Source: Myxococcales bacterium (GTDB lineage: Bacteria; Myxococcota_A; Polyangia; GCA-2747355). From it: 49,742 bases of DNA. The stretch covers positions 1-49,742 of the forward strand of contig JAGQIK010000298.1 of assembly GCA_020431405.1 (NCBI GenBank). Reading direction: 5' to 3'. How positions within the stretch are numbered: position 1 is the first letter of the stretch; every line of letters starts with the position of its first letter. Below the pieces are notes generated by a model. It was not told the origin of the DNA and searched no databases. It saw nothing but the letters and a program-made list of their open reading frames with translations. The position numbers and the translations under genes are program-made. Positions 1 to 49,742 of the stretch are shown here, piece by piece.

Positions 1-699
1 GGCAGCGACAGCTACACGATCATGCGCACACCTGGCGCGGACCTCGACCTGGCCGTCGGCTTTCTGCTCGCCGAGGCGATCATCGACGGGATCGATGACG
101 TCGTGCAGCTGACGGCCAACTGCGAGTTCGGAAACACCGTGCAGGTCAAGCTGCGCTCGCCGCCGCCGGCGGGCAGCGCGGCGGGCGAGGGCAGCGGTCG
201 CAACCTGGCCGTGGCTTCGTCGTGCGGGCTGTGTGGGCGCGCAGGCGTGGAGAAGCTGATCGAGGCGCTGCCGGTGGTGCGCGAGGGGATCCAGCTGCCG
301 GTGAGCGTGCTGTTCGAGGTGCCCGCGCGGCTGCGCGCTGCCCAGCGCGTCTTTCAGCGCACCGGCGGAAGCCACGCGGCAGCGCTCTTCGACGCGCGCG
401 GCGAGCTCGTCGTGGTGGGCGAGGATCTCGGGCGCCACAGCGCGCTGGACAAAGCGCTGGGGCGCGCGTTGCGCCAAGGCATCGCGATGGACAACCTCGG
501 CGCGATCATCTCCGGCCGCACGAGCCTCGAGATGATCGTCAAGGCGGCGCGCGCCGGCATTGGGCTGCTGGTCGCTGTCAGCGCGCCTTCGTCGGCGGCC
601 GTGGAGTGCGCCGAGCGGCTCGGCATCACCCTCTGCGGCTTCGCGCGCGGCGACGAGCTGTCCGTCTACTGCAACCCGCAGTCGCTATCCGACGGTTAG
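1..699 (+). CDS. fdhD: Formate dehydrogenase accessory sulfurtransferase FdhD (5' end missing)
   Basis: FdhD passes sulfur from the cysteine desulfurase to the molybdenum cofactor of formate dehydrogenase in the cytoplasm. The reading frame is open from base 1, so the N-terminus lies outside the window; about 232 residues are present. Family hallmarks visible are the TPG-x-DLDLAVGFL stretch near the beginning, the catalytic SSCGLCG cysteine motif (Cys codons at 223 and 232), the TGGSHAAALF block and the EDLGRHSALDK block, all in family order. The stop overlaps the 3' end of the convergent reductase gene by 15 bp. No formate dehydrogenase gene is in view, so it may lie upstream of the window. 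Confidence 0.93.
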   Translation, partial: GSDSYTIMRTPGADLDLAVGFLLAEAIIDGIDDVVQLTANCEFGNTVQVKLRSPPPAGSAAGEGSGRNLAVASSCGLCGRAGVEKLIEALPVVREGIQLPVSVLFEVPARLRAAQRVFQRTGGSHAAALFDARGELVVVGEDLGRHSALDKALGRALRQGIAMDNLGAIISGRTSLEMIVKAARAGIGLLVAVSAPSSAAVECAERLGITLCGFARGDELSVYCNPQSLSDG

Positions 700-1635
700 C
701 ACGACCTTGCCGCGCGCGCGGCGCGTCTCGAGGTGCGCGTGGGCCTCGGCGCTCTTCTCGAGCGGCAGCACGCGATCGATGACGGGCTCGAGCACGCCGA
801 CCTCGACGAGCGTGGCGATGTTTTCGAGATCGCGCCGGCGGCTGCGCACGACCACCAGGCGCGCGCGAGAGAGACCGAGCCGACCGAGCACCTCCTGGCG
901 CAGGCTGCGCGCGTTGGGCACGGTGGTGACGTAACGCCCTTCGTCGAGCAACACGCGGCGCGCGTCTGCGTAGCGCCGGTTGCCGAAGGTGTCGAAGAAC
1001 ACGTGGTAGCGGCGCTCGCCGCTCGTGGGGTCCTGCTCGTTGTAGTCGATCACCTCGTCGGCGCCGAGCGCACGAACCATCGCGGCGTTGGCCGCGCTGC
1101 ATACCGCGGTGATCTGGGCGCCCCGCGCGCGCGCGATCTGCAGCGCGACCGTGCCCACGCCGCCCGAAGCGCCGTTGACCAGCAGGCGTTGGCCCGCACG
1201 CAGCTCGCCGAGGTCTCGCAGCGCCTGCAGCGCCGTGAGCGCGACCAGCGGCAGCGCCGCCGCGCGCTCAGCAGACAGACCGCGCGGGCGCGGCGCCAGC
1301 TCGTCCGTGGGCACGGCGACCAACTCGGCGCAGGTGCCACCGCGCATCGCCTGCACCATGCCGAAAACCTCGTCACCGACGGCGACGCCAGCGCTGCTCT
1401 GCACCGACGGGTGCAGACGCTCGATTTGGCCGGCGAAATCATAGCCGGGCGTGCGCGGCAAGGTCAGCGCACCGGCCCAGCGCATGCGGCCTTTGCGCAC
1501 CAGCACGTCTTTGGGGTTGAGCGCGGCGGCCTCGACGCGTACCAGCGCCTCGCCGCGCCTCAGCCGCGGCTCGGCCACGTCTGCGAGCTCGAGGACGTCT
1601 GGTGGCCCGAAGCGCCGATAAACGATCGCCTTCAC
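685..1635 (-). CDS. Zinc-free medium-chain dehydrogenase/reductase, quinone oxidoreductase type
   Basis: This 316-residue NAD(P)H-dependent oxidoreductase belongs to the MDR superfamily. The N-terminal half is the GroES-like fold, opening with MKAIVYRRFGPPDVLEL and containing the NPKD and TPGYDFAG motifs. The C-terminal half is a Rossmann fold with the nucleotide-binding sequence NGASGGVGTVALQIA and the downstream ALGADEVIDY. No cluster of zinc-binding cysteines is seen, which places it with quinone oxidoreductase or enoyl-reductase-like members rather than zinc alcohol dehydrogenases. The substrate cannot be told. It starts with ATG, diverges from the kinase gene that follows, and overlaps the end of fdhD. 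Confidence 0.88.
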   Translation of the reverse strand: MKAIVYRRFGPPDVLELADVAEPRLRRGEALVRVEAAALNPKDVLVRKGRMRWAGALTLPRTPGYDFAGQIERLHPSVQSSAGVAVGDEVFGMVQAMRGGTCAELVAVPTDELAPRPRGLSAERAAALPLVALTALQALRDLGELRAGQRLLVNGASGGVGTVALQIARARGAQITAVCSAANAAMVRALGADEVIDYNEQDPTSGERRYHVFFDTFGNRRYADARRVLLDEGRYVTTVPNARSLRQEVLGRLGLSRARLVVVRSRRRDLENIATLVEVGVLEPVIDRVLPLEKSAEAHAHLETRRARGKVVLTVG

Positions 1636-1728
1636 GGAGTGTGGCTTGCACCAAGGTCGCCGCCGCAGGCAAGATCTGACTGCAACTTATTTCTTCGACC
1701 GCTGACACGGTCGAACTGGCAGCGCTCC

Positions 1729-4059
1729 GTGCCTGGCACCTCGATCATCGGCACCCACATACTCGGCCAGTACCGCATCGTGCGCGAGATCGCGCAGGGT
1801 GGCATGGGGACGATCTACCTGGCCGAGCAGCTGGCCATGGACCGCTTCGCCGCGATCAAGTTCGTCGTCGATCGCGGCCCGCGCGCCGCCGAGTGGCGCC
1901 GCCGCTTCCGCAAGGAGGCCCGCGCCGCCAGCCGCCTGGTGCACCCGCACATCGTCACGATCTACAACTTCAGCGAGCTCGCCGACGGCACGCTGTTTCT
2001 GGCGATGGAGTACCTGCAGGGCACCAACCTGCGCGACGCCATCAAGGCCGGCCCGCTGCCGGTTCGCACGGCGGTAACCCTCGCCGCGCAGTGCGCCGAG
2101 GCGCTCGCGCACGCGCACGAGCGTCAGGTCATCCATCGCGACTTCAAGCCCGAGAACATCATCGTCACCGAGATCTCGGGCAAAGACCACGTCAAGGTGC
2201 TCGACTTCGGCATCGCCCAGATCGTCGAAGAAAATGTCAGCTCCACCGAAAGCGGCGCGGTGCTCGGCACGCCGCGCTATCTGTCGCCGGAGCACTGTGC
2301 CGGCGAGGTCAGCACGGCGCTCAGTGATCAGTACGCCCTGGGGCTCGTGTTCTACGAGATGCTCACCGGCCAGTGCGCGATCGATGCAGAGACCGCGGTG
2401 GGCTTTCTCGAGGCGCATCGCCATCAGCAGCCGCGGCCGCCCTCGGCGCTGCGATCGCAGGTCCCGCCGGCCCTCGACAAGATCGTGCTGCGCATGCTCG
2501 CCAAGGAGCCGAGCGAGCGCTTCGCCACCATGGGGGAGGTCGCCGAGCGGCTGGTGCAGCTCGCGCGCCGCGTCCCCACGGTGCCCGGGCCGCAGGCCAC
2601 GCTGAGCAGCCTGTCCGCCGAGATGGCGATGCCCGAGCCGCGCCTCGAGGGCAGCCCCACGGCCGACGGCTTGCTGCGCACCGTTAGCACGCTCGGCCAG
2701 CACCCGCCGCGACGCGACGTCCGCGCCGTCGATGTGTCCGGTATCGTCTCGCGCGAAGGCGTCGAGCACCTCGCCGCGCACGGCATCCACCTCGAACGTG
2801 TGGCGCTCGACGAGTGCATCTCGACCTTCACCACCGAGGACCTGCTGCTCGCCGATGGTGACGAGGCGTCCGTCGCGCGCTTGACCGAAGCCAAGATCGC
2901 CGACCGTACGCTGCTCTACAGCGAGGTCGATGTCACCGACCCCGCGCTGCCCGCGCTGATCGAGCGCGTGCCCCACCTGACGATCGGCAACAAGCCCCTC
3001 GAGCCGCAGGTCATCGCAACGGCGCTGCGCTGGATCGAGCTCGGCGAAGGCGTTGGCGTCGAGCGCGCGGTCCTCGGCAGCGGAGTGCAGGTCGTCGAGG
3101 TCGTCTCGTCGGCGCTTGTCACGCAGTACGTCGAGGGCGTGCTCGAGGACGCCAAGTCGCAAGGCGTTCGTGACTGGGCGCTCAACGGGCTCGCCGAGCT
3201 GTGCGAAGAGCTGATCATGAACGGCATCTTCCACGCGCCGGTGGACGGCAGCGGCAATCATGTCTACGCCGACACGCCGCGCTCGCACGTCGTCGAGCTG
3301 CGGCCTGGCCACTGTCCGGTGCTGCGCTGGGCCGTGCTGCCGCGCTTTGTCGCCGTCTCGGTGCGCGATCCGTTTGGCTCGCTGCTCGCGAGCGACGTCG
3401 TGTCGTACCTGGCGAGCGCCTCGTCGACCAAGAAGAAGCACGGCGCTGGCAAGGGCCTGCAGATCGCGTGGCGCGCGGCGCGCCACCTGATCGTCGGCAG
3501 TGCGCCGAACGCCTGGTGCGAGGTGCTGGCGCTTTCGCCCCGCGAGCCGACACGCGAGCGCTCGCTGACGCTGTTGCGCCTGACGGGCACCAAGACGCGG
3601 CGCATCGGCGATGCGCTGTGGATCGAGCAGACACTTCGCGGCGGCGTGACGCAGCTCGAGGTGCGCGGACACATCGACGGCAGCTGCGACATGAGCCCGC
3701 TTTACGACCTCACCGGTCGTGTGGTTGTCGACCTCTCGCAGGTCGAGCGCATCAACTCGGCCGGCATCCGCGGCTGGACCGACGTGGCCGAGGTTGGCGA
3801 CGATCTGCAGCTCGAGCTCGAGCGCTGCTCGCTGGCGGTGGTCAGCCAGCTGAGCATGAACCCCGAGCTGACCGAGGGCGTCAAGGTGATCTCGGTCTTC
3901 GCGCCGTACACCTGCAAGCGCTGCCAGACCAGCGTGCAGAAGCTGATCCACGTAGAGGATCTCGACGGCGACAAGCCGCCCGCGCGGCGCTGCGCGCAGT
4001 GCGACAGCGACCTCGAGTTCGACGCGCTGCCCGAAGAGTTCTTCGCCTTCCGCCTCTAG
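1729..4059 (+). CDS. Multidomain Ser/Thr kinase with receiver-like, GHKL-like, STAS-like and zinc-ribbon domains
   Basis: This protein of about 776 residues is predicted to be cytosolic and signalling. Residues 12-280 are a Hanks-type kinase: AQGGMG loop (22-27), AAIK lysine, HRDFKPEN (136-143), DFG (159-161) and GTPRYLSPE. Residues of about 325-440 look like a degenerate receiver, ending in a Lys-Pro pair (GNKPLEP). Residues of about 490-620 resemble a GHKL ATPase: EELIMNGIFH with Asn498 and His502, then VSVRDPFGSL and GAGKGLQIA. A STAS-like domain follows (about 640-725, with RINSAGIRGW at 675), then a zinc ribbon with CKRC (729/732) and CAQC (755/758). The open frame extends far upstream, but that part is antisense to the reductase gene; the GTG at 1729 is the nearest start before the kinase fold. 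The last 130 residues match the C-terminus of the kinase at 23953. Kinase certain; middle domains inferred. Confidence 0.88.
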   Translation: MPGTSIIGTHILGQYRIVREIAQGGMGTIYLAEQLAMDRFAAIKFVVDRGPRAAEWRRRFRKEARAASRLVHPHIVTIYNFSELADGTLFLAMEYLQGTNLRDAIKAGPLPVRTAVTLAAQCAEALAHAHERQVIHRDFKPENIIVTEISGKDHVKVLDFGIAQIVEENVSSTESGAVLGTPRYLSPEHCAGEVSTALSDQYALGLVFYEMLTGQCAIDAETAVGFLEAHRHQQPRPPSALRSQVPPALDKIVLRMLAKEPSERFATMGEVAERLVQLARRVPTVPGPQATLSSLSAEMAMPEPRLEGSPTADGLLRTVSTLGQHPPRRDVRAVDVSGIVSREGVEHLAAHGIHLERVALDECISTFTTEDLLLADGDEASVARLTEAKIADRTLLYSEVDVTDPALPALIERVPHLTIGNKPLEPQVIATALRWIELGEGVGVERAVLGSGVQVVEVVSSALVTQYVEGVLEDAKSQGVRDWALNGLAELCEELIMNGIFHAPVDGSGNHVYADTPRSHVVELRPGHCPVLRWAVLPRFVAVSVRDPFGSLLASDVVSYLASASSTKKKHGAGKGLQIAWRAARHLIVGSAPNAWCEVLALSPREPTRERSLTLLRLTGTKTRRIGDALWIEQTLRGGVTQLEVRGHIDGSCDMSPLYDLTGRVVVDLSQVERINSAGIRGWTDVAEVGDDLQLELERCSLAVVSQLSMNPELTEGVKVISVFAPYTCKRCQTSVQKLIHVEDLDGDKPPARRCAQCDSDLEFDALPEEFFAFRL

Positions 4060-4092
4060 CCGCGCCGCCACCGTCGCCGCCGCACACGCACG

Positions 4093-4347
4093 CTACGGCG
4101 CGGCATGCGCGCGCACGCTCGGATGGTCGCGCCACGCTGGCATCTTGGCCATGAACGCGAGCGTGTCGCGCTCGGCCTGCTCGCGCGAGAGCCCGGGCTT
4201 GTTGCGCATCTGCCAGCCGACCATCTTCTCGAAGCGCTCGTCGAACGGCTGCAGCTCGCCGCTGGCAGTGACGCAGTACTGGCAGTAGTGGCCGCTCTCG
4301 ATCGGCATCGAGCAGCTCTCGCAGGTCTTTTTGCCGTGGTCAGTCAT
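4093..4347 (-). CDS. Small zinc-ribbon protein (Zn_ribbon_2-like)
   Basis: This is an 84-residue protein with CESC (Cys9, Cys12) and YCQYC (Cys22, Cys25), followed by a helical tail ending in KMPAWRDHPSVR. This matches the small putative zinc-ribbon family in which a ribbon precedes an MPAW segment; the function of that family is unknown. The start chosen is the ATG at 4347, which overlaps the marR stop in an ATGACTGA arrangement (8 bp). A longer frame reaching 4413 would run inside marR and is not needed. Translational coupling to the MarR regulator suggests a shared task, perhaps as a partner or a regulated product. The 3' end faces the kinase gene across a 33-bp gap. Confidence 0.75.
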   Translation of the reverse strand: MTDHGKKTCESCSMPIESGHYCQYCVTASGELQPFDERFEKMVGWQMRNKPGLSREQAERDTLAFMAKMPAWRDHPSVRAHAAP

Positions 4348-4825
4348 GGTCTCCGTCCTCCCGTGTGTGTCTCTCTCGCGCCGCCAGCATATCGGCGGCG
4401 CGCACCAGCGCACGCGTGCCCTCCAGCAGCGCGGCGCGCTCTTGCTCGGACATCTCGTCGAGGGCCGCTGCCAGCAGCTCGTGCGAGAGCACGTCCTGCA
4501 GGTGCACGACCAGCTCGCGTCCCTCGTCGCTGAGCCACACCAGCGTGCGGCGGCGGTCGTCCTCGTCGCGTACGCGCGCGAGCAAGCCGCGCCGCTCGAG
4601 GCCGCTGATGATGTCGCTGGCCACCGACTGGGCGCGGTCGAAGTGGCGCGCGCACTCGCCGACCGTCATCGGACCGCTCTCGGCGAGGTGGCTCAGCACC
4701 GCCTGGGCGACATTGGACAGCTCGGCGCCCTTGCCGTCGCGGCGGTGAAGGCGCCGGTAGACAGCCGGGAATAGCTCGCCGTAGCGCAAGGCGGCGGCGG
4801 TGACGATGTCGTTTGCCTGGCCCAT
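4340..4825 (-). CDS. MarR-family transcriptional regulator
   Basis: This 161-residue dimeric winged-helix DNA-binding protein carries a recognition helix region (TVGECARHFDRAQSVASDIISG) and a typical MarR wing, DEDDRRRTLVWLSDEGRE, where the RRR basic residues contact the minor groove. It is flanked by N- and C-terminal dimerisation helices. The ATG at 4825 is preferred over a TTG at 4849, because the TTG would lie inside a perfect inverted repeat (4848-4872) that is a good operator candidate. MarR proteins often repress their own operon and respond to small phenolic ligands or oxidation; no ligand can be deduced here. The gene overlaps the zinc-ribbon gene by 8 bp and follows the SpoIIE operon by 59 bp on the same strand. 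Confidence 0.92.
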   Translation of the reverse strand: MGQANDIVTAAALRYGELFPAVYRRLHRRDGKGAELSNVAQAVLSHLAESGPMTVGECARHFDRAQSVASDIISGLERRGLLARVRDEDDRRRTLVWLSDEGRELVVHLQDVLSHELLAAALDEMSEQERAALLEGTRALVRAADMLAARERHTREDGDHD

Positions 4826-4847
4826 ACCAGCGAGGTACTGCCGGGCC

Positions 4848-4872
4848 AATACATCGTCAACCCAGATGTATT
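4848..4872. promoter_or_regulatory. Candidate MarR operator (perfect 8-bp inverted repeat)
   Basis: AATACATC and GATGTATT form a perfect 8-bp inverted repeat separated by 9 bp. The sequence is AT-rich against a very GC-rich background and lies 23-47 bp upstream of the marR ATG, in the gap after the SpoIIE phosphatase gene. On the minus strand a TTGAC sequence, which could be part of a -35 box, falls in the spacer and second arm. MarR dimers bind pseudo-palindromes of this size next to their own promoter, so autoregulation is the likely role. The assignment rests on symmetry and position. Confidence 0.6.
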
Positions 4873-4884
4873 AGCTCGTCGGCG

Positions 4885-6468
4885 TCAGGGCGCGCCAAGC
4901 ACGCGCGCGACGACCAGCGTGACGTCGTCGCCGGGCGCCGCGTTGCCGCGGAAGGTATCGAGATCGGCGACGAGCTCGTCGCGCAGGGCGGCCGCGCCCT
5001 TGCCCGCGTGCCCCTCGATGGCCTCGCGCAGCCGGCTCTGGCCGTACTCTTCGCCGTCGGCGCGCTGGCACTCGAGCAGACCGTCGGTGAAGAGCACCAC
5101 GCTATCGCCTGGCACGAGCGGGTGGCTGATCTCTTTGTAGGGTGTGGGTTTCGTTCCGCCGCTGCCGCTGCTTCCGAGCGCGCGTCCGCGCGCCACCAAC
5201 GCCTTGACCTCTCTGTCGCCGCCCACGAGGTATGGAAAGCGGTGTCCCGCGTTGGCGACGTCAACGCCCTTGCCGTCGGCCTGAAAGAGCAGCGCCAACG
5301 CCGTGACGCGAAGCTCGCTGCCGGTGGCCTCGGCGACGGCGGCACCGAGCTCGTCGAGCACCGCGGCGGCGCTGATCTGCGCGGCGGGGCGGCGCATAAA
5401 CGCCGTCAGCGCGCCCTTGGCCACCGCCGTCAGCATCGCGGGGCCGACGCCGTGTCCGGTGGCGTCGCCGATGACGATCAGCACGCGACCGTCCTCGGCT
5501 GGCTGGTAGGCCCAAAAGTCGCCGCTGCAGCGCGCGGCCGGGCGAAAGTGACCCGCCACCGACAGGTGATCGCTGCTGTGCACCTGCGCGCCGGGCACGA
5601 TGGTCGCCTGCACGGCGCTGGCGAGCTCGAGCTCCTTTTCGAGCGCGACCTTGGCGGCGGATTCGAGCAGCAGCACCGAGACGCGCTCGGTCATGTGGTT
5701 GAAGCGTTCGGCGAGCACGCCGATCTCGTCGCGCGTGCCCACCGTCGCGCGGATCTCGAGATCTCCGTCGGCGACGCGGTTGGCGTGGTCAGCCAGCTGT
5801 CGGATCGGCCGCGTGATGCGCACGCCGAGCCACACCGCGAGGCCGGCGCCGATGATCAGCGCCAAGAGACCGATGGCGCTGGTGTAGATCACGCTGTTGC
5901 GGATGTTTTTGGCGCGCAGCGCTCGTGCGCGCGCGAGCGCCGCGTCGAGCTCGGTGAGCGATGTGGCCAACAGCACGGCGCCGAGCTTCTGCCCATCGTG
6001 CGAGACGGCCTGCGCCAGCACCAGCGAGCGACGCCCGCCGACCGTGGCGATGCGTTCGCCCGCGCGCGTCGGGTCGAGGTCGCCGAGCGTGGAGGCTGGC
6101 TTGCCCACGCGGGTGCGGTCGCTGTGGGCGACGACCAGACCGCGGTTGTTGCTGATCACCATCGCGGTGAAACGCCGTTGGCGCGCCATGTCGCCCACGA
6201 CCGTCTGCAGGGTGCTGTAGTCGTTGAGCAGCAGCAGCACGCGCGTCGAGTGTGATAGCAGCTGCAGCTGCTCGCGGCCGCCTTCGCGGATGGCGTCGCG
6301 AACGGTGGCGCGCAGGCGCGCGATGGAGTTGTCGATGCGCTCGCGCGTGCTGATAGCGTTGAGCGTCGAGATCAGGGCGATCACGCCGGCCAACGGCAAC
6401 GCGGTGAGCGCGATCAGGCGCCTGCTGATGCTCTTGGTCTTGAGATGTTGCGCTTCGGGCGGCGTCAT
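4885..6468 (-). CDS. Membrane-anchored SpoIIE-type PP2C phosphatase with HAMP domain
   Basis: This 527-residue protein has a transmembrane helix at about 18-40, an extracytoplasmic sensor region of about 150 residues, and a second helix at about 193-215. A HAMP domain (ITRPIRQL... at 218-265) and a short coiled coil follow, then a C-terminal PP2C/SpoIIE phosphatase. Metal-binding motifs are present: SGDFW (Asp317), GDATGHGVG (Asp335), FTDGLLE (Asp462) and GDDVTLVV (Asp514). Enzymes of this type dephosphorylate STAS-domain anti-anti-sigma proteins in partner-switching pathways. The ATG at 6468 overlaps the PhnD-like gene stop (ATGA). It is the last gene of a five-gene overlapping run, which suggests that the binding protein upstream supplies its periplasmic signal. 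That link is inference. Confidence 0.92.
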   Translation of the reverse strand: MTPPEAQHLKTKSISRRLIALTALPLAGVIALISTLNAISTRERIDNSIARLRATVRDAIREGGREQLQLLSHSTRVLLLLNDYSTLQTVVGDMARQRRFTAMVISNNRGLVVAHSDRTRVGKPASTLGDLDPTRAGERIATVGGRRSLVLAQAVSHDGQKLGAVLLATSLTELDAALARARALRAKNIRNSVIYTSAIGLLALIIGAGLAVWLGVRITRPIRQLADHANRVADGDLEIRATVGTRDEIGVLAERFNHMTERVSVLLLESAAKVALEKELELASAVQATIVPGAQVHSSDHLSVAGHFRPAARCSGDFWAYQPAEDGRVLIVIGDATGHGVGPAMLTAVAKGALTAFMRRPAAQISAAAVLDELGAAVAEATGSELRVTALALLFQADGKGVDVANAGHRFPYLVGGDREVKALVARGRALGSSGSGGTKPTPYKEISHPLVPGDSVVLFTDGLLECQRADGEEYGQSRLREAIEGHAGKGAAALRDELVADLDTFRGNAAPGDDVTLVVARVLGAP

Positions 6469-7373
6469 CGACGCCGACCAAGATAGCCGGCGAGCGTCGA
6501 GGGCGCGAGCCGCATGTCGCGGCGGTCGAGGCGACGCACGGCGCCGGCGCTGAGCAGCGGTGCGTCGGCGACCAGGCGCGGCGCGAGCAGCGGCTTTTCG
6601 AGGCGTGCCAGCGCGCGCGTCGTCTCGACGCCGACGGCGTGCCACCCATCGAAGACGGCCCCCGGCAGCTTGGTAGCGAGCGCCGCGCGGCGCGCCGCGG
6701 GCAGATCGAGCGAGCGTCGCACGGCGACCATGATCGGGTTGATGAAGCGCCCCAGGCCGACGCGAAGCTCGAGGCCGTGGTCTGCCACGGGGGCGACGGC
6801 GCAGTCTGCCTGGCCAAACTTGACCGCTGCGATGGCGTTGCTGGCGGTGCGCACGCGGCGCACGCGCGAAAAGAGGCGGTCGAGCGGCGCGACGCCGGCA
6901 AACAAGACGCGTGCGACGAAGTCGAGGTCGGGCCCGCCGCTGCGCGCGATGGCGATGGTCTTTCCAAGCAGCGACGCGCTAGTCGTGCTCTTGCTGTAGA
7001 GGCCCCAGCGTCGGCTGGTTGCTCCGCGATGCGTGGCGATGGCGATGGCGCGTAAGGCGTGTCGCTTGCGGTGCGTGGTGTAGTAGAGCGGGTCGACGAC
7101 GGCGATATCGATGCGGCCGCCCGCGATCGCGCGGTCGAGCTGCGCAGCCGTCGCGAAGACCAGCGCGCGTGCGGGCCTGCCGAGCGCGGCGCCCAGCTTG
7201 GACGCCAGCGTCTTGCCGTAGGCCGCCTGCTTGTATGGTCCGCCCAGCGCGCCGTTGGGCAAGAGCAACGCGACGCGCAGCGTGGTGTCGGCGGCGTGCG
7301 CGCCAGCAGCGCCGAGCGCGAAGAGCAGGGCCAGCGTCGCGAGGACGCCGCGCAGCGTTGCACGCGCTCTCAT
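6465..7373 (-). CDS. PhnD-like periplasmic substrate-binding protein
   Basis: This 302-residue protein has a clear signal peptide (residues 1-28, ending GAHAAD). The mature part resembles the phosphate/phosphonate binding-protein family: an early VALLLPNGALGGPYKQ strand-loop, a GGRIDIAVVDPLYYTTH motif (the family's G-x-x-D-ig-x-x-x-P-x-x-Y pattern), RSGGPDLDF, and AAVKFGQADCAVAP followed by a hinge. No ABC permease or ATPase gene is next to it. Its 4-bp overlaps with the TPR gene before it and the SpoIIE phosphatase gene after it argue for a sensory rather than a transport role. PhnD-type proteins are known as sensory domains of some signalling proteins. The ligand cannot be determined from sequence alone. 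Confidence 0.8.
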   Translation of the reverse strand: MRARATLRGVLATLALLFALGAAGAHAADTTLRVALLLPNGALGGPYKQAAYGKTLASKLGAALGRPARALVFATAAQLDRAIAGGRIDIAVVDPLYYTTHRKRHALRAIAIATHRGATSRRWGLYSKSTTSASLLGKTIAIARSGGPDLDFVARVLFAGVAPLDRLFSRVRRVRTASNAIAAVKFGQADCAVAPVADHGLELRVGLGRFINPIMVAVRRSLDLPAARRAALATKLPGAVFDGWHAVGVETTRALARLEKPLLAPRLVADAPLLSAGAVRRLDRRDMRLAPSTLAGYLGRRR

Positions 7374-9952
7374 GGCGACACCAACTTTTCGCCGAGGAGC
7401 TGTGCGAGGCGCGCGATCCACAGCGGCAGCCGCGGCGCGCGCACCCGTCCGCCGCGTTTGGCCCGTCGCAGGTGGGCCAGCGCGCGACGCGGGTCCTTGC
7501 GGCGCAGCGCGATGGCCGCGAGGTCGAGGTGCGTGCGTGGGATCTCTGCCGCCAACGTGCCGAGGTCGGCGCGCGCGCGCGGCAGCGACCGCGTCGAGGC
7601 AGCGAGCTTGACCACCAGGATGTCGTGCCGCTGTGCGGCAGTGCTCGGCGTGACGCTCGATAGCTGCGCCAGCGCGACGTTGTAGCGTCCGCTGTCGACG
7701 TAGCGCCGCGCCAGTCGGAGGCGCGCAGCCGTCGCGATGCGAGCCGCCAGCGCGGCCAACCGTGGCGCGTCGCGTTTGCTGGCCTGCGCCAGCGCTTCGA
7801 TCTGTTGCGTAGCGCGAAGCAACGTTCGCCGTGACCTGCCGCGCAGGCGCGCGTAAGCGCCGATGAAGCGGATCCAGCGTCTGGCGACGCGGCCGGCGGT
7901 ACGCGCGGGCACGCACGCGCGCGCGCGTGGGCCGAGCGCTTTGGTCGTGCGCCGAGCATCGCCGAGCTGCGCCCACGCGACCGCGAGCGCGCATCGGCCG
8001 CGCTGCGCCAACGCGCCGGCAGTGCCGCCGCTGATCTTGCCCAGGCGATCGAGATCCTCGAGCGCTTCGCGCGTGGCGCCGGCGGCGATGCGCGCGTGCG
8101 CGCGACGCAGCAGAACGCGAGCCATGTTGGTGCGCGCCGAGCGCGCCACGGCGAGCGCCGCGTCGCTTCCGCTGAGCGTCGACAGCTCGCGCAGCTGGCG
8201 CAGCCCTTCGCGGCGTTTGCCGCGCCGCACGTCGTTGAGCGCGCGATCGAGGCGGATCCGTTGCAGGTCCGCGCGCAGGCGCCTTCGTGTGGGCACCGAC
8301 AGTCGACCGTCTAGGGCGCGGCGCACGAGCCGAGCCGCGCGTGCGAAATGCGGGGCTGCCGCCGCGAGGTCGCTGCGCGCGTAGTAGGCACGCGCGAGCA
8401 GGTGCGCGACAGCGTGTCGCGGCCGCGCCTTCTCGGCGGCGAGCGCCCGCAGCGCTGTGATCGCCGCCTTGACCTTGCCCCGCGCGAGCAGCACCTGCGC
8501 CAGGTCTCGCCGCGTGGTCACATCGCGCGGGACACGATCGAGGGCGCTGCGCAGCAGCTGCTCGGCGTGCTCGAGCTTGCCCGCGTGGTAGGCCGCGGCG
8601 GCCAGCGCGCCGAGCGAGATCAGCAGCGGCTGCAGCGAGGCTGGCCGATGGCCGTGCTGCAGCGCCGCTCGCAGTGCCTTGGCGGCGACGTCGTGCTCCT
8701 CGCGCGCCTGATGCGCCCGACCGAGGACCCACGAAATCTCGGCGCCATTGGCTTGGAGCGCGGCGCCTGCCACTTTGGCCAGTCGCTCGATGACCGCTGC
8801 GGCGTCTCCGAGGCGCAGCGTCGCGCGGCCCCACAACGCGAGCAAGGCCCAGCGGCGCTTCCCGCGCCGGCGCGGCAGCGCGCGCTGGCAGAGCGATTGT
8901 GCGTCGTCTGTGTGCCCGAGCTGCAGCATCAGCTGCGCACGCTCGAAGACGGCATCGGCGCCGAAACGAAGATCGCCGCGCGGGTCGAGCTTGTCCGCTC
9001 GCGCGTAGTCGTCGAGCGCGCCGCGCGTGTCGCCCGTGGCGCTGCGCGCTCGGGCGCGCAGCAGCAATCCGCGCCCGTCGAGGCGGCCGCCGCGCAGCGT
9101 CGCGTAGCGTGCCATCGATACGAGCGCTTGCCGCGGCGCGCCCTTGCGCAGCAAGCACAGCGCCTCGTTGTGGGCGATGAAGGGCAACTTCTTCTCGAAG
9201 CGCCGCAGCGCGCGTAGCTGCGGCAGCGCGCTGTCGCAGCGACCGAGCGCCGCGTTGGCGGCAGCGAGCAGCGCCCGCGGCGCGACATCGCGCGGAGGCT
9301 CGCCCTCCGCGGCGGGCGCGCCGATGAGCCCGGAGGCGATGCGCTTGGCCTCGGCGTAGCGGCCGCTGTGCAGCGCGGCGAGCGCTAGGCCGAGCCGGGC
9401 GCGCCGCTCTCCGCCGTCGGCGCGTGGCGTGGCGCTGCGCTGCACGAGGTAAGCGCGCAGCGCGGAGGCCGCTTTGGACCAATAGCCCAGGCGCAGGCCG
9501 ACCTCGCCGAGAAGCAGCGCGGCCGCGGGCGAGGAGAGATCAGCCGCGCGTGCACGCTCGAGCACGCGCCACGCCTCGACGAGCTTGCCGCGCGCCTCGA
9601 GGTGATAGCCAAGCCGCGTCAGCAGCCCGGCGTGGGCGGCACCTAGGTAGCCGAGGCCGCGCCGCAGGATGCGGATCGCCGCCGCGTGGCGACCGAGCCG
9701 TGCCAGCACGGACGAGAGGTCGAGGTAGGCCGCCTCGAGCGTCGGGTCGCTCTCGGTGGCGTGCAGCAGCAGCGCTGCAGCGCGGTCGAGCCGACCGCTG
9801 CGCTCGAGCCAGCGCGCCTGCCGCACCAGCGCGGTCGTCTGGGCGCGGGCCAACGACGTCTGCGCCGTCGCGAGACGCGGCACGCCGGCAACAACCGCCG
9901 CTGTCGCCAGGGCCAGCGCCAGCTGCAGTGCTGTTAGCGGTTGGCGATGCAA
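7370..9952 (-). CDS. Exported tetratricopeptide-repeat protein
   Basis: This 860-residue protein begins with a signal peptide (hydrophobic LALALATAAVVAG, cleavage near ATAQ at about residue 30). It is then almost entirely helical TPR-like repeats, for example LDRAAALLLHATESDPTLEA and HAAAIRILRRGLGYLG. Arg, Ala and Leu dominate. No catalytic domain is seen; TPR arrays of this kind are protein-protein scaffolds, here in the periplasm. The start is a TTG at 9952 that overlaps the nucleotidase-domain gene by 19 bp. No ATG or GTG lies between it and the signal peptide, and the signal peptide fixes the frame. The stop overlaps the PhnD-like start by 4 bp. It may bridge the outer-membrane receptor and the binding protein of the same operon. 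Confidence 0.85.
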   Translation of the reverse strand: MHRQPLTALQLALALATAAVVAGVPRLATAQTSLARAQTTALVRQARWLERSGRLDRAAALLLHATESDPTLEAAYLDLSSVLARLGRHAAAIRILRRGLGYLGAAHAGLLTRLGYHLEARGKLVEAWRVLERARAADLSSPAAALLLGEVGLRLGYWSKAASALRAYLVQRSATPRADGGERRARLGLALAALHSGRYAEAKRIASGLIGAPAAEGEPPRDVAPRALLAAANAALGRCDSALPQLRALRRFEKKLPFIAHNEALCLLRKGAPRQALVSMARYATLRGGRLDGRGLLLRARARSATGDTRGALDDYARADKLDPRGDLRFGADAVFERAQLMLQLGHTDDAQSLCQRALPRRRGKRRWALLALWGRATLRLGDAAAVIERLAKVAGAALQANGAEISWVLGRAHQAREEHDVAAKALRAALQHGHRPASLQPLLISLGALAAAAYHAGKLEHAEQLLRSALDRVPRDVTTRRDLAQVLLARGKVKAAITALRALAAEKARPRHAVAHLLARAYYARSDLAAAAPHFARAARLVRRALDGRLSVPTRRRLRADLQRIRLDRALNDVRRGKRREGLRQLRELSTLSGSDAALAVARSARTNMARVLLRRAHARIAAGATREALEDLDRLGKISGGTAGALAQRGRCALAVAWAQLGDARRTTKALGPRARACVPARTAGRVARRWIRFIGAYARLRGRSRRTLLRATQQIEALAQASKRDAPRLAALAARIATAARLRLARRYVDSGRYNVALAQLSSVTPSTAAQRHDILVVKLAASTRSLPRARADLGTLAAEIPRTHLDLAAIALRRKDPRRALAHLRRAKRGGRVRAPRLPLWIARLAQLLGEKLVSP

Positions 9953-10719
9953 TCGGTCGTGAGCGTGATGCGCCCTTCGGTCTTGGGCGATACGGGAGAG
10001 TTCTTCGCGAAGTAGTCTTCGACCACGGGGTGCTCCTTGAGCGTCGTGGTCATGGCCTGCTGCTCGCCGAGCTGCACGTGGCCGTCGCTGCCCGACGCGA
10101 TGAACGCGGCGAGCACGATCTTGTAGGTGGCCTCGGGATCGACGTCCGCGCCGCCGACCTTGATGCTCGTGACGCGGTCACCCTCGCTGACGATCGACTT
10201 CGCCTCGGCGTCGAGCTGCTGCGCCGTGCGCGAGCAGTCGGCGCTGTAGCTCATGCCGGCCACGTGCACGAAGTAGCCTTTGATTTCGCCCGGGATGCCC
10301 GAGACGCCGCGCTCGAGCGTCGATTTGAGCACGTCGCCCGTGACCTCGACGATCACCAGGTCGTTGTTGAAGGGCAGCACGACGTCGAGCTCCGCGCGCG
10401 TGAAGTCGCCGGCGGGGATCGTGTAGCTCGCGCACTGCGTGGCGTCGTGCTCGGCGGGGCAGCGCAGGCCGCCGCCGTTGACGATGGCGATGTCGGCGCT
10501 CGCGCCGGCCGCCGCGAGGAAGGCGTCCGCGATCAAGTTGCCGATGGGCGCCTCTTGGTTGCGCGTCAGCGTCTCGCGTAGCTCGAGGTCAACGGCCGTC
10601 TTGCCGATCACGACCGCGCCCGGGTCGTCGCTCCCGCACGCGGTCAAACCGCACGCGACCAGACCGAGCACCACCACGCCGAACACCGCCCGCGACATCA
10701 GAAGCTGGGTCATCTTCAT
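9934..10719 (-). CDS. Lipoprotein consisting of a 5'-nucleotidase C-terminal domain
   Basis: This 261-residue protein has a lipoprotein signal (GLVACGLTACGSDD, lipidated Cys most likely in LTAC). The rest matches the C-terminal substrate-binding domain of UshA-type 5'-nucleotidases: IGNLIADAF, DIAIVNGGGLR, GDFTRAELDVVLPFNNDLVIVEVTG, LKSTLERGV, then TYKIVLAAFIASGSDGH. The N-terminal metallophosphoesterase domain that normally performs the hydrolysis is absent, and the protein is complete, with its own start and signal. It may therefore bind a nucleotide or sugar-phosphate rather than cleave it. It overlaps the TonB receptor gene by 4 bp (ATGA) and the TPR gene by 19 bp. Confidence 0.87.
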   Translation of the reverse strand: MKMTQLLMSRAVFGVVVLGLVACGLTACGSDDPGAVVIGKTAVDLELRETLTRNQEAPIGNLIADAFLAAAGASADIAIVNGGGLRCPAEHDATQCASYTIPAGDFTRAELDVVLPFNNDLVIVEVTGDVLKSTLERGVSGIPGEIKGYFVHVAGMSYSADCSRTAQQLDAEAKSIVSEGDRVTSIKVGGADVDPEATYKIVLAAFIASGSDGHVQLGEQQAMTTTLKEHPVVEDYFAKNSPVSPKTEGRITLTTDCIANR

Positions 10720-13010
10720 AACTCGCCGTTAAACAGCAACATACCGCGAATACGGTCGCGAGGCACCCCTTCGGGGACGCGGTTGGCGCGAAACGGTGGA
10801 TCGGCGATCGCCTGGTTGGTCAGATTGTGAACGAGAAGTGACAGCCTCAGCCTGCGCGCGTTGGCCCAGCGGAACGTGTAGCTAGCGCCCATGGTCAGCA
10901 GGTGATAGGCCGGGTAGTCGTAGAAGTGCAGCCGCTCGAGCGTTGTTCGCTGGTCGTTGCTGCGCGAGCTGCCGACCTCGAGCAGGCCGAGCAGCCGCAG
11001 CTCGCCAACGACGCGCACCGAAGCTCCCGCGTTGACGCGCAAGCGCGGCACCGAGCGCAGGCTGCTGCTGGTGTCGATGTTCTGGCCTGCGGCGTCGTAC
11101 TTGTAGGCGATGGTCGAGGAGAACCACGACGCGTTGGCGAAGGCGTCGAAGCGCCCCGGCCACGAGGCGCGCACCTCGGCGGCGAAGCCGTAGGTCGAGA
11201 TCGCCGACGTGTTGAGGAATGGATTCTGCGACGCGGTGAGCGGCGCGCGGTCGATGCTGTCGGTGATGTACGTATAGAAGCCGTTGACCGTGGCGCGCAC
11301 GATGAGCCGCTGTGTCGGGATGGTGACGCCGACGCTCGCCTCGCCGGTGCGCACGATCGAGGGGTCGAGCTGCGGGTTGGCGAGGAACGCGCCGAGGTTC
11401 TGCGAGTTGGAATTGTCGTAGAGCTCCTCGAAGGTCGGCGCACGAAACGCCATGCCGAAGAAGACGCGCGCCGTGAGCCAGCCGCGGCGCCACACCACCG
11501 CGCTGCGTGGGCTGACGGCCGAGCCGAAGTCGCTGTAGAGGTCGTAGCGCGCGCCGAGCACGAGCCGAAAGCCCGCCGGCAGCTCCAGGACGTCCTCGAG
11601 GTAGGCGCCCAGCACCGCGCGCGTGCGCCCCGACTGCGTGAAGTCCGCGCCGAGGTTTTCGCCGAAGGGCTTGAGGTCGCCGGTTTGGTCGTAGTTGCTG
11701 GTCAGGTCGTAGCGCGCCAGCGCCATGTACTCGAGCTCGACGCCGATGGTCAGCAGATTGCGCGGGTGGAAGCGCAGCGACAGCCGCGTGTTGCTGCGCA
11801 CGAGGTATTCGCGGTAGCGGATGCGTTTGAGCTGGCCGTCGGGAAACAGCACCTCCGCGCCAGCGACGATCTCTTTGAAGCCGTCGGGTGCGACCTGGAT
11901 CATGCGGTCGTAGTCGCCGAGGTCGAACGAGACATTCTGGCCGAGCTCGAGCCAGCGCGTCAGCGGCACGTCGTAGCGCAGCTGCGCCAGCACGCGCAGC
12001 GTCTGCAGCGTGCTGTCGGGCGCCAGTGTGTCCCACTCGCCGATCAGCGGCCCGCGGCTCTGGTAGATCACGTGCGCCACCGCCGACAGCGAGTCAGCAC
12101 GCGCAAGCAACCCGCGCGGCGCGGCGGCGAACACCGACGCGTGAAAGGTGTGGCTCTGGCCCTGGGTGTAGGCCGAACGTGCGCAATCGCTCGAGCAGGC
12201 GAGCGACTGCGGCTTGTTGTCGAGGGTGAAGCGATTGCGTGTCAGCGAGTCTTCGACCACCAACAGCTGCGGGCCGCCCGAGAAGATCCCCTGAACGGTC
12301 ACCGCCAGGCGCATGTCGCGCAGCGCCGGCGACCAGTAGCCGCTGACGCCCCAGGCGTTGGGCAGCGCGCCGGCGCGCTCGCCGCCCGATGTGCTCACCG
12401 ACAGCGTCGCCTCGCGCCCGCGCCGCTGGCGCGAGTAGATCGCCACCACGCCGGCGAAGGCGTTGGTGCCGTAGAGCGCCGAGCCGGGCCCGCGGATGAC
12501 CTCGATGCTGTCGATCATCGCGATGGGCAGGTCGTAGAGCACGCGCCCGTCGTAGAAGTCGTTGATGCGCATGCCGTCGAGCAGCACCAGCACCTCGGCG
12601 TCGACCTTTCGACCGCGTACGGCGACGTGATAGAAGCCGAAGAGGTCGCGCGTGACGTCGAGCTCGGGCACCAGGCGAAGCGCTTCGAAGAGCGTTCGCG
12701 CGCCGATGAGGCGCGGGTCGCGCGCCGACAGCCGCGTCACGATAGCCGGCGCCTCGCCGATAGGCATCGGGATACGCGCCGCTGAACGCACGATGTCGCC
12801 GTCCGCCGCGTCGCGCCCGCGCGTGTCGGCCGCACCGCCGCGCCGGCGCTGCTCGGCGGCGTCGACATCGACCAGCGCTTTCCAGTCGGGCAGGGCGATA
12901 CCGGCGCGCGCCGGCTGCGAGCTCGGCGCGGGCTTGTCCGCCGAAGCGACGCGGGACGCGAGAGCGGCGAGCAGCATCGCCGCCAGGACGGTGTAGGTTC
13001 TATCGGGCAC
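10716..13010 (-). CDS. TonB-dependent outer-membrane receptor
   Basis: This 764-residue protein starts at a GTG at 13010 just before a signal peptide (TVLAAMLLAALASRVASA). A longer open frame to 13469 would lie antisense to the next gene. The plug domain is clear: ARTLFEALRLVPELDV, VAVRGRKVDAEVLVLLDGMRINDFYDG, IDSIEVIRGPGSALYGTNAFAGVVAIYS. The remainder is a beta-barrel with many aromatic-rich strands, such as FRLVLGARYDLYSDFG and AFRAPTFEELYD. Barrels of this family import siderophores, vitamins, sugars or nucleotide-like ligands using TonB energy. The chain ends in Leu rather than the usual terminal Phe or Trp. It is the first gene of the operon running down to 4885; the partner genes hint at a phosphorylated ligand, which is inference. 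Confidence 0.93.
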   Translation of the reverse strand: MPDRTYTVLAAMLLAALASRVASADKPAPSSQPARAGIALPDWKALVDVDAAEQRRRGGAADTRGRDAADGDIVRSAARIPMPIGEAPAIVTRLSARDPRLIGARTLFEALRLVPELDVTRDLFGFYHVAVRGRKVDAEVLVLLDGMRINDFYDGRVLYDLPIAMIDSIEVIRGPGSALYGTNAFAGVVAIYSRQRRGREATLSVSTSGGERAGALPNAWGVSGYWSPALRDMRLAVTVQGIFSGGPQLLVVEDSLTRNRFTLDNKPQSLACSSDCARSAYTQGQSHTFHASVFAAAPRGLLARADSLSAVAHVIYQSRGPLIGEWDTLAPDSTLQTLRVLAQLRYDVPLTRWLELGQNVSFDLGDYDRMIQVAPDGFKEIVAGAEVLFPDGQLKRIRYREYLVRSNTRLSLRFHPRNLLTIGVELEYMALARYDLTSNYDQTGDLKPFGENLGADFTQSGRTRAVLGAYLEDVLELPAGFRLVLGARYDLYSDFGSAVSPRSAVVWRRGWLTARVFFGMAFRAPTFEELYDNSNSQNLGAFLANPQLDPSIVRTGEASVGVTIPTQRLIVRATVNGFYTYITDSIDRAPLTASQNPFLNTSAISTYGFAAEVRASWPGRFDAFANASWFSSTIAYKYDAAGQNIDTSSSLRSVPRLRVNAGASVRVVGELRLLGLLEVGSSRSNDQRTTLERLHFYDYPAYHLLTMGASYTFRWANARRLRLSLLVHNLTNQAIADPPFRANRVPEGVPRDRIRGMLLFNGEL

Positions 13011-13158
13011 GAGTCGTGGAAGCGCTGGCGTCGAGACTACACCGCTCGCTGGCCCGCGGGTTGCTACGACTGACGCTCGTGACCATACGGCCAAGGCCTC
13101 GAACGCGCGTGTGCCGCGGCGCGCGCTGCGCACGACCGTGAGCAGCGGCTGGAGACAG

Positions 13159-14799
13159 ATGACCACGGCCACGGCGCTGTTGGTCATCGCCCTGGCGGGC
13201 TGCACGGCGGAGATCACGAGCAGCGACGACGCGCGCGTCGCCGACCAGGCGACAGGAGCGGCTGACAGCAGCGCAGCGCGTGACGTGCGCGCGGACGCGC
13301 CGCTGCCCGCAGCCGACGCTCTTGGCGTCGACGCGCCGCGCGCTGACAGCGCCCCGCCCGATACCAGCAAGCCGCCACCGGACACGAGCAACCTGCCGCC
13401 CGACGCGAGCAAGCCGCCGCCCGACACGGGCAACGCTAGCGGCTGCAACAGCAACGTCGACTGCGCCAACTACGTCTGCATCAAGGGCCAGTGCGTCAGC
13501 GATCCGCTGGCGCGCGCTTTCTCGGGCGAGGCGATCTTCGTCAAGGATCAGAGCGGGCTCGGCAGCGCCTTCAACATGCACTTTCCGTCGGTGCAGGCCG
13601 TCGGCTCGACGCTCTACGCGTTCTATATCGACAACGTCATCGTCGCCGGCGTGGGTCGCAGCCGCATCGGCTTGGCCACCTCCACCGACGCCAAGACGTT
13701 CGTCAAACAAGGCGTGGCGCTCGACATTGGCGGCGCCTGGGAGACCGTCTACGACGCCAAGACCGACCTCGCACACCAGCTCGGCGAGCTCGCCAGCGAT
13801 GGCTGGGCCGCTGACGTCACGCGCCACAACAAGGGCTTTCTGATCTACGGGCCGTACCGCACGTTCGACCCGCTCGTGGCGCAGATCGTCTCCTTTCGCA
13901 TGCTCGTCGACTACAACCTCGACCACGTGCAGGTCGCCAACATCGAGGTCTACGACGCCACCGCCAACGCCGTCGTCGCGCAGCGTACGCTCTATCGCGA
14001 CGACTTCGCCGCGGCGTGGGCCTATCAGATCTTCAACCTGCAGCTCGCGCCGCAGGCCGGCCATCGCTACGAGTTTCGCGTCTACTGGCACGACACGACC
14101 TACACGCGCGTGAGCAGCGTCTCGCTCTCGAGCGGCAAGCTGCCGCTATGGGACGATCGGCTCGCCTCGTTCCCCGGCGTGCTCGCGCTCGGCAGCACGT
14201 GGTACGTCGCCTACGAAGGCGCCTCCGTCGGCGCGACCTCGCCGGGCGACGTCGGCCTCGTGACCTCGACCGATCCCAAACGCTTCACGCGCTCGCGCGC
14301 CGGGCCGTTCCTCGCGCACGACAGCAGCGGCTGGGAGGGCACCAACATCGGCACGCCCTCGCTGCACGCCGAGGGCAACACGATCTACCTCTACTATCAC
14401 GGCTTCGACGGCACGGACGTGCAGATCGGGCTCGCCACGTTCACGCCCGGCGGCGCGCCGACGAAGTACGCCGGCAATCCGATCCTGCGCACGTCGAGCA
14501 GCGGCTGGGACTCGGGCACCGTCGGAAAGCGCAGCCGCATCTTCAAGGAGAACGGCCGCTACTACATGGCCTACGAAGGCAGCACCGAGCAGCCCTTCAA
14601 CACCGCGCGCTGGGCCACAGGCCTCGCGCGCTCGAGCGACCTGCGCAGCTGGCAGAAGAGCGCGATCAACCCGGTGGTCGCGCAGACGAGCGGCGGCTTC
14701 GGCAACGACGGTCCCGAGCTGGTGCTGTTTCAGGGGCGCTACTACCTCTACGTGCGCGTCGGCGGTTCCACCACGCGCTATCGCCTGCAGGGGCGCTAG
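13159..14799 (+). CDS. Beta-propeller lipoprotein resembling GH43/GH32-type glycosidases
   Basis: This 546-residue protein starts at the ATG at 13159, preceded by a GGAGA ribosome site, and has a lipobox ALAGC. A Pro/Asp/Ser linker with 7-residue repeats (D-T-S-K-P-P-P type) and a small Cys-rich knot (CNSNVDCANYVCIKGQC) follow. The rest has five-bladed propeller signatures: repeated GNTIYLYYHGFDG, GRYYMAYEGS and GRYYLYVRVGG blades, and GLA-[TR]-S-x-D strands typical of GH43/GH32-like folds. A beta-rich insert of about 90 residues (about 235-325) interrupts the propeller and may be a carbohydrate-binding module. Catalytic acids could not be assigned, so sugar binding without hydrolysis is possible. 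It is divergent from the TonB receptor operon and probably surface-exposed. Confidence 0.75.
   Translation: MTTATALLVIALAGCTAEITSSDDARVADQATGAADSSAARDVRADAPLPAADALGVDAPRADSAPPDTSKPPPDTSNLPPDASKPPPDTGNASGCNSNVDCANYVCIKGQCVSDPLARAFSGEAIFVKDQSGLGSAFNMHFPSVQAVGSTLYAFYIDNVIVAGVGRSRIGLATSTDAKTFVKQGVALDIGGAWETVYDAKTDLAHQLGELASDGWAADVTRHNKGFLIYGPYRTFDPLVAQIVSFRMLVDYNLDHVQVANIEVYDATANAVVAQRTLYRDDFAAAWAYQIFNLQLAPQAGHRYEFRVYWHDTTYTRVSSVSLSSGKLPLWDDRLASFPGVLALGSTWYVAYEGASVGATSPGDVGLVTSTDPKRFTRSRAGPFLAHDSSGWEGTNIGTPSLHAEGNTIYLYYHGFDGTDVQIGLATFTPGGAPTKYAGNPILRTSSSGWDSGTVGKRSRIFKENGRYYMAYEGSTEQPFNTARWATGLARSSDLRSWQKSAINPVVAQTSGGFGNDGPELVLFQGRYYLYVRVGGSTTRYRLQGR
13360..13434 (+). repeat. 21-bp coding tandem repeat (Pro-rich linker)
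   Basis: About 3.6 copies of a 21-bp unit encode a 7-residue period of the type D-T-S-[KN]-[PL]-P-P. It forms the flexible linker between the lipidated N-terminus and the folded part of the propeller lipoprotein. Copies begin at 13360, 13381, 13402 and 13423, and differ mostly by single-base changes. Confidence 0.8.
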
Positions 14800-14899
14800 C
14801 GGCCGCGCCATCGTCGCAAAGTCGAAGGCCGGAGGGGGCGTGCGACCTAGCGATTTCAAGGGCTTGCCCTGGGCATAGGCCTTGCTCTGGCCTCTTGGC

Positions 14900-16486
14900 G
14901 TGACCCGGCCGATCCCTACGGCGTGGCGAAGCGCTGCGCTCGTCGCCGTGCTGCTGTCGTCGCTCTTCGGCGGCGGCGGCGGTCGGGCCTACAGTGCCCC
15001 CGCTCGGCTGTGGACGCGCCACGCACGACAGAGCCCGACGGGCTACTCGACGTTCGCGCTCGGAGACACCCACGGCGACGTTGGCCAGGCGCGGCGCGTG
15101 CTGGCTGGCGCGCGCCTTGTCACCACGCGCGGTCGCTGGGCTGGAGGCAAGTCGCGCCTCGTGCTCGTCGGCGACCTGGTCAACAAGGGCAGCCGCAGCC
15201 TCGAGATGCTGCGCTTCGCGCGCTCGCTCTCGACGCAGGCGCGCCGCGCGGGCGGTCGCGTGCACGTGCTGCTCGGAAACCACGAGCCGCTGTTGGTCGC
15301 CGCCGCGCTCGCTACGCAAAAGCTCGACGCGCGCGAGCTGCGCCAGCTGGCGCGCCACCAGCGCGCCCTGCGCACGCTGCACGCGGCCGAGCCGGAGCTC
15401 TTGCGCGCGCTCGCCTTCGCCGAAGGCTCGCTCGCGCGCGCCATCGCCGAGGCGCCCGAGTATGGCTACGAGGCGCCGCTGACCGCGCGCCAGCGCAGGC
15501 TGCTCGCCGAGGCGGCCAAGCCGCTGCGCGCGGCGCTTTCGATCATGAAGCGCCATCGCGCGGGCGCGATCTGGACCTGCTTCGTCGGCAACCTCGGCCG
15601 CTACGATGACGCGCGTGCGCTCGCGCGCGACCACAACCTGCTTTCGTGGCTGCAAACGCGGCCGCTGATGGGCACGCTCGCGGGCGATCTGCTGCTGCAC
15701 TCCGACGCGCCAAAGGCCTACGAGACGCTCGGCAAGACGGTGCTCTCGGCCAACCGCCGCGCGCGTCGGCTGATGCGCACGCAGCGGGGCGCCTACCAGC
15801 TGTTCGACCTGCTCACCGATCGCGGCGGGCTCGAGCGCGACAAGGCCGTCAGCACACTGCTCGCCACCTACGGCGGCCAGCGCGTGATCCACGGTCACAC
15901 GCCGCACGAGCGTCGCGGCCCGCTGGTCAGCGCACGCGCGCGGCGCCTCGACATCGACGGCAGCCTCAGCAACGCCTTCGGCCACGATCCCGGGCGCGGC
16001 TTCGTGCTGCTCGCGCGTCGCCCGCGCACGCCTTCGAAGACCGCGCGCGCCAAGGCGAGCGACCTCGACGCGATCTACCAGATCGAGCGGCGCTCGTTCA
16101 GCCGCATGGACGCCTACGACAAGAAGTCGCTGGGCCGTCTGATCGGCCAGACCTTCGTGGTGCGCGCCGGCGGCCGCGCCGTGGCGGACCTCGTCTACGA
16201 GATCGACAACAAGACCTTCGGCATGCCCTCGCTCTACGTGATCGGCATCGCGACGCACCCCAGCTGGCGCGGCCGCGGGCTCGGCACCAAGCTGCTGCAG
16301 CGCGCCGAGCAGCACGCCGCGCGCCGCGGCGTCGGCTGGGTCTACCTGCACGTGCGAAAGTCCAACGCCAACGCGCGGCGGCTCTACCGCAAGCTCGGCT
16401 ACAAGGTCGCGGCGACCGAGCGCGGCTACTACCACGACGGCGAAGACGCGGCCGTGATGCGCAAGGCGGTCCGGCGCTCGCGCTAG
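14900..16486 (+). CDS. Exported metallophosphoesterase fused to a GNAT acetyltransferase
   Basis: This protein of about 528 residues has an N-terminal hydrophobic segment (SAALVAVLLSSLFGGGGG) that looks like a signal sequence or anchor. Residues of about 50-370 are a calcineurin-like phosphoesterase with all metal motifs: GDTHGD (55-60), GDLVNKG, GNHE and a late HGHTPH. Residues of about 380-528 form a GNAT domain with LYVIGIATHPSWRGRGLGTKLL (acetyl-CoA loop R-G-x-G-L-G) and VRKSNANARRLYRKLGY, the RimI-like C-terminus. A joint phosphatase/acetyltransferase protein is unusual, and acetyl-CoA is not expected outside the cytoplasm. No good ribosome site was seen; GTG 14900 is chosen, while TTG 14882 would add six residues. 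The C-terminus is 20 bp from the convergent GT2 gene. Confidence 0.85.
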   Translation: MTRPIPTAWRSAALVAVLLSSLFGGGGGRAYSAPARLWTRHARQSPTGYSTFALGDTHGDVGQARRVLAGARLVTTRGRWAGGKSRLVLVGDLVNKGSRSLEMLRFARSLSTQARRAGGRVHVLLGNHEPLLVAAALATQKLDARELRQLARHQRALRTLHAAEPELLRALAFAEGSLARAIAEAPEYGYEAPLTARQRRLLAEAAKPLRAALSIMKRHRAGAIWTCFVGNLGRYDDARALARDHNLLSWLQTRPLMGTLAGDLLLHSDAPKAYETLGKTVLSANRRARRLMRTQRGAYQLFDLLTDRGGLERDKAVSTLLATYGGQRVIHGHTPHERRGPLVSARARRLDIDGSLSNAFGHDPGRGFVLLARRPRTPSKTARAKASDLDAIYQIERRSFSRMDAYDKKSLGRLIGQTFVVRAGGRAVADLVYEIDNKTFGMPSLYVIGIATHPSWRGRGLGTKLLQRAEQHAARRGVGWVYLHVRKSNANARRLYRKLGYKVAATERGYYHDGEDAAVMRKAVRRSR

Positions 16487-16506
16487 CAGCCGCGCCCGTC
16501 GAGACG

Positions 16507-17223
16507 TTACGTCGGCAGCCGCCGCAGGTCGTCGAGCAGCCGCCGCGCGTGGCGGGCGAAGTAGCGCAGCGGGTGTTTGCCCGCGCGCTGCGCCGGCCTG
16601 AACGCGATGTCGTGCCAGTAGATGCCGTGGTGGCGTTGGTGCAGCAGCGCGACGGCGACGTTGCTGAGCAGAAAGTCGGTCGGCACGCGCGCGAGCACCC
16701 AGCGTGTGGTCTCGGCCGACATCAGCCGATAGGGCACGTTGGCGTCGCGTACGTAGACGCCGCTGCGCGCGTAGAGCAACAGGCGCAGCGCCGCCTGGAT
16801 CAGCGCGCGCCGGCGCCCGTCGCCGCGCTCGCGTCGCCGCCCGTAGTGCAGCGGCCCGCGCCCGCGCTGTTGCCAGAAGCGGGCGAGGTAGCGCGGATCG
16901 CACTGGCCGTCGGAGTCGACCTGCAGCACCCACTGCGCGCCGCGGCGCAGCGCCTCGGCGTAGCCGTAGAGGCAGCTCGGACCGTGCCCCGAGTTGTCCT
17001 TGCGCACCACGACGAGCGTCTCGCGTCGCGCCGCGAGCTCGCGCGCGATGTCGGCCGTGCCGTCGGTAGAGCCGTCGTCGACGAGCAGCAGCGTCGCCTC
17101 GGCGTCGTCGAGAGCGGCGATGGCGTCGAGCCACTCGGCGAGCACCGCGGCGATGGCTTGCCGCTCGTTGTAGACCGGCATCACGACGATCAGTCGCTCG
17201 CGGTCTTCGTGGCCCTGCGACAT
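16507..17223 (-). CDS. Glycosyltransferase family 2 (dolichol-phosphate-mannose-synthase-like)
   Basis: This 238-residue enzyme has the GT-A fold of the GT2 family, which moves a sugar from a nucleotide donor to a lipid or glycan acceptor. Visible motifs are the first strand with VVMPVYNERQAI (13-25), LLVDDGSTDGTADIA (47-60), and the metal-binding QVDSDGQCDP (101-110), followed by the ANVPYRLM segment and a basic tail. The ATG at 17223 gives a start immediately before the fold. No C-terminal membrane helices are present, so it is cytosolic and peripheral at most. It diverges by 49 bp from the GT-C gene, which probably uses a lipid-linked sugar. A donor-making/acceptor-using pair is the natural inference. 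Confidence 0.9.
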   Translation of the reverse strand: MSQGHEDRERLIVVMPVYNERQAIAAVLAEWLDAIAALDDAEATLLLVDDGSTDGTADIARELAARRETLVVVRKDNSGHGPSCLYGYAEALRRGAQWVLQVDSDGQCDPRYLARFWQQRGRGPLHYGRRRERGDGRRRALIQAALRLLLYARSGVYVRDANVPYRLMSAETTRWVLARVPTDFLLSNVAVALLHQRHHGIYWHDIAFRPAQRAGKHPLRYFARHARRLLDDLRRLPT

Positions 17224-17272
17224 GTGCGAGACTAGCCCCCGCCTACGAGATGCCGCAGAGTAAGGGCCGCGC

Positions 17273-19723
17273 GTGATCGCTGGCAAGAGCAAGACGGAGC
17301 TGGTGCTGCGCGGCCTCGAGCTCGCCGTCATCGGCATGGCCGCGCTGCACGTGGTGCTGTTCGCGCTCGCCGTGCTGCACCGCATCGGCAGTCCCTTTCC
17401 ATTCGAATGGGTCGAGCACCTCGCCGCGTCGCAGGCGCTGTCGATGGCGCGCGGAAACCCCGTCTACGGGCCGCCGACGATGGACATCCAGTCCGCCGTC
17501 TACGCGCCGGGGCTCGCCTACGTGCTGCTCGCTGGCCACCGGCTCGGCCTACCGATCTTCTATCTCGGCCGCGTGATCTCGGTCGGCGGCGTGCTGCTCG
17601 CGTGTGTGTTTCTCTACAGGACCGTGCGCCGCGAAGGCGGCAGCCGCACCATGGCCTGGCTCGCCGTCGGGCTCTTTCTCGCCAGCTACTTCGCCACCGG
17701 CCGCAACTACGACATGGCGCGCGTCGACCCAGGGGCTATCGGGCTGCTCGCTGCCGGGCTCTACTACGTCACGCGTGACGAGAAGCTATCGCGCGCCACG
17801 TGGCTCGGCGTGCTGCTGCTCTGCGCGGCGACGTACTTCAAACAGAACGTGGCGCTGATCTGCGTCGCGTCGCTGGCGGCGCTGGCGCTGGTGCGAAGGC
17901 GCGCGGGGCTCTACGCGCTGGGGGGCTACCTCGTGATCGTCGTCGGCATCGCGCTGTTGCTCGACGCGCGCACGGGCGGCTGGTTTCGCTACTGGTGCTG
18001 GACCCTGCCCGCGAGCCATCCGCTGTGGCCCCACGATCGCTTCGGCGGCAGCGGCGACTACGGCGCTCTGATCCGCCAGATGCTGTTCGCCGAGCTGCCC
18101 GCTGGCACGCCGGCGCTGTTTCTTGTCGGCGTGCTCGCCGCCGCGGTGGTCAACGTCGTCGCGCGCCTTCGCGCTGCGTCGACGCGGCTCGTCGATCTGG
18201 CCTTGGTCGTCGTCCCACTCGCGGCCTTCGTCGCCGGCGCCGCCGGGCGCATGAAGACTGGCGGCTGGGTCAACGGCTGGTCGCTGGTGTTCTTCGCCTG
18301 CGCTCTGTGCGCGCCGCTAATGGTCGTGCAGGCACGGCGCTTCGCCGAGCGGCGCGGCGTGTCGCGTCGCGCGCGCGTGGCGTGCTACGCCGCGCTGCTG
18401 GTCTACGCCGCCGTGGCGCTCTATCAGCGGCGCTACAACCCGCTCAGCGGTCGCCCGATGCCGCGCGCGCGCGTGCACCTCGCGCGCTACGCGAAGCTCT
18501 TGCGCAGCATCGGCGCGCCGGTCTTCGCGCCCTACCTGCCGGTAGTCACCGAGCTGCACGGCGGCGGACCGCAGGTGATGTTCACCTACCTCATCGATCA
18601 GGCCTGGGCCGGAAAACGCCTGCCGCCTGACTTCTATCGCAAGCGCGATCGCCGCCACTGGAAGGCGCTCTTTCTGCCCGCGGGCTGCAGCGGTTGGCCG
18701 CCGTGGCTCGGGCAGCTCGGCGCGCAGTACGTGCCGGTGACGCCGATCAAGCTGCCCTTGATGCAGCCCTTCGCCGAGATGGCGCACCACTGGATCTGGC
18801 TGCCGCGGCCCGACATGCTGCAGCCGCACGGTATCGAGCTCGACTTCGAGCGCGTCAGTCATCTGCCCGCGCACATCGCGAGACGCTTCGCCGGCCAGGG
18901 CAGCCGCGGCTGGTCGGTCGATGTGCGGCGCGGCGTGGCCATCACGCGCGGCTTCAGGCTGCGCGGCGACACGGTGCGCTTTCGCTGGGCCAGCGGCCAG
19001 CACGCGGCGGCCGCCGTCGAGCTGCTGGTCGGTGATGGCGTGACCCACGCGGCGCGCGGCGACAGCGCTGCGCAGCGCGTGGTCTGGGACGTCAGCGCGC
19101 AGATGGGACAGCGCGTGCGGCTGCGCGTGCGCGATCCGGCGGGGCGCTTCGCGCACCTCGTCATCGACGGGCTGTTCGTCAGCTACGAGCGGCGCCGGCT
19201 CGGACAGCGGCCGTCGCTCGCCGGCTACGTCGGCTGGGTGGCGCGCGGGATAGCCTTCGGCCCTGGCCCGGCGCGCGGCACGCTGCCCGGGCAGCTGCGC
19301 GTGACGGGCTATCGCGGCAAGCGCCTGGCGAGCTCCTTTCACGGCGGCGATCCGGCCACCGGCTCGCTGACCAGCGAGCGCTTCGTCTTGCGCGGCGACA
19401 CCATCAGCTTTCTCGTGGGCGGGTCACGCCGCGTGGCCGCCTTCGAGCTGCTCGTCGAAGGGCGCGTGATGCAGCGCGCGCACGGGCAAGACAGCGAGCA
19501 CCTGCGCCGCGTCGCCTGGGACGTGGCGCCTTTTCGCGGCAAGTGGGTGCAGCTTCGCGCGCGCGACTGGGGCGGCGGGCCGTTCGGCCATCTGCTGCTC
19601 GACGACATCGTCATCGTCGAGCGCCCCGCGGGTCTGCCGTTTTGGGGCGACGCGCGCATCCTCGAGCAGTCTCAGCACTGCTCGCTGCCGAGCGCGCGCT
19701 TCGTCTACGACCTCAACTACTAG
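17273..19723 (+). CDS. GT-C family membrane glycosyltransferase with two C-terminal beta-sandwich repeats
   Basis: This 816-residue protein begins with about ten hydrophobic helices (residues 13-390). An early periplasmic loop has FEWVEHLAASQALS and an Asp-containing PTMDIQ, in the manner of ArnT/PMT-like GT-C transferases that use polyprenyl-phosphate sugars. A periplasmic segment follows, then two homologous modules (about 560-640 and 704-785). Each contains the pattern RGDT-[VI]-x-F ... ELLV ... RVxWDV ... VDxGLF/LLDDIVI, which resembles beta-sandwich domains seen with GH32 and other glycan enzymes. The GTG start at 17273 follows a TAAGGG ribosome site with 7-bp spacing. Its stop overlaps the convergent flavoprotein gene by 11 bp. 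Acceptor and sugar are unknown. Confidence 0.82.
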   Translation: MIAGKSKTELVLRGLELAVIGMAALHVVLFALAVLHRIGSPFPFEWVEHLAASQALSMARGNPVYGPPTMDIQSAVYAPGLAYVLLAGHRLGLPIFYLGRVISVGGVLLACVFLYRTVRREGGSRTMAWLAVGLFLASYFATGRNYDMARVDPGAIGLLAAGLYYVTRDEKLSRATWLGVLLLCAATYFKQNVALICVASLAALALVRRRAGLYALGGYLVIVVGIALLLDARTGGWFRYWCWTLPASHPLWPHDRFGGSGDYGALIRQMLFAELPAGTPALFLVGVLAAAVVNVVARLRAASTRLVDLALVVVPLAAFVAGAAGRMKTGGWVNGWSLVFFACALCAPLMVVQARRFAERRGVSRRARVACYAALLVYAAVALYQRRYNPLSGRPMPRARVHLARYAKLLRSIGAPVFAPYLPVVTELHGGGPQVMFTYLIDQAWAGKRLPPDFYRKRDRRHWKALFLPAGCSGWPPWLGQLGAQYVPVTPIKLPLMQPFAEMAHHWIWLPRPDMLQPHGIELDFERVSHLPAHIARRFAGQGSRGWSVDVRRGVAITRGFRLRGDTVRFRWASGQHAAAAVELLVGDGVTHAARGDSAAQRVVWDVSAQMGQRVRLRVRDPAGRFAHLVIDGLFVSYERRRLGQRPSLAGYVGWVARGIAFGPGPARGTLPGQLRVTGYRGKRLASSFHGGDPATGSLTSERFVLRGDTISFLVGGSRRVAAFELLVEGRVMQRAHGQDSEHLRRVAWDVAPFRGKWVQLRARDWGGGPFGHLLLDDIVIVERPAGLPFWGDARILEQSQHCSLPSARFVYDLNY
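18950..19626 (+). repeat. Internal duplication encoding two beta-sandwich modules
   Basis: Two stretches of about 245 bp (roughly 18950-19195 and 19381-19626) encode clearly related protein modules. Both contain LRGDT near the start, ELLV in the middle, and a WDV-x(6-7)-G-x-W/R-V-x-LR block before the final beta strand. The copies have diverged at the DNA level but keep the order and spacing of motifs, which points to an old duplication inside the gene. Confidence 0.75.
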
Positions 19724-21074
19724 ACCCGCTGAGCGCGTGCGCCGCGTCGCGACCGCTGAGGATCGAGTGGTCCATGTTGAAGTACTCCCACTGGCCGAAG
19801 CGGCCGCGGCTGTGCACGTCGTGCGCCGCGACAAACGCCTCCAGCGTGGCGAGGTCGGCGCGGTGCTCGAGGTGATAGATGATGTAGGCCGGGTCGAGCG
19901 TGTGGATGTTGGCCACCAGCACGCGGCCGCCCTCGGCGGCGGGTCGCGCCTCGCGCGCGTCTAGCAGCCCGATGTCGACGAGGCCCTCGAGCGTCTGCGC
20001 GACGAGCGTGGCGCGCTCGAGCGGGCGCTTTTGCGACGTGCTGATCTCGGCTTGGATCGAGCAGCAACCGGGCGGCGCCATGCTCGCCGAGAAGCGATGC
20101 GGGTAGCTGATGCGATGAAAGACCGTCCGCTCTTCCGGCAGATAGACCCAGTGGCGTAGTGCGTCGTCGGCGAGCGTGGCGCCGCGCAGCCCGATGTTGA
20201 CCGTGTGAACCACGTTGTGCTGCAGCCGCCGCAGCGCGGCGCGTACGCGTTCGTCGTCGAGCGCGCGGGCGCCAGCGAGGGCCAGCAAGCGCGGAAGCGG
20301 CAGCGTCGAGATCAGCCGCTCGTAGGCGAGCGTCTCGCCGCCGTCGAGGGTCAGTCGCTTGGCCTCGAGGTCGATGGCGGTCACGCGTGTCTCGAGCCGC
20401 AGCCGCGACGCGGGGATCTCGCGGGCCAGCGCGCGCGGCAGCGCTTCGATGCCGCCGCGCTCGGGATACCAGAACTCGCGGTTGGGGCCGTAGGCCTGCG
20501 TCGGCGGCTGCAGCGCGCCGAGGATCACGTCCTCGAGGCGCGGGCGCGGAACGCGCTCCGCGATCCAGTCGAAGCCCATCTCGGCGAGGTCCCAGGCCCA
20601 GACGCGGCGGTTGTAGGGCAGCATGAAGTGGCGTGCGATGCCGCGCCCGAAGGTGCGCTCGATCCACTCTTCGAAGTTGCGCGGCGCCGCGGCGTCACGG
20701 TCGTAGATCGCCTCGACGAGGCCGAGGATGTTGTCGGCGATGACCTCGGCGGGCAGGCCGAAGGTGTGCGCCTGATACGGATACTCCGTGTAGACGCCGC
20801 GCGAGTAGCAGAAGCTGCGGCGCGCTTGGCGCACCAAGTTGCCGTCGAGCAGGCGCTGCAGCAGCTCGCCGGCGTAGGGGTCCGCCGTGTAGAGGATGTG
20901 GATCGAGTAGTCGAAGGCGAAGCCGTCGAGCTCGAGGGTGCGCGCCAGGCCGCCCACCTCGTCCTCGCGCTCGACGAGGAGGTAGTCGCTGAAGCCGAGC
21001 TCTTCGAAATGGTAGGCGGCGGAGAGGCCGGTCAGGCCGGCGCCGACGATGACGACTTGGGGCACGAGCCCCAC
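19713..21074 (-). CDS. FAD-dependent amine-oxidase/UDP-galactopyranose-mutase-like protein
   Basis: This 453-residue flavoprotein opens with the FAD-binding Rossmann motif VVIVGAGLTGLSAAYHFEE and VEREDEVGGLARTL, then FAFDYSIHIL, where UDP-galactopyranose mutases and protoporphyrinogen-oxidase-like enzymes position the flavin. It ends with a typical C-terminal FAD-proximal segment (GRFGQWEYFNMDHS). Homologues of this type are common in polysaccharide loci and are predicted to rearrange or oxidise nucleotide-activated sugars, but the reaction is not fixed. Two GTG starts (21074, 21065) are possible and differ by three residues. Its 3' end overlaps the GT-C gene by 11 bp, in line with a local glycan cluster. 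Confidence 0.83.
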   Translation of the reverse strand: MGLVPQVVIVGAGLTGLSAAYHFEELGFSDYLLVEREDEVGGLARTLELDGFAFDYSIHILYTADPYAGELLQRLLDGNLVRQARRSFCYSRGVYTEYPYQAHTFGLPAEVIADNILGLVEAIYDRDAAAPRNFEEWIERTFGRGIARHFMLPYNRRVWAWDLAEMGFDWIAERVPRPRLEDVILGALQPPTQAYGPNREFWYPERGGIEALPRALAREIPASRLRLETRVTAIDLEAKRLTLDGGETLAYERLISTLPLPRLLALAGARALDDERVRAALRRLQHNVVHTVNIGLRGATLADDALRHWVYLPEERTVFHRISYPHRFSASMAPPGCCSIQAEISTSQKRPLERATLVAQTLEGLVDIGLLDAREARPAAEGGRVLVANIHTLDPAYIIYHLEHRADLATLEAFVAAHDVHSRGRFGQWEYFNMDHSILSGRDAAHALSGSSS

Positions 21075-21096
21075 GCTAGCACGTCGCTCGGGGCGC

Positions 21097-21750
21097 TTAG
21101 GGCGTTTGCGGCGCGGGGCGCTCGCAGATCACGGTGTCGCGGCCCGGGTCGTCGCAGCTGGCGTCGTTCCACAGGCCGCGCAGCTCGGTGACCTTGAGGT
21201 TGTGTCCCCAGACGACGACGCAGTTTTCACTGCCGCTCTCGTTGTTGGGCTCGCCCGGCGCCCAGGCGACGTAGTTGGCGGCCTTGCCCGAGGCCCACTG
21301 GAAGTGCGCGGCGGTCGTGCGCTTGAGTGCGATCCAGGCGGCTTGCCCGCCGCCCACCGGGATCGACTGCAGCAGCGTGTAGATGAACTTGTTCTCGGCG
21401 TCGGAGGTGATCTCGGCGACGTCAGCGCCGCGCGAGGCGCACAGCGCGGCGGCGGTGGCGTAGTCCATCCACTTGACGCCGGGCGCCGAGTAGCAGTGAC
21501 CGTCGAAGAGCATCTCGTCGGCGTTGCAGCTGTAGGTCGGCGCGGCCGGCGCCGTGTCGGGCGCCAGCGTGTCGGCGGCGGCGCCCGCGTCGGCGTCGGG
21601 GACGTATAGGTCGAAGGTGCTGTCGAGCGAGCCTGACGTGTCCCCGCCGAGCTGCACGCTAGTCGGGCTCGCGTCGGGGAAGTCGATGTACTCCGTGCCG
21701 CCACACCCTACGCAGAGGGCGCACACGGCGAGAACCTTCGTGATGTGCAT
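21097..21750 (-). CDS. Lipoprotein with a C-type lectin domain
   Basis: This 217-residue protein has a signal peptide with lipobox (KVLAVCALCVGC), an Asp/Ala linker, and a complete C-type lectin-like domain. Key features are a first CNADEMLFDGHCY, ATAAALCASRGADVAEI, AAWIALKR, the calcium- and sugar-contacting APGEPNNES, and GLWNDASC before the final CERP. The EPN and WND pair is the signature of calcium-dependent mannose/glucose-type binding, so it may bind glycans at the cell surface. ATG 21750 puts the signal peptide at the N-terminus; upstream starts (21768 and the open frame to 21861) are possible. It lies 22 bp upstream of the flavoprotein gene on the same strand and may share its transcript. 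Confidence 0.88.
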   Translation of the reverse strand: MHITKVLAVCALCVGCGGTEYIDFPDASPTSVQLGGDTSGSLDSTFDLYVPDADAGAAADTLAPDTAPAAPTYSCNADEMLFDGHCYSAPGVKWMDYATAAALCASRGADVAEITSDAENKFIYTLLQSIPVGGGQAAWIALKRTTAAHFQWASGKAANYVAWAPGEPNNESGSENCVVVWGHNLKVTELRGLWNDASCDDPGRDTVICERPAPQTP

Positions 21751-21932
21751 GGTCTGGCGAACGTGCATCGGCCGTGCCGCCATCGTGCACGCTGCATGTG
21801 TGCGAAAAAACGTGAGCGCGAATGCAACGCGATGCCTAAGAGTACCGGCGCGCGTGGCCATCCCGTTACAAGCGTTGCAGATGCGTTTATCGCGGCGGGA
21901 AGGACGACGGCGGATACCCGTATTGAGTCGTC

Positions 21933-22826
21933 GTGTTAGCCGCCCACCGCCTACTACATCTGACTACTGCGCTCGCGCTGCTGGCGCTCGTCGCGGGCTG
22001 CGATGACAGCGGCGACTTCTACGACGCGCGCTCGTCTTCGGGTGACGCCGCGACGCGCGATGGCCCAGGCGGCCGCCGCGACGGCGGCGACCTGACGCAG
22101 TTCACCGACGGGCGCGCGCTCGATGGGGGTGGCGCTGGCGAAGGTGGCGCAGGCGACGGGGGCGCTGGCGATGGCGCCGCACGCGACGCCGCCGCCGACG
22201 CCACGCCCGCGTGCGATAGCAGCGTCGACACGGCGCCCGCGCGCGACAGCAGCGTCGACACCGCCGCGCCGGGCGACAGCAGCGTCGACAGCACGAGAGA
22301 CAGCGGCAGCAACCCCACCGGGCTGACGGTGCCGTGCAAGAGCGGACCCGGCTGGACGCTGTTTCGCTTTCACTACGACAGCGGCAGCACCAGCGCGCGC
22401 ATCGACGTTTGGGATGCCAGCTGCAGCTACTCGTTCGCGCCCAACAGCGCCTGCAACGTGCGCGAGGTGTATCCCGGCTTCGGCACGGTGAGCCGCACGT
22501 CGCAGGGCTACCCGATCTTCACCACCACGCAGTATCTGCGGGTGCGCTTCAGCGCGGCGGGGCTGAGCTTCAGCAAGGCCGCCGTCTACATCCAGGCGCG
22601 CTCGTACGCCACCTCGTCGTCGACGTACTTTCGTATCTGGTCGCCGCTCTATGGCGCGATCAAGGCCGGCCCGGTGGACAACGACTTCGTCTACGACTGG
22701 TACGGCGTCGACTGGACCGGCTTGTTGTACCCCAGCGACCAGCCGAGCTTGACCGCGATCCAGGTCTACGCCGACTCGGGGTCGGGACAGCTCGCCGTCA
22801 AGGCCGTGGAGCTGTGCGTGCAGTAG
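21933..22826 (+). CDS. Lipoprotein with low-complexity Asp/Ala/Gly linker, unknown function
   Basis: This 297-residue protein starts at GTG 21933, with signal peptide and lipobox LALVAGC. Residues of about 25-130 are low complexity, with three 10-residue repeats (D-S-S-V-D-T-A-x-x-x). The C-terminal part, about 170 residues, is rich in Ser, Tyr and Phe with strand-like patterns: WTLFRFHYDSGSTSARIDVWD, TQYLRVRFSAAG and AVYIQARSYATSSSTYF. It looks like a beta-sandwich, possibly a carbohydrate-binding or adhesion domain, but no family was recognised. It diverges from the lectin gene by 182 bp and is 52 bp upstream of the PilZ gene on the same strand. Confidence 0.75.
   Translation: MLAAHRLLHLTTALALLALVAGCDDSGDFYDARSSSGDAATRDGPGGRRDGGDLTQFTDGRALDGGGAGEGGAGDGGAGDGAARDAAADATPACDSSVDTAPARDSSVDTAAPGDSSVDSTRDSGSNPTGLTVPCKSGPGWTLFRFHYDSGSTSARIDVWDASCSYSFAPNSACNVREVYPGFGTVSRTSQGYPIFTTTQYLRVRFSAAGLSFSKAAVYIQARSYATSSSTYFRIWSPLYGAIKAGPVDNDFVYDWYGVDWTGLLYPSDQPSLTAIQVYADSGSGQLAVKAVELCVQ
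22215..22304 (+). repeat. 30-bp coding tandem repeat, three copies
   Basis: Three 30-bp units, starting at 22215, 22245 and 22275, encode D-S-S-V-D-T/S followed by variable Ala/Pro/Arg residues. They lie in the linker of the lipoprotein at 21933 and probably vary in copy number between strains, as such linkers often do. Confidence 0.8.
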
Positions 22827-22878
22827 CGCGCTCGCTCTCGCGCCGCGACCAGCCTCTCTTTTGATAGGATTGGCGTCG

Positions 22879-23949
22879 GTGGAGCGACGGGTCAGCGCAC
22901 GCATCGAGACGGAGCTGTACATCGGGGTCGTCGGCGTCGACGAGGCGCCCGTCCTGCGGCGCGGCAACTTCAGCAGCACCGGCGTCTACTTCGAGATCGA
23001 CCGTCCCATCGGCGAGGTCGGCTCGCTGCAGCGGCTGCACCTTCTGTCCTACGACCGCTCCATCGAGCTGCGCGTGGTGGCGCGCATGGCAAGGCGTGTA
23101 CAGATCGACGACCTGCACCACCGCGCGCGTCCCGTCACCGGCGCGGGGTTGCAGTTCTTCCCTGGCAACGAGCACGAGCGGGCCACGCTAGTGCGCCTGT
23201 TGCGCGCTGTGATCAAACATCAGGTGGCGCGCGATCTCGAGGTCGACCACGGCTACGAGACCAGCATCGGCGACAACAACGCGGCTTCGACGGTACAGCT
23301 GAGCGTGCACCGCATGCTGCTCGACACGAGCCATCCGCTCGAAGTGGGCGAGCTCGTGGAGTTCGACATTCGCCCCGGCAGCGGCGCCGCGGGCGTGCCG
23401 TTCAGCGGCAAGGTCACGCGCGTAGCGCCTCGCGTGCAGCCCGACGGCAGCGAGACCTATCGCGTGGAGGTTTCGATCGGCGAGGAGCGCGCCGACGCCG
23501 GCACGCGCTCGCAGCGCCTGCACGATGCGTCGCTGTCGTTCAACGACACCATCGATCGCGCTTTCACCGATCTACTCGCCGCCGAGTCAGACGAGCGCCC
23601 GCATCTCGACGACGATCTGATGGGACAGCTGGCGCGCATTCCGCTCACCTCGCTGCTGCCGCTTTTCGAGATGGAGCGCATGTCGGGCGAGCTCAAGCTC
23701 AGCGACGGCGGGCTCTCTCGCGCGCAGGTCTTTCTGCGCGACGGGCGTGTCATCGACGCCGTCGCCGATCCCGCGCGACCGCATGTCAGCGCGCGACAGC
23801 TGCTCGGAGAGCTGATGCGCTGGCGCGACGGCACGTTCGAGCTGACCCTCGGCGCCGTCGAGCGCCCCGACCGCATCGAGACGCCGACCACGGTGCTGAT
23901 GCTCGACCTCGCGCGCGAGCATGACGAGCGACAGCGGTCGGAGCACTGA
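22879..23949 (+). CDS. PilZ-like plus DUF4388 (PATAN) regulatory protein
   Basis: This 356-residue cytosolic protein has an N-terminal PilZ-like region (ERRVSARIETELYIGVV... with the basic RR pair near the start, then NFSSTGVYFEI). A second PilZ-like beta segment follows (TVQLSVHRMLLDT... FSGKVTRVAPR). The C-terminal block of about 110 residues matches DUF4388: IPLTSLLPLFEMERMSGELKLSDGG, VFLRDGRVIDAV, LGELMRWRDGTFELTL. PilZ proteins commonly sense cyclic di-GMP, and DUF4388 proteins are frequent in Myxococcota signalling; ligand binding is not proven here. The GTG at 22879 is chosen because AGGA lies 9 bp upstream; earlier TTG codons exist. Three bases separate it from the following kinase gene, so co-transcription is likely. 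Confidence 0.83.
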   Translation: MERRVSARIETELYIGVVGVDEAPVLRRGNFSSTGVYFEIDRPIGEVGSLQRLHLLSYDRSIELRVVARMARRVQIDDLHHRARPVTGAGLQFFPGNEHERATLVRLLRAVIKHQVARDLEVDHGYETSIGDNNAASTVQLSVHRMLLDTSHPLEVGELVEFDIRPGSGAAGVPFSGKVTRVAPRVQPDGSETYRVEVSIGEERADAGTRSQRLHDASLSFNDTIDRAFTDLLAAESDERPHLDDDLMGQLARIPLTSLLPLFEMERMSGELKLSDGGLSRAQVFLRDGRVIDAVADPARPHVSARQLLGELMRWRDGTFELTLGAVERPDRIETPTTVLMLDLAREHDERQRSEH

Positions 23950-23952
23950 CCG

Positions 23953-25344
23953 ATGTACTCGGCGCCGGACCGCTGGATCGGACAGCTGCTCGACGGCAGG
24001 TATCGCATCGAGCGCGTGATCGAGCGCGGCGGAATGGGCACCGTCTATCTGGCGCAGGCCGAGCGCATCCAGCGCGAGGTCGCCGTCAAGATCGTCAGCG
24101 CGCGGCCGCAAGCGGGACAAAACGATCTGCGCCGTCTCGCGCGCGAGGCGCGCGCGGTCAACCTCATCGGCCACCCCAACATCGTCGACGTGATCGACTT
24201 CGGCTGGATCGACGAGCGCGCGGCTTTCCTGGTGATGGAGTTGCTCGTCGGCGAGTCTCTCGACGCGCGCCTGGCCACGGTGCGGCGGCTGCCGCTCGAG
24301 CACACCTGCACGATCCTGACGCAGGTCGCCTACGCGCTCGAAGCGGCGCACCAGCGCGGCGTCGTGCACCGCGACGTCAAGCCAGGCAACGTCTTTCTGG
24401 TGCAGACCAAGGTGCGCGCCGACGTGGTCAAGGTGCTCGACTTCGGTGTCGCCTCGTTGCGCGAGGTCGACGGGCGCTCGAGCGATCTCGATCTCGCAGA
24501 CGACAAGATCATCGGCACGCCCGCCTACCTCGCGCCGGAGCAAGCGCGCGGTAAGTCGACGGTGGACCAGCGCGCCGATGTCTTCGCGCTCGGCATCACG
24601 ATGTACACCATGCTCTGCGGCGAGCCGCCCTTCGTCGCCGAGACGCCCATCGACACGTTGCTGCGCATCCTCAACGACGAGCACGTCCCGCCCAGCCAGC
24701 GAACCGAGCTCGAGTTGCCACGAGAGGTCGACGCGCTGATCGACGAGGCGCTGCGCAAAGAGCCCGCCGAGCGGCTGCCCACGGCGAGCGAGTTTCGTCG
24801 CCGTCTGGTGGGGCTGCGCCAGCTGCTCGATCACCCCACGCGGCGCCGCGAAGAGCGCATCGAGCTGCCTGTGCGCCGACAGTTCGGCGCGTGGGTCACC
24901 AACCAGCGCGGTCGCGCGGTGGTCGAGCTGTCCGGCGTCATCGACGAGCGCGCGGATCTGCAGGCGCTCGACATGCGCATCGGCGGTGAGATCCTGCACC
25001 TCAAGCTCGGACGCGTCACGCGCATCAACTCGCAGGGCTACCAGCGCTGGGTCAGCTGGCTGCGGCGCGTGCGCGAGTCCGGGCGGCAAGTGGTCTGCCA
25101 CGAGTGCTCGCCGGTGGTGGTGCGTCAGGCGAGCATGGCGTCGGGTTTCATCGAGCCGAACGAGATCGCCACCATCTACGCGCCCTACTTCTGCGAGAAC
25201 TGCGACATCGAGCATTTGGCGCTGCTGTCGTCGGACGCGATCCGCCGCGGCGAGTTCGAGGGGCCGATGTGCACGAGCTGCAACACCAACATGCAGTTCG
25301 ACGAGGTGGCTCAGACGTACTTCTTGTGCGTCTTCGGCTCGTGA
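23953..25344 (+). CDS. Ser/Thr kinase with C-terminal STAS-like and zinc-ribbon domains
   Basis: This 463-residue cytosolic Hanks-type kinase has ERGGMG at 24-29, AVKIV, HRDVKPGN (139-146), DFGVA (163-167) and GTPAYLAPE; the fold ends near residue 285. No transmembrane segment was seen. The C-terminal region of about 145 residues is a STAS-like domain with VELSGVID (about 322), RINSQGYQRW (357-366) and VRQASM. It is followed by a zinc ribbon with CENC (414/417) and CTSC (440/443) and the ending FDEVAQTYF. This whole C-terminal module is homologous to the end of the protein at 1729-4059. The ATG is 3 bases after the PilZ gene, and its stop overlaps the GTG of the next gene (GTGA). A role in relaying PilZ or membrane signals is plausible. 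Confidence 0.9.
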   Translation: MYSAPDRWIGQLLDGRYRIERVIERGGMGTVYLAQAERIQREVAVKIVSARPQAGQNDLRRLAREARAVNLIGHPNIVDVIDFGWIDERAAFLVMELLVGESLDARLATVRRLPLEHTCTILTQVAYALEAAHQRGVVHRDVKPGNVFLVQTKVRADVVKVLDFGVASLREVDGRSSDLDLADDKIIGTPAYLAPEQARGKSTVDQRADVFALGITMYTMLCGEPPFVAETPIDTLLRILNDEHVPPSQRTELELPREVDALIDEALRKEPAERLPTASEFRRRLVGLRQLLDHPTRRREERIELPVRRQFGAWVTNQRGRAVVELSGVIDERADLQALDMRIGGEILHLKLGRVTRINSQGYQRWVSWLRRVRESGRQVVCHECSPVVVRQASMASGFIEPNEIATIYAPYFCENCDIEHLALLSSDAIRRGEFEGPMCTSCNTNMQFDEVAQTYFLCVFGS

Positions 25345-27323
25345 GCGCGCCTCGGCGCGCGCTGGCGCTGCTGGCGTTGCTCGTCGTCGCGGCGGCGTGG
25401 GCGCTGACGGCGGCTGCCGGTCCGCAGCCCGGCGCGCCCGACGCCGATGTTCGAGCCACCGCCCGCTTTCTCGACGACCCGCGCGCGAGCTGGCCGCTGA
25501 TCGTCCCCGGGGTCGAGAGCCGCTACCTGTCGAGCTTCGACCGCAGCGGCGGCAACGCCGACGGCTTCGCCGGCAGCTTCTCGACGCGCTATCGCAGCGA
25601 GCGCGGAGAGTACGTCATCGTCGACGTGCTCGGCCCCGGCGTGCTGCGCTCGCTGTGGTTCACCGGACCCGACGAGGGCGGCGCGGGGCTCGACCTCGGC
25701 AAGCTGCGCTTTCGCTTCGACGGCGAGCCCGAGCCGCGCTTCGAGGCGACGGTCAAGCAGCTGTTCGGCGGCCGGCGCGCGCCGTTTCGCAAGCCGCTGG
25801 TGGCCAACAACAAGGTCAGCACCGGCGGCTTTGCCAGCTGGGTGCCGCTCTCATTTCGCCAGCGCTTGATCGTCACCACCGCCAAGAAGCCGTCGTTCTA
25901 CATCGCGCAGTACGACACGTTGCCGCGCGCGGCGGGTCTCGCGAGCACGCGCCGAGACGGCCGCGACGCCGCCATCAAGGCCGCGCGCCGCACGTTCACG
26001 CGCGCGCTGCGCGCGGGCGGGCTCGACGCGGGCAAGCGCCTGGTCAAGGTGCCGCTTTCCACCAGCCGCGAAGGTGCAGGCACCATCGAGCTGATCGAGC
26101 TCACCACGCGAAAGCGGCTCGACCTCGCCACGCTGCGAAGCGCGCGCGTGCGCATCTACTGGGACGGCGAAAAGCGCGCCAGCGTCGACGCGCCGCTCGG
26201 CATGTTTTTCGGCCTCGGGCGCGGTGTGGCCAAGCTGCGCGCCATCGCGTTCTCGTGCGATGGCAGGCGGCGCTTTCGCAACCGCTTTCCCATGCCGTAT
26301 TGGCGCGGCTTTCGTCTCGAGGTCAGCGGGGTGCCCGCGGCAGCCAAGGCGCAGCTGCGTATCGCCGTCGGCACGCAGCGCTTCGAGCGCGGGCGCGCCG
26401 GCTACTTTCACACCCACCACCAGCCGCTGCGTCTGACCCAGCGCGGGCGCGACTTCGTGTGGCTCGCGCGCCGCGGCGCCGGCAAGCTGGTCGGCACCGT
26501 GCTGGCCATCGAGCCGACAGACCCCGACAACAAGCGCTGGTGGGAGGGGGACCTGCGCTCGTACGTCGACGGACGGCGCACGCCTGGGCTTCACGGCACC
26601 GGGCTCGAAGACGATCACCTCGGCGGCTGGTCGAACACGTTCTTTTCGCGCCCCTTCACGCTGCCGATGCACGGAGAGCCCACGTCGAAGCTGATCGAGC
26701 GCAAGGGGCGCCAGCACAACGCCAAGATCTCGCTCTATCGGCTCTGGCCGGGCATCACGTTCCTCTCGGAGATTCAGCACAGCGTCGAGCACGGCGACCG
26801 CAACCGCGTCAACGCGCGCTATGGCGGCCTGGCCTTCTTCTACGCGCTGCGCGGCGGGCCGCTGCTCGTCGAGACCGACAAGCTCGATCTCGCCGACGCC
26901 AAGTCGCGCGCGGCGCACGCCTTCAAGTCCGCGGGGCTGACCGTCAGCCGCAACGTCTACAGCGCGTTCGAGGGTCGCGCCTACATGACGCCGCTGACGG
27001 CGGTGGCGCTGCACCATAGCGGGGCGCTGCGTTTCAAGCTGCGCGCGCGCGCCGACAACCGCGGCTGTTTTCTGCGGCGCCTCTACGATCAGCGGCTGGG
27101 GCGCCAGCGCGCCGCCGTGAAGGTGGACGGCAAGGACGCCGGCGAGATCTACGCCGTCGAAGGCAACAGCTGGCGGCGCTGGGCCGAGCGCGACTTCTGG
27201 CTGCGCGCCGAGCTGACGGCAGGCAAGAAGGAGCTCGAGCTCACGATCACGCCCGCGGCCAAGTCGCCGCCCTTCAACGCCGTGCAGTACCGACTGCTCT
27301 GCGTGCGAGGGACGACATCGTGA
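25341..27323 (+). CDS. Exported GH172-like (DUF2961) glycoside hydrolase
   Basis: This 660-residue protein has a signal peptide (LALLALLVVAAAWALTAAA). The next 400 residues match the DUF2961/GH172 family, whose studied members act on alpha-fructofuranosides and arabinofuranosides. Features visible are SRYLSSFDRSGGNADGF, GPGVLRSLWFTGPDE, then beta-rich blocks such as TGLEDDHLGGWSNTFFSRPF and GLAFFYALRGGP. It is longer than the usual single-domain member, with an added beta-rich C-terminal region. The GTG start at 25341 overlaps the kinase stop (GTGA), and its own stop overlaps the next gene in the same way. Substrate and catalytic residues are not assigned; a periplasmic or surface furanosidase is the best guess. 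Confidence 0.8.
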   Translation: MSAPRRALALLALLVVAAAWALTAAAGPQPGAPDADVRATARFLDDPRASWPLIVPGVESRYLSSFDRSGGNADGFAGSFSTRYRSERGEYVIVDVLGPGVLRSLWFTGPDEGGAGLDLGKLRFRFDGEPEPRFEATVKQLFGGRRAPFRKPLVANNKVSTGGFASWVPLSFRQRLIVTTAKKPSFYIAQYDTLPRAAGLASTRRDGRDAAIKAARRTFTRALRAGGLDAGKRLVKVPLSTSREGAGTIELIELTTRKRLDLATLRSARVRIYWDGEKRASVDAPLGMFFGLGRGVAKLRAIAFSCDGRRRFRNRFPMPYWRGFRLEVSGVPAAAKAQLRIAVGTQRFERGRAGYFHTHHQPLRLTQRGRDFVWLARRGAGKLVGTVLAIEPTDPDNKRWWEGDLRSYVDGRRTPGLHGTGLEDDHLGGWSNTFFSRPFTLPMHGEPTSKLIERKGRQHNAKISLYRLWPGITFLSEIQHSVEHGDRNRVNARYGGLAFFYALRGGPLLVETDKLDLADAKSRAAHAFKSAGLTVSRNVYSAFEGRAYMTPLTAVALHHSGALRFKLRARADNRGCFLRRLYDQRLGRQRAAVKVDGKDAGEIYAVEGNSWRRWAERDFWLRAELTAGKKELELTITPAAKSPPFNAVQYRLLCVRGTTS

Positions 27324-28279
27324 GCGTCGCGAGCGCGCGCCGTGTCAGCGAGCTGATCGGAAACACGCCGCTGGTGCGCCTCGAGCGCCTCGACGCGGGC
27401 GCGCGCCAGCCAGTGCTGGCCAAGTGCGAGCACCTCAATCCAGGCGGCAGCATCAAGGACCGCATCGCGCTGGCGATCATCGCCGACGCCGAGCAGCGCG
27501 GCCTGCTCGCGCCGGGCGCGACCATCGTCGAGGCTACCGCCGGCAACACCGGCGTGGGGCTCGCGCTGGTCGGCGCCGAGCGCGGCTACAACGTCGCCTG
27601 CGTGATGCCGAACAAGATGAGCGTCGACAAACGGCGCGCGCTGGCGGCACAAGGTGCGCAGGTGATCATCACGCCCGACGTCTCGTTCGGCGACCCGCAG
27701 CACTTTCAAGCCGTCGCCGCGCGGCTGGCCGACGAGCGCGGGTGGTTTTTGGCCGATCAGTTTCGCAACCCGGCCAACGTCGAGGTGCACGCGCGCGAGA
27801 CGGCGCGCGAGATCCTCGAGCAGACCGGCGGGCGCGTGGGCGCCTTCGTTGTCGGTGCGGGCACGGGCGGAACGATCAGCGGCGTGGGGCGCGCGCTCAA
27901 GGCGCACGACGCCCGCGTGCGCGTGGTGCTGGCCGATCCCGCGCAGTCGGCCCTCGCCGCGTGGGTCGAGCACGGCGAGCTCGGCGAGGCGGGCAGCTAC
28001 AAGGTCGAGGGCATCGGCGGCAGCGTGGTGCCCGAGAACCTGCACGGCGATGTCATCGACGAGGCGCTGCGCGTCAGCGACGAAGACAGCTTCGCCACGG
28101 CGGCGCGGCTGTGGCGCGAGCAGGGGCTGCTGGTCGGCGGATCGGCGGGCACCAACGTCGCCGCCGCGCTGCGCGTGGCCGCGCGCGATGATATCGACGG
28201 CGCGGTGGTCACCGTGCTGCCCGACGGTTGGGATCGCTATCGCAGCACCGAGTGGATGCAGCGGCTCGCCGATGGATAG
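27320..28279 (+). CDS. Cysteine synthase / cystathionine beta-synthase family PLP enzyme
   Basis: This 319-residue fold-type II PLP enzyme is a cysteine synthase or cystathionine beta-synthase, making cysteine or cystathionine from activated serine in the cytoplasm. The PLP lysine sits in LNPGGSIKDR (Lys46). EATAGNTGVGLA, GAGTGGTISGVG and GSAGTNVAAAL match the phosphate- and substrate-binding loops. A DQFRNPANVEVHARETAREI stretch resembles both subfamilies, and the donor is undecided. The GTG start at 27320 overlaps the GH172 stop by 4 bp; the stop overlaps the following membrane gene by 8 bp. It is an odd member of this surface/signalling operon. Confidence 0.93.
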   Translation: MSVASARRVSELIGNTPLVRLERLDAGARQPVLAKCEHLNPGGSIKDRIALAIIADAEQRGLLAPGATIVEATAGNTGVGLALVGAERGYNVACVMPNKMSVDKRRALAAQGAQVIITPDVSFGDPQHFQAVAARLADERGWFLADQFRNPANVEVHARETAREILEQTGGRVGAFVVGAGTGGTISGVGRALKAHDARVRVVLADPAQSALAAWVEHGELGEAGSYKVEGIGGSVVPENLHGDVIDEALRVSDEDSFATAARLWREQGLLVGGSAGTNVAAALRVAARDDIDGAVVTVLPDGWDRYRSTEWMQRLADG

Positions 28280-29237
28280 ACGGCGCGCGAGATCTTGGGC
28301 CGCGCCGCTGTGGCACCCGCTGCCGCTCGCGGCCACCTTGCTGCTGGCGCTCAACGATCAGGTCTTCAAGGGCGCCGAGCTCTTGCCGCAGGCGCTGGTT
28401 GGCAAGCTCAGCGACGTCTGCGGGCTGTTTGTTTTTCCGGCGCTGATCGTCGCCTGCGTGCAGCTCGCGTGGCGCCTCGTTTCGCCGCGCGCGGCGCCGC
28501 TGCAGCGCGAGGCGCGGCGATGGCGGCTCGACGCGGTAGCCCTGCTGCTCACCGCGCTCGGCTTCGCGGCGGCCAACCTGTCGCCGTCGTTCAACGCGCT
28601 GCTCGCGCGCGTGTGGATCGACAAGCTGATGGACCCGAGCGATCTGTGGGCGCTCTTCGCGCTGCTGCCCAGCGCGTGGTGGCTGCGCCGCTGCCGCACG
28701 GCGTCGACGGCGCCGGCGACGCTGCCGTGGGGCCGCTGGCTCGCGCTCGCGGCGGTGCTCTTGGCCTGCGCGGCCACCCAGCCGCCGCGCCATCCGCGCG
28801 CCTATGCGGTCTGGCAGCTGCCCGAAAAGCACAGCGCGCGCGTCGGCGCCGCCACCGTGCAGGCGTGGGTCAGCAAGTCGGGCAAGGGCGGATGCGGCGT
28901 CACGCTGCGCGTCGAATCGCCGCGCCCGCTGAAGCTTGTCGACGCCGCGCTGTCGGTGCAGGGCGGACCGCGCGTGCGGGCCGATGGCACGCTGCCGCGG
29001 CTCGTCGCGCAGGGCGGCGCCGCGGTCGAGCACGCTTACGTGGCCTTCGTCTTCGACAACGAGGCCGCCTGGAACGCCGGGCTGCGCCGCGGAGCGCTCG
29101 AGCTCGAGCTCGAGATCGACGGGCAGCGCCAGCGCCTTCGTATCGCGGCCGAGCACGTGCGCCCCGCCAACCACCGGCGCGTGCCGCGCCGCGGCGACCC
29201 CGGCATCCAGCCGCGCGACCTCCGAGGCAGGCGATGA
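28272..29237 (+). CDS. Multi-pass membrane protein of unknown function
   Basis: This 321-residue protein has four or so hydrophobic helices in the first half (HPLPLAATLLLALND, LFVFPALIVACVQLAW, LDAVALLLTALGFAAAN, WGRWLALAAVLLACAAT). An extracytoplasmic beta-rich C-terminal half has no identified domain. The GKLSDVCGLFVFP segment looks like a conserved motif of hypothetical membrane proteins in Myxococcota; the function is not known. The ATG at 28272 overlaps cysM by 8 bp, and its stop overlaps the next gene by 4 bp, so it is translationally coupled within the operon. Confidence 0.75.
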   Translation: MDRRRARSWAAPLWHPLPLAATLLLALNDQVFKGAELLPQALVGKLSDVCGLFVFPALIVACVQLAWRLVSPRAAPLQREARRWRLDAVALLLTALGFAAANLSPSFNALLARVWIDKLMDPSDLWALFALLPSAWWLRRCRTASTAPATLPWGRWLALAAVLLACAATQPPRHPRAYAVWQLPEKHSARVGAATVQAWVSKSGKGGCGVTLRVESPRPLKLVDAALSVQGGPRVRADGTLPRLVAQGGAAVEHAYVAFVFDNEAAWNAGLRRGALELELEIDGQRQRLRIAAEHVRPANHRRVPRRGDPGIQPRDLRGRR

Positions 29238-29833
29238 GAGCGCTGGCGCTCGCGCTGCTGCCGCTTTGCGTGCTCGCCGCCGCCAGCGGCTGTCGGCCGT
29301 TTCACCTGCAGCGCAACGCGCCCGGGCGCGTCGACGTGCGCACGCCGCCGCGCGCGATCAAAAAGCGCGGCGTGGAGGTGCCAGACGATCCGGGCGAAAA
29401 CTGGTTCACGCTCTCGGGTGGCGGCTTTGTCGGCGGCGGCGGGCGCTGGGGCGGTGGCCGCGGTGGTCGCGGCGTCTACGGCGTCGGCCTCGAGCTGACG
29501 GCGCAGATCGGTCGCCGCAAGCGCAGCCACAACGCCGACGACTTCCTGCTGTTCTTTCCCTTCGAGGCCATCGGGCTCAACGTCGGCTGGACGCTCGCCG
29601 AGCCCGAAGGCGGCGGCATAGGCGCCGGCTATGTCGAGCTGCAGGTCTTCTATCTGCTCGGCGGTCTCGCCGCGGGCTACGCCTTCGACCCCGGCGACGG
29701 CGTGCACGGCCCGCAGTTCACCGCCTACTTCGGGCCGATCTACGTGCGCGTGGTGCACCTGTTCGATCGCGGCACGGACCTGCAGGCAGGGCTCTTCGTC
29801 AAATGGCCGCTCAGCTGGGTCTGGAGCCGTTAG
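29234..29833 (+). CDS. Gly-rich lipoprotein, possible outer-membrane beta-structure
   Basis: This 199-residue protein has a signal peptide and lipobox (LCVLAAASGC). After a Lys/Pro-rich segment it has a Gly-rich stretch (GGGFVGGGGRWGGGRGGRG). Strand-like aromatic sequences follow, such as VGLELTAQIG, FPFEAIGLNVGWTL, VELQVFYLLGGLAAGYAF and VRVVHLF. The alternation of aliphatic residues suggests a small beta-barrel or lipocalin-like fold, but no family is recognised. The ATG overlaps the previous stop (ATGA), making it the last overlapping gene of the operon that starts at 22879. Confidence 0.75.
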   Translation: MRALALALLPLCVLAAASGCRPFHLQRNAPGRVDVRTPPRAIKKRGVEVPDDPGENWFTLSGGGFVGGGGRWGGGRGGRGVYGVGLELTAQIGRRKRSHNADDFLLFFPFEAIGLNVGWTLAEPEGGGIGAGYVELQVFYLLGGLAAGYAFDPGDGVHGPQFTAYFGPIYVRVVHLFDRGTDLQAGLFVKWPLSWVWSR

Positions 29834-29874
29834 CGCGAGGGCGCCCGAACGCGCACGTGCTAGCATCGCGCGCG

Positions 29875-30213
29875 ATGACCGATGTGCCTCGCTTCGTGCG
29901 TCGCGATCTCTTCGGAGGCCGCGGCGAAGTCGCCATCAGCGACCTGCTCGGCGCTGACGCCGCGCCGCCATTTACCGCCGTGCTCGACTGCGAGCTCGAG
30001 GCGGGTGGGCGTGTGGGCGTGCACTTGCAGGAACACTACCCGGAGATCGTCGTCTGCACGGGCGGCGCGGGCTGGGTCGAGCTCGATGGCGCGCGCCACG
30101 CCTTCGCGCCGGGGCAGATGATCTATCTGCCGCTGGGCAGCACGTTGGCGCTCGAGTGTGCCGAGGGCGCGCCGCTGCGTTACCTGATCATCAAGGCCGC
30201 GCTCAAAGCTTGA
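29875..30213 (+). CDS. Small cupin-domain protein
   Basis: This 112-residue single-domain protein of the cupin fold shows HLQEHYPEIVVCTGGAGWVELDG (the first cupin motif, with likely metal-binding His and Glu), then HAFAPGQMIYLPLGSTLALE (second motif with the conserved G-x-x-x-x-x-P). Cupins of this size are often regulators or sugar-metabolism accessories; the substrate is unknown. The ATG at 29875 is the only start in the frame near the fold; it lies 42 bp past the previous gene. Its 3' end overlaps the convergent protease gene by 11 bp. Confidence 0.83.
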   Translation: MTDVPRFVRRDLFGGRGEVAISDLLGADAAPPFTAVLDCELEAGGRVGVHLQEHYPEIVVCTGGAGWVELDGARHAFAPGQMIYLPLGSTLALECAEGAPLRYLIIKAALKA

Positions 30214-31024
30214 TGCCCTGCAGCACGTCGCGCAGCTTGCCGATGGTCGTGTGGTGGTCGGCCATCGGTGCGTAGTAGGTGTTCTCCATGTCTCTGCAGC
30301 GCGCGTGGTCATCGCTGCCCTGACCGTCGCCGGTGGACAGCGCGCCGAAGATCGCCCACTGGTAGCGCCCGTTGACGCGGGTGTAGGCCACCACGGGGCC
30401 GCCGCTGTCGCCCGGGCAGGCCACCGTCGAGCGCGCGGGTGGCGGCGTGTAGCCGGGCGGCCAGGGGCCGTACTCCTGCGTGCTGTCCGCGCGGTACTCG
30501 TCGAACGTGGCGCCGCTCGAGTTGACCAGCTCGCGGCCGGTGTAGCGCACGTAGCCGCCGCGCTGGCGCGTCGCGGCGGCGGCGTCACCGTTGGACCCGT
30601 AGCCGAGGATGAAGTGCTTGGTGTTGACGCGCGGGCGCACAGTGGCGAGCGGCAGCGGCTTGCCGCTGGCAACGTCCGCTTCGAGCTTGAGCACGGCCCA
30701 GTCGCTGGCGCGGCTGCCGTAGCCCGCCACGACCTTGTAGGGGCGCGACATGCCGGGCGCTTGGAACGTCACCGTCGTGCCGCGGCAGTGATAGGCCGTC
30801 AGCACCACCGACGGCGCGATCAGCGTGCCGGTGCAGATGCCGTTGGTGTCGACGCGTAGCAGGCCGACCATGTTGAACGCCGTGTCGAGCCCTTGCCGAA
30901 CGAACGGCTCGCGCTCGGTCTCGTCCTCCGGCGCGCGCTGCTCGCCGATGACGCCTTCGCCGCATGCTGTGATGAAGAGCAGCGCGGCGACGAGTAGAAG
31001 CAGGACCATGAGCTTGGCCTTCAT
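30203..31024 (-). CDS. Trypsin-like serine protease lipoprotein
   Basis: This 273-residue secreted lipoprotein has a signal and lipobox (LLFITACGEG, Cys21). The chymotrypsin-fold catalytic triad is visible: His79 in VVLTAYHC, Asp108 in SDWAVLKL, and Ser207 in CPGDSGGPVV. The usual TAAHC sequence is TAYHC here. CTGTLIAPS before the His and GYGSNG later fit the S1 family. No propeptide junction was identified, so activation is unknown; it may act in predation or envelope turnover. The ATG is preceded by AGGGAG at good spacing. It faces the cupin gene with an 11-bp overlap. Confidence 0.9.
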   Translation of the reverse strand: MKAKLMVLLLLVAALLFITACGEGVIGEQRAPEDETEREPFVRQGLDTAFNMVGLLRVDTNGICTGTLIAPSVVLTAYHCRGTTVTFQAPGMSRPYKVVAGYGSRASDWAVLKLEADVASGKPLPLATVRPRVNTKHFILGYGSNGDAAAATRQRGGYVRYTGRELVNSSGATFDEYRADSTQEYGPWPPGYTPPPARSTVACPGDSGGPVVAYTRVNGRYQWAIFGALSTGDGQGSDDHARCRDMENTYYAPMADHHTTIGKLRDVLQGIKL

Positions 31025-31030
31025 AAGACA

Positions 31031-31060
31031 CTCCCTGGGCTGGTGATGCTTGCTAGGGAG
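31031..31060 (-). promoter_or_regulatory. Inverted repeat covering the protease ribosome site
   Basis: In the transcript direction CTCCCT (31060-31055) is followed by an 18-nt loop and then AGGGAG (31036-31031), which is also the ribosome-binding site 7 bp before the ATG. A 6-bp stem could hide the ribosome site, giving a possible translation switch. Six GC-rich pairs may be a chance occurrence, so confidence is low. Confidence 0.3.
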
Positions 31061-31102
31061 ATGCAGCCGCGCGCGCCGCGTGCGCTAAAAAAGTACCACC
31101 AC

Positions 31103-32341
31103 CTATAGTGAGTGGCAGACGTAGCGCAGGTCGGTGTTTTCGCGCCACAGCACGTGCAGCCTGCCGGCGTTGGCGATGGCGCGCACCCGTGCGCCCGCGG
31201 TGATGGTGCTCGCGACGAGCTTGGTCGACGACCAGGTCATCCCACCATCGATGCTGCGCGCGATGCGCAGCTCGTTGCTGCCGCGGTCGCCGTAGACGAT
31301 GACGGTCGATCGGGTGAGCTGATCGTAGGTCACGGCCAGCATCGAGGAGGTCACCTGCGTGCCGGCAGCGACGGGGCTGTAGCTCGGCAGGTTGGCGCCT
31401 GTCACGTCGTAGCGCGCGTGGGCCAGCTGCGAGGTGGAGACATCGACATGCGCCAGGTGCGCGATGGTGCTCGCGGGCTGGAAGGCGACGGCGTCGAGGT
31501 TGCCGTAGGCGCGGTTGAGCTTGGCTGCGGTGTCGTTGGTGCAGTGCGAGGCGAGCGGTTTTATCAGCAGCCACGCCTGCGCGGCGGTGTCGCGCACCTC
31601 GAGCAGGTCAGTGCCTTGCGCCACGGCGAAGAGCCGCAGCGATTGCTGCACCGGCGCGGGCGCGCAGATGAACGGCACCGAGCTCTTGGCCTCCAGCGAG
31701 AAGCGCTGGATCGCCGACTCGAAGAGGCTGCGCCCCGAGACGGCGCCGTAGACCGTGCCCGTCGTGGTGTCGGTCGTCAGCGAGACCGAGTCGGTGCGAA
31801 TGAGCTGGTCGTCGAGCGTGTCCACCACCGACCAGGCGGCGGAGGTCGCGTCGCGTACGCGATAGACCGGCCCGGAGCTCGCCGCCCCATATAGAAGGTG
31901 CAGGCGGTCGGTGCCATCGACGATGCCAGCCAGGCGCGTGAGGGTCAGCGAGAGCCCGATATCGGCCGTGTTCCAGCTCGAGGAGGTGCCCACGCCGTGG
32001 TAGATGCCGGAGGCGATCAGCAGATCGCTGAGGTAGACGACGTGCGGCTGGCCGAGGGAGTCGAGAGACAGATCGAAGCTCTCCTCGTTGAGCGATTGCC
32101 GGAAGATCTCGGCCGGCGCGCAAGGGCCTCGCGGCAGCTGCGCGTCGAGTGGGCCGTCGGGGGTGGGCGGACCGTCGGGAATGTCCGGCCCGTCGGGGCG
32201 GGTTGCATCGCCCGCGTCGTCTGCGCCGGCGTCGTACAGCGGCGAGCCGCCCGGTGCAGCGTCACCGCCGAAGTAGGTCGCGACACTCTGGCAGCCGACG
32301 AGGGCGGCGCACAGAGCGAGCGTGGCGAGCGCGCGCAGCAT
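31103..32341 (-). CDS. Surface lipoprotein, likely beta-propeller, unknown function
   Basis: This 412-residue protein starts at ATG 32341, with signal peptide and lipobox AALVGC. A Gly/Asp/Pro-rich linker (about residues 25-75) follows. The body has repeated strand motifs typical of propeller or sialidase-like repeats: QPHVVYLSDLL, TDRLHLLYGAAS, STVIVYGDRG and RSIDGGMTWSSTK, the last resembling an Asp-box (S-x-D-x-G-x-x-W). One Asp-box alone does not define an enzyme. It is transcribed away from the TolC gene across a 100-bp gap and 78 bp upstream of the protease gene on the same strand. Confidence 0.75.
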   Translation of the reverse strand: MLRALATLALCAALVGCQSVATYFGGDAAPGGSPLYDAGADDAGDATRPDGPDIPDGPPTPDGPLDAQLPRGPCAPAEIFRQSLNEESFDLSLDSLGQPHVVYLSDLLIASGIYHGVGTSSSWNTADIGLSLTLTRLAGIVDGTDRLHLLYGAASSGPVYRVRDATSAAWSVVDTLDDQLIRTDSVSLTTDTTTGTVYGAVSGRSLFESAIQRFSLEAKSSVPFICAPAPVQQSLRLFAVAQGTDLLEVRDTAAQAWLLIKPLASHCTNDTAAKLNRAYGNLDAVAFQPASTIAHLAHVDVSTSQLAHARYDVTGANLPSYSPVAAGTQVTSSMLAVTYDQLTRSTVIVYGDRGSNELRIARSIDGGMTWSSTKLVASTITAGARVRAIANAGRLHVLWRENTDLRYVCHSL

Positions 32342-32441
32342 GGCTTGAAGGATAGCCGCCCCAACGTGGGATGAAAGCCGACACCTGACGCGTAGGTATG
32401 GGTCCCTTGACACGCAGAGGTCCTCGCAAGATGAATACCCG

Positions 32442-33977
32442 ATGAAAGCTCGCTCTGCCCTCGCTCTGAGTTATTCCGTCGCGTTGCTCGGCCTGCTCGC
32501 AGCCAGCGCCGCGGCGTCTCCGATCGCGATCCCGAAGCCGCTCGGCAAACGCCTCGACAAGTCGATCACGCTGGCGGAAGCGATGCAGATCGCGGCCCGC
32601 CGCAACCTCGAGGTGCTGAGCAACGACCTGGAACGGCGGCGCGTGAGCTACGGCTACAAGGCTGAAATGGCAGCGTTTTTGCCGGAGCTGAGCCTCAGCG
32701 GGACCTACCGCAAAGACCCCACGCGGCCCACGATCCAGACCCTCAACAACACGCCGACACGCATCGACGTGCCCGGTGTGCAGCGCCTCTACTACGGCGG
32801 CGCGGTCGGCTGGAAGTCGCCCATCGGCAGCGAGCTCTCGGTGGGGCTCAACTTCGCGCAGAGCCTCACCACCGGTCTCAACCACGACTCGGAGCTCGCC
32901 GTGAGCGCCAAGCAGCCGCTGCTGCGCAGCGCCTGGCTGTCCGGCGCCTCCAACAAGCTGCGCGAGGCGAAGCTCGACATCGGCATCCAGCGCGCGCTTT
33001 TTCGCCAGCAGCTCAACGACCTGCTGGTCAAGGTAGAGAACGCGTACTGGACGCTCGCCTTCGCGCAGATCGACGTGCGCAACCGCATGCGCACGCGCGA
33101 CCGCGCCAAGCAGCAGTTCAAGGACACGCAGGAGAACATCCGCCGCGGCATCCTCGCCAAGCCCGAGATCCTCGTCGTCGAGGAGAACCTGGTGTTCTTC
33201 GAGCAGCAGCTGGTGACCGCCAAGCAGAGCTTGGCGCTGGCGCGCCGCGAGCTGTCGGCGCTGCTGATCGTCGCGGGCGACTCGAAGATCACGGCCACCG
33301 ACGATCTCGGCAAGCTGCCCGCGAGCATCCCCGCGCGCGACAAAGCCGTGCGCCAAGGGCTCGACCACAACGCCACGCTGCGCGCCGAGCTGCTGCGCGT
33401 CTCCAAGAACCGCGTCACGCTCGCCTTCGAGAAGAACCAGACGCTGCCGGCGCTCGACCTGGTGGCGACGTTCAAGCTCAACGGCATCGATCCCGCCTAC
33501 GGCCGCCACCTCGGAGAGATCTTCGCCGCCGACCGCCCCGAGGGCACCATCGGGCTGACCTTCAAGCTGCCGCTCTCGTGGATGGCCAACCGCGCGCGCG
33601 TCTCGCGCGCCAAGCTGACCCTGCAGAAGCAGCTCGTGGCGCTCAAGCAGCAAGAGGCCAAGGTGCGCTACGAGATCGGCGACGTGGTGACCAAGCTCGC
33701 CTTCCAGCGCAAGCGGCTGAAGCTCTCCGAGCGGTTGCGCGCGCTGTCGAAAGGAAAGCTCGACTTCGAGGTCAAGAAGTACAAGAACGGCCTCTCGACG
33801 CTGGCGTTCATCGTGCGCTTCCAGCGCGAGTACGATCAGGCGATCCTCGCGGTGCGCCGCGCGCAGCTCGAGGTGCGGCAGACGCGCGCGCAATTGTACG
33901 GTTTGTACGGGACGTTGCACCGCACCTATGGCATCACCATTGGCGGGCGCACCCGAGGCGGCGGCGGCCAGGGCTAG
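32442..33977 (+). CDS. TolC-family outer-membrane efflux protein
   Basis: This 511-residue protein forms the outer-membrane channel of a tripartite export pump. It has a signal peptide (SVALLGLLAASAAAS), then two OEP repeats of long helices and beta strands: ITLAEAMQIAARRNLEVL at the start of the first repeat, and DLLVKVENAYWTLAFAQIDVRNR typical of the helical barrel. The C-terminus is Gly-rich (IGGRTRGGGGQG), an unusual tail. The ATG at 32442 is chosen because the signal peptide begins there. Two bases separate it from the ABC ATPase gene, so the five following genes form one operon with it. Confidence 0.92.
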   Translation: MKARSALALSYSVALLGLLAASAAASPIAIPKPLGKRLDKSITLAEAMQIAARRNLEVLSNDLERRRVSYGYKAEMAAFLPELSLSGTYRKDPTRPTIQTLNNTPTRIDVPGVQRLYYGGAVGWKSPIGSELSVGLNFAQSLTTGLNHDSELAVSAKQPLLRSAWLSGASNKLREAKLDIGIQRALFRQQLNDLLVKVENAYWTLAFAQIDVRNRMRTRDRAKQQFKDTQENIRRGILAKPEILVVEENLVFFEQQLVTAKQSLALARRELSALLIVAGDSKITATDDLGKLPASIPARDKAVRQGLDHNATLRAELLRVSKNRVTLAFEKNQTLPALDLVATFKLNGIDPAYGRHLGEIFAADRPEGTIGLTFKLPLSWMANRARVSRAKLTLQKQLVALKQQEAKVRYEIGDVVTKLAFQRKRLKLSERLRALSKGKLDFEVKKYKNGLSTLAFIVRFQREYDQAILAVRRAQLEVRQTRAQLYGLYGTLHRTYGITIGGRTRGGGGQG

Positions 33978-33979
33978 CA

Positions 33980-34666
33980 ATGCAGCAGCGACCGAGCACA
34001 GCGCTGATCGAGCTGACGGGGATCTCGAAGACCTACCACATGGGCGAGGTCTCGGTGCCGGTGCTGCATGGCGTGGATCTGACGATCGATGCCGGCGAGC
34101 ACGTCGCCATCGTCGGGCGCTCGGGCTCGGGCAAGTCGACGCTGATGAACATCCTCGGCTGTCTCGACCAGCCGTCGACGGGCAGCTACCAGCTCGACGG
34201 TCGCGAGGTGGATACGCTCGACGACGACGAGCTGAGCGACCTGCGCGGCCGCATGGTCGGTTTTGTCTTCCAGTCGTTTCATCTGCTGCGCAACCTCACG
34301 GTGCTGCAGAACGTGGCGCTGCCGATGGAGTATCAAGGCGTGGCCACGCCGGAGCGGCACGCGCGCGCCAAGGAGCTGCTCGAGCGCGTCGGGCTCGGCC
34401 ACCGCTTCGACCATCGCCCCAATCAGCTCTCGGGCGGCGAGCGGCAGCGCGTCGCCATCGCGCGCGCGCTGTCCAACCAGCCATCGCTGCTGCTCGCCGA
34501 CGAACCTACCGGAAACCTCGACAGCAAGGCGCGCGAAGCGACCCTCGGGCTGTTCGACGAGCTGCACAAGCAGACCGGCGTCACGCTGGTCGTCGTGACG
34601 CACGATGACTCCATCGCCGAGCGCACGCCGCGCGTGATCCGCATCGCGGACGGGCGGATCCAATGA
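33980..34666 (+). CDS. ABC transporter ATPase, MacB/LolD type
   Basis: This 228-residue cytoplasmic ATPase of the MacB/LolD subfamily has Walker A GRSGSGKST, VFQSFHLL Q-loop, signature LSGGERQRVAIARAL, Walker B LLLADEPTGNLD and H-loop VVTHDD. It drives the FtsX-type permease encoded at 35820 rather than being fused to it, as in MacB. The ATG at 33980 is two bases after the TolC stop; its own stop overlaps the adaptor gene by 4 bp. The substrate could be a peptide, lipoprotein or small molecule; sequence alone does not decide. Confidence 0.94.
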   Translation: MQQRPSTALIELTGISKTYHMGEVSVPVLHGVDLTIDAGEHVAIVGRSGSGKSTLMNILGCLDQPSTGSYQLDGREVDTLDDDELSDLRGRMVGFVFQSFHLLRNLTVLQNVALPMEYQGVATPERHARAKELLERVGLGHRFDHRPNQLSGGERQRVAIARALSNQPSLLLADEPTGNLDSKAREATLGLFDELHKQTGVTLVVVTHDDSIAERTPRVIRIADGRIQ

Positions 34667-35823
34667 CGGCTCTGCACGCGCTGCGATCGTCGCGCCCGCT
34701 GGTGCTGGCACTACTACTACTGCTGTGCGCCGCGCCGCTGTTGTCGAGCGCCGGCTGCTCGCGCCCCGCCGCCGCGCAGAAGCCGGGCAGCGCCAACAAA
34801 CGCAAGCGGCGCACGAGCTCGGCGCGCGCCGGCACGCTGCTCGGCTTCATCATCGCGCGCAAGTACACGACCCTGCGCGCGCCCAAGAACGTCTTCATGC
34901 TGGGCGGCTGGCGCTCGATCTCGCACTGGACCAAGCTGCTCTACCTCGCGCCCGAGGGTAAGAAGGTCAAGAAGGGGGCGCTCGTCGCGCGCTTTCAGTT
35001 CCGCCACGAAAAGGCGCGCTCGTGGATCGAAAAGCGCATCCGCAAGGTCGAGGCCGAGGCGCAGACGAGTGAGATCGCCGAGGACAAGAAGCTCTCCGAT
35101 CTGCTCTCCGAGCGTAACAAGGCGGTGCTCTCGGCCACGACGGCGCGGCTCGACACGCTCAAGGGCGCGCTGGTCAGCAAGAACCAGCTCGAGGTCTTCA
35201 AGATCATCCACAAGCAGGCGCTGTTCGAGATCGACGCCGTCACGCAGCGCATCAAGGCGCAGCGCAAACAGATGCGGCTCGCGCGCGCCTACTACAAGAA
35301 GTCCATCGAGCGCGAGCGCTCGCTGATGACGCGCTATCACGCCTACAAGAACAACTACGTGCTGCGCGCTCCGCACGACGGCGTCGTGCGTCACGCGTAT
35401 CACCGCCGCCGGCGGCGCAAGGTGCGCAAGGGTGACGGCATGCCTGCGGGTCTGCCGGTGCTGCACCTCGGCCACGACGAGCGGCTGGCCGTGCGCTTCT
35501 TCGTGCCCGAGCACCGCCTGCGCGAGGTCAGGATCGGCGACACCGTCACGGTCGTGGCCGGCCGCAAGGAGCTCGCCGGCAAGGTCTTTCGCATCGAACG
35601 CTTCCCGCAGGAGATGGGTTTTCTGCAGAGCATGGACTCCGACGAGCTGCCCAACGCGCGCGAGAAGGCGTTTGTGGTGGTGGCCGAGATCGGCATCGCC
35701 AAGCTGACGGCGGGCAACGAGGTGCGCGTGCGGCTGAGCGCGCCCGACGAGACGTCGGCGCCGCGGCGCGACAACAAGCGTCGTCGCGGCGGCAAGCGTC
35801 GCAAGCAGCGGAGCGCCAAATGA
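34663..35823 (+). CDS. HlyD-type periplasmic adaptor lipoprotein (first adaptor)
   Basis: This 386-residue membrane-fusion protein is lipidated at Cys32 (LLSSAGC). It shows a beta-barrel/lipoyl half (LRAPKNVFMLGG...KKVKKGALVARF), a coiled-coil hairpin (about residues 115-215) and VLRAPHDGVVRHAY as the second lipoyl half, then a beta-barrel region. The C-terminus is highly basic (RRDNKRRRGGKRRKQRSAK). It bridges the permease and TolC. It overlaps both neighbours by 4 bp. The lipoyl motifs are weaker than in classical MacA, and a second, different adaptor gene follows the permease. Confidence 0.85.
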   Translation: MTALHALRSSRPLVLALLLLLCAAPLLSSAGCSRPAAAQKPGSANKRKRRTSSARAGTLLGFIIARKYTTLRAPKNVFMLGGWRSISHWTKLLYLAPEGKKVKKGALVARFQFRHEKARSWIEKRIRKVEAEAQTSEIAEDKKLSDLLSERNKAVLSATTARLDTLKGALVSKNQLEVFKIIHKQALFEIDAVTQRIKAQRKQMRLARAYYKKSIERERSLMTRYHAYKNNYVLRAPHDGVVRHAYHRRRRRKVRKGDGMPAGLPVLHLGHDERLAVRFFVPEHRLREVRIGDTVTVVAGRKELAGKVFRIERFPQEMGFLQSMDSDELPNAREKAFVVVAEIGIAKLTAGNEVRVRLSAPDETSAPRRDNKRRRGGKRRKQRSAK

Positions 35824-37092
35824 AGGACGCCCGCAAGAGAAGCCTGCGCCGCGCGGCGACGGGCATCGGTCGCGCGCTGACGCAGAGCCTGCAGCAGTTT
35901 CGCTCCAACGCGCTGCGCACGTTTCTGACGCTGCTCGGCATCGTCTTCGGCGTGGCGTCGGTGGTCGCGATGCTCGCCATCGGCGAGGGCGCGCAGCGCG
36001 ACATTCTCGCGACCATCGAGACGATGGGCGCCGACGTGGTGCACATCAAGGCCACGCCGGTGGCCAAAGAGAAGATCGGCGCCATCGTCAACACCAGCCG
36101 CGGCCTCGGGCGCGCCGATCTCGAGGACATCCGCCAGGTGCTGCCGGACCTCAAGGCCGCCGCCTACCGCGCGCGCATCGAGCTCGGCGCGACGAACCTG
36201 GCCAACACCAACGCCACGACGCTGCCGGTGCTGGCGGTCGGGCCGGGCTACATGACGCTGCACAAGCTGAGCGTCTCGAGCGGGCGCACCCTCTACGACG
36301 CCGACCACCACTACAGCCAACGTGTCGCCGTCATCGGCGACAACCTCGCGGCGCGCGCCTTTCCCGACGGCAAAGCCGTGGGCAAGCGCATCCGGCTCGA
36401 CTACGCCTATTTCGAGGTCGTCGGCGTGCTCGACACCAAGCGCGGCGGAAAGAAGGTCAAAGACCTGCCGGTGGATCCGACCGTGCACGCCGAGGCCGTG
36501 CTGGTTCCCTATCGCGCGGCGCGCGAGGCGCTGCGGCCGCTTCCGCCGTACGCCGAGCTCGACATGCTCTCGCTCAAGGTCTCGAGCACCGAGGCGACGC
36601 TGCGCGCCAAGCGGCTGCTCGACCCGCTGCTCGCGCGCCTTCACGGCGGCTACGACGACGTCGAGATCGTCGCGCCGGAGGAGCTTCTGCGCCAGAAGGC
36701 GGCGACGCAGGCGGTGCTCAACATCGTGCTGCTCTCCATCGCCGCGATCTCGCTGCTCGTGGGCGGCATCGGCGTGATGAACATCATGCTCGCCAACATC
36801 ATGGAACGTATCCCCGAGATCGGCCTGCGGCGCGCCATCGGCGCCCGGCGCGCCGACATCCGCAATCAGTTCCTGCTCGAGGCCGTGCTCATATGCGCCA
36901 TAGGCGGCGCGGTGGGCGTGGCGCTCGGCTTCGCGATCTCGTTCGGCGTCGGCTTTTTCGCCGGCATGCCGATCGCGTTTCCCTGGTACGCAGCGCTGCT
37001 CTCGCTGGCCATCAGCGCGCTTGTCGGCGTGACGTTCGGCATGATGCCGGCCCTGCGCGCGTCCAACACCAACCCCATCGAGGCGCTGCAGC

Positions 37093-37100
<8 letters not shown>
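35820..37100 (+). CDS. MacB/FtsX-type ABC permease
   Basis: This 426-residue permease has an N-terminal transmembrane helix (FRSNALRTFLTLLGIVFGVASVVAMLAIGEG), a periplasmic MacB_PCD-like domain of about 250 residues, and three C-terminal helices. AVLNIVLLSIAAISLLVGGIGVMNIMLA and IPEIGLRRAIGARR are typical of the FtsX family. It pairs with the separate ATPase encoded at 33980. It overlaps the first adaptor gene by 4 bp and the second adaptor gene by 8 bp. Confidence 0.94.
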
Positions 37101-38484
<1,384 letters not shown>

Positions 38485-38490
38485 CGCGCC

Positions 38491-38994
38491 GTGATCGATC
38501 GGCCGGCAATGAACGGCGGCGGGCGCGCGGCCCCGCTCGTGCTCGTGCTCGCGCTCGCGTTCGTGCTGGTCCCGTGCGCCTGCACCACGTCGCAGACGCC
38601 CCTGGCGCCGGGTGCTGCATCCGCGACGCCCAGCTCCTGCTTCGTCGGTCGTTTCTTCGGTCGCGTGCACAGCACCGATCGCCGCTGGGTGCCCGAGATC
38701 CGCGCAGCGATCGTCGATGCCCTGCGCAGCCGAGGCTGCCGGATCACGCCGCGCCGAAACCAAGCAGAGGTCTCGGTAGTGCCCGAGATCGTCTATTCGG
38801 CCTACAAGACGGCGCTCGCGCTGCGACTGCACGACGGCGGCGGGCGAGCGCTCGTACAGTCGAGCTTCGGCGCGCGCGTCGACACGATGGCGGGCGGCAC
38901 CAAGGCGGCCGTCGACCAATTGCTCGCCTGCTTTGGAAAGCGCCGCCACGGCGCCGGGCGCCGCCTACAGCGCTGCCGCGTCCAGTACTACTAG
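38491..38994 (+). CDS. Small lipoprotein of unknown function
   Basis: This 167-residue protein has a signal peptide and lipobox (LALAFVLVPCAC). The rest is an alpha/beta sequence (VPEIRAAIVDALRSRGCRITPR ... EVSVVPEIVYSAYKTALALRLHDG) with three further cysteines and a basic C-terminus; no family recognised. GTG 38491 and ATG 38509 are both usable starts differing by six residues. It is 6 bp downstream of the second adaptor gene, so it may be an accessory of the export system. Its stop lies 8 bp from the convergent gene. Confidence 0.7.
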   Translation: MIDRPAMNGGGRAAPLVLVLALAFVLVPCACTTSQTPLAPGAASATPSSCFVGRFFGRVHSTDRRWVPEIRAAIVDALRSRGCRITPRRNQAEVSVVPEIVYSAYKTALALRLHDGGGRALVQSSFGARVDTMAGGTKAAVDQLLACFGKRRHGAGRRLQRCRVQYY

Positions 38995-39002
38995 CCGTCA
39001 GC

Positions 39003-39656
39003 TCATCGCTTGATCTTGCGATCGCTGAGGAACATGTCGCCTTCGTCGGTGGCGCCGATCACGAGCCGACGCCCCATGTCGCGATACATGTGTTGCGCCT
39101 CATCGGCCTCCCAGTAGCAGCCGCCCATGACCGTGATGGTCTCGCCGGCCTCGAGCACCCCTTCGCGAATGCAGACGCACTCGGGGTCATCGATGGTGAC
39201 GTCAGGCAGCTGGTCGAGCAGACGTTGCACGCTGGGGGGCCGCTTCTTGAAGAACTGCGGCACCACCTTCTCGTCGATGTCGAGCATGACGGTCGGTGAG
39301 CTCGGACAGACGCGGGCGCGGGCGGTGCTGTCGCGCACGAAGAAGTCCTTCATTTCGCGGCCGACGTGCCGAGTGACCCAGCCGACACCGTCGGGCGGCC
39401 CGAACTCCTCGACAGTGACCTCGTAGTAGGCGCACTGACGGCCGCTCAAGGGCGCGACGAGCGGCGCGGAATCGATGTATTCGAGGGTTCCGCAGATGCG
39501 CTGTACGCGATGGGCTACTGCGTCTGCGATGTCTATGCGTTTGTACGATCGCCAGCGCTCTGGCGGCACGTCGCCGCGCAGCGCGTAAAGCCGTGCGATC
39601 AGCGCGGAGGCCGACGCGAAAGCACCTGCCCCTAGGTAGACCAGTGTCGGCTCCAT
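39003..39656 (-). CDS. GIDE-like membrane protein (E3-ligase GIDE domain family)
   Basis: This 217-residue protein has an N-terminal hydrophobic segment (YLGAGAFASASALIARLY), then a domain that resembles the GIDE domain: GTLEYIDSAPLVAPLSGRQCAYYEVTVEE, FFVRDSTARARVCPSS near the middle, and VLEAGETITVMGGCYWEA. In eukaryotes GIDE domains occur in mitochondrial ubiquitin ligases, but the bacterial members lack a RING finger, and none is visible here. A membrane-associated sensor or scaffold is the likely role; no catalytic function is claimed. The ATG at 39656 is preferred to a GTG at 39671. It follows the amidohydrolase gene on the same strand with a 22-bp gap. Confidence 0.65.
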   Translation of the reverse strand: MEPTLVYLGAGAFASASALIARLYALRGDVPPERWRSYKRIDIADAVAHRVQRICGTLEYIDSAPLVAPLSGRQCAYYEVTVEEFGPPDGVGWVTRHVGREMKDFFVRDSTARARVCPSSPTVMLDIDEKVVPQFFKKRPPSVQRLLDQLPDVTIDDPECVCIREGVLEAGETITVMGGCYWEADEAQHMYRDMGRRLVIGATDEGDMFLSDRKIKR

Positions 39657-39678
39657 AGCGCATGCTACCACCGCGTTG

Positions 39679-40902
39679 TCATCGACGTGGCCGCGACCAG
39701 ACCGTCTGCCCGGCGAGGATCACCTCGGTGACGCGCCCCACGTTGTCGATGTCGTCTAGCGGGCTCTTGTCGAGCAGCACCAAGTCGGCGCGTGCGCCGG
39801 CGCGTAGCACGCCGCGGTCGGCGTCGTCGCCCAGCAGCGCGCGCGCCGCTGCGCCGGTTGCGGCGGCGATCGCTTCGTGGGCCGAGAGGCCGGCGCGGCA
39901 CAGCAGCCGAAGCTCGCGCTGCAGGCTCGCACCGGGCGGCACGAGGTGTCGCGGCGTGTCGGAGCCGGCGATGATCGTGACGCCGCGGCGATGCATTTCG
40001 CCCACCAGCGCGAGCGCCGTGTCGAAGGCGGCGCGCAGGCGATCGATGACGTGTGCCGGTGCAGGCGCCGCGAGCGGATCGAGGCCGACCTGCTGGCGAT
40101 AGCGTGCGTCCGCGTGAAGCAGCGCCGCCTCGAGCGCGACCAGCGTCACGTCGAGCGGCACGGCGCGCGCGGCGAGCACGTCGGCGGTGCGCGCGACCTC
40201 GTCGCCTCGCACCTCGAGCAGCTCGAGCCAGTGCAGATACGCGGGCCCTTTGCCCGTCGCGCAGCGCGCGGCGTAATCGGCGCGTCGCGCCGCGGGCAGC
40301 ATCTCGGCGTGGCGTGGCACGGCGTGGCAGAGGCCGTCGACGCCGAGCTCGGCGCCCTCGCGCCAGCTCGTCGCCACCAGGTCGCCGAGCACGCGGCGGC
40401 CGGCGTGGTGGGCGGCCTCGATGCCGGCGGCCACCATCTCGGGCGTGAGCCCGTTGTAGAGCTTGATCCAGTCGAAGCCGGCGTCGACGTGGCGCGCCAC
40501 CGCGCGGCGTACGGCGTCGGCGTCGGCGGCAGGGCAGATCGAGGCGATGTCGGCGGCGCGCGCCGCGTGATCGATGGCCGGCCCTGCTGCGATAACGTCG
40601 GGCCCGCGCCCTGGCGCCGGTCGCAGCGGTCGCTCGCCCGCCGTCGCCGGGTTGCGGATGGTGGTCACGCCGTGGGCGAGCAGCGCTGCGAAGGCCTCGT
40701 CGCTCTCGGCGTGGGCGTGGGCGTCGACGAGCCCCGGCATGACGACCAGCGCGCCTTCGCCGCCGCGCGCCTCGCCGACCTCGCCGACCTCGCCGACCTC
40801 CACGACCTCCACGAGCCGGTCGGCCTCGATCACCACGCGCGCGCGTCGCGCGGGAGCGCCGCTGCCGTCGATGATGATCACGCCGTCGAGCGCGCGGCGC
40901 AC
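39679..40902 (-). CDS. Amidohydrolase-superfamily protein
   Basis: This 407-residue enzyme belongs to the metal-dependent amidohydrolase superfamily. Motifs visible are MPGLVDAHAHAES (metal-binding HxH at 62 and 64), the DWIKLYNG region that could supply the carbamylated-lysine position, ITIIAGSDTPRHLV (metal Asp) and GLSAHEAIAAATGAAARALL near the end. It resembles imidazolonepropionase-like or dipeptidase-like members; the substrate is unknown. The GTG start at 40902 follows a TAGAGAG ribosome site. A 9-bp tandem repeat (40771-40815) encodes Val/Glu/Gly-rich residues near the N-terminus. A small lipoprotein gene precedes it by 10 bp. Confidence 0.85.
   Translation of the reverse strand: MRRALDGVIIIDGSGAPARRARVVIEADRLVEVVEVGEVGEVGEARGGEGALVVMPGLVDAHAHAESDEAFAALLAHGVTTIRNPATAGERPLRPAPGRGPDVIAAGPAIDHAARAADIASICPAADADAVRRAVARHVDAGFDWIKLYNGLTPEMVAAGIEAAHHAGRRVLGDLVATSWREGAELGVDGLCHAVPRHAEMLPAARRADYAARCATGKGPAYLHWLELLEVRGDEVARTADVLAARAVPLDVTLVALEAALLHADARYRQQVGLDPLAAPAPAHVIDRLRAAFDTALALVGEMHRRGVTIIAGSDTPRHLVPPGASLQRELRLLCRAGLSAHEAIAAATGAAARALLGDDADRGVLRAGARADLVLLDKSPLDDIDNVGRVTEVILAGQTVWSRPRR
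40771..40815 (-). repeat. 9-bp minisatellite within the amidohydrolase gene
   Basis: Five 9-bp units (three identical CTCGCCGAC plus two CTCCACGA-type variants on the plus strand) lie in the coding region. They encode a Glu-Val-Gly/Val-Glu-Val run in a surface strand before the metal-binding HxH. Copy-number variation would be in-frame. Confidence 0.8.
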
Positions 40903-40912
40903 GGCGTGCTCT

Positions 40913-41245
40913 CTAGGCGAGCTGGTCGATGATGACCGGCGCGATGCCGTAGGGCGGAAGCTGCGGCACGTCGTGTGTCGTGTCGCCGGCCGCCGCGTCG
41001 GCCATGTCCACGCCCGAGTCCGCCGCGGCGCTCTCGCGCGCAGCGTCACTCGCCGCGGCCTCGTTCGCGCCGTCGGCGACCTTGATCGTGTCGGTCTTGC
41101 CGCTCGTGCTGTCCGAGCAGGCCGTCATGCCGCCGGCGGCGAGGCCGAGCAGCGCGCCCGCGAGCAGGCCGCCTCGCGTGGCGCGTCCGAGGCGCGCGAC
41201 CAGGCAGGAAAGACACAGGTGCGTGTGCTCGTGGTGTTTGGACAT
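40913..41245 (-). CDS. Small lipoprotein with His/Cys-rich N-terminus
   Basis: This 110-residue protein starts with an unusual sequence, HHEHTHLCLSC, then a basic stretch and a hydrophobic core leading to the lipobox GGMTAC. A Ser/Asp/Ala-rich body follows, and the C-terminus ends PPYGIAPVIIDQLA. No known domain. The Arg-Ala-Thr-Arg-Gly-Gly stretch before the core resembles but does not match a twin-arginine signal. The gene is 10 bp upstream of the amidohydrolase gene and divergent from the kinase gene at 41436, across 190 bp. Confidence 0.65.
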   Translation of the reverse strand: MSKHHEHTHLCLSCLVARLGRATRGGLLAGALLGLAAGGMTACSDSTSGKTDTIKVADGANEAAASDAARESAAADSGVDMADAAAGDTTHDVPQLPPYGIAPVIIDQLA

Positions 41246-41435
41246 TCGCCGATCATAGGACAGCCCGCGAGCCGGCGCGAGCGCCTGCCCACAGCCGGTT
41301 GCACTACGCGCTCACCAGGCTGGGGCCACAGCCACCACGGCGCGCGCGGATCTGTTGGGAAAAGTCTCGGCACCACGGTTGCATCGCACACGCGCTGACA
41401 CCACCGGCTCGCAGACCGATGAGGGGTAGAACGCG

Positions 41436-43355
<1,920 letters not shown>

Positions 43356-45644
43356 CCCACCAGAACACCGAGGTGCGCAGCACGATGCGCCGCGCGCGCT
43401 GCATCAACGCGCGCCGCTCGGCGGGCTCCATGGTGTAGGCGCGATAGATCGCGTCGGCGACGCCGTCGATGTCGTAGGGGTTAACGAGCAGCGCGGCGTT
43501 GTGCAGCTGCGCCGCGGCGCCGGCGAACTCGCTGAGGATCAGCACGCCGTTTTCCTCGAGGCTGCAGGCGCAGTACTCCTTGGCGACGAGGTTCATGCCG
43601 TCTTTGAGCGGCGTGATCAGCGCGATCTCGGCGGTGCGGTAGTACGACAAGAGCTCGGTGCGATCGAGCGAGCGAAAGATGTAGTGGATCGGCGTCCAGC
43701 CCGAGACGGTGAAGCGGCCGTTGATCTCGCCGACCAGCCGCTCGATCTCGCCTTTGAGCGCGCGGTAGGCGGGCACGTCCTCGCGGCTCGGCACCACCAC
43801 CTGCACGAACGTCACGTTGCCGCGCAGGTCAGGGTGTCGCTCGAGCGCGGTGGCGAAGGCGCGCAGCCGCTGCGGGATGCCCTTGGAGTAGTCGAGCCGG
43901 TCGACGCCGAGGATCAGCTGTTGCCGCGGCAGCTTCTCGTGGATGTACCAGGCGCCCTGGGCCACCTCCTCGCTGGCGGCGTCGCCGGCGAAGGAGCGGT
44001 AGTCGATGCCGATGGGAAACGCGCCGACGCGCAGCTCGCGTCCGTCGCGCGCGGTGACGGTCTGCACCTGCTTGCTGCCGCCCGCGACCTTGACCGATGG
44101 CACCAGCGCGCGCAGGCACTGGATGAAGTTGCGGCGATCGCGCACGGTCTGAAAGCCGAGCAGCTCGAAGCGCCGCATCGCGCTCAGGATCTGGAAACGC
44201 CACGGCAGCTTGAGGAAGATGTCGAGCGGCGGAAAGGGGATGTGAAGAAAGAAGCCGCACTTGCGCGGCGCGCCGAGCGCCTCGAGCTCCTGCGCGACCA
44301 GCATCAGGTGATAGTCCTGCACCCAGACGTAGTCGCCTTCGGAGGTGGTCGTGGCGATACGTTCGGCGAAGCGCTGGTTCACATCGCAGTAAGCTGGCCA
44401 GTAGCTGGGGTCGAAGTTGCAGCGGTCGACCATGTCGTGAAAGAGCGGCCACAGCACTTCGTTGGAGAAGCCGTAGTAGTAGAGGTCGACCTCTTCATCG
44501 CTGAGCGTCAGCGGCTCGAGCCTGTAGCCCGTGTCTTGCGCCGACGTTTCGCGCAGCGCGGCGAGCGGCGACGGGTCGCTGGTGCCGGCCCAGCCGATCC
44601 ACATGCCGCCGCGGCCACTCAGCACCGGGCCGAGCGCCGAGACGAGACCGCCGCTGCCCGGTCGCGCGCGCCAGCTGCCGTCGTCCTCGCGGCGCAGCAC
44701 CACGGGCAGTCGGTTGGAGACGACGACCAGGCGCTGGTTGTTGCCTTCGTGCTCTTCGGTGCTCTGCGGCTCGGGAAGCACGTCGACGAGGCGCGCCAGC
44801 AGCCGCTCCACCGCTGCGGTGTCTTCGAGGTGGTAGCGCGCCGCGCTGGGCTGGCCGTGGTCGCCGACGAGGATCGCCACGCCGTCGTCGCCGAGCGCGG
44901 CGAAGGCGTCCTCGTCGGTGAGGTCATCGCCGATGTAGACGGGCAGGGCGTCGTGCAGCGAGAGCTTGTCGATGAGCCAGCGCACGGCGCGGCCCTTGTT
45001 CCACTCGACCGCCGGCGTCAGCTCGAAGACGCGCTTGCCAAAGCGCATGCGCAGGTTGGGCTTCTGCGAGAGCACGCTGCGCACCACGTGCTCGACGTGG
45101 CCGATGTCGTGGTCGGCCACGCGCCGGTAGTGGATCGCGATGGCGAAGCGCTTGCGCTCGATCTGGGCGCCTTGCACCGACGCGAGCGCGGCGCCGAGCT
45201 CGGCCTCGGCCGCGTCGAGGTCGGGCAGGCACGCGCGGCCGAGCTCGTGCTCGAAGCGCAAGAGCTGCCCGTAGCCGCGCCGGATATCGAAGCCGTGGCT
45301 GCCGGCGAAGACGATGCGCCCGAGGTTGACGAGCTGCTCGACGTCCTCGCGGTCGCGCCCGCTGACCACCGCCACCGTGGTGCGGCGCGCCAAGGCCTCG
45401 AGCGTGGCGCGCGCCTGCGGCGAAAGGCGCGCCAGCTCGGGGCGCTCGACGATCGGCGTCAGCGTGCCGTCGTAGTCGACAAAGAGCGCCAGCGGCCGCT
45501 CGCGTGCCGCCGTCGACAGCCGCTCGAGCACCGCGTCAGCACCTTCGAGCTGCTCGATGGTCCGAAGGTTTTCTGACATTTGTCATTACCTCCCCACCTC
45601 CACTGCTGGCGGAATATGGGCGACAATAGCAACGCCAGGTGACA

Positions 45645-45660
45645 GGGCCGAACCCGGCCC
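45645..45660. promoter_or_regulatory. GC-rich inverted repeat in the otsBA/desaturase promoter region
   Basis: GGGCCG-AACC-CGGCCC is a perfect 6-bp inverted repeat with a 4-bp loop between two divergent genes. It could be a protein-binding site or a short hairpin in a leader transcript. In such GC-rich DNA a chance origin is possible. Confidence 0.3.
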
Positions 45661-45677
45661 GTAAGCCCAGCTCCAGC

Positions 45678-45709
45678 CTGATAGACTTTTGCACCCCGAG
45701 CTGATAGAC
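45678..45709 (+). promoter_or_regulatory. Direct repeat CTGATAGAC upstream of the desaturase
   Basis: The 9-bp sequence CTGATAGAC occurs at 45678-45686 and again at 45701-45709, 23 bp apart, about two helical turns. It lies 14-45 bp upstream of the desaturase ATG, where a regulator or an unusual sigma factor could bind the same DNA face. The role is inferred from position and spacing. Confidence 0.4.
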
Positions 45710-46769
45710 CCGGGCGAAGATCATGCAAAGAACACTGCCGAAATACCCGCCGCATGGTGCGCTGCGCAACGAGCTCAAAGCCGCAGTACAGGCCTATCTC
45801 GACGGCGCGCCCCACGACTCGCCCGGCGGCTGGCGGATCTTCCGCAAGAGCCTGGTCATCGGCGGCATCGCCGTGGGGTCGTACCTGCTGTTGCTCTTGG
45901 TGGCGACGGCGTGGTGGCAAGCGATCCCGCTCTCGGTGGTGCTCGCCTTCGCGCTCGCCGGCATCGGCTTCAACATCATGCACGACGGCGGGCACGGCAG
46001 CTACGCGAGCCATCGCGCGGGCAATCGCATGGCGGCGATGACGCTCGACATCCTCGGCGGCAGCTCCTACGTCTGGCGCTTCAAGCACAACTTCTTGCAC
46101 CACAGCTACCCCAACGTCGCCGGCGTCGATGACGACCTCGAGGCGGGCGCGTTGCTGCGCCTCTCGCCGCACCAGCCGCGCATGCGCATCCACCGCTTCC
46201 AGCACTGGTACGCCTGGCTGCTCTACGGGGCGCTGGCGGTCAAGTGGCACGTCGTCGACGACTATCGCGACGTGATCACGGGCAGGGTCGCCGGCCACCG
46301 CATGCCGCGCCCGCGCGGCTGGGACCTGGTGCAGTTTCTCGCTGGCAAGCTGATCTTCATCAGCTGGGCGTTCGTGATCCCGATCTGGATCCACGGCGTG
46401 TGGCTCACGCTGGCGTTCTACCTGCTGTGCTTCGGCATGATGGGCGTGATCATGGCCGCCGTGTTCCAGCTGGCGCACTGCGTGGAAGGCGCCGACCAGT
46501 TCGACTGCCCCGAGTCCACCGAGCGTCTCGAGCACGACTGGGCCGAGCAGCAGCTGGCGACCACCGTCAACTTCGCGCGCGGCAGCCGCCTGCTGACCTG
46601 GTATCTAGGCGGGCTCAACTACCAGGTCGAGCACCATCTGTTTCCCAAGATCAGTCACGTGCACTACCCGGCGGTCGCCGAGGTGGTGCGCGAGGTCTGC
46701 CTGCGCCATCACGTGGCGTACCGCGAGCACGTCACGCTGTGGGACGCGCTGACCGCGCACGCGCGACAT

Positions 46770-47702
<933 letters not shown>

Positions 47703-47708
47703 TGTCGA

Positions 47709-48194
47709 CTAGTCCGCCAGGTGGCTCTCGAGAAACCACATGTCTTTTTCGACCTCGCGCAGCTGGCCGCTGAGCAGGTCCTCGCTGGCGGGGTCGCCCA
47801 TGGTCTGCGATGTGCCGATGGCGATGCGCAGGCTCGCCGAGTGGGCGGCGTAGCGCGCCACCAGCGATTGCACGTGCGCCTGTCCGTTGACAGCGCCGAG
47901 GTCGTGCTCCTCGAGCGTGCTGTTGTGCGCTGCGAGCCGCACGGTGCCCTGAGCGTAGCCTCCGAGGGCGCTGGCGCGCTCGGCGAGGTCGTCGGCGTGC
48001 TGCTGCAAGTGCTCGGCGAGCGCGTCGAAGAGCTCGTGGCGGGAGATGAAGAAGCGCCCGCGCAGGTTCCAGTGCGCCTGCTTGAGCTGCGACCAAAGAT
48101 CGAGGGCATTGGCGAGCTGGGCATTGAGCACGTCGACGAGCTGCGAGCGGTTCTTCTCCGAGAGGCTGATGTGGCTCGGGAATCTAAGGTTCAT
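47709..48194 (-). CDS. dps: Dps-family DNA-protection ferritin
   Basis: This 161-residue mini-ferritin stores iron and protects DNA during oxidative stress or starvation. The inter-subunit ferroxidase residues are at canonical spacing: His41, His53, Asp57, Asp68 and Glu72 (HWNLRG...SRHELFDALAEHLQQHADDLAE). A four-helix pattern covers the whole chain. The ATG at 48194 is preceded by AAGGAG, 10 bp upstream. A longer frame to 48266 runs into the divergent gene region and lacks support. It is 6 bp upstream of mscS. Confidence 0.95.
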   Translation of the reverse strand: MNLRFPSHISLSEKNRSQLVDVLNAQLANALDLWSQLKQAHWNLRGRFFISRHELFDALAEHLQQHADDLAERASALGGYAQGTVRLAAHNSTLEEHDLGAVNGQAHVQSLVARYAAHSASLRIAIGTSQTMGDPASEDLLSGQLREVEKDMWFLESHLAD

Positions 48195-48337
48195 GTTGGT
48201 AGCGCTCCTTTGTGTGCTTCGCTTCGAGCATCGGTCGTGCAAGCGCTGATCCGCGGCCAAGCACACGCCTGGCGACCGTCGACGCGCGCCGCGTGTGTGT
48301 GGCGATCTGCCACGCTGTGCGATCGCGGACGAAACTT

Positions 48338-48353
48338 CGCCGCCGCGGCGGCG
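48338..48353. promoter_or_regulatory. 16-bp perfect palindrome upstream of the TPR gene
   Basis: CGCCGCCGCGGCGGCG is fully self-complementary and ends 11 bp before the next gene's ATG, in the divergent gap between dps and the TPR protein gene. It might be an operator, but simple GC-triplet repeats often form palindromes by chance in such DNA. Confidence 0.25.
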
Positions 48354-48364
48354 TCAGATGCGTC

Positions 48365-49210
48365 ATGCACGCACGTCGCCGCCGCCGCCGCTGCCTCATC
48401 TATCCCATCGGTCTCGTCGTTGCCGCGCTGCTGCTGACCAGCTCGGTCGCCGCCGCCTCGAAGCGCCCGTCACCGTCGGCGCTGAGCCGATATCGCGAAG
48501 CCCAGGAGCACTTCAAGGCACAGCGCTTCGACGACGCTTACAAAGGTTTCGCCGCCGTCGTGACGCACTGGAGCGGCCAGGCCGTGGCCGGCTACAGCGC
48601 CGACCTGCTGCTCGACTGTCTCAATCGGCTCAAGCGCTACGTCGAGATGGAGCGCTGGGTCGACCGGCTGCTGCGCATGCAGTCCATCGCCACCGGTCAG
48701 CGACTGATACGTCTTCACCGCCTCAAGGTGCAGCTGCTGCGCCACCGCGCCGAGCAGCTCGAGAAGCGCAAGCAGCACAGCGCCTGTGCCGCGACCTACC
48801 TCGGCGCCTACCGCAAGCACCGCCGCTACTCGCGCGCCCCCGCCGAGCTGCTCTACAACGCCGCTGTCTGCCTGCGCATGGCCGGCCAATCCAAGCGCGC
48901 GCTCGTCCCGCTGACGATGCTCGTGCACCGCCACGCGCGCTCGCAGCTCGTCGGGCGCGCGCTGCTGCGCATCGCCGACGCCGAGATCGTGGCCAAGCGC
49001 CCCGCGCGCGCGGCCCGCGCCTTCTTCCAGTACGGCCAGCGCTTCCCTGGCGAACGCGACGCGCCGAGCGCGCTGCTGCACAGCGTGCAGCTCTACATGA
49101 AGGCCAAAGCACGCGCGCGTGCACGCGCTGCGTTTCGCTTGATGTCCAAGCTCTACGCGCGCCGCGAGCCGCGCCTCGTCGCCCGCGCCCGCGCGGCGCT
49201 GTCGCGCTAG
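48365..49210 (+). CDS. Exported TPR-like repeat protein
   Basis: This 281-residue protein has an Arg-rich start and signal peptide (IGLVVAALLLTSSVAAAS). It is followed by helical-repeat sequence: SRYREAQEHFKAQRFDDAYKG and AELLYNAAVCLRMAGQSKRALVPL, typical of tetratricopeptide repeats; no other domain seen. Periplasmic scaffolding is likely. The ATG at 48365 places the signal peptide at the N-terminus; the open frame runs back to 48212, but that part has no signal-like sequence. It diverges from dps by 170 bp. Confidence 0.75.
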   Translation: MHARRRRRRCLIYPIGLVVAALLLTSSVAAASKRPSPSALSRYREAQEHFKAQRFDDAYKGFAAVVTHWSGQAVAGYSADLLLDCLNRLKRYVEMERWVDRLLRMQSIATGQRLIRLHRLKVQLLRHRAEQLEKRKQHSACAATYLGAYRKHRRYSRAPAELLYNAAVCLRMAGQSKRALVPLTMLVHRHARSQLVGRALLRIADAEIVAKRPARAARAFFQYGQRFPGERDAPSALLHSVQLYMKAKARARARAAFRLMSKLYARREPRLVARARAALSR

Positions 49211-49578
49211 CGGCGACCTGGAGGCCGCCGCTCGTCGGGCTCTAGCGTTTGCGGCTGAGTGGCCAGAGCCTGGCGCGCTGGCGATCGGCGTCCTCACGCC
49301 CACGAACGATGGCAACTTCGCCCCACCGGGCTTGTTCTCGCTGGACGCGCCCTTGCCAGCCCTCAACGCACCACCCAACACCAGGACAAAGAGGGCCTCG
49401 GCATTCCCGCGCTTCTGTCGATCGTCAGACGCGGAAGAGGAGGCGAATCGTCGGCAGAACCGACCGCCTCGTGCGTTGGTGGTTAGTGCGTGTTCGGGCG
49501 CGGCTGGGCGCGGCGCTGATGGACTGTCGTCTTGGCGCGGCGGGCCGAGTTGCGGGCTTGGGGCGTGGGGGGACTGCG
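49211..49578. other. Gene-poor stretch with no feature recognised
   Basis: About 370 bp lie between the TPR gene and the start of the terminal gene fragment. Short open frames are present but have no ribosome site or protein signature. Several Thr/Pro-type codons and a local loss of strong third-position bias make coding unlikely. No hairpin, repeat or RNA gene was recognised. Confidence 0.6.
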
Positions 49579-49742
49579 TTAGTGGCGCTTGCCTGGGATG
49601 TCGTTGACGCTGAAGCGGCCGCCTCGACCGCGACGCCAGCCGGTGGTCAGCAGGAAGGTGCGTGCCGTGGGCCAGGGGTTGGCCTCGTTCGGCTCGCGGT
49701 CGCGATAGCCGTCGAACCAGCAGGCGGTGGAGAGCGGGTCGA
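49579..49742 (-). CDS. C-terminal fragment of an unidentified gene (runs off the window)
   Basis: A minus-strand frame open to the window edge ends in a TAA at 49579-49581 and encodes at least 53 residues. The fragment contains CWFDGYRDREPNEANPW and TTGWRRGRGG, then ends VNDIPGKRH. Aromatic and polar composition and codon bias look protein-coding, unlike the stretch beside it. The family was not recognised, since most of the protein lies outside the window. Confidence 0.5.
   Translation of the reverse strand, partial: DPLSTACWFDGYRDREPNEANPWPTARTFLLTTGWRRGRGGRFSVNDIPGKRH

Follow-up and report, generated by a model that had tools for sequence, protein, structure and literature searches.

Myxobacteria possess very large sets of Hanks kinases together with many STAS and SpoIIE-type proteins. 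In the SpoIIAA/SpoIIAB/SpoIIE and RsbV/RsbW/RsbU systems of Bacillus, a STAS protein with a loop serine is co-encoded with a Ser kinase of the HATPase fold and a PP2C phosphatase of the SpoIIE family. We found the same elements in a window of 49,742 nucleotides from a Myxococcales bacterium (contig JAGQIK010000298.1), around two proteins hereafter called protein 1 and protein 2 (Table 1). Compared with SpoIIAA and RsbV, the STAS domain described here carries a predicted zinc ribbon and has Asn in place of the Asp that precedes the serine. Compared with SpoIIAB and RsbW, the HATPase bears a receiver-like domain, and fusions to Hanks kinases, PilZ, FIST and PDZ domains occur.

Other described systems resemble parts of this arrangement. 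LvrC of Leptospira joins a REC domain to a Bergerat anti-sigma-like domain (PMC13269768, PDB 9qih). It was the top Foldseek match of the C-terminal half of protein 1 (E 7.7e-6), an RsbW-like HATPase following the receiver in LvrC and the receiver-like part in protein 1, but it has no STAS domain, ribbon or Hanks kinase, and only the HATPase part superposed well (Z 11.2, 146 residues). In Vibrio fischeri, the receiver-containing Ser kinase/phosphatase SypE controls the STAS protein SypA via one conserved serine, and that study gives no evidence of a sigma-factor output (PMC4517449); SypE differs in having kinase and phosphatase in one chain, and SypA lacks a ribbon. In Sorangium cellulosum, fusions of ELK to COG1366 (STAS), that is of a Hanks-type kinase to an anti-anti-sigma domain, were read as an ELK-linked function, and they raised the question of a link between Hanks-kinase and STAS/SpoIIE phospho-systems (PMC2887360). 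Compared by description only, these fusions share with our proteins a Hanks-type kinase joined to STAS and differ in that no ribbon is reported.

A sequence-only reading of this DNA had proposed that two unlinked Ser/Thr kinases end in the same STAS-like plus zinc-ribbon module. Both open reading frames are present as claimed, with Lys, HRD and DFG in each kinase domain, and the genes are indeed unlinked, lying 20 kb apart among different neighbours. The tails (the last ~147 residues) are homologous, with 28% identity over 148 aligned columns and an E-value of 2e-16. Each contains the STAS-like loop (RINSAGIRGW in protein 1, RINSQGYQRW in protein 2) and the ribbon motif (CKRC...CAQC and CENC...CTSC, respectively), while the FD-x(5)-F ending holds for protein 1 and reads FD-x5-YF in protein 2. 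The proposed layout of a kinase followed by this tail, confirmed as non-standard, applies to protein 2; in protein 1, a receiver-like and HATPase region of ~300 residues separates the kinase from the tail.

Table 1. Coordinates of the features in the window that bear on the shared tail.
Feature	Position	Strand	Details and basis
Protein 1: Hanks Ser/Thr kinase, receiver-like, HATPase, STAS and predicted zinc ribbon in one chain	1729..4059	+	776 aa, GTG start; ORF, domain matches, model
Hanks-type kinase domain, protein 1	1765..2556	+	Pfam Pkinase 145.7 bits; GGMG, AIK, HRD, DFG
RH region, protein 1: receiver-like part, then SpoIIAB/RsbW-like HATPase	2740..3570	+	Homology to stand-alone RH proteins; fold match SpoIIAB 1th8_A, Z 12.2; motifs
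HATPase motif, protein 1: N-box EELIMN	3205-3222	+	
HATPase motif, protein 1: G1 DPFG	3367-3378	+	
HATPase motif, protein 1: G2 GAGKG	3442-3456	+	
STAS-zinc-ribbon module, protein 1	3634..4056	+	Loop Ser codon 3757; ribbon Cys codons 3913, 3922, 3991, 4000
HAMP-SpoIIE PP2C phosphatase, membrane-bound, candidate for the loop Ser	4885..6645	-	Pfam SpoIIE 127 bits, HAMP 63 bits
Periplasmic solute-binding-like protein of conserved cluster	6465..7376 (start approximate)	-	phmmer 1.9e-20 (L057 member), 5.7e-27 (L052)
TPR protein of conserved cluster	7370..9952	-	phmmer 1.6e-18 to L074 TPR gene
PilZ-DUF4388 protein	22861..23949	+	3 bases upstream of protein 2; Pfam PilZ 36.5 bits, DUF4388 59.8 bits
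Protein 2: Hanks Ser/Thr kinase, STAS and predicted zinc ribbon, without HATPase	23953..25344	+	463 aa, ATG start; Pfam Pkinase 156.8 bits
STAS-zinc-ribbon module, protein 2	24904..25341	+	Loop Ser codon 25030; ribbon Cys codons 25192, 25201, 25270, 25279

AlphaFold2 modelled the tail of protein 2 with a pLDDT of 94.8, and the C-terminal 441 residues of protein 1, tail included, with a pLDDT of 87.7. The best structural matches of both tails were STAS domains throughout, a comparison that covers residues 1-90 of the module, its STAS part. TM1442 was matched by the tail of protein 1 with a Z of 13.0 (96 aligned, rmsd 2.0) and by that of protein 2 with a Z of 8.7 (89 aligned, rmsd 2.1), and SpoIIAA and RsbV were among the best matches of the protein 1 tail. 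The predicted fold thus agrees between the two tails and with the STAS assignment made beforehand. In profile searches, both tails scored 17-18 bits against PF13466 and PF01740, below the curated 29.2, and no Pfam or NCBIfam model covered the module at its cut-off. Matches to the zinc-finger PDB profiles Aart, PRDM9 and ZBTB17 were rejected as short Cys-pattern similarity, gone when a STAS-only profile was used. According to these models, the tail is a STAS domain, followed by a predicted C-terminal zinc ribbon, and current domain models miss it.

The profile alignment places N-S-x-G of the module on D-S-A-G of TM1442, so that its serine, Ser677 of protein 1 and Ser360 of protein 2, occupies the phosphoacceptor position of SpoIIAA and RsbV. 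Counting the second copies of double-module proteins apart, this serine is kept in 147/152 modules; it is found in none of the 19 second copies. As regards the phosphorylation site put forward earlier, the serine is therefore a plausible, near-invariant phosphoacceptor candidate. The ribbon cysteines tend to be kept or lost as a set (all four in 136 of 171 modules, none in 19, some in 16), and 18/19 Ser-less second copies retain them. The zinc-ribbon signature thus stands, and the ribbon is predicted to bind zinc, although it is dispensable in the 19 copies without any of the four cysteines.

More than 150 homologous ORFs were found below the Pfam cut-offs, in this survey in Myxococcota and Bdellovibrionota only, and the module apparently represents a large, undescribed STAS-zinc-ribbon family. 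Genome contigs were searched with a module alignment biased to the membrane-tail subfamily. We counted ~12 copies in the source genome and up to 22 in related genomes; five 11-13 Mb genomes of one genus of the same class had none. The module stands alone or is fused to receiver-PilZ, FIST, PDZ or membrane-tail proteins, and six kinase fusions were found (protein 1, protein 2, L051, L151, L170 and L186), three of which, protein 1, L051 and L151, combine kinase, RH and module in one chain. Since most copies sit elsewhere, the module is a mobile domain and not, as first described, a kinase tail specifically. A tree in which the six kinase tails form one clade was rejected (AU p 1.5e-5), which excludes a single duplication behind all of them and indicates repeated, separate fusions of the tail to kinases. 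The tails of protein 1, L051 and L151 cluster together (support 100/99), and a clade of the tails of proteins 1 and 2 alone was not rejected (AU p 0.08), the branch of protein 2 being long.

The region between kinase and tail in protein 1 is homologous to stand-alone RH (receiver-like/HATPase) proteins. Its HATPase also matched RsbW (Z 11.3), and RH proteins retain the E..N box, DxFG and GAGxG. The receiver region of protein 1 had no Pfam Response_reg match and was modelled with a pLDDT of 60-75 (the first 60 residues of the 441-aa model); a sub-threshold Response_reg match was present in one RH protein, and the Foldseek alignment with LvrC spans this region of protein 1. Module and RH presence agree in 56/59 genomes (23 with both, 33 with neither; Fisher 5e-13, treating genomes as unrelated), and their copy numbers correlate (rho 0.95, 59 genomes). 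At 12/16 double-module loci and 7/16 stand-alone loci, an RH gene precedes the module by at most 0.3 kb in the same orientation, and 6/7 RH genes of the source genome are within 2.2 kb of a module.

Phosphatase genes are paired with the module too: 3/6 strong SpoIIE genes of the source genome lie within 0.9 kb of one (binomial 4e-6), and SpoIIE-RH-module gene runs are present in Bdellovibrionota. In the window, the SpoIIE gene is convergent with that of protein 1, with two genes between them. Its sensor half is homologous to the SpoIIE of a conserved cluster (E 3e-40), and the set of phosphatase, binding-protein and TPR genes near protein 1 recurs beside stand-alone modules. A conserved 330-aa neighbour considered as an RH protein turned out to be the periplasmic binding-like protein. 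No RH or SpoIIE gene was found within 19 kb of protein 2, which is probably in the same operon as the PilZ-DUF4388 gene, nor near the receiver-PilZ-module loci.

Together, these data suggest, with a probability that we put at roughly 0.7, a partner-switching system in which the shared tail acts as the phospho-switched STAS partner, equipped here with a predicted zinc ribbon and coupled to kinases of the Hanks type. The RH protein, whose HATPase resembles SpoIIAB/RsbW and is joined to a receiver-like domain, would phosphorylate the loop serine, a membrane SpoIIE-type PP2C phosphatase reading a periplasmic signal would remove the phosphate, and the phospho-state would set the binding partner of the module. 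In protein 1, where HATPase and STAS substrate are fused behind the Hanks kinase, such a switch could gate the kinase (or the dimer) in cis, with the phosphatase of the window encoded nearby. Protein 2 would be an acceptor only, with an RH protein acting on it in trans. For the switch we infer kinase gating and a final output on a downstream target.

Because genes for the module are paired with those for the SpoIIAB/RsbW-like HATPase and for SpoIIE-type phosphatases, the HATPase is the likelier phosphorylating enzyme. Self-regulation by the Hanks kinase, a possibility raised in the sequence-only reading, is not supported as the leading hypothesis. In this rival view, which we consider unlikely, the tail would be an autoregulatory or output domain of a Hanks kinase that phosphorylates the loop serine in cis without any HATPase. 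The six kinase fusions fit it, as does protein 2, which conserves the serine without having a HATPase, but most modules are off kinases, RH is what co-occurs with and adjoins them, and the kinase tails were acquired repeatedly. We regard as slightly more doubtful a scaffold or docking domain (dimerization through STAS, protein or nucleic-acid contacts through the ribbon) that would have no phospho-switch and would bring kinases, PilZ proteins and FIST sensors together in a common complex. Such a role would suit the highly varied fusion partners, membrane tails, PDZ and FIST among them, and the Ser-less second copies that hold their cysteines; it accounts poorly for a phosphoacceptor serine near-invariant everywhere else and for the tight pairing with a kinase/phosphatase couple. 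As for chance or the composition of GC-rich C-termini, the high GC content of the genome and its numerous long spurious ORFs invite the suspicion, yet the E-value of the tail alignment, the number of homologous ORFs and the confident common fold leave it virtually no room.

For the family as a whole, we lean cautiously towards a partner-switching network in the surveyed Myxococcota and Bdellovibrionota that has receiver-HATPase kinases and SpoIIE phosphatases of its own and connects to Hanks kinases, to c-di-GMP (PilZ) proteins, to FIST sensors and to membrane anchors. Protein 1 would be a self-contained switch composed of Hanks kinase, HATPase kinase and STAS substrate, and in double-module proteins the first copy would be switchable and the Ser-less second a fixed partner. 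These double-module proteins, with the serine in the first copy only, offer a natural control, and Ser677, Ser360 and the HATPase N-box are defined residues for testing. A domain model is missing for this family, whose more than 150 ORFs escape Pfam at its cut-offs and number as many as 22 in a single genome. This family physically joins the Hanks-kinase and the STAS/SpoIIE phospho-systems in one chain.

By comparing the translations of proteins 1 and 2, in which we found both ORFs and every motif of the sequence-only reading, we could confirm that their C-termini are homologous (28% identity, 148 columns, E 2e-16). The Pfam kinase domains of both proteins scored far above the cut-off. The Pfam STAS model gave 17-18 bits on both tails versus a cut-off of 29.2, and an NCBIfam search of both tails gave no match above cut-offs, so that this module, a predicted STAS domain followed by a putative zinc ribbon, is overlooked by current models rather than absent. 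The STAS fold expected for both tails was borne out, since STAS domains were the best structural matches of their AlphaFold2 models. For the protein 2 tail, modelled from 26 homologues (mean pLDDT 94.8), VIA-align placed STAS domains on top (TM1442, Z 8.7, 89 aligned, rmsd 2.1), with further matches to SulP STAS domains, SpoIIAA, RsbS and RsbV, and the Foldseek top match was SpoIIAA.

For the C-terminal half of protein 1, a 441-residue model (pLDDT 87.7, pTM 0.76) matched TM1442 (Z 13.0) and RsbV (Z 12.9) in its tail part, and SpoIIAB (Z 12.2) and RsbW (Z 11.3) at model residues 115-271. According to these matches, protein 1 is predicted to be a single chain in the order kinase, receiver-like region, HATPase, STAS and ribbon. 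Its middle part is homologous (phmmer E 7.5e-10) to a stand-alone receiver-like and HATPase protein (RH), whose HATPase motifs are the N-box (E..N), DxFG and GAGxG. The Foldseek best whole match of this half was LvrC of Leptospira, in which a receiver and an RsbW-like domain are fused (PMC13269768), but the model and LvrC superposed well in the HATPase part only.

A profile alignment placed the N-S-x-G loop of the module (Ser677 and Ser360 in proteins 1 and 2) on D-S-A-G of TM1442, the position which in the SpoIIAA and RsbV families is that of the phosphoacceptor. The corresponding residue of SypA is Ser56 (PMC4517449). This Ser is found in 147/152 modules other than second copies and in none of the 19 second copies of double-module proteins (e.g. 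loci L047, L152 and L154), 13 of which have Pro; 18 of these 19 Ser-less copies retain the ribbon Cys. Among 171 modules, 136 have all four ribbon Cys, 19 none and 16 some, an all-or-none pattern that suggests one putative metal site.

The module, first noted as a kinase tail, is not specific to kinases: it forms a broad family with many other fusions and stand-alone copies. There are 11-12 copies in the source genome (11.2 Mb), and the module occurs in 25/59 genomes of relatives (maximum 22 copies) and in 24/189 of a phylum-wide sample. A named scan, with a pattern search biased to one subfamily, gave 79 loci, almost all in Myxococcota or Bdellovibrionota. Among 157 distinct module ORFs, the commonest architecture was module, linker and membrane tail; the others were stand-alone modules (~165 aa), two modules with a membrane segment and PDZ, receiver-PilZ-module, FIST-FIST_C-two modules-PDZ, kinase-module (protein 2, L170, L186) and kinase-RH-module (protein 1, L051, L151). 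Monophyly of the six kinase tails was rejected (AU p 1.5e-5), which points to repeated fusion of the module to kinases.

Next to protein 1, the minus strand encodes a HAMP-SpoIIE phosphatase, a TPR protein and a periplasmic binding-like protein, each with a homologue in a conserved cluster (L052, L053, L057 and others) in which SpoIIE, TPR and binding-protein genes precede a stand-alone module, which places protein 1 in a rearranged version of this cluster. In the window, the neighbourhood of protein 2 lacks these SpoIIE, TPR and binding-protein genes; a PilZ-DUF4388 gene, 3 bases upstream, echoes the receiver-PilZ-module fusions.

At 12/16 double-module loci, the RH gene immediately precedes the module gene in the same orientation (gaps 78-258 bases); at 7/16 stand-alone loci it is 53-88 bases upstream, mostly in Bdellovibrionota, where SpoIIE-RH-module runs occur (e.g. 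L118, L120, L124, L130). Taking genomes as independent despite kinship, module and RH presence was concordant in 56/59 genomes (Fisher 5e-13) and their copy numbers correlated (rho 0.95). In the source genome, 6/7 RH matches are ≤2.2 kb from a module, and 3/6 strong SpoIIE genes are 36, 42 and 853 bases from one. Loci L186 and L170, from two different families, each hold every part of the switch proposed below, with RH at differing positions. The neighbour of the L046 module would tie this proposed switch to c-di-GMP. RH with a long C-terminal part is a second use of this domain (L191, and L192, L193 and L199 with extensions of similar length, no module being nearby).

Positions of module proteins, neighbouring genes and selected loci
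Feature	Sequence	Positions	Strand
Protein 1	window	1729-4059	+
Small zinc-ribbon protein (PF12674), between protein 1 and SpoIIE gene	window	4093-4413	-
MarR-type regulator, between protein 1 and SpoIIE gene	window	4340-4849	-
Secreted-looking protein, C-type lectin domain likeness by eye (GEPNN motif)	window	21097-21861	-
Protein 2	window	23953-25344	+
Third Hanks-type kinase, 641-aa ORF without module tail	window	41430-43352	+
Operon-like SpoIIE phosphatase, FIST-FIST_C-two modules-PDZ, kinase-module, RH	L186	3-8050	-
Operon-like, same parts	L170	768-11221	-
Stand-alone module, then directly 949-aa GGDEF-PilZ-receiver-HATPase protein	L046, source genome	7619-10911	+
RH fused to long C-terminal part with PEGA repeats	L191, source genome	4393-6558	-

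Fusion of STAS (COG1366) to ELKs was reported in Sorangium in a 2010 myxobacterial phosphatome paper (PMC2887360), so kinase-STAS fusion per se is already known. In the literature searched for STAS with a zinc ribbon, with a zinc finger and PilZ, or with a kinase (most subscription journals lie outside it), this family is undescribed, and the zinc ribbon, the RH pairing, the breadth and the all-in-one protein appear not to have been reported. A review of STAS-only proteins does not mention zinc.

The observed homology, predicted fold, pairing, fusion and conservation are the basis for our proposal that the module is most likely a phospho-switched STAS partner. From them we infer phosphorylation, zinc, the direction of control and the output. 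RH would phosphorylate the Ser of the loop, the phosphate would be taken off by a membrane-bound SpoIIE phosphatase that answers a periplasmic signal, and the phospho-state would set what the module binds. Protein 1 has the Hanks kinase, the HATPase and its putative module substrate in a single chain, and the Hanks kinase may be either a target controlled by the switch or an added input that phosphorylates the module.
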